NCBI GenBank assembly: GCA_963662175.1
Contig: OY759219.1
Location: 25,214,908 to 25,278,907, forward strand
Reading direction: 5' to 3'
Length of the DNA stretch: 64,000 bases
DNA from: Aradus depressus
Taxonomy: Eukaryota; Arthropoda; Insecta; Hemiptera; Aradidae
Shown here: one piece after another, positions 1 through 64,000 of the stretch
How positions within the stretch are numbered: the stretch's first letter is position 1
Layout of the letters: each line of letters starts with the position of its first letter
Program-made: the position numbers and the translations under genes
Notes under the pieces: generated by a model
What the model was told of the DNA's origin: nothing
The model's input: the letters and a program-made list of their open reading frames with translations, nothing else
Databases searched by the model: none

Positions 1-281
1 TAATATATATTATCGATTAAAAATTTTATATCCAAAATTAACTTAATTCTATTTACACATGTAAACTTGAAGATACTCGTGGAAGTGTTAGGCCAGGTTC
101 TGGATGACCCAGGGGGACAAAAAGAACGACAAAAACAACTGATCTTATAAAAGAAAATCTTGAACATTGTATTCAGAATAATCGTTAGTAAAATTTTAAT
201 TATTAACGTTTTCTAAATCATTACCTATTTTTACTAAAATTATTACGCTATAATTTATGTTATTATTATTTAATTTCTCTC

Positions 282-318
<37 letters not shown>

Positions 319-1309
319 ACTACATATATACAATATATAATAAGTAAATGTGATACATAATAAATAAATGTCTTGGAATTTGAAGGAGAAATCATTCAAT
401 AATGACACTCCATTGTCTTGTTAATAATTTCTCTTCTAGGTCAAAATAATTCTATGGTAGTAGTACCAGATCAATAAAATATAATTTTTAAATATTTTTA
501 GGTTTAATATTCTTATTGTCCTTTAGTAACCGAAAATTTACCTACTTTAAAATGGTTAATATGGATACTTATAATAAAAATCAAATAAAATGTATATACA
601 TATATTTATTTATTGATTAGTTTATTTAGTTCGCATGGTTAATGAAGACAACATAAGTTTCACTTCAACAGTGCACTTATGTTCCTGAGGCAATCCTGCT
701 TTTTTATTTTTTAATTAGCAGATTGATTCCCTTTTTGGCATCCTTTTGAGCAAATATAAAACAATATTTGGACTCCGTTCCTGTATTTGCCCGAACATCA
801 TTCTCCCCGCCCTTCGTATGTGCTCTGTCCTGCCTTGTTTCATATTTAAACGACTTCTCCGACTCCTTCATCCCCTCTATTTGCCCAAACATCTTTTCTT
901 TTTATTACCCTACCCTCCCCCTCATTACCTCGGGCAAATTAAATGACTCCCCAAGGAATAACATGGCAAATATGACCTGGCAAATGTTTCCCAGTTATTT
1001 CTTTTTTGTCTGTCCTTTTCCATATTTCTTTTTATTCTTTGTTCTTTTATTTTATTATTATTATTTTTATAGACTTTTTTTTTATTTAATTCAATTTTAT
1101 TCTACTTTTATTTTATTTTTATAGACTTTCTTCATTATATTCTCATTTCTTAATATTCTCGTTAGACTGCATACTCCCTGTGTATCTAAAAAAAATGTTA
1201 TATAGTCAATAAGTAACATCATGTGGTGTTCGTCTTAATTATTCAAACAAACAATTTAATTTATAATATAAATCTGTACCTCGGAGGTAAACTGCACTAT
1301 GTGATAGAA
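1..1309. other. AT-rich stretch without a recognisable gene
   Basis: I see no gene here. The stretch holds a long T run near 283-310 and a pyrimidine-rich tract near 900-1130. Short open frames across it are low-complexity (K-, F- or Y-rich) and look like products of the homopolymers. Confidence 0.6.
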
Positions 1310-1480
1310 ACCCAATTTTACAGCAGACAGCTTTCAAATTTTGAACTGTTTGTAGGCACTGATGATGATATAAAATATATCGAAACGTTGGCATTTGAAT
1401 AGTGTTTTTTTTTTTTTCATCTTTGACTGACCCTCAATTAGAATCTACAGTCGCTAATCAACATCTACATTGTAAGTAAG
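1310..1480 (+). mobile_element. Penelope-like terminal-repeat fragment, family H1
   Basis: This piece contains a hammerhead motif and is followed by a tail (TTGACTGACCCTCAAT, then a GTCGCTAATCAACATCTAC stretch). The same tail occurs in reverse orientation at about 34190-34260, next to another copy of the same ribozyme. Two copies sharing ribozyme and flank define a dispersed family. Assignment to Penelope-like elements rests on the ribozyme type; no reverse transcriptase is present. Confidence 0.55.
1355..1394 (+). ncRNA. Hammerhead ribozyme motif, family H1, slightly degraded
   Basis: CTGATGA lies at 1359-1365, then one extra T (1366). Stem II is GATATA/TATATC (1367-1372 and 1376-1381) with an AAA loop, followed by GAAA at 1382-1385. 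The predicted cleavage point is after T1389. The base before the core C is A, so the first stem I pair with G1390 is lost. The sister copy at 34269-34308 keeps that pair, so this copy is probably a decayed member. Confidence 0.6.
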
Positions 1481-2183
1481 GTTTAAATCATCATTCATGG
1501 CAACGAACCTTAAAATATGGTTTTAATATTGGTAGTTTTTTTTGAAAAATTATAAATATTAAGAAAAAATTGAATTTAAGTGTGGTCATTAACGGACATT
1601 CTTATACCAACCCCACATACAGATCAGTCTATCTCCCCCCTCCCCTTCTCAAAATCATTTCATTTTGTAAATCAATATGAATTTAATAATACCTTACTTA
1701 TTTATGATTTTTCAAAATGGTATAATTAGGCAATTAGGTATATTTATTTTCAATAATACTTTATTTCATTATCCTTGGACTTAGAAGTCATTTTCAATTC
1801 TAAAAACAAATTACATTTAATATATATTCTTATAAGAAAGTCGTGTACTATCCAGGCCTGATGATGTCTGAGGGTATTAGCAGAGGTGAGAGGGTAACTT
1901 TGCCCTAATGGCAGAAGGGCTGCTAATATTTGATACCGTCAGAGAGAGTCCCGAATCTCGACCTTATACCCCCATCTAGTGCCTGTCATACATTATGTAC
2001 TAACCCACTATTACCATACTAATCATCCATTTGCCATGGGCGAATCCATTTGCCTGTGTTTGGGGCCTCCGTTTGCATTTACAGTTTAATGCGACCGCTG
2101 TCATTTGCCAAAAACAGACTTCACCTCAACTCCCAGAAACCCACCCCCCTCCGACCCTCTCAAGGACCACATTAGCATGTGAC

Positions 2184-2216
2184 ATATTAATTGCACCCCC
2201 CCCCCCCCCCCCCACC
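2184..2216. repeat. Poly-C run
   Basis: A near-pure C tract of about 20 bases lies at the end of a C-rich stretch. Such G/C homopolymers recur at 33471, 45952, 55270 and 59391 and contrast with the AT-rich background. Confidence 0.8.
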
Positions 2217-2667
2217 CAGTCTTGATGCCACCCTCAACCTGAATTAGAATTAGCATATGCAAAATGAGTCTGAGACCAACTCTTCCACTATGATCAAGGA
2301 GTCAAATTGAAAGTTTTACTAAGATGGGAATATAGAGAGGATTTGGGATTGATACCATGTGATCAGGAGTAACAATGCCTCCGAGATAGTCCGGTAATGT
2401 CGTAAAAGAGACCAGAGCTTTTTGGCGCAATTTTCAGTTTTTAATAAAAAAAAAAAAAAAAAACGGTGAATCACCTGGAATAGTTGACATACATAGGGGC
2501 TCCTATATCCTCATACTAAATTTTGTGCCGATACATTCATTCTATCGGCACTTCAGTCGATTTGGCTGAAAATCTATAGAGGGTTTTGGATTGGACATCC
2601 GGTCTTATCTCTTATCATACTCCTCTTTATACTTATCGGTTTTTGTATTTATAACGACAATAACGGC

Positions 2668-2800
2668 ACATTAAGGTCCCGAGCCTGTACGATGTCAGGT
2701 TCTCGTAGGTGAATAAACATGGGTTGACAAAACGACTCCCAGTTGAGTTGGGCTCATATTACCTCATATTTTAAGCCCGGGCATGAGACACAGTAACTAA
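2668..2800 (+). repeat. SINE1 3' fragment
   Basis: It matches the 3' half of SINE1: the GTCCCGAGCCTGTACGATG block, then AAGCCCGGGCATGAG and an AGTAACTAA-like tail. The tRNA-like head is missing and part of the middle is deleted. Confidence 0.8.
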
Positions 2801-2863
2801 GTGTAAGAGTTTATTTTTTATGTCATCTCTAATTTTGAGATAACTTACTTAAATTTCAAATAT

Positions 2864-2930
<67 letters not shown>
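2864..2930. repeat. (TA)n microsatellite
   Basis: An uninterrupted TA dinucleotide run of about 65 bases lies between two SINE1 fragments of opposite orientation. Confidence 0.95.
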
Positions 2931-2933
<3 letters not shown>

Positions 2934-2989
2934 ATAGCTAGAGGCATATTTTTTGCATTTCTATACATAAAAAGTAAAAATGATTAGAG

Positions 2990-3176
2990 TTAGTTATTGT
3001 GACTCATGCCCGGGCTTTAACTACGAAGTCATATCGCCTACTACCAGAGCGCTCTTTCGTCACTCTGGTGGACATGAGTCAGACTCTACTATGGTAGTCA
3101 TAATTACTTAGGTTTTTTCACCTAGGGTAGGTCTTCAACGAGTAACCTACCTGACATCGCACAGGCTCGAGTCATC
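2990..3176 (-). repeat. SINE1 tail half, subfamily B
   Basis: It starts with the reverse-complement tail (TTAGTTATTGTGACTCATG) and runs through the palindromic AGAGCGCTCT block to the CAGGCTCG block. It stops there. The matching head half lies at 3712-3802 on the same strand, so this is probably one SINE split by the DNA between. Confidence 0.8.
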
Positions 3177-3510
3177 TATAAAATACGTCACGTTTCAAAA
3201 TTCCCGCATTTTTGACCCCTCCCTCTCCCTTTGTCACAATGCATCAAATTTTTTTCAACCCCCTCTAATAATACGTCACAAAACCTCCTCAAAATGAATT
3301 ATTACTTTTATTATTTTTAGTAACATACAAAAATTATGTCTAAACAATCTAATTTATTCATAGAATTTATGTTAATTCAAAATTATTGTTATTCTTTGGC
3401 GATTTACTGCACTAGTTATTAAAATAATAATATAAAAGCAATCAGCAATTACTAATAATATTATAATTCTCTCAGTATATAAACGTCAATATTTTTTTTA
3501 TTTATTATAG

Positions 3511-3581
<71 letters not shown>

Positions 3582-3711
3582 ATAGAAAATAATCTATAGT
3601 TGTTGAAAAAAATAGGAATAAAATTGATGTAGGTATTATCACGTATGTTCGGACGCCATCCCCACTTCTCGTCACATACCATCATGCTAGACAAAAGCCC
3701 CTCTCTCCTCT
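3177..3711. repeat. DNA separating the two halves of a SINE1
   Basis: About 535 bp lie between the tail and head halves of a minus-strand SINE1. The left side is marked by repeated TACGTCAC motifs and CCCCTCCCTCTCCC-like tracts; the right side has a CTCGTCACATACC stretch. In the middle are (AT)n and (AG)n microsatellites (3512-3580). The repeated GTCAC motifs suggest an inserted MITE-like repeat, but I could not find clean inverted ends or a duplication. About 50 bp of the SINE are missing at the breakpoint. Confidence 0.4.
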
Positions 3712-3802
3712 TAAAAAACCTAAGGACCTCGGCCGAGTTTCGAATCCGCTACTTTGATCTCAGTAAGCAAGCACTCATACCACTGAGCTACCAGAGGCCT
3801 CT
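3712..3802 (-). repeat. SINE1 tRNA-like head, subfamily B
   Basis: In reverse complement it shows the A box (TAGCTCAGTGGTAT) and a B-box-like GGATTCGAAACTCG, followed by the AGGTTTTTTA linker typical of subfamily B. It is the 5' half of the split element whose 3' half is at 2990-3176. Confidence 0.8.
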
Positions 3803-4822
3803 AAAAATGGTTAGATAAAGGCTTGGAGAATTGGCATCATTAATGTTTTCAGAATGTCAAAAGAAGAGAAGAATGTGCTTGTCTCTTTTGAAAAAATTAG
3901 GATTTCCTTATGTTGAAGAAGAAGAAGGCCTGGTTTTCCCCTGACAGTATGGTAATTCCGTGCATTGTCTATCCTTGACGTGTGAGTCCCTTCTCTTCTT
4001 TAATATTCCACGTCCTGCCAACCCCCTTCGGGCACACATCACCCACCCCTAACTTATTTTACATCCTTTTACACTTAACCCAACTTCTTCCCACTTTCCG
4101 TTCTCCCTGAAGGGATTAGATCCCAGGACAAATATATACCATTCTAAAGCTTTTCTTTTTCGTTTTTTATTTTAAAAAAAGAAAAAAAAAAAGGATCCCC
4201 AAGAAGAATTTATAACAATTTTCAAAAAATTGCTTGAAAAATATTATTGTCCATCCTTCCGTACACTTCATCCAGTCCTTACCTACAAGAAAATCCCCAG
4301 GGTAAGACCTCATCGCTTGTAAAATAATTCGTAATCTTTCCTGCAAAGCCAACCTCTTTCTCACATAGATCTTTAATTGTGTCTTTCAAACCAGTTTGTT
4401 ACCCATATTTTCAAAAATCCTAGAAAAAAATCGGGTGCGTGCAACTCCGATGCGGGGCGAAATGAGCGTGACAACGTCTGAGTTGCGAGATAGCGAAAGT
4501 GTCAAGAATCAAATATAAAAGAGGGAGAGCGGACACTTATTGAGGTTTAGAGGGAGAGCGGAAACAGCTGTCTCTCTCTCTCGGCGCATGCGCGATACGT
4601 GTGTTCCGCGTTCCCCGTGACTTTCGTTACGGGACATCGTTTTCCTGCATGAGGGCCCGGCCTACCAAATTATAAGACTTTGTCACGTCAAAAATCATCC
4701 TCAAAACAATTTTCCCAATCCTTGTATCCAAACTAGTTATTCCTGAAACATCACGGTTTCCGAACCCACCATTCTACTGTACAGAAAGGCCTTCGGTTTT
4801 TTTTTTTTGGGGGGGGTGTTTG
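3803..4822. other. Gene-free stretch
   Basis: No coding sequence that I can recognise. The stretch holds A/T runs, an AGAGGGAGAGCGGA direct repeat (near 4522 and 4549) and a G run just before the Jockey remnant. Confidence 0.5.
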
Positions 4823-5320
4823 GCACCCTGGACTCCAAGCAAGTTCCCTACCTTGGGTTCTATCTATACCGACGACTGACATGGAACCCCCATACACGAC
4901 TAAGACAACAGGAGCTCAACAGACTGTTCGGTCTACTTTTTCGGCTGCTCAGCAGACAATCCAAACTTTCTATTGAAAACTGACCATTTACAAGACAATA
5001 ATAAGACTTACATACACTTATATACACGGTCTAGTATAATGAGGTTGTGCTAAGCCCTCTAATATCAAGCGTATCCAGCCTTTCCAATCAAAGTCCTGAG
5101 AACAGTTATCGATGCTCCCTTCCATGTTTCCAACCTTACCCTCCATAATGACTTGGAAATTCCTTATGTTATTGACCTCATCAAGTCTTTCTCCAAATTC
5201 CACTCTAATTATTCTTCCCATGTCAATCTAGTCACTCCACTCTTCTCATCCCATACCCATCCAGATAATCCCCTTCGAACACTGAGGCGGCGCTGGCCAA
5301 GATACATGCTACTATAATCT
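4823..5320 (+). pseudogene. Jockey-like LINE ORF2 C-terminus, frameshifted
   Basis: Reading across frames gives the end of a Jockey-clade non-LTR reverse transcriptase. It runs from a YLGFYLYRRLTWNPH motif through RLFGLLFRLLSRQSKLSIEN, then LTIYKTIIRLTYTY, then FQSK-VLRTVIDAPFHVSN, and ends with HPDNPLRTLRRRWPRYMLL and a TAA stop. At least two single-base frameshifts break it (near 4980 and 5090). The thumb and C-terminal part is all that remains, as expected for a 5'-truncated LINE insertion. The DNA after the stop resembles that after the related copy at 14461-15003 and ends in a T/A-rich tract near 5460-5490. It cannot be functional. Confidence 0.8.
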
Positions 5321-5610
5321 AGCAAAAATATTTAGGGAGTGCCGGCGGTGACCAGCTTCTCCCCTCATGTAGGGACTCCTCTCAACTTCAGCTCTCCTTT
5401 CCCTTTTGGTCTGTCGCCACTGCTGGACAGTGACTGGCTGGGCGGGGCCCTTTTATCATTATTTTATTTATTTTTTTTTTTTTAATTTTCATTTTTACAT
5501 ATATACATTTGTTTCCAATTGTACCAACAGTAACTAACCTTACATTTTTTAAAATTTCATTTTTATTTCTCACTTCATTATTTTCGATATTCTTGACTTT
5601 TATTCATGGT

Positions 5611-5974
5611 TGGTTTGGTTTGGTTTTATGACTCATGCCCGGGCTTTAACTACTAGGTCATATCGCCTACTACCAGAGCGCTCTTTCGTCACTCTGGTGG
5701 ACATGAGCCCGACTCTACTGTGGGAGTCCTAAATTTTGCCTACTCTAAATTGTTATTCACCTAGAGTAGGGGTCTTTAACGAGTACCTGACATCGTACAG
5801 GCTCGGGACCATCGCTTAACGTTCCATCCGAAGGACGGCGTGCTTAAGTGTATTTTACCTCCCAGATAAAATAAACTAAGGGCCTCGGTCGGGTTACGAA
5901 CCCACGTTCTTGAGCTCAGAAGTCAAGCACGCATACCACTGAGCTACCGGCGCCCTCTAAATATTTTCTCCATT
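5611..5974 (-). repeat. Full-length SINE1, subfamily A, with TSD
   Basis: All parts are present: tRNA-like head with A and B boxes, TTATTTTATCTGGGAGGT linker, central CCCGAGCCTGTACGATG block, palindromic AGAGCGCTCT block, and a terminal GGGCATGAGTCATAAAACC. A 14-bp direct repeat (CTTTTATTCATGGT) at 5597-5610 and 5975-5988 flanks it. About 17 bp of extra sequence lies between the head and the right-hand repeat. Confidence 0.9.
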
Positions 5975-6436
5975 CTTTTATTCATGGTCAACTGAAGATC
6001 TTGAAATTATGTTTTATTTAAAAAAATATATACTTATATATTATTTGAAAATATGAGAGGAAATGTTAATCTTGTACTGCTTACAAAATAGACTACAATT
6101 TTAAATTACTTTTTTTTGTAATCAGCGATCCCAAAAACATAAAGTAGCCAAAATTCACATTTACTGTCGACGAAAAGTGATTTCCACCGGCATTCTTCCT
6201 AACTCAATCAATATGCACACACCGTTCAATGCCACTGTACCATCTATCTCCATTATATTTACTGGTAATATTAAATTAGTTATAATTTATAATATTTAAT
6301 ATTAAATTATCATTAATATATTTCATGTAATCGCTACATATCCATATATGATGAGAGAACCTTTTTATTTCTTGTTCGTGCATCGCATGTAATCAGCTTT
6401 AGGTAATGTAATATAACGCAAAATAAGTTACTCCCG

Positions 6437-6460
6437 TGCAACGCCAGTTAACCTACTAGT
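6437..6460 (+). other. Helitron-like 3' end, degraded
   Basis: ACTCCCGTGCAACGCC followed by a CTAGT shortly downstream resembles the 3' hairpin and CTAG end of the Helitron at 17240-17757. The stem is damaged and no matching 5' end was found. Confidence 0.3.
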
Positions 6461-6807
6461 TAAGGATTAAATTAAATTTGATATGCTAATGAAGACCAGG
6501 TGGACTGGTATATTTATTCACTTTTGTCCCGTCCCTCGGTTGACTTTGATTATTTGTGACTTTATTGAAATAAAATCCGTTGGAAGAGCTCCAAGTGGAG
6601 AAAAGTGGAAAGTGGCGAAGTGTGAGGAGACCCTTTATTAGTGATCAGTATTCAAGGAAGGGCTTCATCCTTCCTATATTGAAAATATGTAAGACGGGGG
6701 AATAAGGGCTGGCTGGGTGTGAACGGAGGGGGGGACAGGCACGTGACGTCGGCTACCCGTGGGCGGGATGTTTAGTCCAAGCTAATGTACCTATCCAACC
6801 TTACCTT

Positions 6808-6991
6808 GGCCGTGCGGGCTAGAGCGTAGGGCTTTTAGTCGCATGGTCTCACCATGGTTTGCGGGTTCACATCCTGTCCGGGAGTGAGTTTTATTTCGTT
6901 GATAGAGGACTATGGATGTCGTAAATAACTAGATAACACAGTGACATGGCTAATATATAATAAGGCCAGAAAAAAAAAAAAAAAAAAAAAA
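6808..6991 (+). repeat. SINE2, tRNA-derived, poly-A tail
   Basis: The head GGCCGTGCGGGCTAGAGCG, an internal GGTTTGCGGGTTC B-box region, the GTGAGTTTTATTTCGT body and AACTAGATAACACAGTGAC lead to a long A tail. Similar copies lie at 30461-30644, 30711-30887 and 51036-51228. The head looks like a long-arm (Leu/Ser type) tRNA. The poly-A tail differs from SINE1, so a different LINE probably mobilises it. Confidence 0.85.
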
Positions 6992-7010
6992 CTTAACTTA
7001 CCCAGTTTTA

Positions 7011-7364
7011 GGTTAGGTTAGGTTTATGACTCATGCCCGGGCTTTAACTACGAGGTCATATCGCCTACTACCAGAGCGTTCTTTCGTCACTCTAGTGGAC
7101 ATGAGCCCGACTCTACTGTGGGAGTTCCAAATTTTGCCTACCCTAAATTTTTATTCACTATATTCCTAGGATAGGGGTCTTTAACGAGTTCCTGACATCG
7201 TACAAGCTCGGGACCATCGCTTAACATCCCATCGGAAGGACGGCATGCTTAAGTTTATTTTACCTCCCAGATAAAATAAACTAAGGGCCTCGTTCGGGTT
7301 TCGAACCCACGACCTTGAGTTCAGAAGGCAAGCACGCATACCACTGAGCTACCGGCGCCCTCTC
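7011..7364 (-). repeat. Full-length SINE1, subfamily A, CCTAA tail
   Basis: A complete SINE1 whose 3' tail, read on this strand, is (CCTAA)n. It is flanked by TACCCAGTTTTA (6999-7010) and TACCCTGTTTTA (7365-7376), a 12-bp TSD with one mismatch. It begins 19 bases after the SINE2 poly-A tail. Confidence 0.92.
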
Positions 7365-7604
7365 TACCCTGTTTTAATTAAACTGATTTTGATTTGACTG
7401 AAAAAGTGCTTCAAACTCTACGAACCTCGACCTCATTACATTCCGCAGAGGTCATACAATTAGATCTATATAAGTTGTATAATTTTCATTTTATATTTTT
7501 ACTTTCTTATAAATTTAGTATAAGGAAATATTGTAATCGTGCGAAAATCTGAGATCGAGTTTTCAACGGAATTTCATGTTTCAAGGTTCCCCTGAACGCG
7601 CTGT

Positions 7605-7802
7605 GGTGGACATGAGCCCAACTCTATTGCGCGAGTCCTAAATTTTGCCTACCCAGAGTTAGTTAACTAGGGGTCTTTAACGAGAACGTGACACCACACA
7701 GGCTCCGGACCATAGCTTAACATCCCTTTCAAAGGACGGCGTGCTCTATGTTTTTTTGTTCACCTACCAGAAATAAAACGTAAACGGGGCTCGGTCGGTT
7801 TA
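7605..7802 (-). repeat. SINE1 internal fragment
   Basis: It matches the middle of SINE1 from the GGTGGACATGAGCCC block to the start of the linker and GGGCTCGGTCGG, with several small changes. Both the tail and the tRNA head are missing. Confidence 0.8.
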
Positions 7803-9030
7803 TATGAACTCTTTCAGCCATGAACTCCAGACATCCTGAAATTGTCTTCTGTCATTTGAGACAATCCAAGGAACAGCGTAATAATGACACTCACTTAGGG
7901 TTAAACTAAGTCCTATCCGGGATAATGTTTGTCGCAGTGCAGCACTGTGCTTAATAAAAAGTTCTTACGGAACCATTTCTACTTAAAACGACAGCTCTTT
8001 ATGCTGTTGTTAAATTGAAGTTACGACCACTTCACTCCTCATCCGTAATTATTTACAATTAAGAAAATAATTAAGTGTTATTACCACAGGGACTAAAATA
8101 CAATTTTAAAAATTAACGTAACTTCGTCGCTATACAACTATTCGTTGGAATGATGTGGCCATAACATGACTTTCTTATACTAACCACGGTTTTACAGATC
8201 ACCCTCTCCCCTCAAATTCATTTCAATCTGGCATTATTGGGTATGAAAAAGCTTTTTGAAAGTTACGGCAACACCGACAAAAGTGGTTGTACGTACAATT
8301 CTTTGGAGCACAATAACTTTGTTCGTATTAAACTTGTCACATATATAAAATTCTTATTTAGGCAATTGCAAATTTTATAAGCAACATTTTTGGAAAGAAA
8401 GATTTTTTTGATAGGACCAACAGTTTTTTTGTAAATCAAGCAAACGTCTTAAAAGATGAGTCTTGAGACGTCATTTTAAGGTTTTCGGTAGTAATGTCAA
8501 ACTATCGATAGTCGGATAAACCGATAGTATCGATTGTTGATAGTTCTTATCTTATATATAGTACTATCGAAATTATTCTTAGTTTATTACTAGTGTGTGT
8601 GGGAGCATATCGATAGATATTTATTATAATATTAATGAAGACGACGGATGAACGACGATCGAGGATGAAACGATGCACTCAAACATTTAGATCAGTCAAG
8701 ACAATGCCAAGGTTCTAACAATATTAAACTTTACTTGAGTTCTATCAATGTTTACGGAAATTCAGTAAACTTATCATAAAATATAGAGAATATAGGTGAG
8801 AAATTGGAAAGTGCAAGACCGCAAATAAATTTCAAATTCGATAGTACAATCGATATTATTAATAATAATTACTATCGATAATATCGATAAATCGACACTA
8901 GTTTTTGGCGTAGAGCTCCGATAAGTTCCAATCGTAAACCCACAGATGCATATACATCATCGTTAAAATGGTCAAAAGGTGTTGAGGGAACCTTGAAACG
9001 AAAATGTCTATTGAAGGTACAATAAAATAA
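7803..9030. other. Gene-free stretch
   Basis: AT-rich, with several CGATA/TATCG-rich lines (8490-8900) that give ATCGATAGT-like repeats. No coding sequence recognised. Confidence 0.5.
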
Positions 9031-9260
9031 AGAAGTCGCTGAATCATCGGCTATGTACTTCTCCAGCAAGAATTAATCAATTACTTTTTCTCTCTCACTT
9101 CAAAGCCAATCAACCGATAGGGCTAAAACGAAATATTTCACTTAAATAGTGACTTCTATGATTTTCTGTCTGCATATTCATTACATCGGCAGTTATTGAG
9201 GTTATGTCAAGCCCTTCTATGACCCCCCTTTCCCTTCAGACGATTCCGCTGAAAATTGCT
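9031..9260 (+). repeat. Old dispersed repeat, family D
   Basis: It shows the family D order: a GAATCATCGGCTATGTACTTC block, GAATTAATCAATTAC, a CCAATCAACCGATAGGGC block, and CATTACATCGGCAGTTATTG. The same order recurs at 24735-25800, 27905-28350, 36590-36870 and elsewhere. Confidence 0.7.
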
Positions 9261-9280
9261 AGCTGTTGTCCTTATGGTTA

Positions 9281-9308
9281 TTTGAATTAACATATATGTT
9301 AATTCAAA
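9281..9308. repeat. Perfect 28-bp palindrome
   Basis: The sequence reads the same on both strands (arm TTTGAATTAACATA). It is followed by two copies of a GAATTTACAGAATGTAA direct repeat. Confidence 0.9.
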
Positions 9309-9399
9309 TGAATTTACAGAATGTAATATAAATGAATTTACAGAATGTAAATATTTCATATATGAAATTTTGTGTCGCCCATTCTGTAAATTCGGTGAT

Positions 9400-9762
9400 C
9401 TAATTAGCAAGAAAAAACAGTCCCGTAAATGAAGTTGTTCCCATTGTCCGAATACACTGTGTGAGGATGACGTCGGCGGGCGCAGAAACGGCGATGAGCG
9501 GCGAGGAAAGCGGGTGTTGAAGATCTGAAGCGACCTCAATGAGAACTGCATTTGTTGCCATGCAAACAAAAAATGCAAGGTACGCATTGTAACTCTTGAC
9601 ACCTCGTAAGCACGTTGTAATGGTGTACGGACCTGCATAGTCCACTCTCGTGGAGTAAAAAGCAGGAACGGTGAAGATTCGGGCTGCAGGAAGCTGTCCC
9701 ATGGGTGTCGTTTTTCGTCGCTCTGATGTACACTCGACATTAGTGACTTAAATGGTGTCCCC
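9400..9762 (-). pseudogene. BEL/Pao-like integrase fragment
   Basis: The minus strand encodes CTSERRKTTPMGQLPAARI, then VDYAGPYTI, RGVKSYNAYLAFFVCMATNA and VLIEVASDL. This matches the region before and in the integrase core of BEL/Pao LTR retrotransposons (MGQLP, DYAGP, KAYLA-FVC-ATKA). The D of DYAGP is the expected first catalytic acid. After ASDL the reading drifts and the later catalytic residues are not seen. The upstream side is cut by the long-TIR element starting at 9765. No LTRs or other domains are visible, so this is an old remnant. Confidence 0.75.
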
Positions 9763-9764
9763 CT

Positions 9765-10613
9765 GATTCCGTACACCCAGATTCAATACAGCTAAAAAAT
9801 CTCCCAGATTCCGTACAAATTAAAAAAAAAAAAAAAAACTTTTTTTTATTCCTGTAGGATCACTGGATTTATACCTGCTAAGAAATAACAATTACTGCGT
9901 AGTCAGCAGGTGCAGCACCGTCGGTACTGAATAAAATTTTTATACCTGCGGTTATCAAAAAAACATTTTTGGACAATTTTGTTCAAAATTGGTTGGAGAA
10001 TGACTTTTATCCAATAGAATTATGAAATTGTTATGGAAGGCGACATAGAACAAATAATGCAGCAGAAGGTAAAAATAACAGCATCAGTGGCTCAATCACG
10101 AGATACTATCCAAAATTCAAAGTTTTGATCAAAGTTTTGCTAACTGAAGCTGAAAAAGCAGAGACAAAGCTGACAAGAATGGAACTTAATTTAGAAGGTG
10201 TGAAAAGAAAGAAGAAATATATCCAATTGGACGAAGAGTTAAAAACAATACTCTAAAATATGAGCAAGAATTGCAAATTTTCTGAAAAAAATTAAAAAAA
10301 TAAAATTCAGAAAAAAAAAAAAAAAAATCATAATTATCAATTAAAAAGTTAAATTTAGTGGGAAAAAATGTCCGGCGAGACATTAATTTTTTTTTAACCG
10401 CAGGTATAAAAATAAAAATGTATTCAGTAATGACGATGCTGCACCTGCTTACTAGGCAGTAATTTTTATTTCTTAGCAGGTATAAATCCAATAATCCTAC
10501 AGTAATAAAAAAAAATTGTACGGAATCTGTGATGATTTTTTTTTTTTGTTTTTTTTTAATTTGTACGGAACCTGGGAGATTTTCAGCTGTATGGAATCTG
10601 GGTGTACGGAATC
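9765..10613. mobile_element. 849-bp element with about 205-bp terminal inverted repeats
   Basis: The left arm (9765 to about 9970) and right arm (about 10375 to 10613) are inverted copies. Each starts GATTCCGTACACCCAGATTC and includes TATACCTGCTAAGAAATAA, GCAGGTGCAGCA and TATACCTGCGGTTA blocks, with many small differences. A clear TSD was not found. The inside (about 10030-10254, plus strand) has two short coding-like stretches in different frames, one starting MEGDIEQIMQQK and one reading KVLLTEAEKAETKLTRMELN. The second looks coiled-coil-like. I do not recognise them as a transposase. The element interrupts BEL/Pao remains. Confidence 0.8.
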
Positions 10614-10659
10614 TAGAGACAATCAGTTAAATTGTTTACACAGGTTTAGATACCTAAGT

Positions 10660-10775
10660 TATCTAGAATAGAGGTCTTTACCTGATATGGTAGAGGATCG
10701 GGACTATCACTTTACGTCCCATTCGAAGGACGGCATGCTCAAGTTTTTTTTTTTACTCCCAGAAAGGGCCTCGGC
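10660..10775 (-). repeat. SINE1 fragment
   Basis: It matches the SINE1 centre (AGAGGTCTTTACCTGA, CGTCCCATTCGAAGGACGGC) and the subfamily B linker with an expanded T run. It is truncated at both ends. Confidence 0.75.
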
Positions 10776-11540
10776 TTTTGAATTTCTAACCGATTATATA
10801 ACTTCCCGTATACTCCTTTTGGCTGGGAAACTGAAAAGAGATTAATGAATACTAAATTTATATCAGATAGAGAATTTGTAAATTACTTTCTCTACATTCC
10901 GTCCCATGCTTCTGGTTAAAATGAGGTAAACTCTTTGAATTATGGTTAAGGTTTACAAAATAAATGGGAACCCAAAGAGAAATTAGTCAAGTGGTTCAGG
11001 TGGGACAAGACACGGGGCTATATATCTCTCTGGAGCCAACCAGAGCTGCCTTAGACAAACTTGGAAAACGGTTTTAATCTGGTTTTAAGCAATCTTAAGT
11101 GACTTGAAATAAGGGAGACACTGGAATCCTTAGTGGCTTGAGACATAGGACACAACAATCCTTAGTGTCTTGAGACAGTTACCTGAAGAAGACGTATGTC
11201 TTTTTAAGAAGTTACAAAAGGTTCTGCACTTCTACAAAGCAGTTCCTGCCCAACATTACAGTTAGACAGTTACAATCTGAAATGGTCGTTCCTCATTTTC
11301 AGGGACATAGGCAGAGACCAGTTCAGAGCCCCTAAAAATCATAACCAAACATAATAAAAAATTAATCCCCACTAGTAAGAACAGGAGCCATCGTATCTAA
11401 AGACTTGTGTTAAATAACCTACTTATGTACCTAACCTTTAGCCCCGTAATTTAATTGTAAAATTTAATTGTTTAACATTTAAAATATAAATCTTAATTTA
11501 AACATTTGAAATTGAATGTACGATCAATGTTAGGCCATCA
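10776..11540. other. Gene-free stretch
   Basis: AT-rich. Three CTTGAGACA/CTTGAAATA-type blocks near 11100-11190 are imperfect direct repeats. No coding sequence recognised. Confidence 0.5.
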
Positions 11541-11542
11541 CC

Positions 11543-11845
11543 TGACACACACTTAGCCCCACACTATTTAGTATTGCCATTAATAAGGTTCTGGAAGTTT
11601 TTGATGCGCCAGTTCGTGGAATGCTTTACGCCGATGACTTATTCTTGATATATTCTGCAGAAGAATGTCTAGTAACTTTACAGGGACAGATTCAGACTGC
11701 TATTGATAAGGTCACAGGTTGGTTAGCTAGTGTTGGATTTAACGTCTCATTAACAAAAACCATTGCGGTCCTTTTTAGCAAAAGACGTCCTACAGTGATC
11801 CCAGCTCTCACATTATTTGGTAATTCAGTGAAGATGGCTGACACG
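11543..11845 (+). pseudogene. Non-LTR reverse transcriptase fragment with YADD
   Basis: The frame reads LSPTLFSIAINKVLEVFDAP, then VRGMLYADDLFLIYSAEEC, then VTGWLASVGFNVSLTKTIAVLFSKRRP. LSPTLF and YADD are the palm motifs of non-LTR reverse transcriptases; GF-VSLTKT is the following strand motif. This is the Jockey/I/R1 style of palm, clade unresolved. An in-frame TGA lies just upstream of the fragment. Downstream it ends abruptly at about 11845, where a Penelope-like H2 piece begins. Confidence 0.85.
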
Positions 11846-12000
11846 GTCCCCACACACACACAGCACAGCGGATAGAAGACAACTGACCGGTTGACAACTG
11901 AACCACTGATGATGACGCTGCTGCTTCGAAAACCGGTTCTGGCCTAAAATAAAACAGTATTTTTTATATGTTCTATCCAACAATTGTACCCTATAGTTTC
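11846..12000 (+). mobile_element. Penelope-like terminal-repeat fragment, family H2
   Basis: It runs from a CACACACAGCACAGCGG block through the ribozyme to CTAAAATAAAACAGT. The same order is found at 57386-57497 and 37860-38000. It abuts reverse transcriptase remains of a different element. Confidence 0.6.
11902..11943 (+). ncRNA. Hammerhead ribozyme motif, family H2
   Basis: CTGATGA is at 11906-11912, then an extra T. Stem II is GACGC/GCTTC (one mismatch), with GAAA at 11928-11931. Stem III is the palindrome AACC/GGTT with no loop, and the predicted cleavage is after C11939. Stem I pairs CCA before the core with TGG after the cut. All core bases are present. Confidence 0.75.
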
Positions 12001-12065
12001 ATTTTAAAATTAACTTTTCAGTTTTTAGTTATTTAGTTATTCACTATAGGTTAGCTTAAGTTAGG

Positions 12066-12096
12066 TTTTATGACCCCGCACGGCCACCATGGCCCC
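12066..12096 (-). repeat. SINE2 head fused to SINE1 tail
   Basis: On the minus strand, CCATGGTGGCCGTGCGG (SINE2 5' end) runs straight into GTCATAAAACCTAAC (SINE1 3' end). Both pieces are short, about 15 bp each, but the join is clean. Confidence 0.5.
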
Positions 12097-12208
12097 CCAT
12101 TTTATTATCTTATGGCTACGACTTTCCTACTCATAAATTAACCTTTTAATTTAAACTTATTTTTTTAGCTATAAAATTTCAAAAAGCCACTAGAGTACTA
12201 TAAATTTG

Positions 12209-12546
12209 TTTAGTTAGTTATTATGACTCATGTCCGGGCTTTAACTACGAGGTCATATCACCTACTACCAGAGCGCTCTTTCCTCACTCTGGTGGACATG
12301 AGCCCGACTCTAATGTGGGAGTCCTAAATTTTGCCTACCCTAAATATTTATTCACCTAGGATAGTGGTCTTTAACGAGTACCTACCTGACATCGTACAGG
12401 CTCGGGACCATCGCTTAACGTCCCATCTGAAGGACGCCTTCCTCAAGATTTTATCATTTTCCAGATAAAAAACCTAAGAGCCGAGTTTCGAACTCTTGAT
12501 CTTGAGCTCAGTAGCCAAGCACGGTATCTCTGAGCTACCGGCCTAT
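12209..12546 (-). repeat. Near full-length SINE1, subfamily B
   Basis: Head, subfamily B linker (with ATTTTATCATTTTCCAG change), centre, palindromic block and AATAACTAACTAA tail are all present. The B box is damaged (GAACTC for GAACCC on the plus strand). Confidence 0.9.
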
Positions 12547-13340
12547 CGTATAATTATAATTAACAGTTCTATTGACGTAAGTGTTTGATCCGCCTTTTTA
12601 AACATGATTTTTAACTTTTAAATAAAATTATGAATTGCACATAATAAGAGAGTGGAGTGGAGAGTGTGGAGCAGAGTTCCCCCCCTACCATACGTACATA
12701 ATGGTGTGAAGGCTGGAGACGGAGACTGAAGACACGGGGGTGTGTTACCATGACAACCAGGCCTGAACCACCATGCGTGGTCTAATGGGGCCCCCCCCCC
12801 TCGCCCCCACTCCCAATTAACTTGCCCCTAATCCTCTCACAGGATAGATAATGCCCATCCCGATAATCCTCCATCTAGCTCAGCCCACCAAACCATTACC
12901 AGGAGCTCTGGATCCCTCAGGACCAACCTTCCTAACATAGCCAGACTTGAGCAACCCTAATTTGCTTATAACAGTTTAAAATTGATTATTATCTTTACAC
13001 TCGTTAAGGTAAAATAATGAGATTAGTGAAAGTTACATTGTATCTGGATATATCATACATTTTTACTTTCTTATACCTTGTGATTAAGAAAAAATGTATT
13101 GTTAAATAAAACTAAATAAATAATAATTAGATAAATAATTAATAAAAATAAACAAATTAAATAATAATAATTATATATAAACAATAAGAATTATCACATT
13201 TCCTGTAGATTTTTATAACTGGTCTTCTATTTAATTTTGATTTCTACAGTAATTTTCGAAAAGGGCCCTAGAAAAGTATCAAAAGTTCAAGACGTGTTAT
13301 TTTTAAGAAAGTGCACGTAATTTTTTAAAAAAAAATTTCA
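12547..13340. other. Gene-free stretch
   Basis: A C-rich part near 12780-12960 is followed by AT-rich DNA. No coding sequence recognised. Confidence 0.5.
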
Positions 13341-13460
13341 ATTATGAAAAGTTTGTCATTTGGGTTTCTAAAGAGATCTTCATCTTGTCTTCTAAATTTT
13401 GCAAAAATATTAAATCTAATCCAAGAATTTACGAGAACAAATATTGGGTTTATTTTCTTA

Positions 13461-13461
13461 A

Positions 13462-13492
<31 letters not shown>

Positions 13493-13645
13493 ATTTTTCT
13501 TTTTACAAATTTACATTAATAATAATAATAATAATAGTCTTTATTTATTTTTCTTTTTACAGATGTACATTAATAATAATAATAATAATAGTCTTTATTT
13601 ATTTTTCTTTTTACAAATGTACATTAATAATAATAATATTGACCG
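13461..13645 (-). repeat. Three tandem copies of a LINE 3' end
   Basis: A unit of (AAT)n, AGTCTTTATTTATTTTTC and TTTTTACAAATGTACATT occurs three times in a row (units about 56 bp). In minus orientation each is a 3' UTR end finishing in (TTA)n. It lies downstream of the LINE coding remnant at 13822-14310 on the same strand, so it is probably that element's tandemly repeated 3' end. Confidence 0.8.
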
Positions 13646-13821
13646 ACAATACTCATGGTCAAATTGACCGTCTGAGGGGTTATCTCTTCTATTTCTACTC
13701 ACACATATAATTCAAATACAAATACAAATGCAGTAATTTACAAAGTTAACCTAAATGATCCTTAAAAAAAAACTAACAAAAAAAAAACAAAAAAAAAAAA
13801 CATCTTGCTGTTTATATATCA

Positions 13822-14310
13822 CTAATAATTAAACTCTGAAACCAGCTCAAATCTATATTTCCAGGCGGCTTTGCAATAGTTAATTAAACTTTTGTAATTT
13901 CGTCCATTTACATATTCAATAAACTGAGCATAGTTTAACTCTGCTTTACTAAAATAGATGAGACGAAATTCTTTTAAGATGGGGCATACGGCAATAAAGT
14001 GAAACACATCTTCATCTTGCTTGTTATACATGGAGCAATTTCCTTAGTGTAAGAATACTTATTTAAATAAAGAAGTTCACCTTGTACCTTCAGCACCCAG
14101 CTTATCGAATTCGCATCCATCTCTGAGAAAATAACTTTATTATCTGTAACTAACTGTTTATATAAAGTATGCTTGGTACTATTTATTGATTTTAATTTAT
14201 ATTCATTAATAAATTTATCTCTTACTTTATATACAATATCATTCCCTTTTATTCTGCCATCCAAAAAGTCAGTAATATTAACATTACAGTTGTTACAAAT
14301 AGATTGCATT
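13822..14310 (-). pseudogene. Non-LTR retroelement C-terminus, one frameshift
   Basis: Two minus-strand frames join near 14035. The first reads NNCNVNITDFLDGRIKGNDI to LLYLNKYSYTKEIAPC. The second reads YNKQDEDVFHFIAVCPILKE to YRFELVSEFNY and a stop. The spacing of C, then HF and C in DVFHFIAVCP is the C-terminal zinc-like knuckle of many arthropod non-LTR elements. The clade (CR1- or Jockey-like) is unresolved. The reverse transcriptase core is missing and one base is lost or gained at the join. Confidence 0.65.
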
Positions 14311-14460
14311 TCGTTATACCAAAATACCTTTTTATCGATGACATTCCTTGTAACAATGTTTATATATCTATAAGAGTTTATTTTCTTAAATCTACATTAT
14401 TAAAATTAAAAACTAAACATTGAATCAAACAAAAAGAAAAATCTTAAAAACTCTAAATTC

Positions 14461-15003
14461 TTTTTTTTTTTTTTTTTTTATTTTTTTTTTTATTTATTTT
14501 TTTTTATTTATTTGCAATCTATATACATTTTATATAATGAGCAAATATGTTAACTCCATGCTTAAGTGTCTATGCCACATGTTGGGAGAGGTCAGCCAGC
14601 GCTGACACTCCCTAGAGACTAGTACAATGTTTAGATTTCCCTTAGAAGATCTCGAGGCCACCTCCTATTCAGACGGCGTGGAGGATTGTCAGGATGGGAT
14701 TGAGAGGATAGGACTTGTGCAAATGGGTTAGGATGGGATGAAAGTTTATTGTGGAAATTTAAGAATCGGGATTGGACGTGTTCTTGGACGGTTGGGATGT
14801 TTAGGTCTTCATGGAGTAATTTATTGGTGACGTAGAAGGGATCATTTACAATTCGACGTAGGACTTTGGACTGGAAAGCTTGGATGCTGTTTATATTGGA
14901 TTGTTTGGCTGTACCCCATAGTTCGAGGCCGTATGTCCATATTGGGCGTATTATAGTAGTCTTGTAAATGGTCAGTTTGTTGGCAGTAGAAAGTTTTGAT
15001 TTT
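14461..15003 (-). pseudogene. Jockey-like LINE ORF2 C-terminus with 3' UTR
   Basis: An open minus-strand frame without a start codon (about 15003 to 14628) reads KLSTANKLTIYKTTIIRPIW, TYGLELWGTAKQSNI, FQSKVLRRIVNDPFYVTNKL and ends PPRRLNRRWPRDLLREI stop. This is the thumb and C-terminus of a Jockey-clade reverse transcriptase, and it matches the copy at 4823-5320. The 3' UTR runs to the A-rich tail seen as the T tract at 14461-14500. It is 5'-truncated but open to its stop codon, so it is younger than its relative. Confidence 0.82.
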
Positions 15004-15655
15004 GGTCTAAACTAAATTCTTAAAACTAATTCAATTTTTTTTTTGTTTCATAATTTTGACCATTCTTGAAATTTAAGTTATATATTTCTGGGCATATATC
15101 CTGTACAGTACCTTCTTTGCTGAACAATTTCACCGTCAATTCACTTCTATTTAGTTCATCACATCTTAAGCCTAAACACCATTCTCCATATTCACTCAGA
15201 CCGTCTCCATTGACTCCAGGCCTCGACTCGTCTCTACACACACTAAAAAACAGCTGATGGTCGTGTTTTTTTTTTACTCATTTGTTTTAAAAGAAAATTG
15301 TTTTTTATAGAAAAATAAATATAATAAATTCTTTTATATTAATAATTTAATCATTTTAATGTGTGTATTTTTTTTTATACATCACAACCTATAATATAAG
15401 GAATTATTGTAATCGTGCGAAAATCCGAGATCGAGGTTTCAACTGATTTTCACGTTTCCAAGGTCCCCTGAATACGTATTAATCACTTTCGCGATAATGT
15501 CTGTTAACGCGTTGTCAAAATTGCAAACTCTCTACCACATCAACGATTGTAGCTATGGACTTGAAATATGGAATGAAGAGGTAACATTTTTTTGACTGAC
15601 AAGACACCGCCTATATTTATAACTTATAATACATAGTATGTAATTACTAATTACA
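15004..15655. other. Gene-free stretch
   Basis: AT-rich DNA with T runs near 15030 and 15265. A CGTGCGAAAATCCGAGATCGAG block near 15413 repeats one near 7537. No gene seen. Confidence 0.5.
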
Positions 15656-15659
15656 TGTA

Positions 15660-15768
15660 TGTCGCATCCGAAGGTCGGCGTGCTCAAGGCTTTATTCTCC
15701 TTCTAGAAAACAAAAATATGAACCCGCGATCTTGAGATGAGTAGACAAGCACGCTACCTTCGGACAGT
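15660..15768 (-). repeat. SINE1 5' part, degraded
   Basis: It keeps the CATCCGAAGG-CGGCGTGCTCAAGG block, a shortened linker, and a head with GCGATCTTGAGATGAGTAG. The A box is poorly preserved. Confidence 0.65.
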
Positions 15769-16204
15769 TGAGTGGCGGAAGACAGGATGATGAAATATGA
15801 GTTGGGTTGGTCAGTGTGTAGGCTGTTTGCCAACAGTGGACAGGGACGGGGCGTGTGTCCGAGAGGTGAAGGGTCAAACAGACACAACCCCCTTAGATAA
15901 ATGTGTTTTGAATGCAGGTCCAGGTCACCCTAGCATCCTCCCCTCTGTGGCCACACTATGGCCTCTTCTAATCCTGTTTGTACCCAGTCTCAAATCACAT
16001 CCTCATTAACACATCATTCAAACACTTCACACTATACAATATTCCACTCCAACCTGTTTACAAATTCTCCTATATTAATAATAATAGTAATAATTGCGCT
16101 ATAACAGGCGCTATGAGCGAATAGCTAAAATGAACTAGCAAAAAAGGTGCTGACGTAGGTACTGAGTCAAAAGAAGCGATCTCCCGGCCTGAAGTAATGT
16201 AATA

Positions 16205-16890
16205 CAGTGGAATCCCGATATTTCGTATCCCGATTATTCGTATTTCCAGCTAATTCGTACAAAGTTGCCGGTCCCCAGAGAAAATCCCGATAAGTGGTAT
16301 AAAAACAATGCATTTCGGACCCCTCGGTAATTCGTATTATTTTTATGCTCGAGGTCACTTAAAACGTCTTATAATTCGTATGTTCAGCGTAAAAACCTCG
16401 TTAATTCGTACTGTTTTCAAGAGGTGGCGAGAGGACAGTGAGAGACGAGAGAGCAGAATGAGTGCGAGATAAATGTTTTCTAGGAAATCACTTGATTCCT
16501 ACAGAACCAAAGGGGAGAGCGAGTGAGAGAAACAAGTTTTCTATGAAATCTCATGCAATTCGTACTCTTTTCACTGAAAGGAAATGAGGAGAAGAGAGGA
16601 GAGGGGGAAAGTTTTAGCAATTTTATTAATCTTTTCTAACATTTTTTCGAACAAATGTTTGATTAGTGTTTATTTAATCTAGAACATAAGTATGTACATA
16701 TTTTTAATTGCATGTATTGTTTATTGCATAGTTTTTATTCTTACCACATTGTACATACCTCTTAATACATACATATTTGCATTAATACGTTTTTAATTTT
16801 TTTTATTTTGTACTCCCGATAATTGGTAATCCCGGTAATTCGTACCAAACCGTCAGTCCCCTGACCATATGAATTATCGGGATTCTACTG
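16205..16890. mobile_element. Pogo/Tigger-like element, 686 bp, TA TSD
   Basis: The left end CAGTGGAATCCCGATATTTC and right end (inverted) CAGTAGAATCCCGATAATTC match over about 20 bp. TA dinucleotides flank both ends (16203-16204, 16891-16892). A CAGTGGAATCCCGAT-type end with a TA target is typical of the pogo/Tigger branch of Tc1/mariner. CCCGATAATTCGTA-like motifs repeat inside. At 686 bp with no transposase frame it is non-autonomous. Confidence 0.85.
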
Positions 16891-16892
16891 TA

Positions 16893-17066
16893 ACGGTCTC
16901 GGGCCGGGGGAGTATCGAACGGGGGGTGGTTTTTAGCCGGCGAAACCGGCATAAGGAGAGCCGATCCTCGGGGGTATCTTCTCGGTCTCCGAAAGGAGAA
17001 GAACCGAGGCGGGCCCAGTACCGACTGGTGAACGTGATAAGATTCTCCACCTTCCTCATAAAAAAA
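16893..17066 (+). repeat. GC-rich block ending in an A run
   Basis: A GC-rich segment starting ACGGTCTCGGGCCGGGGGAG has AGCCGGCGAAACCGGC and ends ATAAAAAAAA. It sits beside the pogo element, and the sequence left of that element (CGATCTCCCGGCCTGAAGTAATG) may belong to the same unit. It looks like a retroposed RNA, but I do not recognise it. Confidence 0.35.
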
Positions 17067-17239
17067 AAGTAAAAATAATAATACTAATTCTTATTTCCAT
17101 TAAACCGTAACATGGTAATAATTTTATTGCCAAAGAAATTCTACAGAGAATTTACAGGTAACGTCAATTTTTTCCATTTTTACTTAAATTTAAAATTAAT
17201 AAAATCAGCTCTTTTTTAAAAAGTTGCTTTATATTTTTA

Positions 17240-17757
17240 CTAGCAGTAATACCCGGCGTTGCCCGGGGAACTTTGACTTTTCTCCCAATATCTCCTATAA
17301 AGCTATTCAGTTCCTCGACAGTACATTCATGATGTTAGAATTTTCAATTATTCATACGGAATAAGGCTTATAGTCCTTCAACTGTAGTAACGCTAGCTTT
17401 GGAGCTAAAACTAATTTATTCAAAAAGATTTCTCATTAATCGTTGCAATGGTTTTCGAGTTACAAAGATTGCGTGAGTGGATGCTGGGATGGACCAGGGG
17501 TTGATTAAAAAATAGACCTTAACCTTCCGGTAGATAAAACTTATCTATTCAAAAAGATTCCTCATTAATCATTGCAGTGGTTTTTGAGTTACAAAGATTG
17601 CGTGGGTGGATGGACCAGATATTGAGGTACTAATACGCCTATAACCTTCCACAGACGATGACGAACAAATTAAAAAAAAAATTAATCAAATCCATCAAGC
17701 CGTTCGTGAGTTATACAACGGTACAACGCACAGACATTTTCAGCTTTATATATATGA
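17240..17757 (-). mobile_element. Short Helitron, both ends present
   Basis: On the minus strand it starts TCATATATATAAAGCTGAAA and ends in a hairpin (CCCGG/CCGGG around GCAACG) about ten bases before a terminal CTAG. It sits between A and T, as Helitrons do. The inside carries two related blocks (GATTAATGAGAAATCTTTTT and GTAACTC-AAAACCA) arranged as imperfect tandem repeats. At 518 bp without a Rep/helicase frame it is non-autonomous. The 3' part of a sister copy lies at 60262-60633. Confidence 0.85.
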
Positions 17758-17855
17758 TTAAAGTCTTTATTACTCAAAATTAATAGGATATATCATAAGA
17801 ATATTTACAATAAGATAGCTTATAATTTAGATACTTAAGCAGATATTAACTCTTA

Positions 17856-18424
17856 GGCAGTCTGCACACGGAGCTACTCAAAAGTAACTAACTGGTTTGT
17901 GATTGAAGTTACTAAACGGTTACTGATTCTCGAGATCGATATCACTAGTTTCTTCTGAGCAACCATGGAAGCAGAACCCTCATCATTGTATATCGTGGGT
18001 AGTGATTCCAGTGATGAAGTCATTATAGTGTATTATCGGCCAGAAATTTCGGCCACCGATTACTTGCAGCTAAAGAACACTTGATGACGCTAAACTTTTC
18101 GGCTTCTATCGTATGCATAAAGACAGTTATTAAGAACTTAGTACAACTATTTCCCCTGCCCTACGAAGGTGGGAGGTGTTTTCCGCTAATAGCCTGGTGA
18201 TCATTCATGTCCACAGGTTTCAAGAAACTGAGGAACTGAGTCACTTGGTGACTGGATAGCTGAGTCAGCAGAAACTAGTTAGAGACACATTACCAATCAG
18301 TATGTAACTAGTAGCCCCGCGTGCAGTATCCCGTTCGATTACATAAGAAGTGATTCAAAGTAAACTGCTTAGTAATTTGTGTCACTGATCAGTTTCTGTT
18401 GAGTAGCTCCGTGTGCAGACGGCC
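17856..18424. mobile_element. PIF/Harbinger-like element, 569 bp, TTA TSD
   Basis: The ends are GGCAGTCTGCACACGGAGCT and, inverted, GGCCGTCTGCACACGGAGCT. Homology continues through ACTCAA. TTA flanks both sides (17853-17855, 18425-18427). A GGCCGTCTGCACACGG-type end with a 3-bp TWA target fits PIF/Harbinger. It is too short for a transposase and is inserted in a Penelope-like family P copy. Confidence 0.85.
17965..18084 (+). CDS. Short ORF inside the Harbinger-like element
   Basis: Thirty-nine codons reading MEAEPSSLYIVGSDSSDEV and ending DYLQLKNT stop. The acidic/serine start is like many TE-encoded N-terminal leaders, but I do not recognise a domain. It may be the truncated first exon of the parent element's transposase or its accessory protein. 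The function is unknown, and the element's small size makes a working product unlikely. Confidence 0.3.
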   Translation: MEAEPSSLYIVGSDSSDEVIIVYYRPEISATDYLQLKNT

Positions 18425-18747
18425 TTAGACTGACTAGAATAAATAAATATTTGAAAATATGAGTACGAAAATAATAATTTTATACAGTGGATAAACTATA
18501 TAATAAATATAGCATTAATTTTTTTTTCAATTTAATTAAAATTAAGATAATATTTTTTGATAACTTTTCCAGAAGTGCCTTTTTCACGACGACATTTCCG
18601 GACATCCCACGTCACATCCTCCTGACACACACCTTGCTAGAATATCAGTTTACCCACCTCTTCCTCTTCATTCAACGAATACAATACATCTCCAAAAAGG
18701 ACATATGTTCATCCTGTTAAAAAAAACTTTATGTTTTCAATAATTAC

Positions 18748-18957
18748 AGTTTAGTTAGTTATTATGACTCATGCCCGGGCTTTAACTATGAGGTCATATC
18801 ACCTATTGCCAGAGCGCTCTGGTGGACGTGAGCACGACCATACAGTAGGAGTCCTGGACATTTATTGTACATACTCGGGATAATCTCTTAACTTTCATCC
18901 GAAGGACGGCGTGCTCAAGGTTTTTTCATCTCCCAGATAAAAACCTAACGGCCTCGC
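18748..18957 (-). repeat. SINE1, subfamily B, head missing
   Basis: The tail (TTAGTTAGTTATTATGACTC), palindromic block, centre and AAGGTTTTTTCATCTCCCAG linker are present. The sequence ends at GGCCTCG, before the B box. Confidence 0.85.
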
Positions 18958-19464
18958 GAAAGTGAGCATTATTGTTACAATTTATAAGAGCGTTTAAACA
19001 AATAATTTATCTCTCACCTTACTTTCAATCTTATTTTAAGACTACTTCCCCAGTAATAGAAAGTATTGGGGAAGTTATTTAATCAGTCACAAATTTCACT
19101 GGATAACTGAGAATAAAATTTAAAATAAATAAAATTAGATAAAAGTACACAAAATATTTATGATTCTAGATTATCTTTATAAAGCGTGTTAAACTTCGTG
19201 CAATCGCTCTTCAGAGATTAATATAACATAAGAAAGGGAAATAAATGCAAGTTATAATAGTGGTTAACAGAAACAAAATAAGAATAATATAATAGAGATA
19301 AGTAAATGAATTAAAATTAATAATATTAACAAAAAAAAATAGTATGAACAAAGACAAATTAATTATTGAGAAATAAGAGTTAACTTAAAACGTTATTTCT
19401 TTATCAATTGTTCTTATTATTATTTTATTTTATTTTTGGTTATATATTGAGATTCTGAATATAT
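18958..19464. other. Gene-free AT-rich stretch
   Basis: Very AT-rich; I see no gene. Short A-rich and TTATT-rich tracts occur throughout. Confidence 0.5.
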
Positions 19465-19550
19465 AAACCTCAAAAGCCGGCTAACATTAAATAATAAAAT
19501 ATGTGAGAGATCAATCTGTGTTTTTATTTTGCAACCTGTATAGCAAATAT
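19465..19550 (+). mobile_element. Penelope-like family H3 fragment
   Basis: It begins in the middle of the H3 ribozyme (CTCAAAAGCCGGCTAAC) and continues with ATAAAATATGTGAGAG and a TATTTTGCAACCTG stretch. The same order follows the ribozyme at 32930-33014. Only the 3' half of the hammerhead remains. Confidence 0.6.
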
Positions 19551-19575
19551 TCGTTTCGGGAAAACTATCATTAAT

Positions 19576-19682
19576 TTATTTGCTGATCTTTATATCTTCT
19601 TGTAAATATTCTTGTATTGATTCGGTTCTGCAGCATAAATAATATAAGAAAAAAATTGAAATACAATAAAGATCAGCAAAAA
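19576..19682. repeat. Small inverted repeat
   Basis: TTTGCTGATCTTTAT at the left is repeated inverted as ATAAAGATCAGCAAA at the right, about 75 bp apart. It may be a tiny MITE; no TSD was identified. Confidence 0.5.
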
Positions 19683-20974
19683 TCCCGGAACATCCATTTG
19701 CAATGTGGTAAATACCAAAAATAAATTGTGAAAAAAATAAAGCTGAGAGAAAATTATATATTATTGTATATTATTTTAGTATTACTTTTGTTTTCAATTC
19801 ATATATAGTGGGCAATCTGCCAAAGAATCGAAAAGAAAAATACCTTTAGTTGTTGTCTAAATCCAAACATCAAAATCATTAATCAATCAATCATTAAAAA
19901 TTGATATAGTTTGTCGTTTTTATTAACTAGAAGCATCTCAAATCCATTAATATCCTATTGAACGTTGACGGCACTGTTTATGAATGAGAGAAACGTGTTT
20001 GAATGGATGGACGACAGACAGGAAGGCTGGGATAGACCTTCATGTAGAGATAATAGAAATAATTGGCTTTATTATTCGTAGCCGATGCATCGGTTATTGA
20101 TGTGCTCAGCTGCGGAGTGTCATATGGTGAGACATCCGTATGAAAATGTTAAATATACAACCCTGTTAGGACATTAAAGAGTCACGGGAGACAGATGCAT
20201 CCCAGGGGGTAGGGATGAGACAAAATGCAAAACAGGAAACCCTGGCAGTTTTTCACACTCGACTTGGGTCCCTGGGCCCTCCAGGAGGGGTGTAAAGGGT
20301 GAGAGAAAAAACAGCATATGAGGGGTGCAGTTCTGGGGTGTTTGAGGGGTAGAGAAGGGTTTGATAAAAAAAAAAAAAAAAAAAAAAAAGTGATTTGAAT
20401 AGGGACCAAAATTAAAGGGTTGTATAGAAGGTTCCCGACGATAACTGGCGGCCTTATAATGTATGTATGGAATCGGATATACATGAAAAAAGGGTTGTCA
20501 GTGGAAGGGGAAAGGGCTACCGTATCTTTTATGGGGGTCCCTGTTGGGTCTGGGACGGCTGCTCTGTCTCTTGTACAATGCTCCACTAACCACATCCCCA
20601 CATCACAACCCCAGTCCCAGTCTTATAACTGTCACTTCCGTCTGCATAAACAGACTCCTCGCGTTTACCAAACTATCTTATAATACTCCAACAAGGCCCT
20701 CAACAAGTTTACTGAGGATACAACATAGGAATTTTGAGGAGGAGCAGGTTAGGGAGCTGCCTAGGGCGGCCAAAACAACAAATTATTTTTACTTTAAAAA
20801 TAAATTATTATAATATTATTCCATAATTTTTTTATTCACGTCACTATTTTTTAATAAAAATAATATTTTTAAATAATATTTTATCATAAATTTCGAGCTG
20901 TTTTTCCTCTTTAATGTGGGAGGGGGTCAAATTTTGGGCGTTTGCTTTGGGAGACAGGAACGCTCAGGCCGGTC
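19683..20974. other. Gene-free stretch with a GC-richer island
   Basis: The 20160-20620 part is GC-richer and holds a 20-bp A run (20368-20388). Open frames up to about 139 codons occur on both strands there, but they are proline- or phenylalanine-rich, run through the A run and match nothing I know. I do not call them genes. Confidence 0.45.
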
Positions 20975-21292
20975 TTGCCTATAAAAATAATCAATGATGT
21001 TTATTTCTGCTAAACCATAACATGGTAATAGGATATGTCACAAACTTTTGTACATGAAAATAGCTTATAAATTATTTTCTCAACCTATATTAAATCTTAA
21101 AACATAAACACATATGGGGTAAATAATAATAATTGTTTTTCAATATAAATAAATAAATTAATATACAATTCCTAATACAATAGATACTATTTATATTTTT
21201 AATTATTAATATTTTTACTTATATTTCTTTAAGATAAATCTTCTTATAGGACGATATTTTTGCGGGAGAACGGGCTCCTTCCTCAGGTCATA
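20975..21292 (-). mobile_element. Penelope-like element related to family P
   Basis: The outer end (TTTATTTCTGCTAAACC, AACATGGTAATAGGATATGTCA) matches family P at 52998, while the inner end carries a different, decayed hammerhead (21248-21290). It is a relative of family P with another ribozyme. Confidence 0.55.
21248..21290 (-). ncRNA. Degraded hammerhead-like motif, family H7
   Basis: On the minus strand GAC precedes CTGAGGA, an extra A, and stem II GGAG/CTCC. A run reading CGCAAAAATATC replaces the expected GAAA, and GTC follows, pairing with GAC as stem I. Stems I and II survive while the second core segment is damaged. Confidence 0.35.
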
Positions 21293-21782
21293 CGAAGCAT
21301 AATACAGAGAAAAAAATAAAATAAAATAAATTAACCAATATCATTAAAGGAAATAGAATGTAATTAAAGAAATTAGTAATGAAAATAAAAATATTTAAAT
21401 TTATTATGATGTAGGATATTGGTGGAGGAGCTCTGCCAAGAAAATAAAAATGAATGCAAAAATTAAATGTTTTATATACGAAACACGACACTTAGTTATT
21501 TTTCATTTTTTGAACAATGAAAAAAAAAATTACATTTTCGAATAAGGGGTTTTCTCTAATATAAATATTTTTAATTGAATTTGAAATGTTTCTCTTGTAT
21601 TTATTCCTTTCAAGAAGTGGGGAAGGGCATTATAGAAGTTGATTCCTTTATGAGTCATATTTCTTTCAATAAGAGAGGAACAATGTTTAGTTATCCGAAA
21701 TTCTTCTTTCTTCCTGGTTTCGTAATCATGACTAGAATTGTTGAGAGGGAAAATATTTATATATTTTGTAATGACAATTATT

Positions 21783-21990
21783 AGGAAGGTGAAGAGATGA
21801 GGCTTGTAGTCGATAAAAACAAATTTGAAGAATTTCTATCCAGTTTTCGGCACTGAGTGTGCCTTCTCCCTTACTGATAATGTGTAATGTCAATACAGGC
21901 CCTGAAGAAGGCACGCTCAGTGCCGAAAGCTTGGCAGAAATTCTACAAGTTTGTTTTTATCGACCACAAGCCTCATCTCTCCTTCCTATT
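21783..21990. mobile_element. Penelope-like inverted pair, family H5
   Basis: Left arm (21783 to about 21868) and right arm (about 21904-21990) are inverted copies sharing GATGAGGCTTGT, CGATAAAAACAAA and TTTCGGCACTGAG. The right arm carries an intact hammerhead; in the left arm its CTGAAGA core has decayed to GGGAGA. Confidence 0.7.
21898..21936 (+). ncRNA. Hammerhead ribozyme motif, family H5
   Basis: GGCC precedes the core CTGAAGA (21902-21908) and one extra A. Stem II is a perfect 5-bp GGCAC/GTGCC with loop GCTCA, and GAAA is at 21925-21928. Stem III is the palindrome AGCT with no loop. The predicted cut is after T21932, and the following GGC pairs with GCC in stem I. All core positions match the hammerhead consensus. 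Confidence 0.82.
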
Positions 21991-22129
21991 CCATCGTTGG
22001 TCAATCTTTCCCCAATCCATATTAATGACCATTAATGTTTCAAATATAAACAACGTAGGTAATGGGAAGATTTTAAGTTTCCTTGCAGCTTGTTCTTTGA
22101 TTAATATTATTTTTTGTGCTTTTTCTTGA

Positions 22130-22346
22130 AATTTGAAAATACTAGCACTAAAGCTAGAAGCTTCTCAATGTATTAAACCCTAATTAATAAAAATTAAAAT
22201 ATACATATAGAGTGTTAATGAGAATTAATGTTACCTCTGGTATGATTTGTTTAGACTTTGAAGTAAGAAAGAAACGAAACCAGTTTCTTATCTTTGCCCA
22301 TGTTAATTTCATTTCAATATGGAAACCCAGAAATTGTAGTTAGATA
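22130..22346. other. Short gene-free stretch
   Basis: AT-rich DNA between Penelope-like remains and a SINE1. Nothing recognised. Confidence 0.5.
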
Positions 22347-22525
22347 TTCTGACTTGGGCTTTAACAACGAAGTCATATCGCCTACTCCCAGAGCGCTCTT
22401 CCGTGTCTGTGAAGGACATGAGTCCGACTCGTAAGTTTTATTCACTTAGGGCAGGGGTCTTTAACGATTAGCTGACAACGTACAGGCTCGGGACCATCGC
22501 TTAACATCACATCCGAAGGACGGCG
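22347..22525 (-). repeat. SINE1, 3' half of a copy split by Transib
   Basis: It reads from GACTTGGGCTTTAAC through the centre to GAAGGACGGCG and stops at the TSD. The element resumes at 23854 after the 1328-bp insertion. Confidence 0.9.
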
Positions 22526-22564
22526 CACAGTGGGGCGAATGTCCTATCTAGGTGAACAAAATTC
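22526..22564 (+). other. RSS-like left end of Transib
   Basis: Heptamer CACAGTG (22526-22532) is identical to the V(D)J consensus heptamer. A 23-base spacer follows, then ACAAAATTC (22556-22564), which matches seven of nine bases of the nonamer ACAAAAACC. Confidence 0.8.
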
Positions 22565-23814
22565 TGAAACCGTGTATTCTTACAGGAAATGACACGCTGA
22601 TTACGAATATACCCCATATGACGGTTCACAAATGAACCCTTGAATGAGTTTTTGCTGAAATACATCAAAAACCCTCACTTTTCTACCTTCTTTTCAAAAT
22701 TACAAGAAGAGGATCCATTGTATCAAAAGCTTTCAGAAACAAAAATTACAGCCAATGAAATTCCACATCAAATGAGTCTATGTACAATCAACAGCACGCA
22801 ATTAAACGTTTTTAAACCCAAACGGCAAAAATAATTTGAAAAAACCGGCCCATGGTATGTAACTTAATCCTCTGAGCGTCTAGATTAGTAACACTTGCTC
22901 AATATTAGATGGAGCTGAGACAGATCGGTACATTATGGGTGAAAAACAGTAAGATCAAATAATAGATGCAACAATGGGTGAAAATAGCACTTTATTTAAT
23001 TAGATAGTTTACTCTTTATTAAATTAAGTTTACTCTTTAATAAATCGTAGAAAAAAATGAAACCACTTTACATGAATAAGAAAAAAGTAAAACCCTTGCT
23101 TCAAAGAAATAAACAGAAAAAGATATGTATGTACAAACTGATTGAATTCTCCTGGTATCAAAATATGATACAAAAGCCAACTCAATAAAATATGTCAAAC
23201 GTTAAGTGAATAAATGAACGGCTTTCCAGGGAAACATGTTTTCAATGCTATCTTACGAAATTTTTTCGGGAACTTGGACCATTCTTCAAAAACTGGTTCC
23301 GGGGAATCTTGAGCACTGATTCTGAAAATCAATCATTATTATTGAAAATACAAAGTATAGCAAAAAATAGCAAAAAGATACAAATGAATCTGAAAACTAG
23401 AAAGTATAACGAAAAGGAAAATGGGTCAATTAGCTTGGGAGCTTTTGGGTAAACATTATTTTTTCTCGTTCAAAATTATGGATGTAACGGATTTTTTAAT
23501 AAAAAAGTTCAAATATCTCTGTAACTGAACACTACTTACAAGAACCGTGCAGATGATTACTTACCTTTCTCTATAGACTCCATTTCAACTGCCGAATATA
23601 GCTCAAACAATGATCGAACTGATATTATTGCAGTCAGACTAATAAATCCGCGTCTTATCCTAGTAGAATGACATCACTTGTTCAAACGTGTATACTTGAT
23701 TTGTTCCATCTCTACGCAGTATTTATTTTCATTATAAGGTAAATATTTACATTTTCGGAGCCACTCACCTTCCGTCAACAATGTCTAGGGCAGGAAATCT
23801 TAAATTTTTGACTT

Positions 23815-23853
23815 GACTTTTGTCCATCTAAAATGGTCATTCGCCCCACTGTG
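23815..23853 (-). other. RSS-like right end of Transib
   Basis: Read on the minus strand: CACAGTG, a 23-base spacer, then ACAAAAGTC, again seven of nine nonamer bases. Both ends are therefore of the 23-spacer type. Confidence 0.8.
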
Positions 23854-23977
23854 CGGCGTATTCAAGGTTTTTTCACTTGCCACATAAAAAACCTAAGGAG
23901 CTTGGCATGTTTTCAAACCCGCGATTTTGAGCTCAGAAGGCAAGCTTGCTACCTCTAAGCTACTGGCGCCCTCTCCC
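23854..23977 (-). repeat. SINE1, 5' half of the split copy, subfamily B
   Basis: It begins with the repeated CGGCG and continues ATTCAAGGTTTTTTCAC, the linker, a B-box-like region and the GCTACTGGCGCCCTC head end. It is the other half of 22347-22525. Confidence 0.9.
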
Positions 23978-24730
23978 AGAAATTATATATTATCTTTAGA
24001 AAATATAAAAGAGGACATATAATTTTTTTCCAGGGTAAGGCGTTAGAAAATTAATTCTACTATACATTTTTCAAAAAGAGAGAAGATGTTTTTTAAATTA
24101 ATAATATCGTTCCAAACGTGAAAAGTGCAGATAATATCAGGATTTTAGTTTTTTTTTTTTTAATATTTCTCAGCAGTTTATTCTTTCTTATGTCCCTGTG
24201 ACACTGTGATATTTCCTCGACCGTGGGGTGGGGAGGGTTAAAGTTCAATTATCTCCAGGTAGAACCCCCGTCCTCCCCAGTCTAGGTACCGTTACTCCTG
24301 TCTTAGGGGTGTTTATCATGTAGGGAGATGTGGAAGGGTTAACCTGGAGATCCGGGAGGTACTGGCAGGTAGTCGTCTTCTGTACCTTCCTAGGGAACAT
24401 CCGCGCTCTGCAAACTCTTCACGAACAACCCTCTCGGAGAACAACCCTTGCAACACATTGAACAGGTACATAAAATAACTTAATAATATATTATTCACCC
24501 ATTTACTTTTTGGTTTCACGACATATTAAACGACAGACATTTCATGAGGTACTCCCATCATCGCTTGCTCATATTAATTTGTTCTATTTTTATGTAAACT
24601 TACGTTGTTGGTTCATTATTTTAGTAAGCAATGACTATTTTATGAGTCGACATATTTTATAATTATTCTGTTTAAACAAATAAATGAGAGAAGAATATAT
24701 ATGACAAAAGAATATACGCAATTTGTCGGC
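23978..24730. other. Gene-free stretch
   Basis: It has a T run near 24151 and a GC-richer section near 24220-24450 without a supported gene. Confidence 0.45.
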
Positions 24731-24734
24731 AATG

Positions 24735-25850
24735 GACCAGCACGAATTAATTGCGTATTACAACTATTGCTCTTCATTTAAAACCAATTGACCCTTTGGG
24801 CTAGTTATCAATAGTTGATTTAGCGACTTCTGGTTCGTTTTTGCAAAAAAAAAATATGTGTCGTTCTTATGAGAATTTGAATTTAAATATAACATTTCAA
24901 ATTGATACATTCATTACATCGGGAGTTGTTAAGGGTTTTTGAGTTGAGTCTTAGGCTTCCCTTTATGGCGATTTGGCTGAAAATCATTAGGTGTCCTCCT
25001 TAGGGGAACCTACCTTAACCCTTATAAAATTTCGTGTCGATATATTCATTGAATCGCGAGTTATTGAAGATACATAAAGTATGGGAGTATAAGGTATTTG
25101 CTTTATAAGGTATTGCATTTAAAGGAGAAGAATAAAGCTGGAAAAAATATGTTATTATAAATTCAGAATCTACTTCCGAACCAAAAAAGTCGTCGGTAAA
25201 TCCCCAGTAATGTACTTCCCCAGCACGAATTAATAAAACAACTATTTGTGCAAAAACTGGGCTTCTGAATCTTCATATCTATTAAATTTTGTGTCGGTAT
25301 ATTCCCTTCCTTCCATTTGACCGATTAAAAAATGACATTTTGAATTTAAATATCAAATTTCATGTCGTTCATTACTTCGGCCGTTTTTGGGATTTTTAAG
25401 GGGTGTCTTTTTTTCTTCCCCCTTTAACTAAATCAACTGATTTCGCTAGAAATTAATAGGTCCTAATAGGGTTTTGAATTTATTTACGCAATTTCGTGTC
25501 GAGACACTCATTCTATTGGAAGTTCGTGTTCAGCACCGATTTTAATCTTCTTTTTGCAATGTAAACGAGTCGGAAAACATAAAAAACAGGTGAAAACGCC
25601 ACATTGCATTTTTGACCGATTATATAACTATCTATAACTGGGATTAATAAATAATATTCTAAATAACGTAGGGTCTTGACGTGAATCCTCTTACTAAATT
25701 TTGTGTCGATTTACTACACCGGCAGTTTTCGAGTCGAGCCCCCCGCTTCTGATCCCAACATTATTCGCGGAAAATTAATAGGTTCAGTCCTTTGGGGTTT
25801 TGAATTTAAATATAAAAAATAATTGTCCTCCCGTTCTGCTTAACAGCAAT
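24735..25850 (+). repeat. Dispersed repeat family D, several monomers in a row
   Basis: The block order CCAGCACGAATTAAT, CATTACATCGGGAGTTGTT, GATTTGGCTGAAAATCATTAG, AAATTTCGTGTCGATATATTC recurs several times with a period of roughly 150-200 bp and heavy divergence. It has no open frame. It reads like an old tandem or internally repeated element. Confidence 0.6.
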
Positions 25851-25877
25851 CTCATTCCTTCAAAAAACATAGTTCGC

Positions 25878-26204
25878 TTCCTACACACCAAAGCCGAGCC
25901 GAGCCGGGCCGGGCGAAGCGATGCGAAGCCGAGCCGAGCGGAATCTGCCTGCGATCGCACCGAAGCCGATTCGCTCTCAGTAGGTTTTCTAGCCTTGTAG
26001 TGAGAACTGGGCTGAAACACCGAACTAGACTGAATGACGGAAGAAACCGCATGGCAGAAAACGCTCGAATTGGCGGTAGGTAGTACTGCTCGGCCTCGCC
26101 CGCCATCGCCCTGCGCGGCTCGGCCTTGGTTTGAATACTCCCATGTAAACCCTGCGTATTTAGCGCTCTAGCGTTTTCCGCTCGGCTCGGCCCGGCTTTG
26201 GTGT
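25878..26204. mobile_element. GC-rich element with CACACCAAAGCC inverted ends
   Basis: The left end ACACACCAAAGCCGAGCC and the right end (inverted) TCACACCAAAGCCGGGCC are inverted copies; (GAGCC)n motifs continue inward. It is about 330 bp and strikingly GC-rich in AT-rich DNA. It could be a MITE of the Harbinger or hAT type. The exact ends and TSD are unclear. The open frames over it are rich in R, A and S and probably reflect composition. Confidence 0.5.
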
Positions 26205-27120
26205 GAAACCCCACTAAGCCTTCATACTTGACATAAGAATGACGTGGAATCCTCTCACCAGACTGAAAAGATGAACAGACGATACAAACTGTTACTTGAC
26301 AAAAGATCAAAATTAACTGACAACAAGACGACGAATATATAACGCAATACTCAATCACCACTGGTTGATTTCTCCTCTCTTGACGTTTTAACATTGTCCT
26401 TTATTTTTTTTTTTTAGCACATTTGCTTATTCTATACTTTCTTTATACAGTTGTAAATATTTGTTTGTAAATAAAAAATACGGGTACATAAAATATCATG
26501 TCGATTGATGTTGAGCTCCTTCCCTGATCCCGCGGAAAATTAATAGATGTGGCCATGTAGGGTTTTGAATTTACATATGAAATTTTTTGCCATCTTCTCT
26601 TTATTTGCACATTTGCTTGTTGTATATATTCATTATATAGTTCAGGAAAAAAAAATGAAATTTCATGTATATACGTTCCTGTTTTCATTTTGGGAATCGG
26701 GGGGTTTCTGAATGAAATTCCGGTGAAATTTCTGACCGATTACATTCCTTTAACTTTGGGGAAGTAAAAAAAAATAAATGACATTGGTTGTGGTATAATA
26801 CATTTTTTTCACTGAATAGGGGAAAATATTTTGTTATGTTGTCATCACTTGTTAATGAGATTAAAGTTGAACCTCCTGGGATCAGAGAAGAGTGAAGAGG
26901 GGTAAAGTCACACACACAAAAAAAAACTTGGGGGAAAAAAACTGTTAAAAAAAAAAAGTTTTGTATGGTCTACCTGTACAAAAGTTTGAGGGCACGGGGA
27001 TGAGACCAAACAATGCCAGGCCTTTTTTTAGGGGGACCTATGGAACTGTAGGGAGTTGAACCCGAGAGGCGTAATGTTTCCATAATATGACTTAGCCACT
27101 CAGCTCTTTCTATGAGTTAG
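26205..27120. other. Gene-free stretch with family D remains
   Basis: It holds diverged family D pieces (for example 26510-26600 and 26730-26770, with a GGGGAAGTAAAAAAAAA tail). No gene recognised. Confidence 0.45.
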
Positions 27121-27318
27121 GGAGGATGCCGGTAGCTCAGTGGTATGCGTGCTTGCTTACTAAGCTCAAAATCGTGGGTTCGAGACCCGGCCGGGGCACT
27201 TAGTTTATTTTATCTGGGAGGTAAAATAAAATTAAGCACGCCGTCCTTCGGATGGGACGTTAAGCGATGGTCCCGAGCCTGTACGATGTCAGGTACTCGT
27301 TAAAGACCCCTGAATAAA
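27121..27318 (+). repeat. SINE1, subfamily A, 3' truncated
   Basis: Intact A box and a good B box (GGTTCGAGACCC), linker TTATTTTATCTGGGAGGT and centre up to AAAGACCCCTGAATAAA. The palindromic block and tail are missing. Confidence 0.9.
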
Positions 27319-27401
27319 CATTTATTAAAATTGTAAACAAATTACAAAATCACGTTATTTCTGGTTTTATTCAAACTTGGGAAAATTGCGTCTACTGTAT
27401 A

Positions 27402-27587
27402 GTTACTTATTATGATTCATCCCCGGGCTTTCAACTACGAGGTCATATCGCCTACTACCGTAGTGACCTTTCGTCATTCTGACGGACATGAGCCCGAATC
27501 CACTGTGGAAATCTCATGAGTAGACTCATGAACACCAGAGTGACGAAAGAGCACTCTGGTAGTAGGCGATATGACCTCGAAGTTATA
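27402..27587. repeat. Two SINE1 3' ends in inverted, head-to-head order
   Basis: A minus-strand tail part (27402-27511) is joined to a plus-strand copy of the same region (about 27528-27587) with a short spacer. It forms a fold-back of about 60 bp per arm centred near 27518. Confidence 0.8.
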
Positions 27588-27839
27588 TGAAGAGCAAGGG
27601 CAAAGAACCAGGTTTGTCACCAGATGTTGAAATCGAGAAAACTGAAATTCAATGTTTGAATGTCCGTATCTATCAATTCCCAATTTTCAGCTTCCGTTTT
27701 CGTAGTAACTAACTGTCTTTTTGAAGCCCGTAACGATGGTGAATCGTGAAATATGTTTAATATACTACACTGTAGTGGCGATATCTCACATTGGAGAAAA
27801 AAGTGACAAACCTGGTTCTTTCCCCGTGCTCTTCATATA
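27584..27839. mobile_element. 256-bp MITE with 37-bp inverted ends
   Basis: The ends start TATATGAAGAGCA and continue AAAGAACCAGGTTTGTCAC; 35 of 37 positions match between left (27584-27620) and right (27803-27839). It lies inside the 3' end of a plus-strand SINE1: GACCTCGAAGTTA is on the left and ATAATAACTAACT on the right. A TA target is possible, pointing to the Tc1/mariner superfamily. About 16 bp of the SINE are missing at the site. Confidence 0.75.
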
Positions 27840-27904
27840 TAATAACTAACTCTTGCTATAAGTGTGTAGATCTTAACAGTTCCCTTTTTTTTTCTTCAAA
27901 GAAC

Positions 27905-28710
27905 CAACGAAAAAAAATCGTTGGTGAATCACCGACTATGTACTTCCCCGGAACGAATTAATAAGTTTTTGCTTTCCCTCCAAAAACAATCTAAAACAAA
28001 TATGTATACTTGACTTTGAATCCTCATACTAAATATTTCTCTGATTTTTCCCCTTCTCTCCGGCCGATTTCGCAGAAAATTTATAGGTGCTTTCCTTATG
28101 AGTTTTTAAATTCAAATATAACATTTTTATGACCGTACATTCATTACAACGGCAGTTATTGGAGTTTTTAGCCTCTGATCCAAGTTCCCTTCGGCCAATT
28201 CAGCTGGATATTGTGAGCTGTCGTCTCATTTACATAAGAAATTTCTTGTCGATACATTCATTGCAATGGCAGTTATTAGAGCAGTTAAGCCCTCCCCATA
28301 ATTTCCTCTTCACTTTGACTGATTTGACTGAAAATCAATCGTTGTCGTCGTAATGTAGTCCTATCGGCCAGAAATTCAATGCTGAGTACGGAATTTCATG
28401 TCAGTGTGACTGGGAACGTGGTAACGGATAAAATAATTATATCGACACAACATTTCATTTGTGTATTCAAAGCATTACAAGGATGACATCTAATAATTTT
28501 CAGCGACAACAGCCGAATGGGAGAAGATGATCAGGGGAGGCTCAAGCCACTATGTAAGTCAAATATTGAGTAATTTTTTTTTTTTTTTTTTTAAATCAGG
28601 GGGTTGGAAAATATGAAATTTTGTTGAAAATACAGTATCGAACTTCTAACCGATTACATAACTGTCTCCATACTTCTTATATCTGAGGAAGTAAAAAAAA
28701 AAAAAAGGAT
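27905..28710 (+). repeat. Dispersed repeat family D
   Basis: Begins GGTGAATCACCGACTATG and ACGAATTAATAAG, continues with CATTACAACGGCAGTTATTG and ATTGCAATGGCAGTTATTAG monomers, and ends with GAGGAAGTAAAAAAAAAAAA, which looks like a poly-A end. T and A runs are at 28568-28591 and 28691-28706. Confidence 0.6.
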
Positions 28711-29589
28711 CCCTCTTGACTTTCATAAGTGATGTGGTGGGGTGGAGTGCTCTTGACTTGGCCTGACCAAACGGGGTGTATGTCTGTCTGTCCATTGGAC
28801 CAGAAAAGTGAGGGTGATGAAGGGGCCAAGATAAGGATCCTGAACAGATATGCATTTCAGGACTCACATTGTCAGGATTTAGATCAGGGATGGGCCAACA
28901 ACGGCCCAGGGGACAACCAGATTATGACCTTTTTTTTTGGTAGTTATCCAGAACCACATAACAACGACACTTATTGATTTTCAGTCAAATCTGCCAAAGG
29001 GAAGGAGGGATTAGGGAGAACAACACAAAACAACGTCATCCAAATTTCTTCCTTTGAATTATTAAAGGGCGGGAAGGGGGTGTAGCCCATTTCACTTCCC
29101 CAGAAATATGAAGTTTAGGGGCAGTTATGTAATCGATAAGATATTCGATGTTCAGTTTCCAGTGGAATTTCATTTTTTCCGACCTCCTGATTAGAAAAAT
29201 TAAAACGAAAATGCCTATCTGTGTGTGTGGACACGATAATGAATATGACCGTAGAGAAAGCGAAGTTTTGAAAAAAATGGATATAAAAAAAATGCAGGTG
29301 AAAATTTTAATACAACTTTGTGAAATATTAAATTTTACATTTGTGCCCCAGAAAGCACAACCCGATGAGGTCAACTTATTATGGTGACACAACTATCTAA
29401 AAGAAAATTTTGTCTACTTTTCAATGGTACCCTCAGAACTTCTGTAGCACAAATAGAACTGGAGTTTATGTTTACTTTTAGGTAAAAAAATACGATAATA
29501 AAAAAAAAAAAAAATTGAAATAACTAGAAAACGAAGCGATTTCAGAATAATGTCAATAAAGTATTTTTTGTTCCAAATGAGGTGTAGAA
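28711..29589. other. Gene-free stretch
   Basis: Mixed composition; short frames on both strands are open to 118 codons but show no family features I recognise. Confidence 0.4.
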
Positions 29590-29895
29590 TTGATTTCTGA
29601 AGTTTATCACGCCTTAACATAGGACACCCTGTATAGACACAAAATTTTATATTATCCTGAAACCAGTAAGGACTTTCAGTCATATCGGGCAAAGAGAGGG
29701 GGGATTAAGGGAAGGCTTAATACATAGACTTTAATACCTGCCGTTGTCTAACCCCCATAATAACGACAGTTTAATTTTCAGTGGAATCGGCTCAAGGTAA
29801 AAGGGGGAGCTGAACTCAAAAACCCTAATAACTGCAGTTGAAATGAAATTTAATATGTAAAATCAAAACTCCATGGGGACAATATCTGTTAAATT
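29590..29895 (-). repeat. Dispersed repeat family D, minus orientation
   Basis: It shows ATAACTGCAGTTGAAATG and TTAAATTTCAGCATTCGG, the inverted family D blocks. The full-length SINE1 at 29908 is inserted into it and the repeat continues after 30264. Confidence 0.6.
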
Positions 29896-29907
29896 TCAGC
29901 ATTCGGC

Positions 29908-30251
29908 AGGGGCGCCGGTAGCTCAGTGGTATGCGTGCTTACCTTTTGACCTCAAGAACGTGGGTTCGAACCCGACCGAGGCCCTTAGTTTATTTTATCT
30001 GGGAGGTAAAATAAACTTAAGCACGCCGTCCTTCGGATGGGACGTTAAGCAATGGTCCCGAGCCTGTACGATGTCAGGTACTAGTTAAAGACCCCTGCCC
30101 TAGGTGAATAAAAATGTAGGGTAGGCAAAATTTAGGACTCCCACAGTAGAGTCGGGGTCATGTCCACTAGAGTGACGAAAGAGCGCTCTGGTTGTAGGCG
30201 ATATGACCTCGTAGTTAAAGCCCGGGCATGAGTCATAAAACCTAAACCTAA
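29908..30251 (+). repeat. Full-length SINE1, subfamily A, exact TSD
   Basis: A 344-bp copy with A box TAGCTCAGTGGTAT, B box GGTTCGAACCC, all internal blocks and an AACCTAAACCTAA tail. A perfect 12-bp duplication TCAGCATTCGGC (29896-29907, 30252-30263) flanks it. It is one of the best reference copies in the window. Confidence 0.95.
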
Positions 30252-30460
30252 TCAGCATTCGGCTGAAGGAAAGGGGGATTTAGAGGGAATTAGTGCATAT
30301 CTTTTTCATGTATAAAATATGCAAACATGAAAACAATACTTTTTATTGCACATAATACAGCTATTTATAAAACTATTATTAATAAGTCATAAAATAATAA
30401 CAATGTATTATAAACAGAATTTAAAACTTTTCTTCTCAATTAAATAATTTAAAAAATGGG

Positions 30461-30644
30461 AGCCATGGTGGTTGTGCGGGCGAGTGCGTAGTGCTTTGGA
30501 CGCATGGTCTTACCGTGGTTTGCGGGTTCTAATCCCGTTTTATTTCGTAGATAGAACTTCCTCCGGGACGTTGTAAAATAACTAGATAACACCTTTATAA
30601 GTGACATGGCTAATATGCATCGTACCTCAAGCCAAAAAAAAAAA
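30461..30644 (+). repeat. SINE2 copy
   Basis: Head GGTGGTTGTGCGGGCGAGTG, B-box region TTTGCGGGTTCTAATCCCG, body and an A tail after CAAGCC. A 9-bp insertion lies before GTGACATGG. Confidence 0.85.
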
Positions 30645-30710
30645 CATATTTGTGTACCTTGTTTATCATAAGGAAAATTCAAATGAATACAAACAACTGT
30701 TTAAATTGAC

Positions 30711-30887
30711 TTTTTTTTGTTTTGTTGTTTTTTTGGCCTCATGTTTGATGCATATTAGCCATGTCACTCTGTGTTATCTTATTATTTACGTCATCCATGG
30801 CCCCGGGAGGGAGTTCTATCTACTAAATAAAACTCACTCCCGGACTGTATTCAAAGCCGCAAACCATGATGAGACCATGCGAGATAA
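30711..30887 (-). repeat. SINE2 copy, 5' truncated, inverted to its neighbour
   Basis: On the minus strand it runs from CTCGCATGGTCTCATCATGG through the body to an A-rich tail (the T-rich tract at 30711-30736). It faces the 30461 copy tail to tail, 66 bp apart. Confidence 0.85.
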
Positions 30888-31079
30888 AAACTTGTAAATT
30901 AAAAGAAAAATAACATCTTACATAGGTCAATTCACAAATAACAAAACCATTGATAATATCATAATTTGTATGAGAATTTAGAAACCCTTATGTAAGTCAA
31001 CTATTGATTATTATTCCAAAATATTGATTAATTCGTACATTCATAAGCAACACAACCTTCGACCATATTACATTTCCTT

Positions 31080-31477
31080 ATTGAAAATAATCTAAGTCTA
31101 ACAGAAATAACTTTAGTGAAAGGTGGGCTAGATTCTCACGTGGAAGTTAGACTGTGGTTCCAAATCCTCCAAGTAGACTTCTAAGTGAATCTTCAACTAA
31201 TGGATTCCCAAGTTGGAAGTTGGCTGGGTATATCCCCTGGCTTGGATGTGGAGATATTAGAGACCATCCAAGTCCGCATTAGACCCAGTTCTCTCTAATC
31301 TCACTATGAATAGTCCAACTTGGAGAATTAGCCAGTTCTAGGTATCAACTGGGGGAGAAAGGTTCCTAAACTAACAACCCCCACCAAACAACCCCTTTCT
31401 AATCCTTTTAATTAAAATACCTACATATTAAATAAATAAATTGGTTTTAATTAATAGGGTTTCTGTATGCTAAAAGT
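31080..31477. other. Gene-free stretch
   Basis: Imperfect repeats of CAAGTTGGAAGTT/CCAACTTGGAGAA type occur at 31130-31340. I do not recognise the sequence. Confidence 0.45.
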
Positions 31478-31840
31478 ACGCCGGTAGCTCAGTGGTATGC
31501 GTGCTTGCTTACTGAGCTCAAGATCGCATTGGTCCCGAGCCTGTACGATGTCAGCTACTCGTTGAAGACCAGAATAAAAATTTAGGGTAGACAAAATTTA
31601 GAACTCCCATAGTAGAGTCGGACTCATGTCCACCAGCGTGACGAAAGGTCATATCGACTACAACCAGAGCGCTCTTTCTGCATTCTGGTGGACATGAGCC
31701 CGACTCTACTGTGGAAGTCCTAAATTTTGCCTACCCTAAATTTTTATTCACCTAGGGTAGGAGACGAGTACCTGACATCAGGCTCGGGACCATCGCATAA
31801 CGTCCCATCCGAAGGACGGCATGCGCTACCGGCACCCTGT
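31478..31840. repeat. Two SINE1 copies joined tail to tail
   Basis: A plus-strand copy (31478 to about 31647, with a deletion between head and CATTGGTCCCGAGCC) is joined directly to a minus-strand copy (about 31648-31840). Both lack their 3' tails at the junction. The result is a fold-back of roughly 150 bp per arm. Confidence 0.85.
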
Positions 31841-31866
31841 CGAACATTTATATATTTTTTTTTATA

Positions 31867-32048
31867 TGTTAATTTAGTTGTATTGCACTTAAAATCCCAA
31901 AATAATTGCTAAAAATTACATATTTTTCAAGTCCACTTCTAAATATATATGTTTAGACTCTGTTTAAATATAGAAGTCGACTCAATAAATATGTAAGTGG
32001 TTTTAACAATAATTTTGAGATTTTAAGTATAGCACAACTAAATTAGCA
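31867..32048. mobile_element. 182-bp hairpin MITE
   Basis: The left end ATTTAGTTGTATTGCACTTA and the right end (inverted) ATTTAGTTGTGCTATACTTA continue as inverted copies through AAAATC-CAAAAT-ATTG over about 50 bp. The middle carries TAAATATA-rich sequence. No TSD could be fixed. Confidence 0.65.
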
Positions 32049-32929
32049 TATCGCATATCCGGAAGAACAATGACGTAAGTGTAAAAACTGTTATTCCGAG
32101 TTACACCGATTTAAAGAAATTCATTTTGGAAAATTAAATATAGCGCCCGGGGATGACTTAGAGTAATCTTAGGTCAAATAAGAGATAATGCCTAGTCATA
32201 CATGGTTCTGTAGCATTTCCACTTTATTTCCTAAATGGCAGGCGACAGAAGAGGGCATAAATTAGTGATCTTACAGTTACCTCATTGTTCTTCCAAACAA
32301 AATAAAACAATTCGGGTATTTAAAACTCAAGCTAATAATAATTGTATTTCGGTTTATAATTCTTTAATATTATAATTAGTTTATTCTTTCTTTCGGTAAA
32401 ATTCTTTTGCAATTTCTCGTTTCACTGCACCACCCTGTATTTATAATAGAAAATGATTGTACTGAACTTAAACTAATAATTAAACCATAATCTGAATATA
32501 AGAAAAACTTAAAATAAACTACTAAAAAAATATAGAATTTTTATAATTAGGAATAATATTAGATTTTAACAAACTCCGTGTATCGGTTTTTTTTGTTTTG
32601 TTGGTTTTTGTAATCAGGGAAATCAATCTGTCAGACGTTATAAACTCAGTGCCACTTCAAATTTTACAAAATTTATTAGTCAGAAATTTCAGAAGAGGGA
32701 CCATGTTCGTAAGTTATATTTCATAGATGCATTGTCCATAAGGCGAAAATCACTTATACGTCTGAAAAAAAATTAAGACAAATGTCCTTATAACTGCCAT
32801 AAGTAAGTAATAATTGTATATGTAAATTCAAAACCCCATAAGGACGACACCTACCAATTTTCAGCCGAATTGGCTCAACACAAAATCCCTAATGTAATAA
32901 ATGTATGAGTAAACCACCTTACTGACAGG
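32049..32929. other. Gene-free stretch
   Basis: AT-rich. A short family D piece in minus orientation lies at about 32810-32905 (ATAAGGACGACACCTACCAA). No gene recognised. Confidence 0.5.
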
Positions 32930-32976
32930 TTGTCAAATAAGATGAAGTCTGACCTCTCACAAATTTTATTGATATT

Positions 32977-33014
32977 TGCTAGCCGGCTTTCGAGGTTGCC
33001 CTCATCATCAGGCA
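32977..33014 (-). ncRNA. Hammerhead ribozyme motif, family H3
   Basis: On the minus strand TGC precedes CTGATGA, an extra T, and stem II GAGG/CCTC with a GCAA tetraloop. GAAA leads into the loopless palindrome AGCC/GGCT. The predicted cut follows A (plus-strand position 32980), and the following GCA pairs with TGC in stem I. The stems and core are all intact. Confidence 0.82.
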
Positions 33015-33163
33015 GTTTGATAAAATAATTTCGAAAATAACATAATTAAAATGTTTTAAATTGTTTTAATTTTTAATTGTTAAAGTTGTTATTTTTTAGA
33101 TATTTTTTTATTTATTTATTAAAACATTTTAATTATGTTATGTCCAAAATTATTTTTTCAGAC

Positions 33164-33202
33164 TGCTTGATGATGAGGGCAACGTTAAAAGCCGGCTAGC
33201 GA
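33164..33202 (+). ncRNA. Decayed hammerhead, family H3
   Basis: This is the inverted partner of 32977-33014. The core C has become T (TTGATGA), stem II CCTC is CGTT, and GAAA is AAAA. It should not cleave. Confidence 0.6.
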
Positions 33203-33250
33203 ATATCAATAAATACTGTGAGGTCAGACTACATTTTATTTTACAACCTG

Positions 33251-34149
33251 TGAAAGTTATTAGACATTAGAATTAAAATGTTTAGGGTTTAAGTTGGATT
33301 TTATATATTTTTTTATAGTTTATTTTGTGTGAAGGTTTATGATGGAAGGCAAGGTCATAGAAAAATGGAAACAGGTTACGACCTCCTCGTAGATAATCCT
33401 CATAACCTCGGCGTCCCCTTTCATCCTCGCTCTGAGTAAATTGAAATATTATCATAAAGAGATGGGGGTGAGGGGGGGGGGGGGATGTTGAGGGGTGGGA
33501 GGCTCAACTCCCTCAACGATAGAGATGGCCCCAAGGCCCAGAACAGGGGGGCCGTGGCTATGTGAGGTAGAGTACCCCCCCCCTTCTCATGTGTTAGCCC
33601 CCAAAATCAATATATCCATGGTTTCCAACAGGGTGAGGGTGGGGTCCAGGGCTGGCCTCTCACAGGGGTGGGGGAAGTTCAGAGTTATACATCATATAAC
33701 ACACATAGTGAAGTTGGGGAGGGGGGGATCAATAAGCCTTCCTATTGGTTCCGTCCATACCCCCACCACCTTTAATAAAACAATAACCTCTCCTACCCCT
33801 CCTTCCACCTCTCCCCTCCCCCTCCCCCACTCCACACACATCCCTTATATTTATAAATAAAAATATTAAATTGTTATTCTGCTAAAGAAAATCTTTTGTT
33901 ATTCATTTTATTTTTTCCCTCGCTTTCTCATTTTGATTTATTTAATTTTTTTATTATTATTTCATATTATTTTTTCTCTTTTTATCATAACAAATATTTA
34001 TGTATATATCGCTACCGTCAAAAAAGCCAACTTTTCATAGGAAAGAAAACCTATTTTTATTTTATTTTATTTGGTTGGATCTATTAAATTCAAATTTTGT
34101 CTGCTTATGAGGGCTTTTGATATCTTAAGAAACATTTCTATACTTCTTG
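33251..34149. other. Gene-free stretch with G- and C-rich tracts
   Basis: A G run at 33471-33483 and G/C-rich DNA to 33840 are followed by T-rich DNA. The 121-codon plus-strand frame (33495-33860) is proline/serine-rich with no recognisable features. Confidence 0.45.
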
Positions 34150-34189
34150 AATGTAAAAAAAAAATATATATATGAAATATAATAAACAG

Positions 34190-34530
34190 TAGATGTTGAT
34201 TAGCGACTGTAGATTATAATTGTAGGAATATTGAGGGTCAGTCAAAGATGGAAAAAAACACTATTCAGATGCCAACGTTTCGATATATTTTATATCATCA
34301 TCAGGGCCTACAAACATGGGGGGGGAAATCAAGATTAGAATCAAAAATAAACAAAAATTGTTTTTGTTGATAAACATTACTGAACGTTAAAAATACATTA
34401 TAACAGTTTCAATTTTTAACTTGTTATAATGTATTTTTAACGTTCAGTAATGTTTATCAACAAAAACAATTTTTGTTTATTTTTGATTCCAATCTTGATT
34501 TCCCCCCCATGTTTGTAGGCCCTGATGATA
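34190..34530. mobile_element. Penelope-like inverted pair, family H1
   Basis: Left arm (34297-34405) and right arm (34422-34530) are near-perfect inverted copies around a 16-base loop. The left arm continues outward through an intact minus-strand hammerhead and the family H1 flank (34190-34260). The right arm is cut inside the ribozyme, just after CTGATGAT. Confidence 0.8.
34269..34308 (-). ncRNA. Hammerhead ribozyme motif, family H1, intact
   Basis: On the minus strand GGCC precedes CTGATGA, an extra T, stem II GATATA/TATATC with an AAA loop, and GAAA. Stem III is the loopless ACGT, the cut follows T, and GGC pairs with GCC in stem I. The core is complete. Confidence 0.8.
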
Positions 34531-34559
34531 ATAAACAGTGATATATAAATACACTTTTG

Positions 34560-34745
34560 TACATATGAAATAACTGCCAATGAAATGAATGTGTTCATAT
34601 GAAATTTTATATTTAAATTCTAAATCCCATATGGATGTCACTCATTAATTTTTCGCGAAATCGGTCGAAATGAAGAGGGACTCGACTCAAATACCCTATT
34701 AACTTCCAATATAATCTATCGAGACAAAATTTAGTATTAGGATAT
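34560..34745 (-). repeat. Dispersed repeat family D, minus orientation
   Basis: Blocks AAATGAATGTG and TTTTTCGCGAAATCGG are diverged, inverted family D motifs; a SINE1 follows directly. Confidence 0.5.
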
Positions 34746-34756
34746 TTTTTTTTTAT

Positions 34757-35033
34757 TTCTTGGCTACTGAGCTCATGATCGCTGGTTCGAAACTCGGTCG
34801 AGGCCCTTAGGTTTTTTATCTGGGAGATGAGCTTTGAGCACACCGTCCTTCGGATGGGACCTTAAGTCTTCGTTCCTGTAAGATGTTAGATACTCGTTAA
34901 TGATCCATATCTGAGGTGAATACAAATCTAGTGTATGCGAAATTTAGGACTTCAACAGTAGAGTCGGGACGAAAGTGCGCTCTGGTAGTAGGCGAAATGA
35001 CCCTGTAGTTAAAGCCCGGGCATGAGTCATGAA
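34757..35033 (+). repeat. SINE1, subfamily B, A box missing
   Basis: It starts at CTACTGAGCTCATGATCGC, has B box GGTTCGAAACTCG, linker AGGTTTTTTATCTGGGAG, centre, palindromic block with deletions, and GGGCATGAGTCATGAAAA. Confidence 0.85.
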
Positions 35034-35550
35034 AATCGCTTTTGAGACGGGTAGAGAATGTATACATCTAAATACAGTTTTATCGATTAATGGGATCCTG
35101 CGGGGCGGAAGATGTATTTCAGCCCTGGGCAGTCGTACCACCCTGATTGGGGGCGCATTTCCAAACATCCGCCCTTAAAGAAGGTTCCTGGGGACTCAAT
35201 CCCCTCTGAATCACCCTTTTCCTCTGCTAATTCATCCAATCTTGATTAAGCAAAATTTAATATCGCCTGTTATCAGCCAGAATGCATTTATTTTGGTGTT
35301 CCCTCATGTACCATTAGGCTAATAGAAAACGGAGTGAAACAAAATTGAGCACCCCGTCCTTCGGGTGGGACGTTAAACAATGGTCGCTAACTGTTTAGAA
35401 GAGCTGTATTTTCGAAAGTACACGGCTATTATCGGTACCTCTCATTATGTTTTAATTCTCCAGCTATCGAACAGAAATTCGAAGATGAGTTTTCTAGGAA
35501 TTTTCATGTTTTCCGACACTCTGATGAAAAATGAAAAAAATATAATTGTG
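35034..35550. other. Gene-free stretch with a SINE1 scrap
   Basis: At 35339-35388 a plus-strand SINE1 scrap reads TTGAGCACCCCGTCCTTCGG and GGACGTTAAACAATGGTC. Nothing else recognised. Confidence 0.6.
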
Positions 35551-36870
35551 AATAACCGGCAATGTACTCGCTCTCCAAAACGAATTGACAATTTGGACTA
35601 AAAAATCAATAGTTGACTTATACAGGGGCTTGTGAAAATTCACATTAAATTTCATGTCAGTAGATTCATTACAATGGCAGTTATTAAAGATGTTTTGTTA
35701 AATCCCCTAATCCCTATAATCCATTCTTTTCCTTTAGTCGATTTGACTGAAATTTAATAGGTGTCGTCCTTATGGGGTTCTGGGTACATATATAAAATTA
35801 ATCTAGATACATTCATTCTATCGGGAGTTATCGTCTTCACAGACACCCAGCAATTTTTTACTACCTTAATTAAAAAGTGTCAGTAGAATTTCTACTTTAC
35901 TTAAAATACATGTATCAACACGAAATTTTTTTTGTACCGAAACCCCATAAGGACAACACCTATCAATTTTTATGGGAATCAGTAGGAAGAAAGGGTGAGT
36001 TCAGGGGAGGAGGCTCAACTCAAAAACCCTAAAACTGCTGCTGTAATGAATGTATCGTCATGAAATTTCATATTTAAAGTCAAAACCAAATGAGGACTTA
36101 ACCTTTCAAATTTCAGCAATATCGGTTGAAAGGAAGGGGAGGTTCAGGGGTGGGGGCTCAATTGAAAACCCTAATAATTGCCGATGTAATGAATGTATAG
36201 TCATGAAATTTCATATTTAAAGTCAAAACTCAATGAGGACATAATTTTTAATTGGGGAAGTAAAAGTTGATTAAAGAGTTTCGTAAGGCGAAAAGGACGA
36301 TTAAGCTACTCCCTTCATCCCCTAGTGAACAGATCCAACCCTTAACATGTGAAACTCGATACCTTTCATTATATAACTAATTGTCTGTCTCAGGCAATCA
36401 CTGTCCTCCTATTTATTCCACTCAATTGATTCACAATGCTTGTAAATCGATACCTTATTCCGGAGTATTATTTTTCTCCATTCTAACCAGTGGTTGTTAT
36501 ATACTCGAATTGTGGAGATATTAGTTTTAATTGTTGGAATAAATTATTTCGATCTGTGACGATAAGGCGGAAAGGTAATAAATAAATAAAAAAGTCGTCG
36601 GTAAATCTCCGGCAATGTACTTCCCCAGAACGAATTAATCTACTAACTTTTTGCTCCTCCTCCAAAACGAATCGACCGTTTGTGCTAATCTCAATAGTTG
36701 ACTTATGTAGGGGCTCCTAAATCCTCATACTAAATTTTCTGCTGATAAATTCATTACATCGACAGTTATTAAGGTTTTAAAAATTCCCCTGAACCCCCCT
36801 GTATTTCTGCCGATATCGTTGAAATTTGTCAGGTTATGTCCTCATTGGATTTTGACTTAATTTTTTATGA
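35551..36870. repeat. Dispersed repeat family D, both orientations
   Basis: Plus-orientation monomers (35551-35880 and 36590-36870) flank minus-orientation ones (35880-36260). Blocks include ATTACAATGGCAGTTATTAA, AAACCCTAATAATTGCCGAT and a GGGGAAGTAAAAG end. This forms a large imperfect inverted array. Confidence 0.6.
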
Positions 36871-36905
36871 GAATTAAAAAGTCTCTACTTACTTTTACTT
36901 TCCCG

Positions 36906-37619
36906 GGCGCTACGTAGAACCTGGGCCTCCGCAAACGATCTTCCGCCATTCTTCTCTATCCTCGGCCTCCCGACTCCATCTTCTCACACCCATCATTCTG
37001 AGGTCGTCCTCCAGCCAACGTAAGCGGGGTGTACCTCTTCTTCTTTGTCCTCCCGGGTGTCCCTTCAGTATCCTCCTCGGCAATCTGTCTGGTTCCATCC
37101 CCAGCCATCATAGCCGCCCCTGCTTCACTAAGGCCACCAGGTCCGGGCTCTTGTACAGGTCCCTCAGCTCCCTATTGGTCCGTATCCTCCATCTATCCCC
37201 CTCTGGAGTAAGGCCGTATATCTTTCTCAATACCTTCCTCACCCACGTATTGAGTAAGACTTCGTCCCTCCTAGTCAGGACCCAGGTTTCACTCGCATAT
37301 GTGACGACCGGTCTCAGGACTGTTTTATAAATTGCTATTTTGGCGTCTCGGGACACAGTCCTCGATCTGAGCCCCTTCTCCAGTGACCGGTAGCATCTAT
37401 TCCCCGGCCGTTATCCTCGCTTTGATGTCTTCTGTAACGTCGTTCCTTTCCGTGATAACACCCCCCAGGTACTTGAAGCTATCCACCCGGTCAAACCTGT
37501 AACCTCCAAGTACGAGTTCCTTGTCTTTTACTTCCTTCCTCGTGGTTCTCATATTGGTTTTTCCCTCGTCGACAAGAAAACCAAGCTTCCTGGACTCCTC
37601 GTCAAAAGCCTCTATATAA
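36906..37619 (-). pseudogene. RTE/CR1-like LINE reverse transcriptase C-terminus
   Basis: Across frames it reads EAFDEESRKLGFLVDEGKTN, FDRVDSFKYLGGVITERND, VSRDAKIAIYKTVLRPVVTY, ASETWVLTRRDE, VRKVLRKIYGLTPEGDRWRI, RTNRELRDLYKSPDLVALVK, then MEPDRLPRRILKGHPGG and LRWLEDDLRMMGVRRW. This order (KYLG, IYKTVLRPV-YASETW, RTN-EL-LY, RRG-PRLRW-DD) is that of many insect non-LTR elements of the RTE type. Breaks: one frameshift near 37408 and an in-frame TGA near 37108 where CGA (Arg of a RLRWLGH-like motif) is expected. The YADD palm is absent, so the copy is 5'-truncated and dead. Confidence 0.8.
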
Positions 37620-37639
37620 GTTAATTATTGATTTTTAGT

Positions 37640-37760
37640 TCAAACGGTCCATTGTTTTTTTAGTGAAAGAAACGATAAAGTAATTGATAAATTCGTGCTG
37701 GGGAAGTACACAGCCCTTGATTCACCGATGACTTTTTTTTTTAATTTTTATAATGAGAAA
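37640..37760 (-). repeat. Dispersed repeat family D, minus orientation
   Basis: AATTCGTGCTGGGGAAGTAC and TTGATTCACCGATGAC are the inverted 5' block of family D. Confidence 0.6.
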
Positions 37761-37769
37761 TATGAAATT

Positions 37770-38035
37770 GTCATACAAATAACAGAATAACTAGAACCTG
37801 TTTTCAACGCAACAGCATCATCTACAGTGGCACATCCCACCCACACAGCGGACCAGTAGTCCATTAACCTCTACGCTGTATGGGTGGGATGTACCGCTGT
37901 TGCCACTGATGATGTACCACTGATGATGACGCTGTTGCATTGAAAACAGGTTCTGGTCATAAATAAAACAGTGGGAAGGCGTCTTTTATTTTTATGAGAA
38001 ATCTTGTCCCACTTTCGTACTATCACAAATTAATA
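37770..38035. mobile_element. Penelope-like inverted pair, family H2, diverged
   Basis: A left arm near 37785-37850 and a right arm near 37890-38000 share CATCCCACCCACACAGC and CAGAACC-GTTTTCAACGC motifs. The right arm continues with AAATAAAACAGTGGGAAGGC as in the 57 kb copy. Confidence 0.7.
37916..37957 (+). ncRNA. Hammerhead ribozyme motif, family H2, partly decayed
   Basis: ACCA, CTGATGA, an extra T and GAAA are intact, and stem I (ACCA/TGGT) is perfect. Stem II GACGC/GCATT has one wobble and one mismatch; stem III AACA/GGTT has lost its inner pair. The minus-strand partner (37794-37836) has its core broken (CTGTAGATGA). Confidence 0.6.
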
Positions 38036-39102
38036 TGAAAACTCAACATCGATTTTTTTGACTACCCCCTATACTTCGTACAACTTGGTATGATAGATGG
38101 GTGTTGGTAAAGGAGGGCGTGCTAGTATACTGAACGGAGGTAGACAGACAAGTCTGAGAATCCTATCCTATCAGGGATACTTACAGAACCGGGCTCATTT
38201 TGTTCCTCTTCAGAGCACTTATTACCTAGATTAAGTATGTTCTCTCAGAGACTCATTCATTTTAAATACGATTCGACATAATCATGACAATATAAGCAGC
38301 TTTTCTACTTAAATGTTGTATCTTTAATGTTGCTCCTGTTTATGTCAGAGGTTTTTTTTTTTTTTTCAAGGGTTTATTATAAATTAAGGAAAAAAAGCTC
38401 TTGAGCTTAGGAGCAAGACAAAAATGACGAAAGAGCAATCTTTGCCATCACTTGCTACATCTTTCCTTTGCCCGATTTGGCTAAAAATCAATAGGTGTCG
38501 TTCTTAGAGCGTTCTGGGTACACTTCTAAAATCATTCATTCTATCAAGACTTCACAAGCGCACACAAGCAGACAGACACACTTTATTTTTCCTCTCTACT
38601 TCGTATAGCTAGTGAAGTAAACATAATTAAAGTAAGAATGTATGCATTCGTTTAAGAGCATTTTCATCTACAATTATAAGAAAGAGCAAAGAGAAACGTT
38701 ATATTAAACTGTTGAAGAATTTAATTTCCTCAACGTATTTTTACGACTTACTCAATTTTTCTCACAATGTTATTAACTTTTAAAATTAGATGTATCGTAT
38801 ATCAAAAATATGGGTTTCGAAACAATATTTCCAGACAGTTTTCGGCATGTACCTCTTGCTCAGGACCTGAAGTAAATTGGTCTAAATGTTTTGTCTATTT
38901 TTGGACAAAATCTAAGTATGACGTCTCCATCTCATATTTCAGGTTCATAGCTACAATCGTTTTTGAGTTGGAGCGTTCACAATCTTCAAATCAAATACAC
39001 AATCACAAACAGACAGACATCATCGCAAGAATGGTCAGAACATATTCAGCGGATTTTGAAATGTGAAAATCGATTGAAAAAAAGTGAGAAAATTAATGAA
39101 TA
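38036..39102. other. Gene-free stretch
   Basis: It holds a T run at 38349-38365 and a family D piece at 38440-38560. The 99-codon frame at 38767-39066 shows nothing I recognise. Confidence 0.45.
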
Positions 39103-39114
39103 TATAATTTTTTG

Positions 39115-39422
39115 AGAGGGCGCCGGTGGTATGGATGCTTGCCTTCTGAGCTCAAGGTCGTGGGTTCGAAACCCGACCGAGGTCCTTAGTTTAGTTTATC
39201 TGGGAGGTAAAATAAACTTAAGCACGCCCTCCTTCGGATGGGACGTTAAGCGATGATCCCGAGCCTGTACGATGTCAGGTACTCGTTAAAGTACACCTGC
39301 CCTAGGTGAATAAAAATTTAGGGTAGGCAAAATTTAGGTCCACCAGAGTGAGGAAAGAGCGCTCTGGTAGTAAGCGATATGTCCTCGTAGTTAAAGCCCG
39401 GGCATGAGTCATAATAACTAAC
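39115..39422 (+). repeat. SINE1, first unit of a local array
   Basis: Nearly complete; part of the A box is deleted (GCCGGTGGTATGGATGC). It carries subfamily A linker but an AATAACTAAC tail. A 12-bp TSD TATAATTTTTTG flanks it (39103-39114, 39423-39434). Confidence 0.9.
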
Positions 39423-39458
39423 TATAATTTTTTGTTTTCATATTTATTATGTAATATT

Positions 39459-39713
39459 GAGGGCGCTGGTAGCTCAGTGGTATGCGTGCTTGCCTTCTGA
39501 GCTCAAGGTCGTGGGTTCGAAACCCGACCGAGGTCCTTAGTTTAGTTTATCTGGGAAGTAAAATGAACTTAAGCACGCCCTCCTTTGGATGGGACGTTAA
39601 GCGATGGTCCCGAGCCTATACGATGTCAGGTACTCGTTAAAGACCCCTGCCCTAGGTGAATAAAAATTTAGGATAGGCAAAATTTAGGTCCACCAGAGTG
39701 AGGAAAGAGCGCT
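39459..39713 (+). repeat. SINE1, second array unit, 3' truncated
   Basis: Head and centre are intact and share with the third unit the private changes GAAGTAAAATGAACTTAAGC and CTCCTTTGGATGG. It stops at AAAGAGCGCTTGG, inside the palindromic block. A 24-bp stretch after the TSD separates it from the first unit. Confidence 0.9.
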
Positions 39714-40317
39714 TGGAAGCCTGTAATAGCGTAGCTCACTGGCAAGCAGACAAGAATAGGGATCGGGCGCCAACATGACCGCACAACCTGGCGGCGGTTT
39801 AATAAACTGCGGCAAAGGGGAGGGGGCAAATTTTCTGAGTGGTCAGTGAACGGACCAATCAAGGAAATTCCTTGAAACCGCATGACTGTTATTACTCAGA
39901 AGTGAGCTGAGGTTGCCACTTTCGAGAAGAACAATCAATAACGAATTCCGAATAATGATTGGTCGTTGAATGGATAGAGGACACGTTTGACAGCTAGTTC
40001 GTGGAAGTGAGAGAGCGCCGCAGACGACGTTCCAAGCTGTAAATTGCAGGCTCTTCATGAGGATTAGTTCACTGTGACGTGAGGTAGGGACAACTGCATA
40101 AAATTAAAGGGTGATATCGATCGTATTGATCGATTTATATGTAGCGAAAATTTATTAGTGCGCACAATAATAGAGTATAAAATATTGAGTTTGATAGAAT
40201 ATGTATATTCAGAGAAGAATCATATAACCCACCGAAACAGATTGCTGGAATCTCGACATACCTGAATTTCAAGTAATGGGAAGATAAAAGTCCTAAATGG
40301 TAACCCTATAAACGCCA
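39714..40317. other. Unrecognised DNA inside the SINE1 array
   Basis: About 600 bp with a GC-richer first half. Minus-strand frames of 71 codons overlap here but match nothing I know. It may be an insertion between the second and third array units. Confidence 0.4.
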
Positions 40318-40575
40318 TTCCATGCGTGCTTGCGTTCTGAGCTCAAGATCGTGGGTTCGAAACCCGACCGAGGTCCTTAGTTTAGTTTATCTGGGAAGTA
40401 AAATGAACTTAAGCACGCCCTCCTTTGGATGGGACGTTAAGCGACGGTCCCGAGCCTATACGATGTCAGGTACTCGTTAAAGACCCCTGCCCTAGATGAT
40501 TAAAAATTTAGGGTAGACAAAATTTAGTAAGCGATATGTCCTCATAGTTAAAGCCCGGGCATGAGTCATAATAAC
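40318..40575 (+). repeat. SINE1, third array unit
   Basis: It starts inside the A box (ATGCGTGCTTGCG) and runs to GGGCATGAGTCATAATAAC with an internal deletion near AATTTAGTAAGCG. Its right flank (40576-40611) repeats exactly the 36 bp at 39423-39458, so the units arose by local duplication. Confidence 0.9.
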
Positions 40576-40725
40576 TATAATTTTTTGTTTTCATATTTAT
40601 TATGTAATATTTCCAATTATGAAAATTCATATAAACATTTCAATTACTTTTAAGATGTATGTTTTTCTTGTTGTCTTATTGTCCATAATGATAAAACCAA
40701 TTAATTTGTTTGTTAGATTCTGCAA

Positions 40726-40762
40726 GACCCTGAAGAAGGAAATAGTTCCCAAAATGGTGACG
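40726..40762 (+). ncRNA. Decayed hammerhead-like motif
   Basis: GACC, CTGAAGA, an extra A, and stem II GGAA/TTCC with an ATAG loop are present, and GGT follows to pair as stem I. GAAA is CAAA and stem III has collapsed. Confidence 0.4.
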
Positions 40763-41013
40763 GTGGCCGATAGCTCAGTGGTATGCATGCTCGCGGGTTC
40801 GTTACCCGGCCGAGGCTCTTTGTTTTTTTTTATCTGAAAGGTAAAATAAACTTAAGCACGCCGTTCTTCGGATGGGACGTTAATCGATGATTCCAGAGCT
40901 ATACGATGGTACACCCAATAATTTAGGGTAGGCAAAATTTAGGACTTCCATAGTAGAGTCGGGCTCATTTAGGTAGTAGGCCATATGACCTCGAAATGAG
41001 TCATAATTAACTA
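40763..41013 (+). repeat. SINE1, diverged
   Basis: Head with a shortened anticodon region (ATGCATGCTCGCGGGTTCG), subfamily A linker, centre and AATGAGTCATAATTAACTAA tail with several deletions. Confidence 0.85.
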
Positions 41014-41464
41014 AATATATTTCCCGACTTATGGGAGGGTATCACATGGATTACATAGATAGAATAAACCAGAAAGAGCCTTATATAATACATGGGTCCC
41101 ATTATTTACCTTCAGTTTGCAGCTTCAGTTTGCAGGATAGTGCGGCTGTGGCTGAACCCTAGGAAGCCAACATCCTACAGAGGATGTCTTCTTGATTAAT
41201 ATACTCAATTAGAGAGGAGATCCTATTCGTCTTGGTGAGGTGGAGCTCAGGTGGTTCCTCGGCTCACCAGGATTACAGAACCCTATAAAATATGGGACCA
41301 TACGTACCTCCAGGGATCGGGGCCCTGCAATATATGGATATATAGCTGCATGGTCCTCACTTTGTATAGGGTATCCTATGGGACCTCATATAATTAATTA
41401 TCGAAATTGTCCCATAAACTTGCTGGAAAATTAGTATGACAACTATGATAAAATTCGCCTACCA

Positions 41465-42098
41465 ATAAATAATAATAATAATAATGTTTATAAGGTGAAT
41501 ACAAAACGTAAACGAATTTACAACCGGTAAATACAAAAAATAGACTTGAGGGCGCCGGTAGCTCAGTGGTATGCGTGCTTATCTTCTGAGCTCAAGAACA
41601 TGGGTTCGAAACCCGACCAAGGTCCTTAGTTTATTTTATCTGGGAGGTAAAATAAACCTAAGCACGCCGTCCTTCGGATGGGACGTTAAGCGATGGTCCC
41701 GAGCCTGTACGATGTCAGGTACTCGTTAAAGACCTCTGCCCTAGGAAACTTTAGGGTAGGCAAAATGTAGGACTCCCACAGTGAGTCGGGCTCATGTCCA
41801 CCTGAGTGACGAAAGAGCGCTCTGGTAGAAGGCGATATGACCTCGTAGTTAAAGCCCGGGCATGAGTCATAAAACCTAACCTAACCCAAAAAATAGACAC
41901 GTCAAGATAAAAAATTATTAAACAAAAAATTGTTATACTTATGATACAGATATCTTTAACAATGTGATGCAATTTTAATTTATGTTTTAGCATGATGATG
42001 CAGAATAAACAAAATTGATGGAAAATAAAACAATTTTTGAGCAGAAAGACGGTCTTTATTCACCTTATAAATATTATTACTATTATTATTTAATGGTA
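41465..42098. repeat. Inverted (AAT)n-TTTATAAGGTGAATA ends enclosing a SINE1
   Basis: AATAATAATGTTTATAAGG at the left recurs inverted at the right (CCTTATAAATATTATTAC), with GTGAATA shared too. The inner DNA without the SINE1 is about 280 bp, which suggests two inverted LINE 3' ends or a foldback element. Confidence 0.55.
41546..41886 (+). repeat. Full-length SINE1, subfamily A, exact TSD
   Basis: Complete 341-bp copy with good A and B boxes and an AACCTAACCTAACC tail. A perfect 12-bp TSD CAAAAAATAGAC lies at 41534-41545 and 41887-41898. Confidence 0.95.
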
Positions 42099-42398
42099 AT
42101 TGTATTCTGATAAATGATTTTTCTCAATTTTCCTGTTTCCTCCTATTTTTTCCTTTTTTTTATCCTTCCCTCCAAAAGCCAAATTCCCCTCCATCCGCTT
42201 TTCACGACGACCCAACCAACCCCCAAGGTGTCTGTCCACTCTCTGATCGTCAGGTGGTGCTAGGAGTGTAAAAAACCGCTGAACCGTTTTCTTTCCTGAT
42301 TCAAGTTCAGTTAAATAAGTCTATTTTATTTTCGTTAAATATTTTATGGTATTGGTATTAAAAAGTTTTTGCGTATATTACGAACTTGATGATTCTGA

Positions 42399-42653
42399 TT
42401 GATAGAGATAATACGAAAGCGAAATCGCCCTGTTTTTGTCATAAAACTTTGTTCTATGGTACTTTTAGAGGAGCCACGTGTAAAAATTGCTAATGAGCGA
42501 ATAATATTGACATCCCCCTCCAAGGAAATGGCCAATGTCCGTCGCAGATGGTTCGCTAAAGCTGCTGAGGGGAGGATATCCTGGACAGATCTACCAATCA
42601 GGAAGAAGTCATTTGGGAGAAGATTGAGATCGAAATTAGTCGAACTCGAATGA
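42399..42653 (+). CDS. Unrecognised 84-codon ORF
   Basis: It starts MIEIIRKRNRPVFVIKLCSM and ends SFGRRLRSKLVELE stop. The protein is basic. The opposite strand is also open for 117 codons (42344-42697), so at least one frame is chance. Composition is richer in GC than the surroundings. I do not recognise a family. It may be a decayed exon or nothing. Confidence 0.2.
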   Translation: MIEIIRKRNRPVFVIKLCSMVLLEEPRVKIANERIILTSPSKEMANVRRRWFAKAAEGRISWTDLPIRKKSFGRRLRSKLVELE

Positions 42654-42979
42654 GATCGAACAGCCATTACTAGGAGGGGAGGCGTAAAAATTAACAACCA
42701 TTATGTAGCAAATACGGGATGTTGGCATCCCCTCAGGCTGATAATATCCACTAATGGATTTAGAAGGGAGAGCGAAAACTTACTAGACTAATTGTTTCAG
42801 AGGAAATACATTGCCGGTTATTCACAGACGATTTTCTCTGTTTACAAGTATGCCTCCCCTCTATTCAGTGGTTTTGGAATCATATCAGTCTTTGTTTGAC
42901 CTAATCTGGATAAAATTCAAATAGTTTTTCAAAATACTCAATTTACTGACATATTTATTTGTTTCAGAAGGTGTAGCTG

Positions 42980-43815
42980 CTGCCTTCTAATGACCTACCC
43001 AAGAAAGACCTCATTTCCTGAGATGAGAAGCGCCACTGACGACCGAATCCAGAGCACGAAAGGAGAGCTGAAGGACAGTCTATCTTGTGAAGGTGGGAGC
43101 CTGTCTTCTAATGACCTCCGACCTCCCTGTGACCTTATTGCCTCATATAGCCGAGATGAGAAGCGCCGCTGACTCACCGAAGCCAGACAGGACGACAGAA
43201 GAGCTGAAGACTGCCTATCTCGTGAAGGTGGGAGGTTGCCTTCTCATGACCTCCCCATGACCTTATTGCCTCATATAGCCGAGATGAGAAGCGCCGCTGA
43301 CTCACCGAAGCCAGACAGGACGACAGGAGAGCTGAAGACTGCCTATCTCGTGAAGGTGGGAGGTTGCCTTCTCATGACCTCCCCATGACCTTATTGCCTC
43401 ATTTAGCCGAGATGAGAAGCACAGCTGACTCACCGAAGCCAGACCAGGACGACAGGAGAGCTGAAGACTGTATCTCGTGAAGGTGGTAGCTTGCCTTCTA
43501 ATGACCTACCCAAAAAGGACCTCATTGCCCGATACAGCCGAGATGAGAAGTGCCGCCGTCTCCACCAAAGCCAGACCAGGATGACAGGAGAGCTGAAGAC
43601 TGTATCTCATGAAGGTGGTAGCTTGCCTTCTAATGACCTACCCAAGAAGGACCTCATTGCCTGATACAGCCGAGATGAGAAGCGCCGCTGTCTCCACCCA
43701 AGCCAGACCAGGACGACAGGAGAGCTGAAGACTGTATCTCATGAAGGTGGTAGCTTGCCTTCTAATGACCTACCCAAGAAGGACCTCATTGCCTGATATT
43801 GCCGAGATGAGACCA
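42980..43815. repeat. Minisatellite, about six units of 128-133 bp
   Basis: The motif CCGAGATGAGAAG (first copy CTGAGATGAGAAG) starts units at 43018, 43151, 43279, 43407, 43538, 43670 and 43802, spacings 133, 128, 128, 131, 132, 132. Each unit also has GGAGAGCTGAAGACT, GTGAAGGTGG and TTGCCTTCTAATGACC. It is GC-richer than its surroundings. The last three spacings are near multiples of three and a frame reads TGELKTVSHEGGSLPSNDLP, interrupted by TGA where CGA occurs in one unit. A coding origin is possible but unproven. Confidence 0.9.
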
Positions 43816-44464
43816 GACCGTAGCTATGTGAGCAGCCAACAACCCTTCCTTCTCTAATCTTGTCCCCTTCCAACAACTTGGCATCCCAGTCCTTTTGTCC
43901 CTATTGTTCCTGGCTTCTACCAACCTTGCACTCTGCCTCCCCATTCCCTCTTTTGTGTTGTGAACTCTTGCAGTGTACCCTCTACGTAATTTCCTATATC
44001 AGAACCCCGGCACCCTCTCCTTTTCTCCCTCGACCCGGCCAATTTATACACTCCAGATAAGACAAGACTTCTATTTTCACACTCCTTTCAAAGACAACCC
44101 TATTTTCTCTTTTTTTTTTACTCTTTTGTTGTTTCCTTTCTTTATACCATAGTCTGTGTGTCTTCACACTCCATGCTGCTTGCTATAAGAAAATAAACAG
44201 GTTACATCAGTTTCTGTCTTCCTCAGATATCACAAGTATATGGGAAAAGTTCAGGAATTCGATGTTGTCTTCACTGGAATTCCCTAATTCCAGAAATTAA
44301 AAGTAAAATATGTAATCCCTCATCCAAATTAATCAACTAATATTTCGTTCTTCCTGTGAACCCAATTTACCGATTTTGTAGAAAATCAGTAGGTGTACAT
44401 TGACAGTTTATAGAAGTTTTGTTCTGTTATCATTATGGAGTTTTGGATTTATATAGAATATAAT
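43816..44464. other. Gene-free stretch after the minisatellite
   Basis: C/T-rich DNA to 44160, then AT-rich DNA with a family D trace. No gene recognised. Confidence 0.5.
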
Positions 44465-44597
44465 AAAATAGTTTTATTTGTCGGCGTTAAATGTCCTAGA
44501 GTTTTGGCCGTACAAGTGATTAGATTAATTCGATGAGGTGACTTGTCTTCATTGAGGATAGGACGGCTTCGATAGAAGAGTCGTCGTCTCCGAGCAT
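44465..44597 (-). mobile_element. I-like LINE 3' end fragment
   Basis: It aligns with the 3' end of the LINE at 61378-62069: TAGTTTTATTTGTCGGCG, then AATTCGATGAGGTG and GTCGTCTCCGAGCA. It stops there at an (AAT)n run. Confidence 0.7.
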
Positions 44598-44997
44598 AAT
44601 AATAATAATAAATCTTTATTGCATAGGAAGGTACTTGGATCTTATTGCAAGAGATTGGAGTCTTATATACAATAGTGACCTTATATACCTAATGCAAAAT
44701 AAATAAAAAAACATAGTAAATAATTGAGAACATAAAAAGCAGACTCAGGAGAAGAAAATGAAGATCTTTCATGCGTACAAATAATAGAAATAAATAATAG
44801 AAATGGAAATGGGGGGCCGTACGTTAATACGCACCATGGTTGAGGATAACATACAAAATAAATGACTAGCTTGGAACTAATAAAAGAAAAAGGAAAATAA
44901 ATAACATACTTGAAAATTAACATAAATAAAAACAATAATAATGACTAAAGTAGATTAAACTAAATCAGTACAATCCAATAATATTTATGTACTAACC
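44598..44997. other. AT-rich DNA between two LINE fragments
   Basis: It begins (AAT)n AATCTTTATTGCATAGG, which resembles an inverted LINE 3' tail. No gene seen. Confidence 0.45.
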
Positions 44998-45405
44998 TGT
45001 ATTGTTTTCCTATGTTGGAGAGCCTTAGTTAGATAGAGATCGTCTCCGAGCATCTCATGTAGGTTTCTTGTTCGTAAACCCATGGCCTTTAGTATTTCCT
45101 CATATCCAGGGCACTCCTCCAGGATGTGGCTTACTGTGAGATGTGAGAGGCCAGGCCCCACCACAGCCCGGGGCCGTCGCCCTGTTGATGAGGTAGCCAA
45201 GGGTTAGACGAGTGTGGCCTACACGGAGCCTCATCAGACATACCTCCTCCTGCCTATTCTGCCTTTCGGAGCTTTTCCATCTATCTATATTTGTTTTGAT
45301 GGACCTAAGTTTATTTGTTATGTCCATGTAAATCCACACACAGGCCCAGCTCTCTTTTATTTTGTGACGCAGGCAGTTCTTCAGGTCTGGTATATATGTC
45401 TGGAT
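44998..45405 (-). pseudogene. I-like LINE C-terminus, frameshifted
   Basis: Two overlapping minus-strand frames read MDITNKLRSIKTNIDRWKSS, RQNRQEEVCLMRLRVGHTRL and TLGYLINRATAPGCGG, then LSHLTVSHILEECPGYEEIL and LHEMLGDD. The R-RVGHTRLT-G-L and C-HL-ECP-Y patterns are the region after RNase H in I-type elements. It is about 70-80% like the copy at 61434-62118. The RNase H domain itself is missing and a frameshift lies near 45150. Confidence 0.75.
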
Positions 45406-45950
45406 TTATATATAAAATTTCGTATTGATATTCCTTACTTCGGCAAATATAAGGGTTTTGTGTTAAGCCCTCCCTCTTCCCTCCCTTCTTTGTAGATGAT
45501 TTGGCTAAAAATCCGTAACATTGTGCCTTAAGATATGGAAACTGTTACCTCTGGAATAAAGTAATATAACTGAGAAAATGTAAAATAAATTATATTAAAG
45601 AAGGGATTATATATCCGTATACTAATGTAATTTGATAGTAATGTGTTGGCGTCAGCAATTTTCGTTGTTTCATTGTACATAGTAATTCTGACGCTGACTT
45701 GCATATATGCAATAATGCCAGTATGAAATGAACTTGGGGGCGGAGACGGAGGGAGAGGGGTCTGTTCGAAAGTGGTGGTAAAAAAAAGTTCTGTTAGGGC
45801 CACATCACATATACTTTATTTTTTTTATTTTATCCCTTTTCATAAAAAACATTAAAACCATATTATAAAATTCGTTGCTATAAGTTACAATCTAAACATA
45901 ACTTTGAAATATCACATAATATATAATAATAATATATAATATTTTTTTTT
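45406..45950. other. Gene-free stretch with family D trace
   Basis: CGTATTGATATTCCTTACTTCGGC is family D-like. The rest is AT-rich without recognisable genes. Confidence 0.45.
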
Positions 45951-45951
45951 T

Positions 45952-46272
45952 TGGGGGGGGGGGGGGCACTGGTAGCTCAGTGATATGCGTGCTGACCTTT
46001 TTGCTCAAAATCATGGGTTTGAAACCCAGCAGAGGCTCTCAGTTTATTTTATCTGGGAGGTAAAATAAACTTAAGCACGCCGTCCTTCCGATGGGACGTT
46101 AAGCGATGGTCCCGAGCCTGTACGATGTTGTCAGGTACTCCTTAAAGAGCCCTAGGTGAATAAAAATTTTGGGTAAGCAAAATTTAGGACTCCCACAGTA
46201 GAGTCGGGCTCATGTCCACCAGACGATATGACCTCGTAGTTAAAGCCCGGGCATGAGTCATGATATCTAAGG
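45952..46272 (+). repeat. SINE1, subfamily A, after a T-G homopolymer
   Basis: A T run and a G run of about 14 bases pass directly into CACTGGTAGCTCAGTGATATG. Linker, centre and tail region follow, with a deletion in the palindromic block. The B box is GGTTTGAAACCC. Confidence 0.88.
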
Positions 46273-47148
46273 TCAGATTTCCAAAGCCAATCGACCGTCT
46301 GGGCTAGAAATCACTAAATTACTTACATATTGGCTTCTGAATAAGTCATACTAAATTTTGTGTCGGTATATTCATTACATCGGCAGTTATTGCTATTTTT
46401 GAGTTTGGCCCCTTCTGATCCCTTTCCTTGCTTTGTAAATTCAAAATGAAGTCGTCACTGATACCAACTCAGATCCCATTAGATTTTGACCGAAACCGGA
46501 AGAAAATTGAGACCACTTTATTTCTGGGACTAAGTACATTTTATATGACAAAAGACACATTTCATGTGATATACGTGATTTTTGAAGGTTGCCCGGTTTG
46601 CAAAATACATGCCGCAGAACCGTCCTAAAATGAAGTTTTAAAACACTTTTTTAAAAACTTTGCATGATTCAGGCGAAAACGAATAGCATATTGAAAAATT
46701 ACTTAAGAAAAATGTTTTTTACAATTATGTATTTTTCCAAAATGTTTTAAATTTTTTTAGATTCCCTCAATCTCTCTCAACAGATCTCATATTTCATAAC
46801 TTACGAATTTCTTCGGATTAACACCTTTGGATAAGTAGTACCAATTCGGGACACTGGTACCAGTAAAGTAGTTTATATTTTGCCCCGAGTTATTTATGTA
46901 ATTTTTCTTGGAGCTTCACTCAAAATGTGTTTTTATAATTTTCTTTTTAATTATTAATTATTTTTTTGGCAGCGTAAATTCTTTAGTAAATTTTTATTAT
47001 TCATCAATTTAATTATCAACATTTAATTAATTAGAATCATTTAGATTTTTTTAAATTAATTTCAAGTAAATTCATTTAATTTCATTCAATAACAATTATT
47101 ATTATTTATAATCAGACCCCATTTTCTATGTATCCTTAGATTTGAAAT
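46273..47148. other. Family D trace and AT-rich DNA
   Basis: 46273-46450 carries family D (CAATCGACCGTCTGGGC, CATTACATCGGCAGTTATTG). After that the DNA is AT-rich with no gene seen. Confidence 0.55.
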
Positions 47149-47257
47149 AGCGCTCTTTCGTCGCTCTGGTGAACATGAGCCCCACTCTATTATGGGTTTC
47201 ATAAATTTTGTCAACCCTAAATTATTATTCACTTAGGATACGGGACTTCGTCATCCC
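47149..47257 (-). repeat. SINE1 fragment
   Basis: It matches the palindromic block and middle (GCGCTCTTTCGTCGCTCTGG to TTATTATTCACTTAGG) and is cut at both ends; an A run follows. Confidence 0.75.
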
Positions 47258-47317
47258 TAATAAAAAAAAAAAAAAAAACTTAAAGGCCTCTCTCTGCAAG
47301 ATGAAAGGTACCTCCCG

Positions 47318-47344
47318 TACAACGACGAATAACCAGCTAGTAAA
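47318..47344 (+). other. Helitron-like 3' end, degraded
   Basis: CCCGTACAACGACGAATAAC followed by CAGCTAGT resembles a Helitron end with a damaged stem. Confidence 0.3.
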
Positions 47345-47356
47345 CATATTACTCTC

Positions 47357-47939
47357 ACTCTCTTACTCCGTTGGCGACGAACCCTGAAGATCCTTAGCCG
47401 CCCACACTAGCCTTCTCCACCGCGATCTGTCGTGCGCCACCGGTCGCCAGTTCACCACGTGGTGTTCCACAGCATCCTTCTTCACCAGGTCAGCCTATGG
47501 TCGGGTGTTGCCAGAAGATGTCCCTCAGCTCCCTGTTGGTTCTGATCCTCCACTCTTGGGTTTCTCTATCCTTGACCGGACCTGCTATCTTCCTCAGCAC
47601 TTTATTTTCAAACGTCTGGAACCGTTTCTCCAGATGTGAGGTCAGGGTCCAGGTTTCACACCCATAGATCAGAACGGGCTTTACCATGGAGCTGTAGATC
47701 CTATACTTCAGGTTCCTTGACAAGGCTCTGGATCGTAGCAGCTTGATGACAGAGAAATACGCTCTTTGGGCCTGCAGAAGTCTTCTGTCCACCTCCTCCA
47801 GCATCGAGTTGATGCTAGTTACCGTGGACCCGAGATATCTGAAGTTCTCAACTCTTGGGAAGGAGAAGGTCCCCACATTTAATTCCTGCCCCAGATGAAT
47901 ATTCTTACTGACTATAAGGTAGTCGCTCTTGTCGACATT
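47357..47939 (-). pseudogene. RTE/CR1-like LINE C-terminus with internal deletion
   Basis: The minus strand reads NVDKSDYLIVSKNIHLGQEL, FPRVENFRYLGSTVTSINSM, KYRIYSSMVKPVLIYGCETW, LEKRFQTFENKVLRKIAGPV and WRIRTNRELRDIF. After a frame change and deletion near 47495 it continues ADLVKKDAVEHHVVNWRPVA and RSRWRRLVWAAKDLQG. The order is the same as at 36906-37619, but the sequences differ enough to be another family. It has no palm motif and is not functional. Confidence 0.8.
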
Positions 47940-48675
47940 AAGTTAACATATAAATAAGTAATAAAAACATTGAGGTAACTTCAAAGATTCCAGCTGATAT
48001 CAAGTTGAAAACAATACAAAATGAAGTTAACCCATTTAAGTAAGTTTTCCAAGAGGGAGGAAAAACTGACTGTAATTTGTAGCTACTTAAAAGTTGACTC
48101 CCCCGTTGGTTCATCCCCTTTCTACTTTCTTTTTCATCGTAAATTACCAACCCGTCAACCTACTTCATCCCCTCTCCCTAGTAGTAGCGGTAGGTCGGGG
48201 GATAAATTGCTCTTTAAAATTCTCCAATGAAGAGGCACAGCGTTTGTTTTTTTTTTTTTTTCTTTCAACTTTCTTGAATGAACCAGTCATCAAAACTCCC
48301 TTGAGGGGAGAAGAATGAAAAAAAAAATAATTTATCGAGAATCACCTTCATTCATTCTTTTATACAATTATCTAACTTTGAACTTGACCTGTTTTTTTCT
48401 TGTTTTTGTTTTTATTTTCATTCATTTATTCTACTTTTCTCTTAGCTTCCTGTATAATGAACGACCTGTTGAAAGTAAGACAGGAAAGATTTACATTAAT
48501 TAATACAGAAATATTTTCTTTAAAAGAACAGCGATTCTTTATTTAGTATTTTCTAATTTTACAAACTTATTGTCCAGGCCAGTTCAAAAAGAAAACTTGA
48601 CTAACTCAAAATGTGTATAGCTAACAAAATAATAGTTCAAAAAAAACATTACTTACACTCACTAATAGTATTTTA
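47940..48675. other. Gene-free stretch
   Basis: AT-rich with T runs (48247-48261). No coding sequence recognised. Confidence 0.5.
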
Positions 48676-48785
48676 GTCAAAATTTAGGGTAGGCGAAATT
48701 TAGAACTTCCATAGTGGAGTCGGGCTCGTGTCCACCAGAGTGACGAAAGAGCACTCTGGTAGTAGGCGATATGTCTTTGTAGCTA
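48676..48785 (+). repeat. SINE1 3' fragment
   Basis: It matches AAAATTTAGGGTAGGC to GTAGGCGATATG, lacking head and tail. Confidence 0.8.
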
Positions 48786-48888
48786 CGTACGAGAACACAA
48801 TTCATAAAACAGCTGACTGACTCGTCTGCAAGTGATTACTTGATCTGAAGCTATCTTTTAGATGAATAACAATGTTTAGAAATATTTT

Positions 48889-49238
48889 GAGGGCGCCGGT
48901 AGCTCAGTGGTATGCGTGCTTGACTTCTGAGCTCAAGAACGTGGGTTCGTAACCCGACCGAGGCCCTTAGTTTATTTTATCTGGGAGGTAAAATAAACTT
49001 AAGCACGCCGTCCTTCGGATGGGACGTTAAGCGATGGTTCCGAGCCTGTACGATGTCAGGTACTCATTAAAGACCCCTTTCCTAGGTGAATAAAACATTT
49101 AGGATAGACAAAATTTAGGGCTCCCACAATAGAGTCGGGCTCATGTCCACCAGAGTGACGAAAGAGCGCTCTGGTAGTAGGCGATATGACCTCGTAGTTA
49201 AAGCCCGGGCATGAGTCATAAAACCTAACCTAACCTAA
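48889..49238 (+). repeat. Full-length SINE1, subfamily A, CCTAA tail
   Basis: A complete 350-bp copy with good A and B boxes. The tail reads AAAACCTAACCTAACCTAA. The TSD AAATATTTT lies at 48880-48888 and 49239-49247. It is one of the least diverged copies. Confidence 0.95.
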
Positions 49239-49381
49239 AAATATTTTAAAAAACATAAATAAAACTACTTTTAAATACAAAAAGAACAGATCTGATTATC
49301 TGAATAAAAACAAACAGTTGATCAAACGAGTAAATACAATAAAAAAATCTATTATGAAAAATAAGTAAAATCTAATAGTAA

Positions 49382-49626
49382 GTTAGTTATTGTGACTCAT
49401 GCCCGGGCATTAACTTCCTCATATCGCCTACTACCAGGGCGCTCTTTCCTCACTCAGGTGGACATGAGCCCGACTCAACTTTGGGAGTCCTAAATTTTGC
49501 CTATCTACATTCATTCACCTAGGGTAAGTGCGTCTTTAATCAGTATCTGGCTTGAGACCATAATGTGTAATCAGAAGGACGAAGTGCTCAGGGTTTTTTC
49601 AATACCCAGATAAAAACCCTAAGGGT
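49382..49626 (-). repeat. SINE1, subfamily B, head missing
   Basis: Tail TTAGTTATTGTGACTCATG, palindromic block, centre with a deletion, and the CAGGGTTTTTTCAATACCC linker; it ends before the B box. Confidence 0.85.
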
Positions 49627-50639
49627 CATTCTAGAATAATAATGAATACATCAATTTTCCTTGTAACAATCATAAAATTGATTTAACAAGTTATTGATTA
49701 ATTCTTGTTAATATATATCAATTCTTTCGGGAGTTATAGTGTCTACAGATACATACATACACACACACACACAGACAACAACTGTTTCAAAATAGAAACT
49801 ACCTATTTATGTATCCAAATTTTATTCATATATTATATTCATATTTATTTATTTTTCCAGGTCAATGAGCACTGAAGAGTTTGCAGACGCCACAATGTGA
49901 TCTTTTTGCTTGTCGGAGATTCATTAATACATGTTAAAAATAAATAAAAATAATTTCCTTTTATACTTTTTGTTTTTTGATGTAATGTCGTTGTGTACTT
50001 AATACTGGGGCAGAAAGGATGAGCTTTACAGGTTCCTACCCTTTTATTGATAGATTCATGTGTAAACAGATCATAATTTAAAAATTAAAATTTTATATGT
50101 ATCTTCTTTTTTATCATTTATTTGAGATACATTTTTCCCTTATTTTTTATTATTTTTATTATCGCAGTTATCAAATTAAAACCATTGTTTTAATAATTCG
50201 AAAACATGACATTAATTTTCAGATTAACATTTTTTCGATAATTATTTTTATATATATATATTTTTTTAAAAGAAATTTACCATGAAAAATATACAACTAG
50301 CAAGGAAGCTCGTGAGGTTTAGAAAAACTGTCTGTCAGTTGATGACATAAGGGGAGGAATCACCCAATGGTGACACTCCCTATACACTGAGATACTCTTG
50401 CACATCACTGTAACTGCTTCTATCTTTCAGGATTTGTGGAATCACGGATTAATAATCCCCTAATCCATAGAATTCCTTACATCTGCATTTACAATTTCAA
50501 TGATTATTCGAACTTTGAGATCTATTTTGTTAGTGACATATTAAGAAGCATTGACTATTTTATGGAGGATTTCGGATTGATAAGATTAAATAATTTCCTT
50601 TTTATTTACTATTTATGTTAATTACAATGTTATATTATT
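49627..50639. other. Gene-free AT-rich stretch
   Basis: It has an (AC)n run near 49760. No gene recognised. Confidence 0.5.
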
Positions 50640-50684
50640 AAATACAATCTGAATATCCCCGTCCACTCCGGGTAACACAGCTAG
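50640..50684 (+). other. Possible Helitron 3' end
   Basis: CCCCGTCCACTCCGGGTAAC can form a short stem and is followed by CACAGCTAG and a T. No 5' end was found upstream. Confidence 0.4.
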
Positions 50685-51035
50685 TAATTTTTTTTTCTTT
50701 TCCCCTGGCTGATGAGAGCCAAGAGAAACCAGTGGGTGGCCCAGCCTATGCCCACAGGGGGCTAGCCTGCCAGGGGGGACAAGGCACGACACCATAGGGA
50801 CACTGTATATTCAAACTTATTGAGTCCTCATAATTGGAAACTCCCCTTTTGAATAGGGTTCATGTTTTTGCTATGGACCTTTAGCAAGTTCCTAGCTCCA
50901 ATTTTTCAAAATTGCTTCTAACTGATCGTATTTTTCTGATCTAATTTTTTTTGTGGCTAGTTCCCTCGAAGATGGTAAACACAGCGCTCCGTTTTGATCC
51001 TATAATAATATAATACATATGAATTAAGAATATCT

Positions 51036-51228
51036 GGTGGCCGTGCGGGCTAGAGCGTAGGGCTTTGGTCGCATTGTCTCACCATGGTTTGCGGGTTCGA
51101 ATCCCGTACGGGAGTGAGTTTTATTTCGTAGATAGAACTCCCTCCCGGGGGCATGGTTGTTGTAAATAACTAGATAACACAGTGACATGGCCAATCAAGC
51201 ATCGTATATAAGGTCAAAAAAAAAAAAA
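51036..51228 (+). repeat. SINE2, full length, with TSD
   Basis: Head GGTGGCCGTGCGGGCTAGAG, intact B box GGTTCGAATCCC, body and A tail. The 10-bp repeat AATTAAGAAT flanks it (51022-51031, 51227-51236). It is the best SINE2 copy here. Confidence 0.92.
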
Positions 51229-51258
51229 TTAAGAATCTCCTTACACAACTCAAAAAGT

Positions 51259-51625
51259 AAAAATTATTATTATTATTCATCTCATATGTTTATATTCTAA
51301 GATTTAATATGTATCCAACTATCTTGTTATGTGTAACGGAAATAAATATTATTATTATTCATCTCATATGGTTATAATCTAAGATGTTATATGTATCCAA
51401 CTGTCTTGTTATGTGTAACGGAAATAAATATTATTATTATTATTATTCATCTCATATGTTTATATTCTAAGATGTAATATGTATCCAACTATCTTGTTAT
51501 GTGTAACGGAAATAAACATTATTATTATTCATCTCATATGGTTATAATCTAAGATGTAATATGTATCCAACTATCTTGTTATGTGTAACGGAAATAAACA
51601 TTATTATTATTATTATTCATCTCAT
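51259..51625 (+). repeat. Four tandem copies of an (ATT)n-ended 3' unit
   Basis: The unit CATCTCATATG, TATCCAACTATCTTGTTATG, TGTAACGGAAATAAA, (TATTAT)n occurs four times with a period near 82-90 bp. It has the form of a LINE 3' UTR end repeated in tandem, like the case at 13461-13645 but another sequence. Confidence 0.9.
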
Positions 51626-51692
51626 CCCTTATCACTGGTTATATAATAAAAATCTAGCTAGTATTTTAGAGTTAAAACATATATGAACATGA

Positions 51693-51794
51693 GAGGGCGA
51701 CGGTAGCTCAGTTGTATGCGTGCTTGTTTACTGAGCTCACGGATTCGAAACCCGGCCGTTAAAGTCCGGGAATGAGTCATAATAACTAACTAAC
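51693..51794 (+). repeat. SINE1 reduced to head plus tail
   Basis: The tRNA-like head (A box CGGTAGCTCAGTTGTATG, B box GGATTCGAAACCC) is joined directly to GTTAAAGTCCGGGAATGAGT and AATAACTAACTAAC. The whole middle, about 240 bp, is missing. Confidence 0.85.
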
Positions 51795-51984
51795 TTTATA
51801 AACATGGTTGTGAACTACTTATCACCACAATAAAATTATATTCATTACTAGCTGGTTTGTGTTTCTTAGGCTCCTCTGGTATGATTGTTGGATATACTTT
51901 TCTAGCACTTCTTCCCGAGATAACAACAGGTTACAGGTTACCTAGCGTTGCCTGGTTTAAAAAGGTTGGTAGTGGTATCTCTTG

Positions 51985-52115
51985 CGAGCCTGAAACAGGG
52001 ACAATAACAAAGACCGACGAACAAGAACTCCTGATTTTCGAAAATAAGATCCTACGTTGTATCTATAAAGGAGACTGGAGAAGAAGAAGGAATCAGGAGC
52101 TTTATCGCAAGGTCT
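51985..52115 (+). pseudogene. Non-LTR reverse transcriptase scrap
   Basis: The frame reads ETGTITKTDEQELLIFENKI, LRCIYKG and DWRRRRNQELYRK. TDEQ-LLIFENKILR-IY is the same region as the RRDEVLL-VRKVLRKIYG part of 36906-37619. Only about 40 residues are left and no stop-to-start gene surrounds them. Confidence 0.7.
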
Positions 52116-52127
52116 CTCCTGACTGTG

Positions 52128-52365
52128 TTTTGTGACTCATGCCCGGTGTTTACTTCGAGGTCATATCGCCTACTACCAGAACGCTCTTTCGTTGCTCTGG
52201 CCCAACTCTGTCCTAAATTGCCTATCCAGGTTTGGTTATGTAGACTAGAAGTATTCAACTACCTGACGTCGTACAAGTTCGGCACCAAGTGTTCAAGGTT
52301 TTTTTAACCTCGGCCAGGTTTCGATCTTGAGCTCAATAGGCAAGTACACTGCCTCTGAACCACCA
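52128..52365 (-). repeat. SINE1, diverged
   Basis: Tail side GTGACTCATGCCCGG, palindromic block, shortened centre, AAGGTTTTTTTAACC linker and a decayed head. Confidence 0.8.
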
Positions 52366-52974
52366 AATCCACTCCTTCAGTATGTTACAGCTTTCCTCTT
52401 CATAGTTGGGTTACTTTTCCATATCTCGCAGTTGCCGACACCCTGGGCCCTTGATCACATGTGGGCCAACCCAGGGTTGTGCTCTCAAGAGTTGAGGTGG
52501 GTGGAAGGGAACACAAAATGGCGATGTGTGAGGGAGGGTGTGCGCAGTACATTCCCCCACCCCTGTCTCTCCTTGACCACCCCATCATGGCGGTCACCCA
52601 CCCCCATTTCTATTGATTTTAGTCCGCCCCCCCTCCACCACCACTCTGCTAACCCTACTCAAACTCCCCCCTCCCATCTTGGATCCTTGGTTAATTATAT
52701 ATAATGTTACATAATTATATATAATGCCAACTTTTGTTTTTGGAAAAATAGTCGAAGGGAGCGGATAATGTTGATAAACTAAGTTTCCACGCTCCCTCCT
52801 TCTCGTTTCCCTGATTTAATAAAAAATCACCTCTGATAATTTGGCAGTTAAGCCCTTTGACCGACTTGGCTGATACTTGATAGATGACTTAATCAGGAAG
52901 TTCACAGCGCACAAATAAACTTTTGTAAAGACGTTCAGAAAGACATTTTTTTTCTTCCCCAACCATACAAAATA
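52366..52974. other. Gene-free stretch
   Basis: GC-richer to about 52690 with C-rich tracts. The 125-codon plus-strand frame at 52327-52704 is proline-rich and unrecognised. Confidence 0.45.
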
Positions 52975-53400
52975 TAATAATAATAATAATAATAAAAAAT
53001 GTATTTCCGTTAAACCAACACATGGTAATAGGATACGTCAAAAGAATTTATACATTAAGATAGCTTATAGATTAGATTTATAACTACTTGAGTCTAACAC
53101 ATCTATGATTAGTAGTAACAACAAAACTATTAAAAAAAGTAAAATGAAATTAATAAAAACTGAACAAATAAATACTTAAAAATATATGAGTACATAAACA
53201 AAATTAATACAAGATACGTTTATAATAAATAGACACATTTTTCAATTTACTAAAAATTAAGATAACTATTTAAAAAATAAAAAAAACTCTTCGGAAGTGT
53301 CTTTATCCCAACGATGTTTCGGGACGTTCTTACGTCCCATCATCAGGTCCCAATGTGCGAGATATAGAAAAGAAAGAAAACAATGTAACTATAACAATAT
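52975..53400 (-). mobile_element. Penelope-like family P copy with hammerhead
   Basis: An uninterrupted copy. On the minus strand it runs from the ribozyme through AAATTGAAAAATGTGTC, TTTTAATAGTTTTGTTG and TTGACGTATCCTATTACC to an (ATT)n end at 52977-52996. It serves as the reference for the split copies at 17070-18625 and 61144-62155. Confidence 0.7.
53307..53350 (-). ncRNA. Hammerhead ribozyme motif, family H4 (in P)
   Basis: On the minus strand GGAC precedes CTGATGA, an extra T and a perfect 6-bp stem II GGGACG/CGTCCC with loop TAAGAA. GAAA follows. Stem III is ACAT where ACGT is expected from the relative at 18570-18600. The cut follows C, and GTT pairs with GAC (one wobble) as stem I. 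Confidence 0.7.
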
Positions 53401-53990
53401 ATGAAAAAAAAAAAAAATAATAAAATATATATATATATATATATAGATTAATCAATTATAAATTAATGTATAAAAAAGTCTAAAAAAATAAAAAAATTAT
53501 AAATATAAAATATATAAAAAATTATAAAGTATAGGAGAAGTTATGTAATCAGTTATAAGTTTGATGTTGTTTTCAACGGAATTTCACGTTTTCCGGCTAT
53601 TTGATACCAAAAATAAATAAGAAATGTGTTTGAGAACACGATAACTTCCGATAGAACGAATGAATCTATACGAATTTTATATGTGTAACAACCCCATCAG
53701 GACGACACTGATATACAGCTGAATAGATCAAAGGAGAGAGAGGATTAGAGACACAAAAAATTAATAACTGTAATGTATTAACTCAAAATTTCTTATATAA
53801 ATTGAAATTCAAAATCACATAAAGACGACACCTATTAATTTTCAGCAGTATGGGGGATCAGGGAAGGGCCTTAACTCAAAAACTCTAATAACTGCCAATG
53901 TAATGATTGCATCGACGCAAAATTTAGAATGAGAATTCAGAAGTCTCCCTGTGTGTCAACTATTGATAATTTGCCCAAGTTGTTTTGGAG
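53401..53990 (-). repeat. Family D, minus orientation, with AT-rich lead-in
   Basis: After AT-rich DNA with a (TA)n run, blocks AAAGACGACACCTATTAATT and ATAACTGCCAATGTAATG are inverted family D. Confidence 0.55.
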
Positions 53991-54584
53991 TGAGAGCGAA
54001 AACACAGTATATTCATTTAAATTCCCGTTTAATTGCTATGTAATAATTAATGTATTAATTTAAATTCCCATTATATAGCTAGCTAATCATTAATGTATTC
54101 ATTTTAATTATCGTTTTATATCTAACTAATAAATAATGTATTCATTTAAATTTCTGTTATTTAGCTACCTAATAATTAATATTCTCCAATTAAAGTTTTA
54201 AAAATGGCATTTAAAGTTTTTTGTTCCCATGAAAAATTATAAGTTACATTTAAATTATGTAAGTATAAAATGTATGGATATATATTATATATATTCACTC
54301 ACGGAACTAAGTAAATAGCCTAGAGGGTTGCTAGCGGCGTTGCAGTCACGGTATATTTATATAGGGTAGGTAGGTAGCATTTATTAAATTTCCCTGGAGG
54401 ATAAGGGTAGACTACGCTGAATCCCCTCCTATCCCAAGGGCATAAATTTATTATTTTCATAGCATTAAAACTTTTTCTTTTATCCGTCCACCGATCATAA
54501 ATTTTCACATAACACTATGAATCATTCTAAGATGGGAAAAAAAATCCATTTTATACAATTTTCTTTAGAAGACTACGTAGTAGT
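53991..54584. other. Gene-free stretch with short direct repeats
   Basis: AATTAATGTATTAATTTAAATTCC-like units repeat four times between 54000 and 54190 with a period of about 55 bp. No gene seen. Confidence 0.55.
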
Positions 54585-54868
54585 GGTTAGTTATTGTGAC
54601 TCATACCCGGGCTATAACTACGAGGTCATATCGGCTACTACCGCTGGTAGACAAGCCCGAATCTACTATGAGAATCCTAAATTTTGCTTACTTAGGTTCA
54701 GTTAGGGTAGGGGTCTTTAAGGAGTACCTATCGTAGAGGCTCGGGACCATCGCTTAACATTCTATCCGAAGGACGTCATGGTGAAGTTTCAGGGCCTCTG
54801 CCGGGTTCCGAACCCGCCATCTTGAGCTCAGCAGACTAGCAAGCAGCCTCTGAGTTACTGGCGCCCTC
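54585..54868 (-). repeat. SINE1, near full length, subfamily B tail
   Basis: Tail TTAGTTATTGTGACTCATAC, palindromic block with a deletion, centre, short linker and complete head ending GGCGCCCTC. Confidence 0.88.
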
Positions 54869-54960
54869 AACACTGGTAAATATCAAACATATAATAAAAT
54901 GAATTAAAGAAAATAATTATATTCACTACTGAATATAAAAAAATATTACTGAGAAGAAAG

Positions 54961-55075
54961 TACTGTCGTAACAGAGGCGTTTTTCTGTTCAGGACGAGCT
55001 GTGAAGGTATTTCCGAACCTTTGGGATTTGAGGGTAAACAAAGAAATGTAAATTTTAAATTAATTTGAGCAAAGA
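54961..55075 (+). repeat. Repeat X, first copy
   Basis: TACTGTCGTAA and TTCCGAACCTTTGGGA, with GAAGGT between, recur in the same order at 59994-60110. The nature of this repeat is unknown. Confidence 0.55.
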
Positions 55076-55217
55076 CAATCTATATATTTCAAGATGAGAA
55101 GATCAGACGGGGTAGATATATTGAGAGGGCTGGTGTTTACACCTAGGGACCTATGCATCCAATGCTCTTTTTTGCCTTCCCTATTAGCTCCACCTACTAG
55201 GAGTCCTATATATTATC

Positions 55218-55365
55218 TAAGGTCTTTAACGAGTACCTGACATCGCACAGGCTCATGATCCTCGCTTAATGCCCCCCCCCCCCCCCCCCCCCCCCGAAGG
55301 ACGGCCTGTTCAAGGTTTTTACTTTTCCCAGATAAAAACCTACGGGCCTCGTCCGGGTTTCGAAC
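55218..55365 (-). repeat. SINE1 fragment with an internal poly-C run
   Basis: Centre CTTTAACGAGTACCTGACAT, then a C run of about 28 bases (about 55269-55296) that replaces the CATCC of the CGTCCCATCCGAAGGACG block, then linker and GGGTTTCGAAC. It abuts R1-like coding DNA. Confidence 0.85.
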
Positions 55366-55369
55366 GAAA

Positions 55370-55799
55370 TGGAAAATCACATGTGCTAATTTAGATCCGA
55401 ATACCGGACGAAAATTGAGAGTAAATTTTACAAAATGCAGCGCAGCCATGGAGATAGTTGTGTAGGCTTTGGTAATCCTGAGGAGGGCTGCTCTCTGAGC
55501 TTGTAGTAGTATCGTATGCCGTAATTTGGAGGGGTGAACCCACCATCCGGCAGCGGCGTATCTTGCTGCGGCCTCGAAAACCCCGGTATAAATAGTTTTA
55601 CCCGCGGAGTAGCCGAGGCCCCACGTCGCTCGGGCTAGGTAGCTCAGAGCGTTAAAGGTAGCTGTTGTCCTATCCTTGATGGCAACAACGTGGGGCATGA
55701 CGTTGAATCCCGGCCCAATCCCCACACCCAGGTACGTAATCACGGCCGGAAAATCAACGCGTCGGCCGTGAACTGCAAGAACCAGGGGGTGGCGGGGGT
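55370..55799 (-). pseudogene. R1-clade LINE reverse transcriptase fragment
   Basis: The minus strand reads HPLVLAVHGRRVDFPAVITY, LGVGIGPGFNVMPHVVAIKD, FNALSYLARATWGLGY, AGKTIYTGVFEAAARYAAAG and LLQAQRAALLRITKAYTTIS. YLG, LARATWGLGY, TIY-GVFEAA and RAALLRITKAYTT-S are characteristic of R1-clade elements after the reverse transcriptase palm. The frame is open for this whole part and then runs into SINE1. R1-type elements occur in arthropods, which helps place the organism. Confidence 0.88.
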
Positions 55800-56370
55800 T
55801 TCTGACCGATTAAAAAACTTTTCTTATAAATTCTGGGAACAAATTCTCCAAGAGAAACAAGCACAAGGATTCATGGGGTCCTGACACCATTGGAGTGTCC
55901 CCTTGGATGCTCCAGTTGCCCCCCTCCCCTCTCATACATATGAATGCCCGGCCCTGCTCATGATTGACATGGCTTGACCCCGGAAGGGGGTGACCATCAC
56001 GACTGCCCCATGGGTGGTCCAATGAGCACCTTCCATTTCCGGATTCAACGTTCCGGTTCCAACCCCCTCCCCACCACTCCATATGCTCTCATTCTCATTG
56101 TGTTCCCCTATGAGAAGGGTTTTTGAGAATTTTTTTTTCTATGAATTTTTATTTTTCTACCCTTTCATCGTCATCTGTCCACTCTGAGGACAACCCTAGC
56201 CCCACTTCAAAGTATAGTGAATATATACGAGGATTATCAATTTTGTTTCGGAATTATATATTACACCTATAGGCTAGGAAAGTAAAACAAACGGTGATCT
56301 CTTTATATATTAGTAAGATATATATGCAGAGATTATATATTTAGAGAAAAAAAAAATTCGGTGAATCACC
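55800..56370. other. Gene-free stretch
   Basis: GC-richer near 55900-56080. No gene recognised; frames to 90 codons are shadows without family features. Confidence 0.45.
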
Positions 56371-56478
56371 GACTAAATTTTGTGTCGATATATTCATTAT
56401 CAATAAGATTTCTTAGTTGCGCCTCCCTTTGATTCTCCATTTCCCTTTGCCCGATTTGGCTGAAAATCAATTGGTATA
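56371..56478 (+). repeat. Dispersed repeat family D, target of a SINE1
   Basis: GGTGAATCACCGACTAAATT, GTGTCGATATATTC and GATTTGGCTGAAAATCAAT are family D blocks; the next SINE1 cuts it. Confidence 0.6.
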
Positions 56479-56680
56479 TAGGTTAGGTTTTATGACTCAT
56501 GCCCGGGCTTTAACTACGAGGTCATATCGCCTACTACCAGAGGGCTCTTTCGTCATTCTGGTGGACATAAGCCCGACTCTACTCTGTGGGTGTCCTAAAT
56601 TTTGTCTACCCTAAATTTTTATTCACCTAGGGCATTGGTTTTTAGCGAGTACCTGACATCGTACAGGCTCAGGACCTGAT
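56479..56680 (-). repeat. SINE1, 3' half, subfamily A tail
   Basis: Tail GGTTAGGTTTTATGACTC, palindromic block and centre to CAGGCTCAGGACC. The linker and head are missing. Confidence 0.88.
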
Positions 56681-57244
56681 ATATATATCTATAACTCACC
56701 ATTAACTTTAATCAGAATTGAAAGCAATTTAAGGGCTTACCCACGTATGTTGTGCGGGGGGGAAAAGATGTTCTACTGTAACTTAATAGTTTGATTTTAG
56801 GTTCGCATTATTTATCTGACTTTATGAAAAGTATTAGAAGTTATAACACCTTCTTAAAGAACTAAAATAAGATAACCTTATGCCAACGAATAACGATGGG
56901 TACATATACGACAGCTTAGAGTTACCAACCTGCTTGAAGTTACTAATCTGCTAAAGTTACTAATCTTCTTAGAGTTACTAACTAGTGTGAAGTTACTCCG
57001 GGCGAAGCCGGGTAAAAAAAAAAAAATATATATATATATACCTATATAGTTTATATTTATATATAAATATATATATATATAATATCGTGTCGAAGAATTT
57101 TTTTACCGGAAGTTTTTTTTTTCCAAATTTCTGACCAATGACGTAAATTCCCCCCCTGGGAGCGTTCAAATGGTTGCTCGACAAAAACTGAAAACAGCAT
57201 TGCATAGCTCAAATGCTAAAAATATCAAAATAAATTTAAGAATA
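56681..57244. other. Gene-free stretch with a Helitron-like hairpin
   Basis: Repeats of AGTTACTAA at 56920-56990 lead to ACTCCGGGCGAAGCCGGGTA, a Helitron-style hairpin without CTAG, then an A run and TA-rich DNA. No gene seen. Confidence 0.45.
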
Positions 57245-57296
57245 ACAAGAATACTAATAGAAATAAAAGACGTTGTCTTCCCACTGTTTTATTTAT

Positions 57297-57338
57297 ACCA
57301 GAACCGGTTTTCGACGCAACAGCGTCATCATCAGTGGT
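57297..57338 (-). ncRNA. Hammerhead ribozyme motif, family H2, intact
   Basis: It is identical to the plus-strand motif at 57415-57456. ACCA, CTGATGA, an extra T, stem II GACGC/GCGTC with loop TGTT, GAAA, stem III AACC/GGTT without loop, cut after C, then TGGT closing stem I. Confidence 0.85.
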
Positions 57339-57414
57339 TCATCCCACCCACACAGCACAGCGGTTGGTCAGCGGCCAGTTATCTTCCAACCGCTGTGCTG
57401 TGTGGGTGGGATGA

Positions 57415-57456
57415 ACCACTGATGATGACGCTGTTGCGTCGAAAACCGGTTCTGGT
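57415..57456 (+). ncRNA. Hammerhead ribozyme motif, family H2, intact
   Basis: CTGATGA is at 57419-57425, an extra T at 57426, stem II GACGC (57427-57431) with GCGTC (57436-57440), and GAAA at 57441-57444. Stem III is AACC/GGTT (57444-57451). The cut follows C57452, and TGGT pairs fully with ACCA (57415-57418). Confidence 0.87.
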
Positions 57457-57497
57457 ATAAATAAAACAGTGGGAAGACAACGTCTTTTATTTCTATT

Positions 57498-58089
57498 AGA
57501 AATCTAGTCCCACAACATCTTACTATCACATATGAATAACAAGAATAACTTTGAAAATCAATCTGAAATGAAATAGGCCTTCAATAAAGCTAATTTTTCA
57601 GACAGTCCCCCTTGTCGAACAAAAAATTCGTTGAGTTGGAGTATCTGGTTCGAAGCTTCCAATGGCAGCTGATAAAATATTACCAATGATATGCTAGTAG
57701 CCAAAATGGCTACAAGAAAAAAGGGATTAAAATATCATTAACATACATACATACAAATTAGGGGAAGGTGTTCATCGCCACAGGGAGATAAATCTGGACA
57801 AAAAGCAGACAGGGTCTTAATCCTGGAGGGTGTGTTGGCACTACCTGGCCATGATCAGCTGCTGTCCTGTATGGAGAGTATTGATAGCGATTTGAATAGA
57901 ACCGATGCAGAGGGGAAACCTCATTAGTGAAAAAAAACCTTCTCTATTTCCGCATTACGATTTGCATCCGAAACCGGATTAGGTTGCAGCTAGAGAAGAA
58001 ATCGGAATTTACATTCCGAAGGGAAGTATATATGTGGTCAGAAATTTCATTTGAATTTTCAACGGATTTTTATGTTTCCCTGCCCCCAT
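57498..58089. other. Gene-free stretch
   Basis: No supported gene. A-rich and CATACATA-type tracts occur near 57735. Confidence 0.45.
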
Positions 58090-58322
58090 ATACCAAAAAT
58101 GGAAAAAACATATGGTCGGTGAAAGATCTAAAAATCAATAGTTGACATTCATAAGGACATCTGAATCTTCTTACTAAATTTTGTGTCGATACATTCATTA
58201 CATTGACAGTTATAAGAGTTTTTTAGTTGTCTCCTCTGTATCCCCTCCTCCTATTCTGGTCGATTTCACTGAAAATTAATGTACCTTCCTTCGCAGTTTT
58301 GAATTTAAATATAAAATTTCAT
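58090..58322 (+). repeat. Dispersed repeat family D, cut by a SINE1
   Basis: Blocks AAAATCAATAGTTGACATTC, GTGTCGATACATTCATTAC and TTGAATTTAAATATAAAATT are well preserved. Confidence 0.65.
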
Positions 58323-58629
58323 GAAGGCGCCGGTAGCTCAGAGGTAGCCTGCTAGCCTACTGAGCTCAAGATCGCGGGTTCAAAATTGGGCAGAGGCTGG
58401 AAAAATCTTGAGCACGACATCCTTCGGATGGTACATTAAGTGATGGTCTCAAGCCTGTACGATGTTATTTAGTCGTTAAAAGCTCCTACCCTAGGTGAAT
58501 TCAAATTTAGGGTAGGGTAGGTTCAAATTTAGGACTCCCATAGTAGTCGGGCTTATGTCGAGCGATGATCGAGCGCTCTGGTAGTAGGCGATATGACCTC
58601 GTAGTTAAAGCCCGGGCATGAGATAATAC
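58323..58629 (+). repeat. SINE1, near full length
   Basis: A box CGGTAGCTCAGAGGTAGC, damaged B box GGTTCAAAATTG, shortened linker, centre with a duplicated GGTAGGGTAGG, palindromic block and GGGCATGAG. Confidence 0.88.
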
Positions 58630-58639
58630 TAAAAAATGT

Positions 58640-58677
58640 ATGGGAGTACTTTCAGTATTGCTACCATCTTCAGCAAA
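58640..58677 (-). ncRNA. Hammerhead ribozyme motif, family H6, partly decayed
   Basis: CTGAAGA, extra T, stem II GGTA/TACT (closing pair G-T wobble), GCAA loop, GAAA and stem III AGTACT are present. Stem I keeps only its first pair. Confidence 0.6.
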
Positions 58678-58698
58678 TACTATAGTATTTGTTAAGTC

Positions 58699-58736
58699 GT
58701 GGCTGAAGATGGTAGCAATACCGAAAGTACTCCCAT
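58699..58736 (+). ncRNA. Hammerhead ribozyme motif, family H6, intact
   Basis: GTGG precedes CTGAAGA (58703-58709), an extra T, and stem II GGTA/TACC with a GCAA tetraloop. GAAA is at 58723-58726, and stem III is the loopless palindrome AGTACT. The cut follows C58732, and CCAT pairs with GTGG (three pairs and a wobble). Confidence 0.85.
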
Positions 58737-58745
58737 ATATTTTAT

Positions 58746-59687
58746 ATATCTTGTGAAATAGACAATATTGAAAAAACATTCATTGTTTTTTATATTTTTT
58801 AAAATAATAATGTCCTTATCGGATGAGATGGGATTGCTTTCTACACTGCTCTGAGATGGGGAGGGGACTGCTAGATTGTAAGAGGATTGTTGCTGATGGG
58901 ATGGATGCACCGTGTGATGATTGGACGGTGTGCTGATGACCGAGCTGAGCAGGTAGATAAAATTAGGTGGAGCGTACGTTGGTAAACACTAGAAAATACA
59001 AGCTTCGGAGGAAGGAGTCTGTAAACAAGTCCTTCAGTGCAATAAACAAATACTAAAATTGAAAATGCCTAAATTTAAAAGTTATAATTTTAAAGAGATG
59101 CCGAAAGACATGTGTTTAGCGTGCACCTCAGTGTTAAGAGCACATATTAAACATTCATTGATAACCTCTGTTTGAATTGGCAATAAAAAGTCGATAAATC
59201 TTGGACTAGCTGTCGACAGACGTGTAGAGAAGGGATGTTTACAAGGGCTAGGCTGACCCATGGTCACCAGATGGGCGTGACCTCAATGTATTTTTATATA
59301 GATACCATTAACCACGACTCCTCCCAGCTGCTTCTCCCCACCCCTACATTTTTATTTACCAAGAAGGGGTGAGCACAGATATTTCATCCCCCCCCCCCCC
59401 CCCCCCCCCTCTCTAGAACTGGTTCTTCAGACCATGTGATACATAATGCTTTTATACTTGTAAAACGTTTTGGGCCCTCAGTTCATTAGTGTGACCACGG
59501 GGCCTTCCTTGTTGATGGCTGTTGTGTCATAAATTTTGAACATTGTAAAGAACAGATGCGTCCAGCGGGGGGAGGGAACGTTTTATGTGAAAGGCGTAGC
59601 AAGATGACCATAGTCATAAAGTTTATAGGTAATATAGCGCATGTTTCGAAGTCAACATTTTCCTCGCCCCACGATCTCTTATGGGTG
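58746..59687. other. Gene-free stretch with a poly-C run
   Basis: A C run of about 20 bases lies at 59391-59410. No gene recognised. Confidence 0.5.
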
Positions 59688-59993
59688 AGGGCGCCGGTAG
59701 CTCAGTGGTATGGCTTGCCTTCTGAACTCAAGGTCGTGGGTTCGAAACCTTTTTTTTTTTTTTTCCGCAGGGTGATGGGAATACTCTCAACGAAGGGATG
59801 TACGTGCATTCCCAACAGTATGGTGTACCTCGTGTTGGCTTTCCACTAAACACAACCCCCTGAGATCTTGGGTGCTTTCGTCCCTGGTGTGGGACCATAA
59901 CACCGTGGGTTCGAAACCCGGATGAGGGCCTTAGTTTATTTTATCTGGGAGGTAAAATAAAGTTAAGCACGCTAAGCGATGTTCCCGAGCCTG
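59688..59993 (+). repeat. SINE1, subfamily A, interrupted at its B box
   Basis: Head 59688-59749 and body 59905-59993 are separated by a 155-bp insertion. The target duplicated on insertion, GTGGGTTCGAAACC, is the B box itself. The 3' half after CCTGTA is missing and repeat X follows. Confidence 0.9.
59750..59904 (-). mobile_element. 155-bp retroposed insert with poly-A and exact 14-bp TSD
   Basis: On the minus strand it reads GGTGTTATGGTCCCACACC to ACCCTGCGG and ends in about 15 A. The TSD GTGGGTTCGAAACC lies at 59736-59749 and 59905-59918. A short frame, GPTPGTKAPKISGGCV then stop, could be the C-terminus of a LINE, so a 5'-truncated LINE is my best guess. I do not recognise the sequence otherwise. 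Confidence 0.8.
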
Positions 59994-60110
59994 TACTGTC
60001 GTAAAAGAAACTGTGCTTCTGGTATCCACACAGGAGAGTTTCAGACACCAGGGCAAGCTACGAAGGTGCTTCCGAACCTTTGGGAGTCGAGAATGAACAG
60101 ATGATATAAA
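59994..60110 (+). repeat. Repeat X, second copy
   Basis: It shares TACTGTCGTAA, GAAGGTGCTTCCGAACC and TTTGGGA with 54961-55075. Confidence 0.55.
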
Positions 60111-60261
60111 TTCTTTGTCAAACTATCTAAACTTGAACACAAACAAGTTATTTGCTAGAGGGGACAATGAATTATAATGTTCCTTATTAGATAGCCGATT
60201 CTTAGTGAATTCCGATAGTTTCCGAATAAGCTGGGCCAAACAAAGAGTTATGAAAACAAGA

Positions 60262-60633
60262 ACTAAGCCGATTAATGAGAAATCTTTTTGAATAAATTAG
60301 TTTTAGCTCCAGGATGGTTGAAGTCTATGTTTTAATCAACCAGGTGGTCACAAGCGTTCTCAAGTACGCACTGGCTAGGACGTCCACTGATGCTAAGTAT
60401 TCACTAGCTGTGGTTTCCGCCGTTGAATGGCGCGTACTAGCCATGGTGCCCAGGGGTCCTAAAAACTTACTAGCTGGGATGTCTGCCGTTGAAGGACTAT
60501 AAGCGTTATTCCGTATGAATAACTGAAAATTATAACATCATGAATGTACTATTGAAGAATTGAAATGGATTCGAACGAGAGATATTAGGAGAAAAGTCAA
60601 AGTTCTCCGGGCAACGCCGGGTATTACTGCTAG
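60262..60633 (+). mobile_element. Helitron 3' part, sister of 17240-17757
   Basis: GATTAATGAGAAATCTTTTT, AAATTAGTTTTAGCTCC, GAAGGACTATAAGC, AGTCAAAGTTCTCCGGGC and a terminal CTAG followed by T match the other copy. The 5' part is lost, and about 150 bp of extra sequence lies near 60325-60480. Confidence 0.8.
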
Positions 60634-60639
60634 TATATA

Positions 60640-61143
60640 ATATAAATTTATAACAATACCACAATTTCATATGTGAACCATCAATATTTAGAGCGATAAT
60701 AATAAATATTCCTAGAGGGTAGATAAGAGAAAAAACGCAAGTTGGACGGCTTTTATAAGAGTGCAGCGATCCGGAATCAGATTTGATATGACAGGACGGG
60801 GTGACTTTATTTGGAGCGGCCGACCAGGTGGGAATGCGGAAGAGGAAGAACCGGATGACCAGTGGTCAGGTTTAAGGAACCCTTCTATGACCTCTGACCT
60901 CCCACACCTGCGGGACCCCCATGGGGGACAACCCTCCCCAAAACATTGGGCCCGTGGCCAGTCTAGGTACTGTTGTCACTACCTACATTATTTATATCGG
61001 AGGAACTGGACACCAGAACCAGGATATCTTATTCGGATGTGCCAATTATACAAGTTCTTTGTCATCCACTATAAAAACGGATCCCCCCTTCCCTTTGACC
61101 GATTTGGCTGAGTTGTCATGATTTCGAGATTTTTGATTTGGTC
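60640..61143. other. Gene-free stretch, GC-richer centre
   Basis: A 116-codon plus-strand frame (60761-61111) crosses it, but it shows no recognisable domain and ends in a family D-like block (CCCTTTGACCGATTTGGCTG). I do not call it a gene. Confidence 0.45.
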
Positions 61144-62155
61144 ATAAGTAATAATAATAATAATAATAATAATAAATTTATTTCCGTTTAACCAATACTT
61201 GGTAATAGGATACGTCAAAAGAATTTATACATTAAGATAGCTTATAAATTAGATTTATAACTACTTGAGTCGAGCACATCTATGATTAGTAGTAATAACA
61301 AAACTATTAAAAAAAGTAAAATGAAATTAATAAAAACTGAACAAATAAGTACTTAAAAATATATGAGTATAGAATAGAATAGTTTTTATTTATCGGCGTC
61401 CAATGACAAAGATTTTTGACGCCTTTAACTCGATTAAATTAGGTCTATGAGGTGTGTTGCTTTCATCGTGTTTAGGACAGCTTCAATAGATGAGTTGTCG
61501 TCCCCGAGCATCTCATGTAGGTCCCTTTTATGCAAACCCATGGCCTTTAGTATATCCTCATATCCAGGGCACTCCTCCAGGATGTGGCTCACTGTGAGAT
61601 GCCAGACACCCGCCACAGCCCGGGGCCATCGCCCTGGTTATGAGGTGGCCATGGGTTAGGCGAGTGTGACCTACACGTAGCCGAATCAGACATACCTCCT
61701 CCTGTCTATTCTGTCTTTCAGAGCTTTGCCATTTGTCAACATTAGCTTTGATGGACCTAAGCTTATTTGTTGGGTCCATGTTGGTCCACAAAGAGGTCCA
61801 GCTCTCTTTTATTTTGTGACGTATGCAGATCTTTAGGTCCGGAATTGTCGTTATTATTCTTCCTTCTCCAGGTAGCGCTGCTGCTTCCCTTGCCTTTCTA
61901 TCCGCAGCATGGTTCCCTTCAATACCCACGTGTGAGGGAATCCAGCAAAAAACCACTTGCTTGCTATCCCTTATGCAATTCCCGAGAAGCTTTTGTATTT
62001 TATATACTAGGGGGCAGCGGCTGTTAAACTGTTGGATACTCTGAAGAGCGGAGATGGAGTCGCTACAAAATATATAAAAAAAATTAATACAAGATACGTT
62101 TATAATAAGTAGACACATTTTTCAATTTAATAAAAATTAAGATAACTATTAGTCA
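61144..62155 (-). mobile_element. Penelope-like family P copy split by a LINE
   Basis: Segments 61144-61377 and about 62070-62155 continue one another as in the intact copy at 52975-53290: (AAT)n, AACCAATACTTGGTAATAGG, ATATATGAGTA, then AATTAATACAAGATACG and AATTAAGATAACTATT. The hammerhead end is missing. Identity with the 53 kb copy is high by eye. Confidence 0.75.
61378..62069 (-). pseudogene. I-like LINE, RNase H and C-terminus
   Basis: The minus strand opens at CSDSISALQSIQQFNSRCPL and includes FCWIPSHVGIEGNHAADRKA, the RNase H motifs (DS, then SHVGI-GN--AD with its catalytic D). It continues LKICIRHKIKESWTSLW, RQNRQEEVCLIRLRVGHTRL and, after a frame change near 61600, HLTVSHILEECPGYEDIL and HEMLGDDNSS. 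RNase H followed by a GHTRLTHG/ECP-Y region is the I-type layout. The 5' end is cut within RNase H, so the copy is 5'-truncated. It lies inside a Penelope-like family P copy. Confidence 0.85.
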
Positions 62156-63045
62156 AAACGGTGGATCTTAAAACGTAAAATTCTGTTGAAAACTCGATCT
62201 CAGAGTTTCGTACAAGTACAATAGATACTATACCTACATTTTCATAGTCAACCGTTTTCGGGTTAGTCAAGAAAACGTCTAAAAAAAATGTTTAAAAACA
62301 TCTTTTTAGAAATGTTTTTGGCATATATCTCGCGAACCGGGAGATCGGCGAAAAATCGTATTCCTTATGAAGTGTGTCTTCTACTTTTCTCTATAATTTT
62401 TACTTGAAAAGAATTTTGATTAGGCTATAAATATGAGAGGTATTTTGTAAAATGTACTTAGGCCCCGGAGTAAAGTGGCCCAATTTCTAATCGGATCTAA
62501 GTTCCAACCATAGTGTGTAGTGTAATATCAAAAAAGGTGGATATTAATTGTTTAATATATTTAAATAAATCATCAAGATAGAAATATTTGAATTGGAAGG
62601 CAGGAAATTAACAGGAAGTCGGTAGAAGACCCTCAGCAGTTCCGAGTATGTAAGGGTGGGGACTTGGGCAACCAATAGGCACTCAGAAGAGTCCCGGGAG
62701 GGAAAAAATTGAGGCGAACGAGCCGCATCCAGCTAGAAAGCACTAGGATCACTTCATCAGACGCCACCGAAGAAGGAGGTCCTCTTCTGGAGTCACCAGC
62801 GAGGAGGGAGGAGCCCACTCTGGAACCAGCCCTTGTCCAGCCAACATCCCGGAGCCAGGACTCAGCCGGTCACCTGCCCAAAGACGATGTGTTGGAGCTC
62901 ACTACTATTTTGAGACAGACAACAGAGATTGATGATTGAAGAAATCCAGAACCCAACAGAAATCGCAACAAACAACGAAAAAACTACAAGGTATTGTTAG
63001 ACCATAAACAATAATTGTTTATGTACAATTATTGTACAAAAACAA
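62156..63045. other. No recognised gene; GC-richer ORF region
   Basis: A 76-codon plus-strand frame (62709-62939) starts MRRTSRIQLESTRITSSDAT and ends LTTILRQTTEIDD. It is acidic/serine-rich, lies in a GC-richer island (62600-62950) and matches nothing I know. A minus-strand frame overlaps it. It could be a fragment of a retroelement gag-like protein or chance. Confidence 0.35.
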
Positions 63046-63048
63046 TAA

Positions 63049-63797
63049 AGCTAGGAACACATTTTTAACACGTGTCATGTTAACACGTGTCAACACGACA
63101 CGTCAAGATGCGGCACATCAGATATGCCGGACACTTATCTGTGTTGTAAAACGTGTGTTAATGCTGATGTTTTTAAACTGGTGAAGTAGTGTCGTTCGGT
63201 TAGTATGTCCGCTTATAATATAATGGAGCACCTACAAGGAGAGATGGATTGGTTGGATGAAGAAGAGGAAATGGTAGCTGTTACTGCGGCATTGCTTGTG
63301 CTACAACATGAATCCAGAGAATACTGGGTTCATCCAATAAACGAACGTAGACACGAATTTGGTGAATATCATGTTCTGTGGCCCGAAATCAGCAATGACG
63401 ATGACAGGTGTAAAATGTATATCAGGATGACCAAGAAGGAATTTGTCCACCAATCTCCTCCCAAGCCTCTTGTCGTTTTCTTTGGTCTCGGCAGTCCTTA
63501 TTTTGTAAGTTGTACAAAAAATCATACTTTCGTACTTCTTCTATAAATTGTTCCTCCATATTTATAATAAATATGTAAACAAACTCGCGGCGGCTCTGCC
63601 TGAACCTTGTCCTGATGCTTTAACACTCTGACGAAAATCTGACCACTACAGATATTGAAAACACGCGTTATGACATGTTAAAGCGTGTTGTCTGTCCCTG
63701 ACGACACATCACAATAATATGTATAGATCTATTTAAAATAACGTAATAGATATTTCTATGACACGTGTTAATGCGTGTTAAAAATGTGTTCTTAGCT
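63049..63797 (+). mobile_element. PIF/Harbinger element, 749 bp, TAA TSD
   Basis: The left end is AGCTAGGAACACATTTTTAA and the right end, inverted, is AGCTAAGAACACATTTTTAA; 24 of 25 positions match. TAA flanks both sides (63046-63048, 63798-63800). ACACGTGT and ACACGCGT-like motifs are repeated just inside both ends (63058-63110, 63660-63780), as possible transposase-binding sites. The inside carries the N-terminal part of a Harbinger transposase. The element is probably an internally deleted derivative. Confidence 0.9.
63205..63546 (+). CDS. Harbinger transposase N-terminal fragment (HARBI1/ALP1-like)
   Basis: The 113-codon frame starts MSAYNIMEHLQGEMDWLDEE. It then has the family's N-terminal signature REYWVHPINERRHEFGEYHV, followed by MYIRMTKKEFVHQ. 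In HARBI1-like nucleases this segment (WVHPIN--R--FGEFH-L-P, then F--YFRMS---F) leads into the DDE nuclease domain of roughly 250 more residues. Here it breaks off after SPPKPLVVF into unrelated residues and a stop, so no catalytic domain is present. The ATG fits: it lies about 156 bp inside the left end, the expected place for exon 1. It is a truncated and inactive product at best, but could be a trace of an autonomous relative elsewhere. Confidence 0.75.
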   Translation: MSAYNIMEHLQGEMDWLDEEEEMVAVTAALLVLQHESREYWVHPINERRHEFGEYHVLWPEISNDDDRCKMYIRMTKKEFVHQSPPKPLVVFFGLGSPYFVSCTKNHTFVLLL

Positions 63798-64000
63798 TAA
63801 TTGTTTATGTACAATTATAGTACTAATATATTATAGGAGCATAGTAAAGTAATTTTTGAAGGATTCTGAGTAACCAATATAAAGTTTAAGAATGTTTATC
63901 ATGAATATATTTAGTCAAATAAGAATGGCATAATTTTCCTTTTATGTATTTTGCACCTCATGTCATCTTGATTTTTCAAAACTGTTTAGTCTTGGCGAAC

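Follow-up and report, generated by a model that had tools for sequence, protein, structure and literature searches.

Minimal hammerhead motifs in head-to-head pairs of probable Penelope-like pseudo-LTRs of Aradus depressus

A stretch of 64,000 nucleotides from Aradus depressus (hereafter the window) carries several short motifs with the core of a hammerhead ribozyme, which begs the question what kind of ribozyme these are and how they came to be inserted. They are very probably minimal, dimer-type hammerheads in the pseudo-LTRs (pLTRs) of Penelope-like elements (PLEs), and the pairs in which they occur would be pLTR-only insertions that arose from two target-primed and subsequently joined cDNAs.

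Hammerhead motifs of the window

A sequence-only reading had listed eight intact or near-intact hammerheads in six families. Six of the eight are intact minimal type I hammerheads by a strict descriptor (the CUGANGA...GAAA core with UH at the cleavage position, that is, CUGANGA, 0 or 1 nt, stem II, GAA, an A...U stem III, H17 and a stem I of at least 3), whereas the sites at 11902 and 53307 have decayed. Stem II of the former, GACGC/GCTTC, contains a mismatch; in the latter, stem II is preserved, but stem III (ACAU) makes one pair and stem I reads GAC/GUU. By the same count, five of the six families have an intact hammerhead and family F is decayed. Further decayed copies that had not been listed lie at 1356-1392, 37916-37957 and 33164-33201 on the plus strand and at 58641-58676 and 18523-18629 on the minus strand. 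The hammerheads and single copies of the window are as follows.

57297..57338, minus strand: family A minimal hammerhead, intact, left arm (strict descriptor and shuffle control)
57415..57456, plus strand: family A minimal hammerhead, intact, right arm, with cleavage expected 3' of C57452 (strict descriptor)
11898..11958, plus strand: family A decayed copy with the stem II mismatch
58699..58736, plus strand: family B minimal hammerhead, intact (strict descriptor)
58641..58676, minus strand: family B hammerhead, left arm, stem I unpaired
34271..34307, minus strand: family C minimal hammerhead, intact (strict descriptor)
1347..1471, plus strand: family C single copy; its hammerhead (1356-1392) has a changed stem I
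32977..33014, minus strand: family D minimal hammerhead, intact (strict descriptor)
33164..33201, plus strand: family D hammerhead, right arm, decayed
19466..19539, plus strand: family D fragment with the same 3' end base as the arms of the palindrome at 32925..33251
21899..21935, plus strand: family E minimal hammerhead, intact, extra nucleotide A (strict descriptor)
53310..53349, minus strand: family F hammerhead, stem III decayed, stem I weak
18523..18629, minus strand: family F second decayed copy

With stem II set to at least 4 and a loopless stem III, the six strict matches of the window compare with three in total across 1000 Markov shuffles and with one over 539 permuted-core controls. 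When one core mismatch was tolerated, the window gave 12 matches, against a mean of 1.2 and a maximum of 4 in the shuffles, and no claim is attached to the six extra matches. That the sites are chance matches to a short motif, as the one-mismatch matches in shuffled windows and the failure of Rfam to score any site might suggest, has virtually no probability left, since the motif recurs in dispersed families and both strict controls refute a chance origin of the six sites.

The proposed comparison with covariance models did not bear the sites out: Rfam gave no match in the window at gathering and no hammerhead among the 18 matches up to E 10 (10 on palindromes and 8 elsewhere, all under their own gathering scores). 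This miss is putatively owed to the absent stem III loop and the short stem I, and matching an Rfam model does not define membership of the minimal hammerhead class. In all six intact sites, stem III is a loopless palindrome of 4, 6 or 8 nt, and because of this the six should, as judged from their sequence, work as dimers only. Predicted homodimers lie 2.2-7.9 kcal/mol below two monomers, and the stem III palindrome is used in the predicted dimer of families A and D only.

The hammerhead motifs of the window belong to a known kind, the minimal PLE hammerheads, reportedly described by Cervera and de la Pena in 2014 and by Luense, Weinberg and Breaker in 2017. According to partial descriptions, these are of type I with little or no stem III, form a palindromic contact that needs dimers, and are found in PLE pLTRs and in many dispersed copies (PMC7761336, PMC6155905, PMC6466107). 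The window hammerheads agree with that partial description in type I, reduced stem III, need for dimers, location in pLTRs and dispersal, but all six intact copies differ from it by an extra nucleotide between A9 and 10.1, which is U in five and A in one (family E). The family at L040 (7403/7487) is without this nucleotide, in a survey that counted strict matches alone. An extra core nucleotide at this position is also said to occur in the hammerhead of the viroid CChMVd, reportedly described by de la Pena and Flores in 2001, although that is an unrelated infectious RNA.

The differing stems had been taken to indicate covariation rather than shared ancestry. Stems I and II do differ and pair in all six families (42/42 cells, with stems entered by hand and a G-U pair included in family F), and two to four pair types occur at 6/7 stem positions, though the stems were chosen for pairing, such that pairing itself is not independent evidence. 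Within family D, by contrast, the compensatory changes expected among genome-wide copies, whose absence the sequence-only reading had itself named as refuting, are lacking: there are no compensatory double changes among 32 copies, 9 of them intact, and the stem variation looks like decay of insertions. The match between families A and D is weak, at E 0.0015-0.011 when 4.5 kb were searched and at E 0.73 and 2.5 within the window, and it includes the core in either case. Nor is an unusually diverse population in the window supported, since all six families recur in 200 kb from arbitrary places of the genome. These 20 pieces of 10 kb, cut from nine contigs at arbitrary round positions, hold 25 family matches at E <=0.001, some of them without the hammerhead part.

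Penelope-like elements as carriers

The suggestion that Penelope-like elements carry these ribozymes was borne out in the wider genome. A search of the 698 Mb for GIY-YIG yielded 1852 candidates, of which 150 were scored and listed, all above the cut-off, and a hammerhead was found downstream of 7/9 examined GIY-YIG ORF ends, four of these being family D of the window. The family D hammerhead is intact at L052, L053 and L054 and has a stem I of two pairs at L049; the other three (L048, L051, L055) carry a second family with three-pair stems, and no hammerhead was found downstream of the two remaining ORF ends, L039 and L056. At L049, the end of a GIY-YIG ORF is followed by a palindrome, the family D hammerhead, and the family D 3' end with tail; an ATG-led frame begins 150 nt past C3 and runs for about 40 codons before an in-frame stop. 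Among the 150 listed matches, some lie on the same strand 2819 bp from each other, as tandem pLTR-ORF units, and open frames extend up to 859 aa, which leaves room for a putative telomerase-like reverse transcriptase domain.

The neighboring ORFs, seen for family D and the second family, thus support the assignment of this hammerhead class to endonuclease-containing PLEs, and we infer a Penelope identity for families A, C, E and F too. Family B has a weak match to the second PLE family, at E 0.00087 when 4.5 kb were searched; a wider search gave no window match to that family at E 0.01. In the window itself, six-frame motif patterns and tblastn with one GIY-YIG ORF revealed no PLE ORF. A reverse transcriptase fragment (11546-11872) that precedes the 11902 site by 30 nt matches RVT_1; it carries a YADD motif, which we take to denote a non-LTR element, and on this motif was rejected as PLE. 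As side observations, an RNase H fragment matched 23 proteins in a protein search, and one scan for a viral-contig pattern gave no match.

Head-to-head pairs and their possible origins

The five intact loci in the window are head-to-head palindromes with the two copies facing outward, a feature absent from the sequence-only reading.

57254..57533, no strand: family A palindrome of two inverted pLTR copies, head to head with the ribozymes facing outward; short left arm, tail on the right arm
57240..57253, plus strand: family A target site duplication, left copy, 14 bp, chance extension possible
57534..57547, plus strand: family A target site duplication, right copy
37787..38042, no strand: family A older palindrome with a decayed hammerhead (37916-37957, plus strand)
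58630..58746, no strand: family B head-to-head palindrome; target duplication not found
34191..34530, no strand: family C head-to-head palindrome; the right arm ends within the hammerhead core
34182-34190 and 34531-34539: possible 9-bp duplication flanking the family C palindrome
32925..33251, no strand: family D head-to-head palindrome; the arms share one 3' end base; target duplication not found
21783..21988, no strand: family E head-to-head palindrome; left arm without the core start; target duplication not found

That no target duplication was found at the window's B, D and E palindromes perhaps reflects their age. In the loci examined, copies within 400 nt of each other formed 19 outward pairs and 1 inward pair, and no same-strand pair. 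Copy numbers are lower bounds, since 40 of 618 candidates were scored in the genome search for family A and 40 of 2841 in another copy search. Family A formed an outward pair at 33/40 listed loci, and the other seven had no partner in the list. Nine family A copies, the window's included, are identical over 123 nt and come from six contigs; insertions with such identical copies are very recent.

We compared the palindromes at 21 of the 33 paired family A loci, the window's and 20 others, picked among the best-scoring loci and mostly with a long partner. In 21/21, a tail of about 36 nt is present on exactly one arm, and the arms end at two fixed points, giving one tail end and one short end. 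The palindromes are flanked by direct repeats of 8-15 bp (12 bp in 12/21), and in 19/21 the repeat exceeds all 420 mismatched flank pairs (range 0-9). Their centers fall into 18 junction classes, several with extra bases; the classes rest on exact matching, such that a point mutation near the center inflates the apparent loss or insertion (L060, L065, L068, L074). From one tail per palindrome, flanking repeats and varied junctions we conclude that two target-primed cDNAs, one per strand, were probably joined by their ends. In family D, five pairs have exactly one tail, two (L026 and the window's) have both arms tailless, and L013 and L019 were not readable; this count used a loose pattern, stretches other than family D ends being excluded by eye, and a random null reached score 32, presumably drawn from the same loci.

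In a study of the rotifer Adineta vaga, the endonuclease-containing Penelope elements have inverted head-to-head pLTRs that start with a palindrome. Some copies have target duplications of 8-10 bp whereas others lack them, and one pLTR of an inverted pair may bear a 31-bp tail; the main text does not mention hammerheads (PMC3846280). Both systems have inverted head-to-head pLTRs, an optional tail on one arm and a short target duplication. In contrast, the pairs in this genome consist of the pLTR only, the family A tail measures about 36 nt and is on exactly one arm in 21/21 pairs, and the flanking repeats are mostly 12 bp.

In that study, palindromes at inverted junctions led to the proposal of self-priming (PMC3846280), whereby a transcript, antisense in the published version, folds back and is copied into a hairpin-like head-to-head form before or during insertion. 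We consider this unlikely for A. depressus. In 7/21 family A palindromes both arms do carry a common variant, as would follow if one arm served as template for the other, each variant being present at another locus too. However, a fold-back copy ends where its template ends, because of which equal outer ends would be expected, and 21/21 palindromes have one tail and one short end. Extra bases at several junctions also speak against it, as do arms with different family variants at three loci (L070, L072, L073), which parallel mutation could produce.

Type I hammerheads inside short non-coding repeats would also be found in metazoan retrozymes, non-autonomous tandem repeats whose hammerheads excise RNA circles, and amphibian hammerheads of this kind likewise act as dimers (PMC7229834). 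This origin is very unlikely, as the head-to-tail repeats of about 150-450 bp are missing (no same-strand neighbors within 400 nt in the loci examined), the same motif adjoins GIY-YIG ORFs, and 0/75 family A matches have their 5' end at the cleavage site.

Scarcely any likelihood attaches to a palindromic, MITE-like master that a DNA transposase or retrotransposition would copy whole, despite near-identical arms, short length, flanking repeats, a similar center in older family A copies and a fully symmetric one in three of the 21 young palindromes. Family A lacks the equal termini and fixed interior of a MITE or TIR DNA transposon: its two ends differ, 7/40 listed loci have one copy only, and a palindrome that copies itself as a unit was dropped in view of 18 junction classes among 21 near-identical palindromes. 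The family A pattern thus fits poorly with self-priming as well as with a copied palindromic master.

A proposed route of insertion

For insertion from two target-primed cDNAs, which the recent insertions favor with two priming events each, the element RNA would begin just upstream of the hammerhead. Reverse transcription would start internally, a short way downstream, at either of two sites separated by about 36 nt, and proceed to the 5' end of the RNA. Each strand of a cut staggered by about 12 bp would prime one cDNA, and the two cDNA ends would be joined head to head with few bases lost or gained, leaving a palindrome with two outward-pointing hammerheads. We infer the two priming events, the end joining and the point at which the RNA starts. 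Because none of the 75 family A matches begins at the cleavage site, the RNA that gets inserted appears not to be cut by the ribozyme. Insertion by this route would not require ribozyme cleavage, which left no mark on the insertions seen.

A study of the Poseidon PLE of Anolis carolinensis (PAc) reports a hammerhead at the pLTR-ORF boundary, a protein that cuts and extends both strands with an internal start at two sites, and insertion that still occurs with ribozyme mutants; in its assay, the start site was equal between the strands (PMC11167929). Our proposal resembles PAc in the hammerhead at the pLTR-ORF boundary, the two internal start sites of reverse transcription and the cutting and extension of both strands. 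Since the Anolis strands share their start sites, the strict one-tail rule is left without explanation.

A tentative extension, to which we give a small but real chance, is that insertion is bilateral, by a protein dimer with two RNAs, and that the stem III palindrome serves mainly as an RNA tether, cleavage being secondary. One cDNA per strand of the staggered cut would then come from two different start sites, and the palindrome would act like the dimer site of a retroviral RNA. If true, this would account for the retention of a poorly cutting, dimer-only ribozyme and for the many head-to-head pairs with exactly one tail.

The rotifer paper calls for experiments that discriminate between models of Penelope insertion (PMC3846280), and the Anolis paper leaves the later insertion steps unvalidated (PMC11167929). 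Very recent insertions offer ends, tails, junctions and flanking repeats that can be read like experimental products, and these fresh copies hint at insertion by RNA copying onto both cut DNA strands. The function of the ribozyme remains testable if the inserted RNA is uncut.

The PAc ORF starts at stem II, whereas the ATG-led frame of family D begins 150 nt after C3. A role of the extra U in making an AUG, as in PAc, was dropped, given this later frame and the A at that position in family E.

Intact hammerheads in the window and in the genome

A hammerhead descriptor that permits 0 or 1 extra nucleotide after A9, run on both strands of the window, gave six sites without a core mismatch; in each, stems I and II are present, stem III is closed and the position of cleavage is occupied by UH.

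Intact hammerheads in the window (descriptor matches)
21899-21935, plus strand, family E
57415-57456, plus strand, family A
58699-58736, plus strand, family B
57297-57338, minus strand, family A
34271-34307, minus strand, family C
32977-33014, minus strand, family D

The sequence-only reading had counted at least eight; the six stand, whereas at 11902 stem II contains a mismatch and at 53307 (family F) stem III and most of stem I are gone. Another copy of family F (18523-18629) carries ATGT where the first has ACAT, and both look like decay products of a single ACGT. At a strict setting used for controls (stem II of at least 4 pairs, stem III loopless), the window gave 6 matches, compared with 3 in total across 1000 first-order Markov shuffles, and 539 permuted cores gave 1 match on the real window. 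The proposed check with Rfam did not recover the sites: nothing matched at gathering, and relaxing the cut-off to E 10 gave 18 matches, of which none was a hammerhead and 10 were weak miRNA matches located on the palindromes described below.

Every intact site has a palindromic stem III without a loop (AGCU, AACCGGUU twice, AGUACU, ACGU, AGCCGGCU), so that, judged from its sequence, this stem could not be closed by a single molecule but could be closed by two. Each of the six also has a single additional nucleotide between A9 and 10.1, which is U at five sites and A at the sixth; another palindromic family of this genome (L040: 7403, minus; 7487, plus) is without it. The differing yet pairing stems had been read as covariation. 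Over the six families, 42 of 42 cells pair, and six of the seven positions show 2-4 types of pair, though stems I and II were picked for pairing, so that the variety of pair types alone counts as evidence. Within family D this reading found no support, as 32 copies held no compensatory change; since, in addition, only 9 of the 32 are intact, the pattern in this family looks like decay of insertions.

A background sample, made up of 20 segments of 10 kb placed at arbitrary round coordinates, contained 6 strict hammerheads (30 per Mb), while 20 shuffles of the whole sample gave 1 match. All six families were matched again there (25 matches at E <=0.001: A 10, B 2, C 1, D 9, E 1, F 2), several matches spanning just the portion downstream of the hammerhead, so the supposedly unusual diversity of the window is ordinary in this genome. 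The window, which was selected for hammerheads, holds 6 strict sites and 17 family matches in its 64 kb and is 2-3 times denser than the sample.

Head-to-head palindromes and their insertion

All five window loci with intact hammerheads lie within short-range inverted repeats. Of the window's 16 inverted repeats of at least 40 nt and spacing up to 500 nt, six contain a hammerhead or lie next to one; besides the five intact loci, these include a decayed copy of family A. At the five intact loci the paired copies face outward; both ribozymes of the pair are intact only in family A, the partner being decayed in B and D and truncated inside the core in C and E. Adjacent same-family copies no more than 400 nt apart, in the window and the loci examined, are outward in 19 cases, inward in one and never on the same strand. 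The sole inward pair (L013:226-1110) consists of two family D palindromes tail to tail, which would fit insertion of one at the end of the other.

At least nine family A copies on six contigs, the window's included, are identical over 123 nt. An outward pair is present at 33 of the 40 listed family A loci and a single copy at 7; the 21 palindromes analyzed comprise 20 fetched from the 33 paired loci and the window's own. The hammerheads of the two arms are 62-92 nt apart (20 pairs), thus an ORF cannot fit between them. Every one of the 21 has a single tailed arm: its tail is ~36 nt long and ends at reference positions 76-80, while the opposite arm stops short at 41-48. All 21 also lie between direct repeats of 8-15 bp (12 bp at 12 loci); those of the window are at 57240-57253 and 57534-57547. 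Mismatched flank pairs (n=420) share 0-9 bp, exceeded by 19 of the 21 true repeats (not by L073, 8 bp, and L062, 9 bp). The centres fall into 18 junction classes, a fully symmetric one being shared by three palindromes and another by two; some junctions overlap and others gained bases, though classing was by exact matching, such that a point mutation near the centre inflates loss or insert (L060, L065, L068, L074). The tail rule is looser in family D, where five pairs are one-tailed, two untailed (the window's among them) and two unreadable. Target duplications were absent from the window's B, D and E palindromes, which are older, and family C has a possible one of 9 bp. The right arm of this C palindrome (34191-34530) stops inside the hammerhead core right at that repeat, as if reverse transcription had begun within the ribozyme.

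These features would be accounted for if one target-primed cDNA were made per strand of a staggered cut, each from one of two internal start sites up to the RNA 5' end, with the ends then joined head to head. Such a process would yield outward pairs, a single tail, the flanking repeat and junctions newly made per insertion. A Penelope-like element (PLE) protein of Anolis is described as cutting and extending both strands, with an internal start in the first part of the ORF (PMC11167929). In the literature searched, chiefly open-access papers, we did not find the two-cDNA model stated for natural PLE insertions. Rotifer PLEs have the same gross anatomy, and as in our family A pairs the tail is on one of two inverted pseudo-LTRs (pLTRs); that paper proposes self-priming on an antisense template and calls for tests (PMC3846280). 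Such fold-back copying would also give a head-to-head pair, but it predicts matching outer ends, and those observed are unequal. A palindromic master copied as a unit predicts identical centres, which differ here.

A variant common to both arms recurs at another locus for 7 of the 21 family A loci; such a variant distinguishes the two arms at three (L070, L072, L073), and two additional variants each appear in one arm at two loci (L064 and L075; L071 and L074). The two arms mostly point to one source and sometimes perhaps to two RNAs, or else to recurrent mutation.

The ribozyme and the link to GIY-YIG elements

Use of cleaved RNA as template would place the start of the arms at the cleavage site; none of the 75 family A matches listed, a list that favours long matches, starts within 5 nt of it. 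Furthermore, insertion was unaffected by ribozyme mutants in the Anolis assay (PMC11167929). Hence, these insertions do not require the ribozyme to cleave. Of the 42 young family A arms, 30 have an intact motif, which their youth may explain; on a bold reading, the hammerhead's putative role would be to pair two RNAs. Folded as one RNA, the whole palindrome buries the ribozyme in a long duplex in A, B, D and E and only partly in C, so a transcript spanning it should, as predicted from energies alone, cleave poorly.

The suggested connection to Penelope elements was borne out for family D and one further family. In this genome (698 Mb, 74 contigs), a GIY-YIG search gave 1852 candidates; all 150 that were scored and listed passed the curated cut-off. 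Their open frames reach 859 aa, and some of them form pairs on one strand, 2819 bp apart. A minimal hammerhead lies downstream of seven of nine GIY-YIG ORF ends examined.

Hammerheads downstream of GIY-YIG ORF ends
L052, L053, L054: intact, family D
L049: near-intact, family D
L048, L051, L055: second family, three-pair stems, stem III ACCGGT

None was found in L039 (1.1 kb searched) or L056 (0.9 kb). The pLTR next to a GIY-YIG ORF matches the window's family D copies at E 2e-14 and 1.9e-11. With one ORF as query, no GIY-YIG similarity was found in 20 family D loci (L009-L028) or the window. In a search of just 4.5 kb, families A (E 0.0015-0.011) and B (E 0.00087) resemble the GIY-YIG-linked pLTRs weakly, and within the window A matches D at E 0.73; no tie to an ORF was obtained for families C, E and F.

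Other repeats in the window

A dispersed repeat with the tRNA-like stretch GGTTCGAAACCC, probably a SINE, occurs in many copies on both strands (e.g., 5613-5966, 27118-27350, 39126-39708, 48880-49235), and several direct-repeat families of the window belong to it. The family B palindrome abuts the end of one such copy (58564-58630).

Fragments resembling non-LTR retrotransposon proteins (by eye)
11546-11872, plus strand, Pfam RVT_1
61561-62121, minus strand, Pfam RNase_H
47493-47942, minus strand, Pfam DUF6451, sub-threshold
14634-15011, 37111-37410, 55216-55809, all minus strand, no Pfam match

Near the RNase H fragment, 61258-61372 and 62072-62153 (both minus) closely resemble the AT-rich stretch 53081-53273 downstream of the family F hammerhead, and this family F copy may border another repeat.
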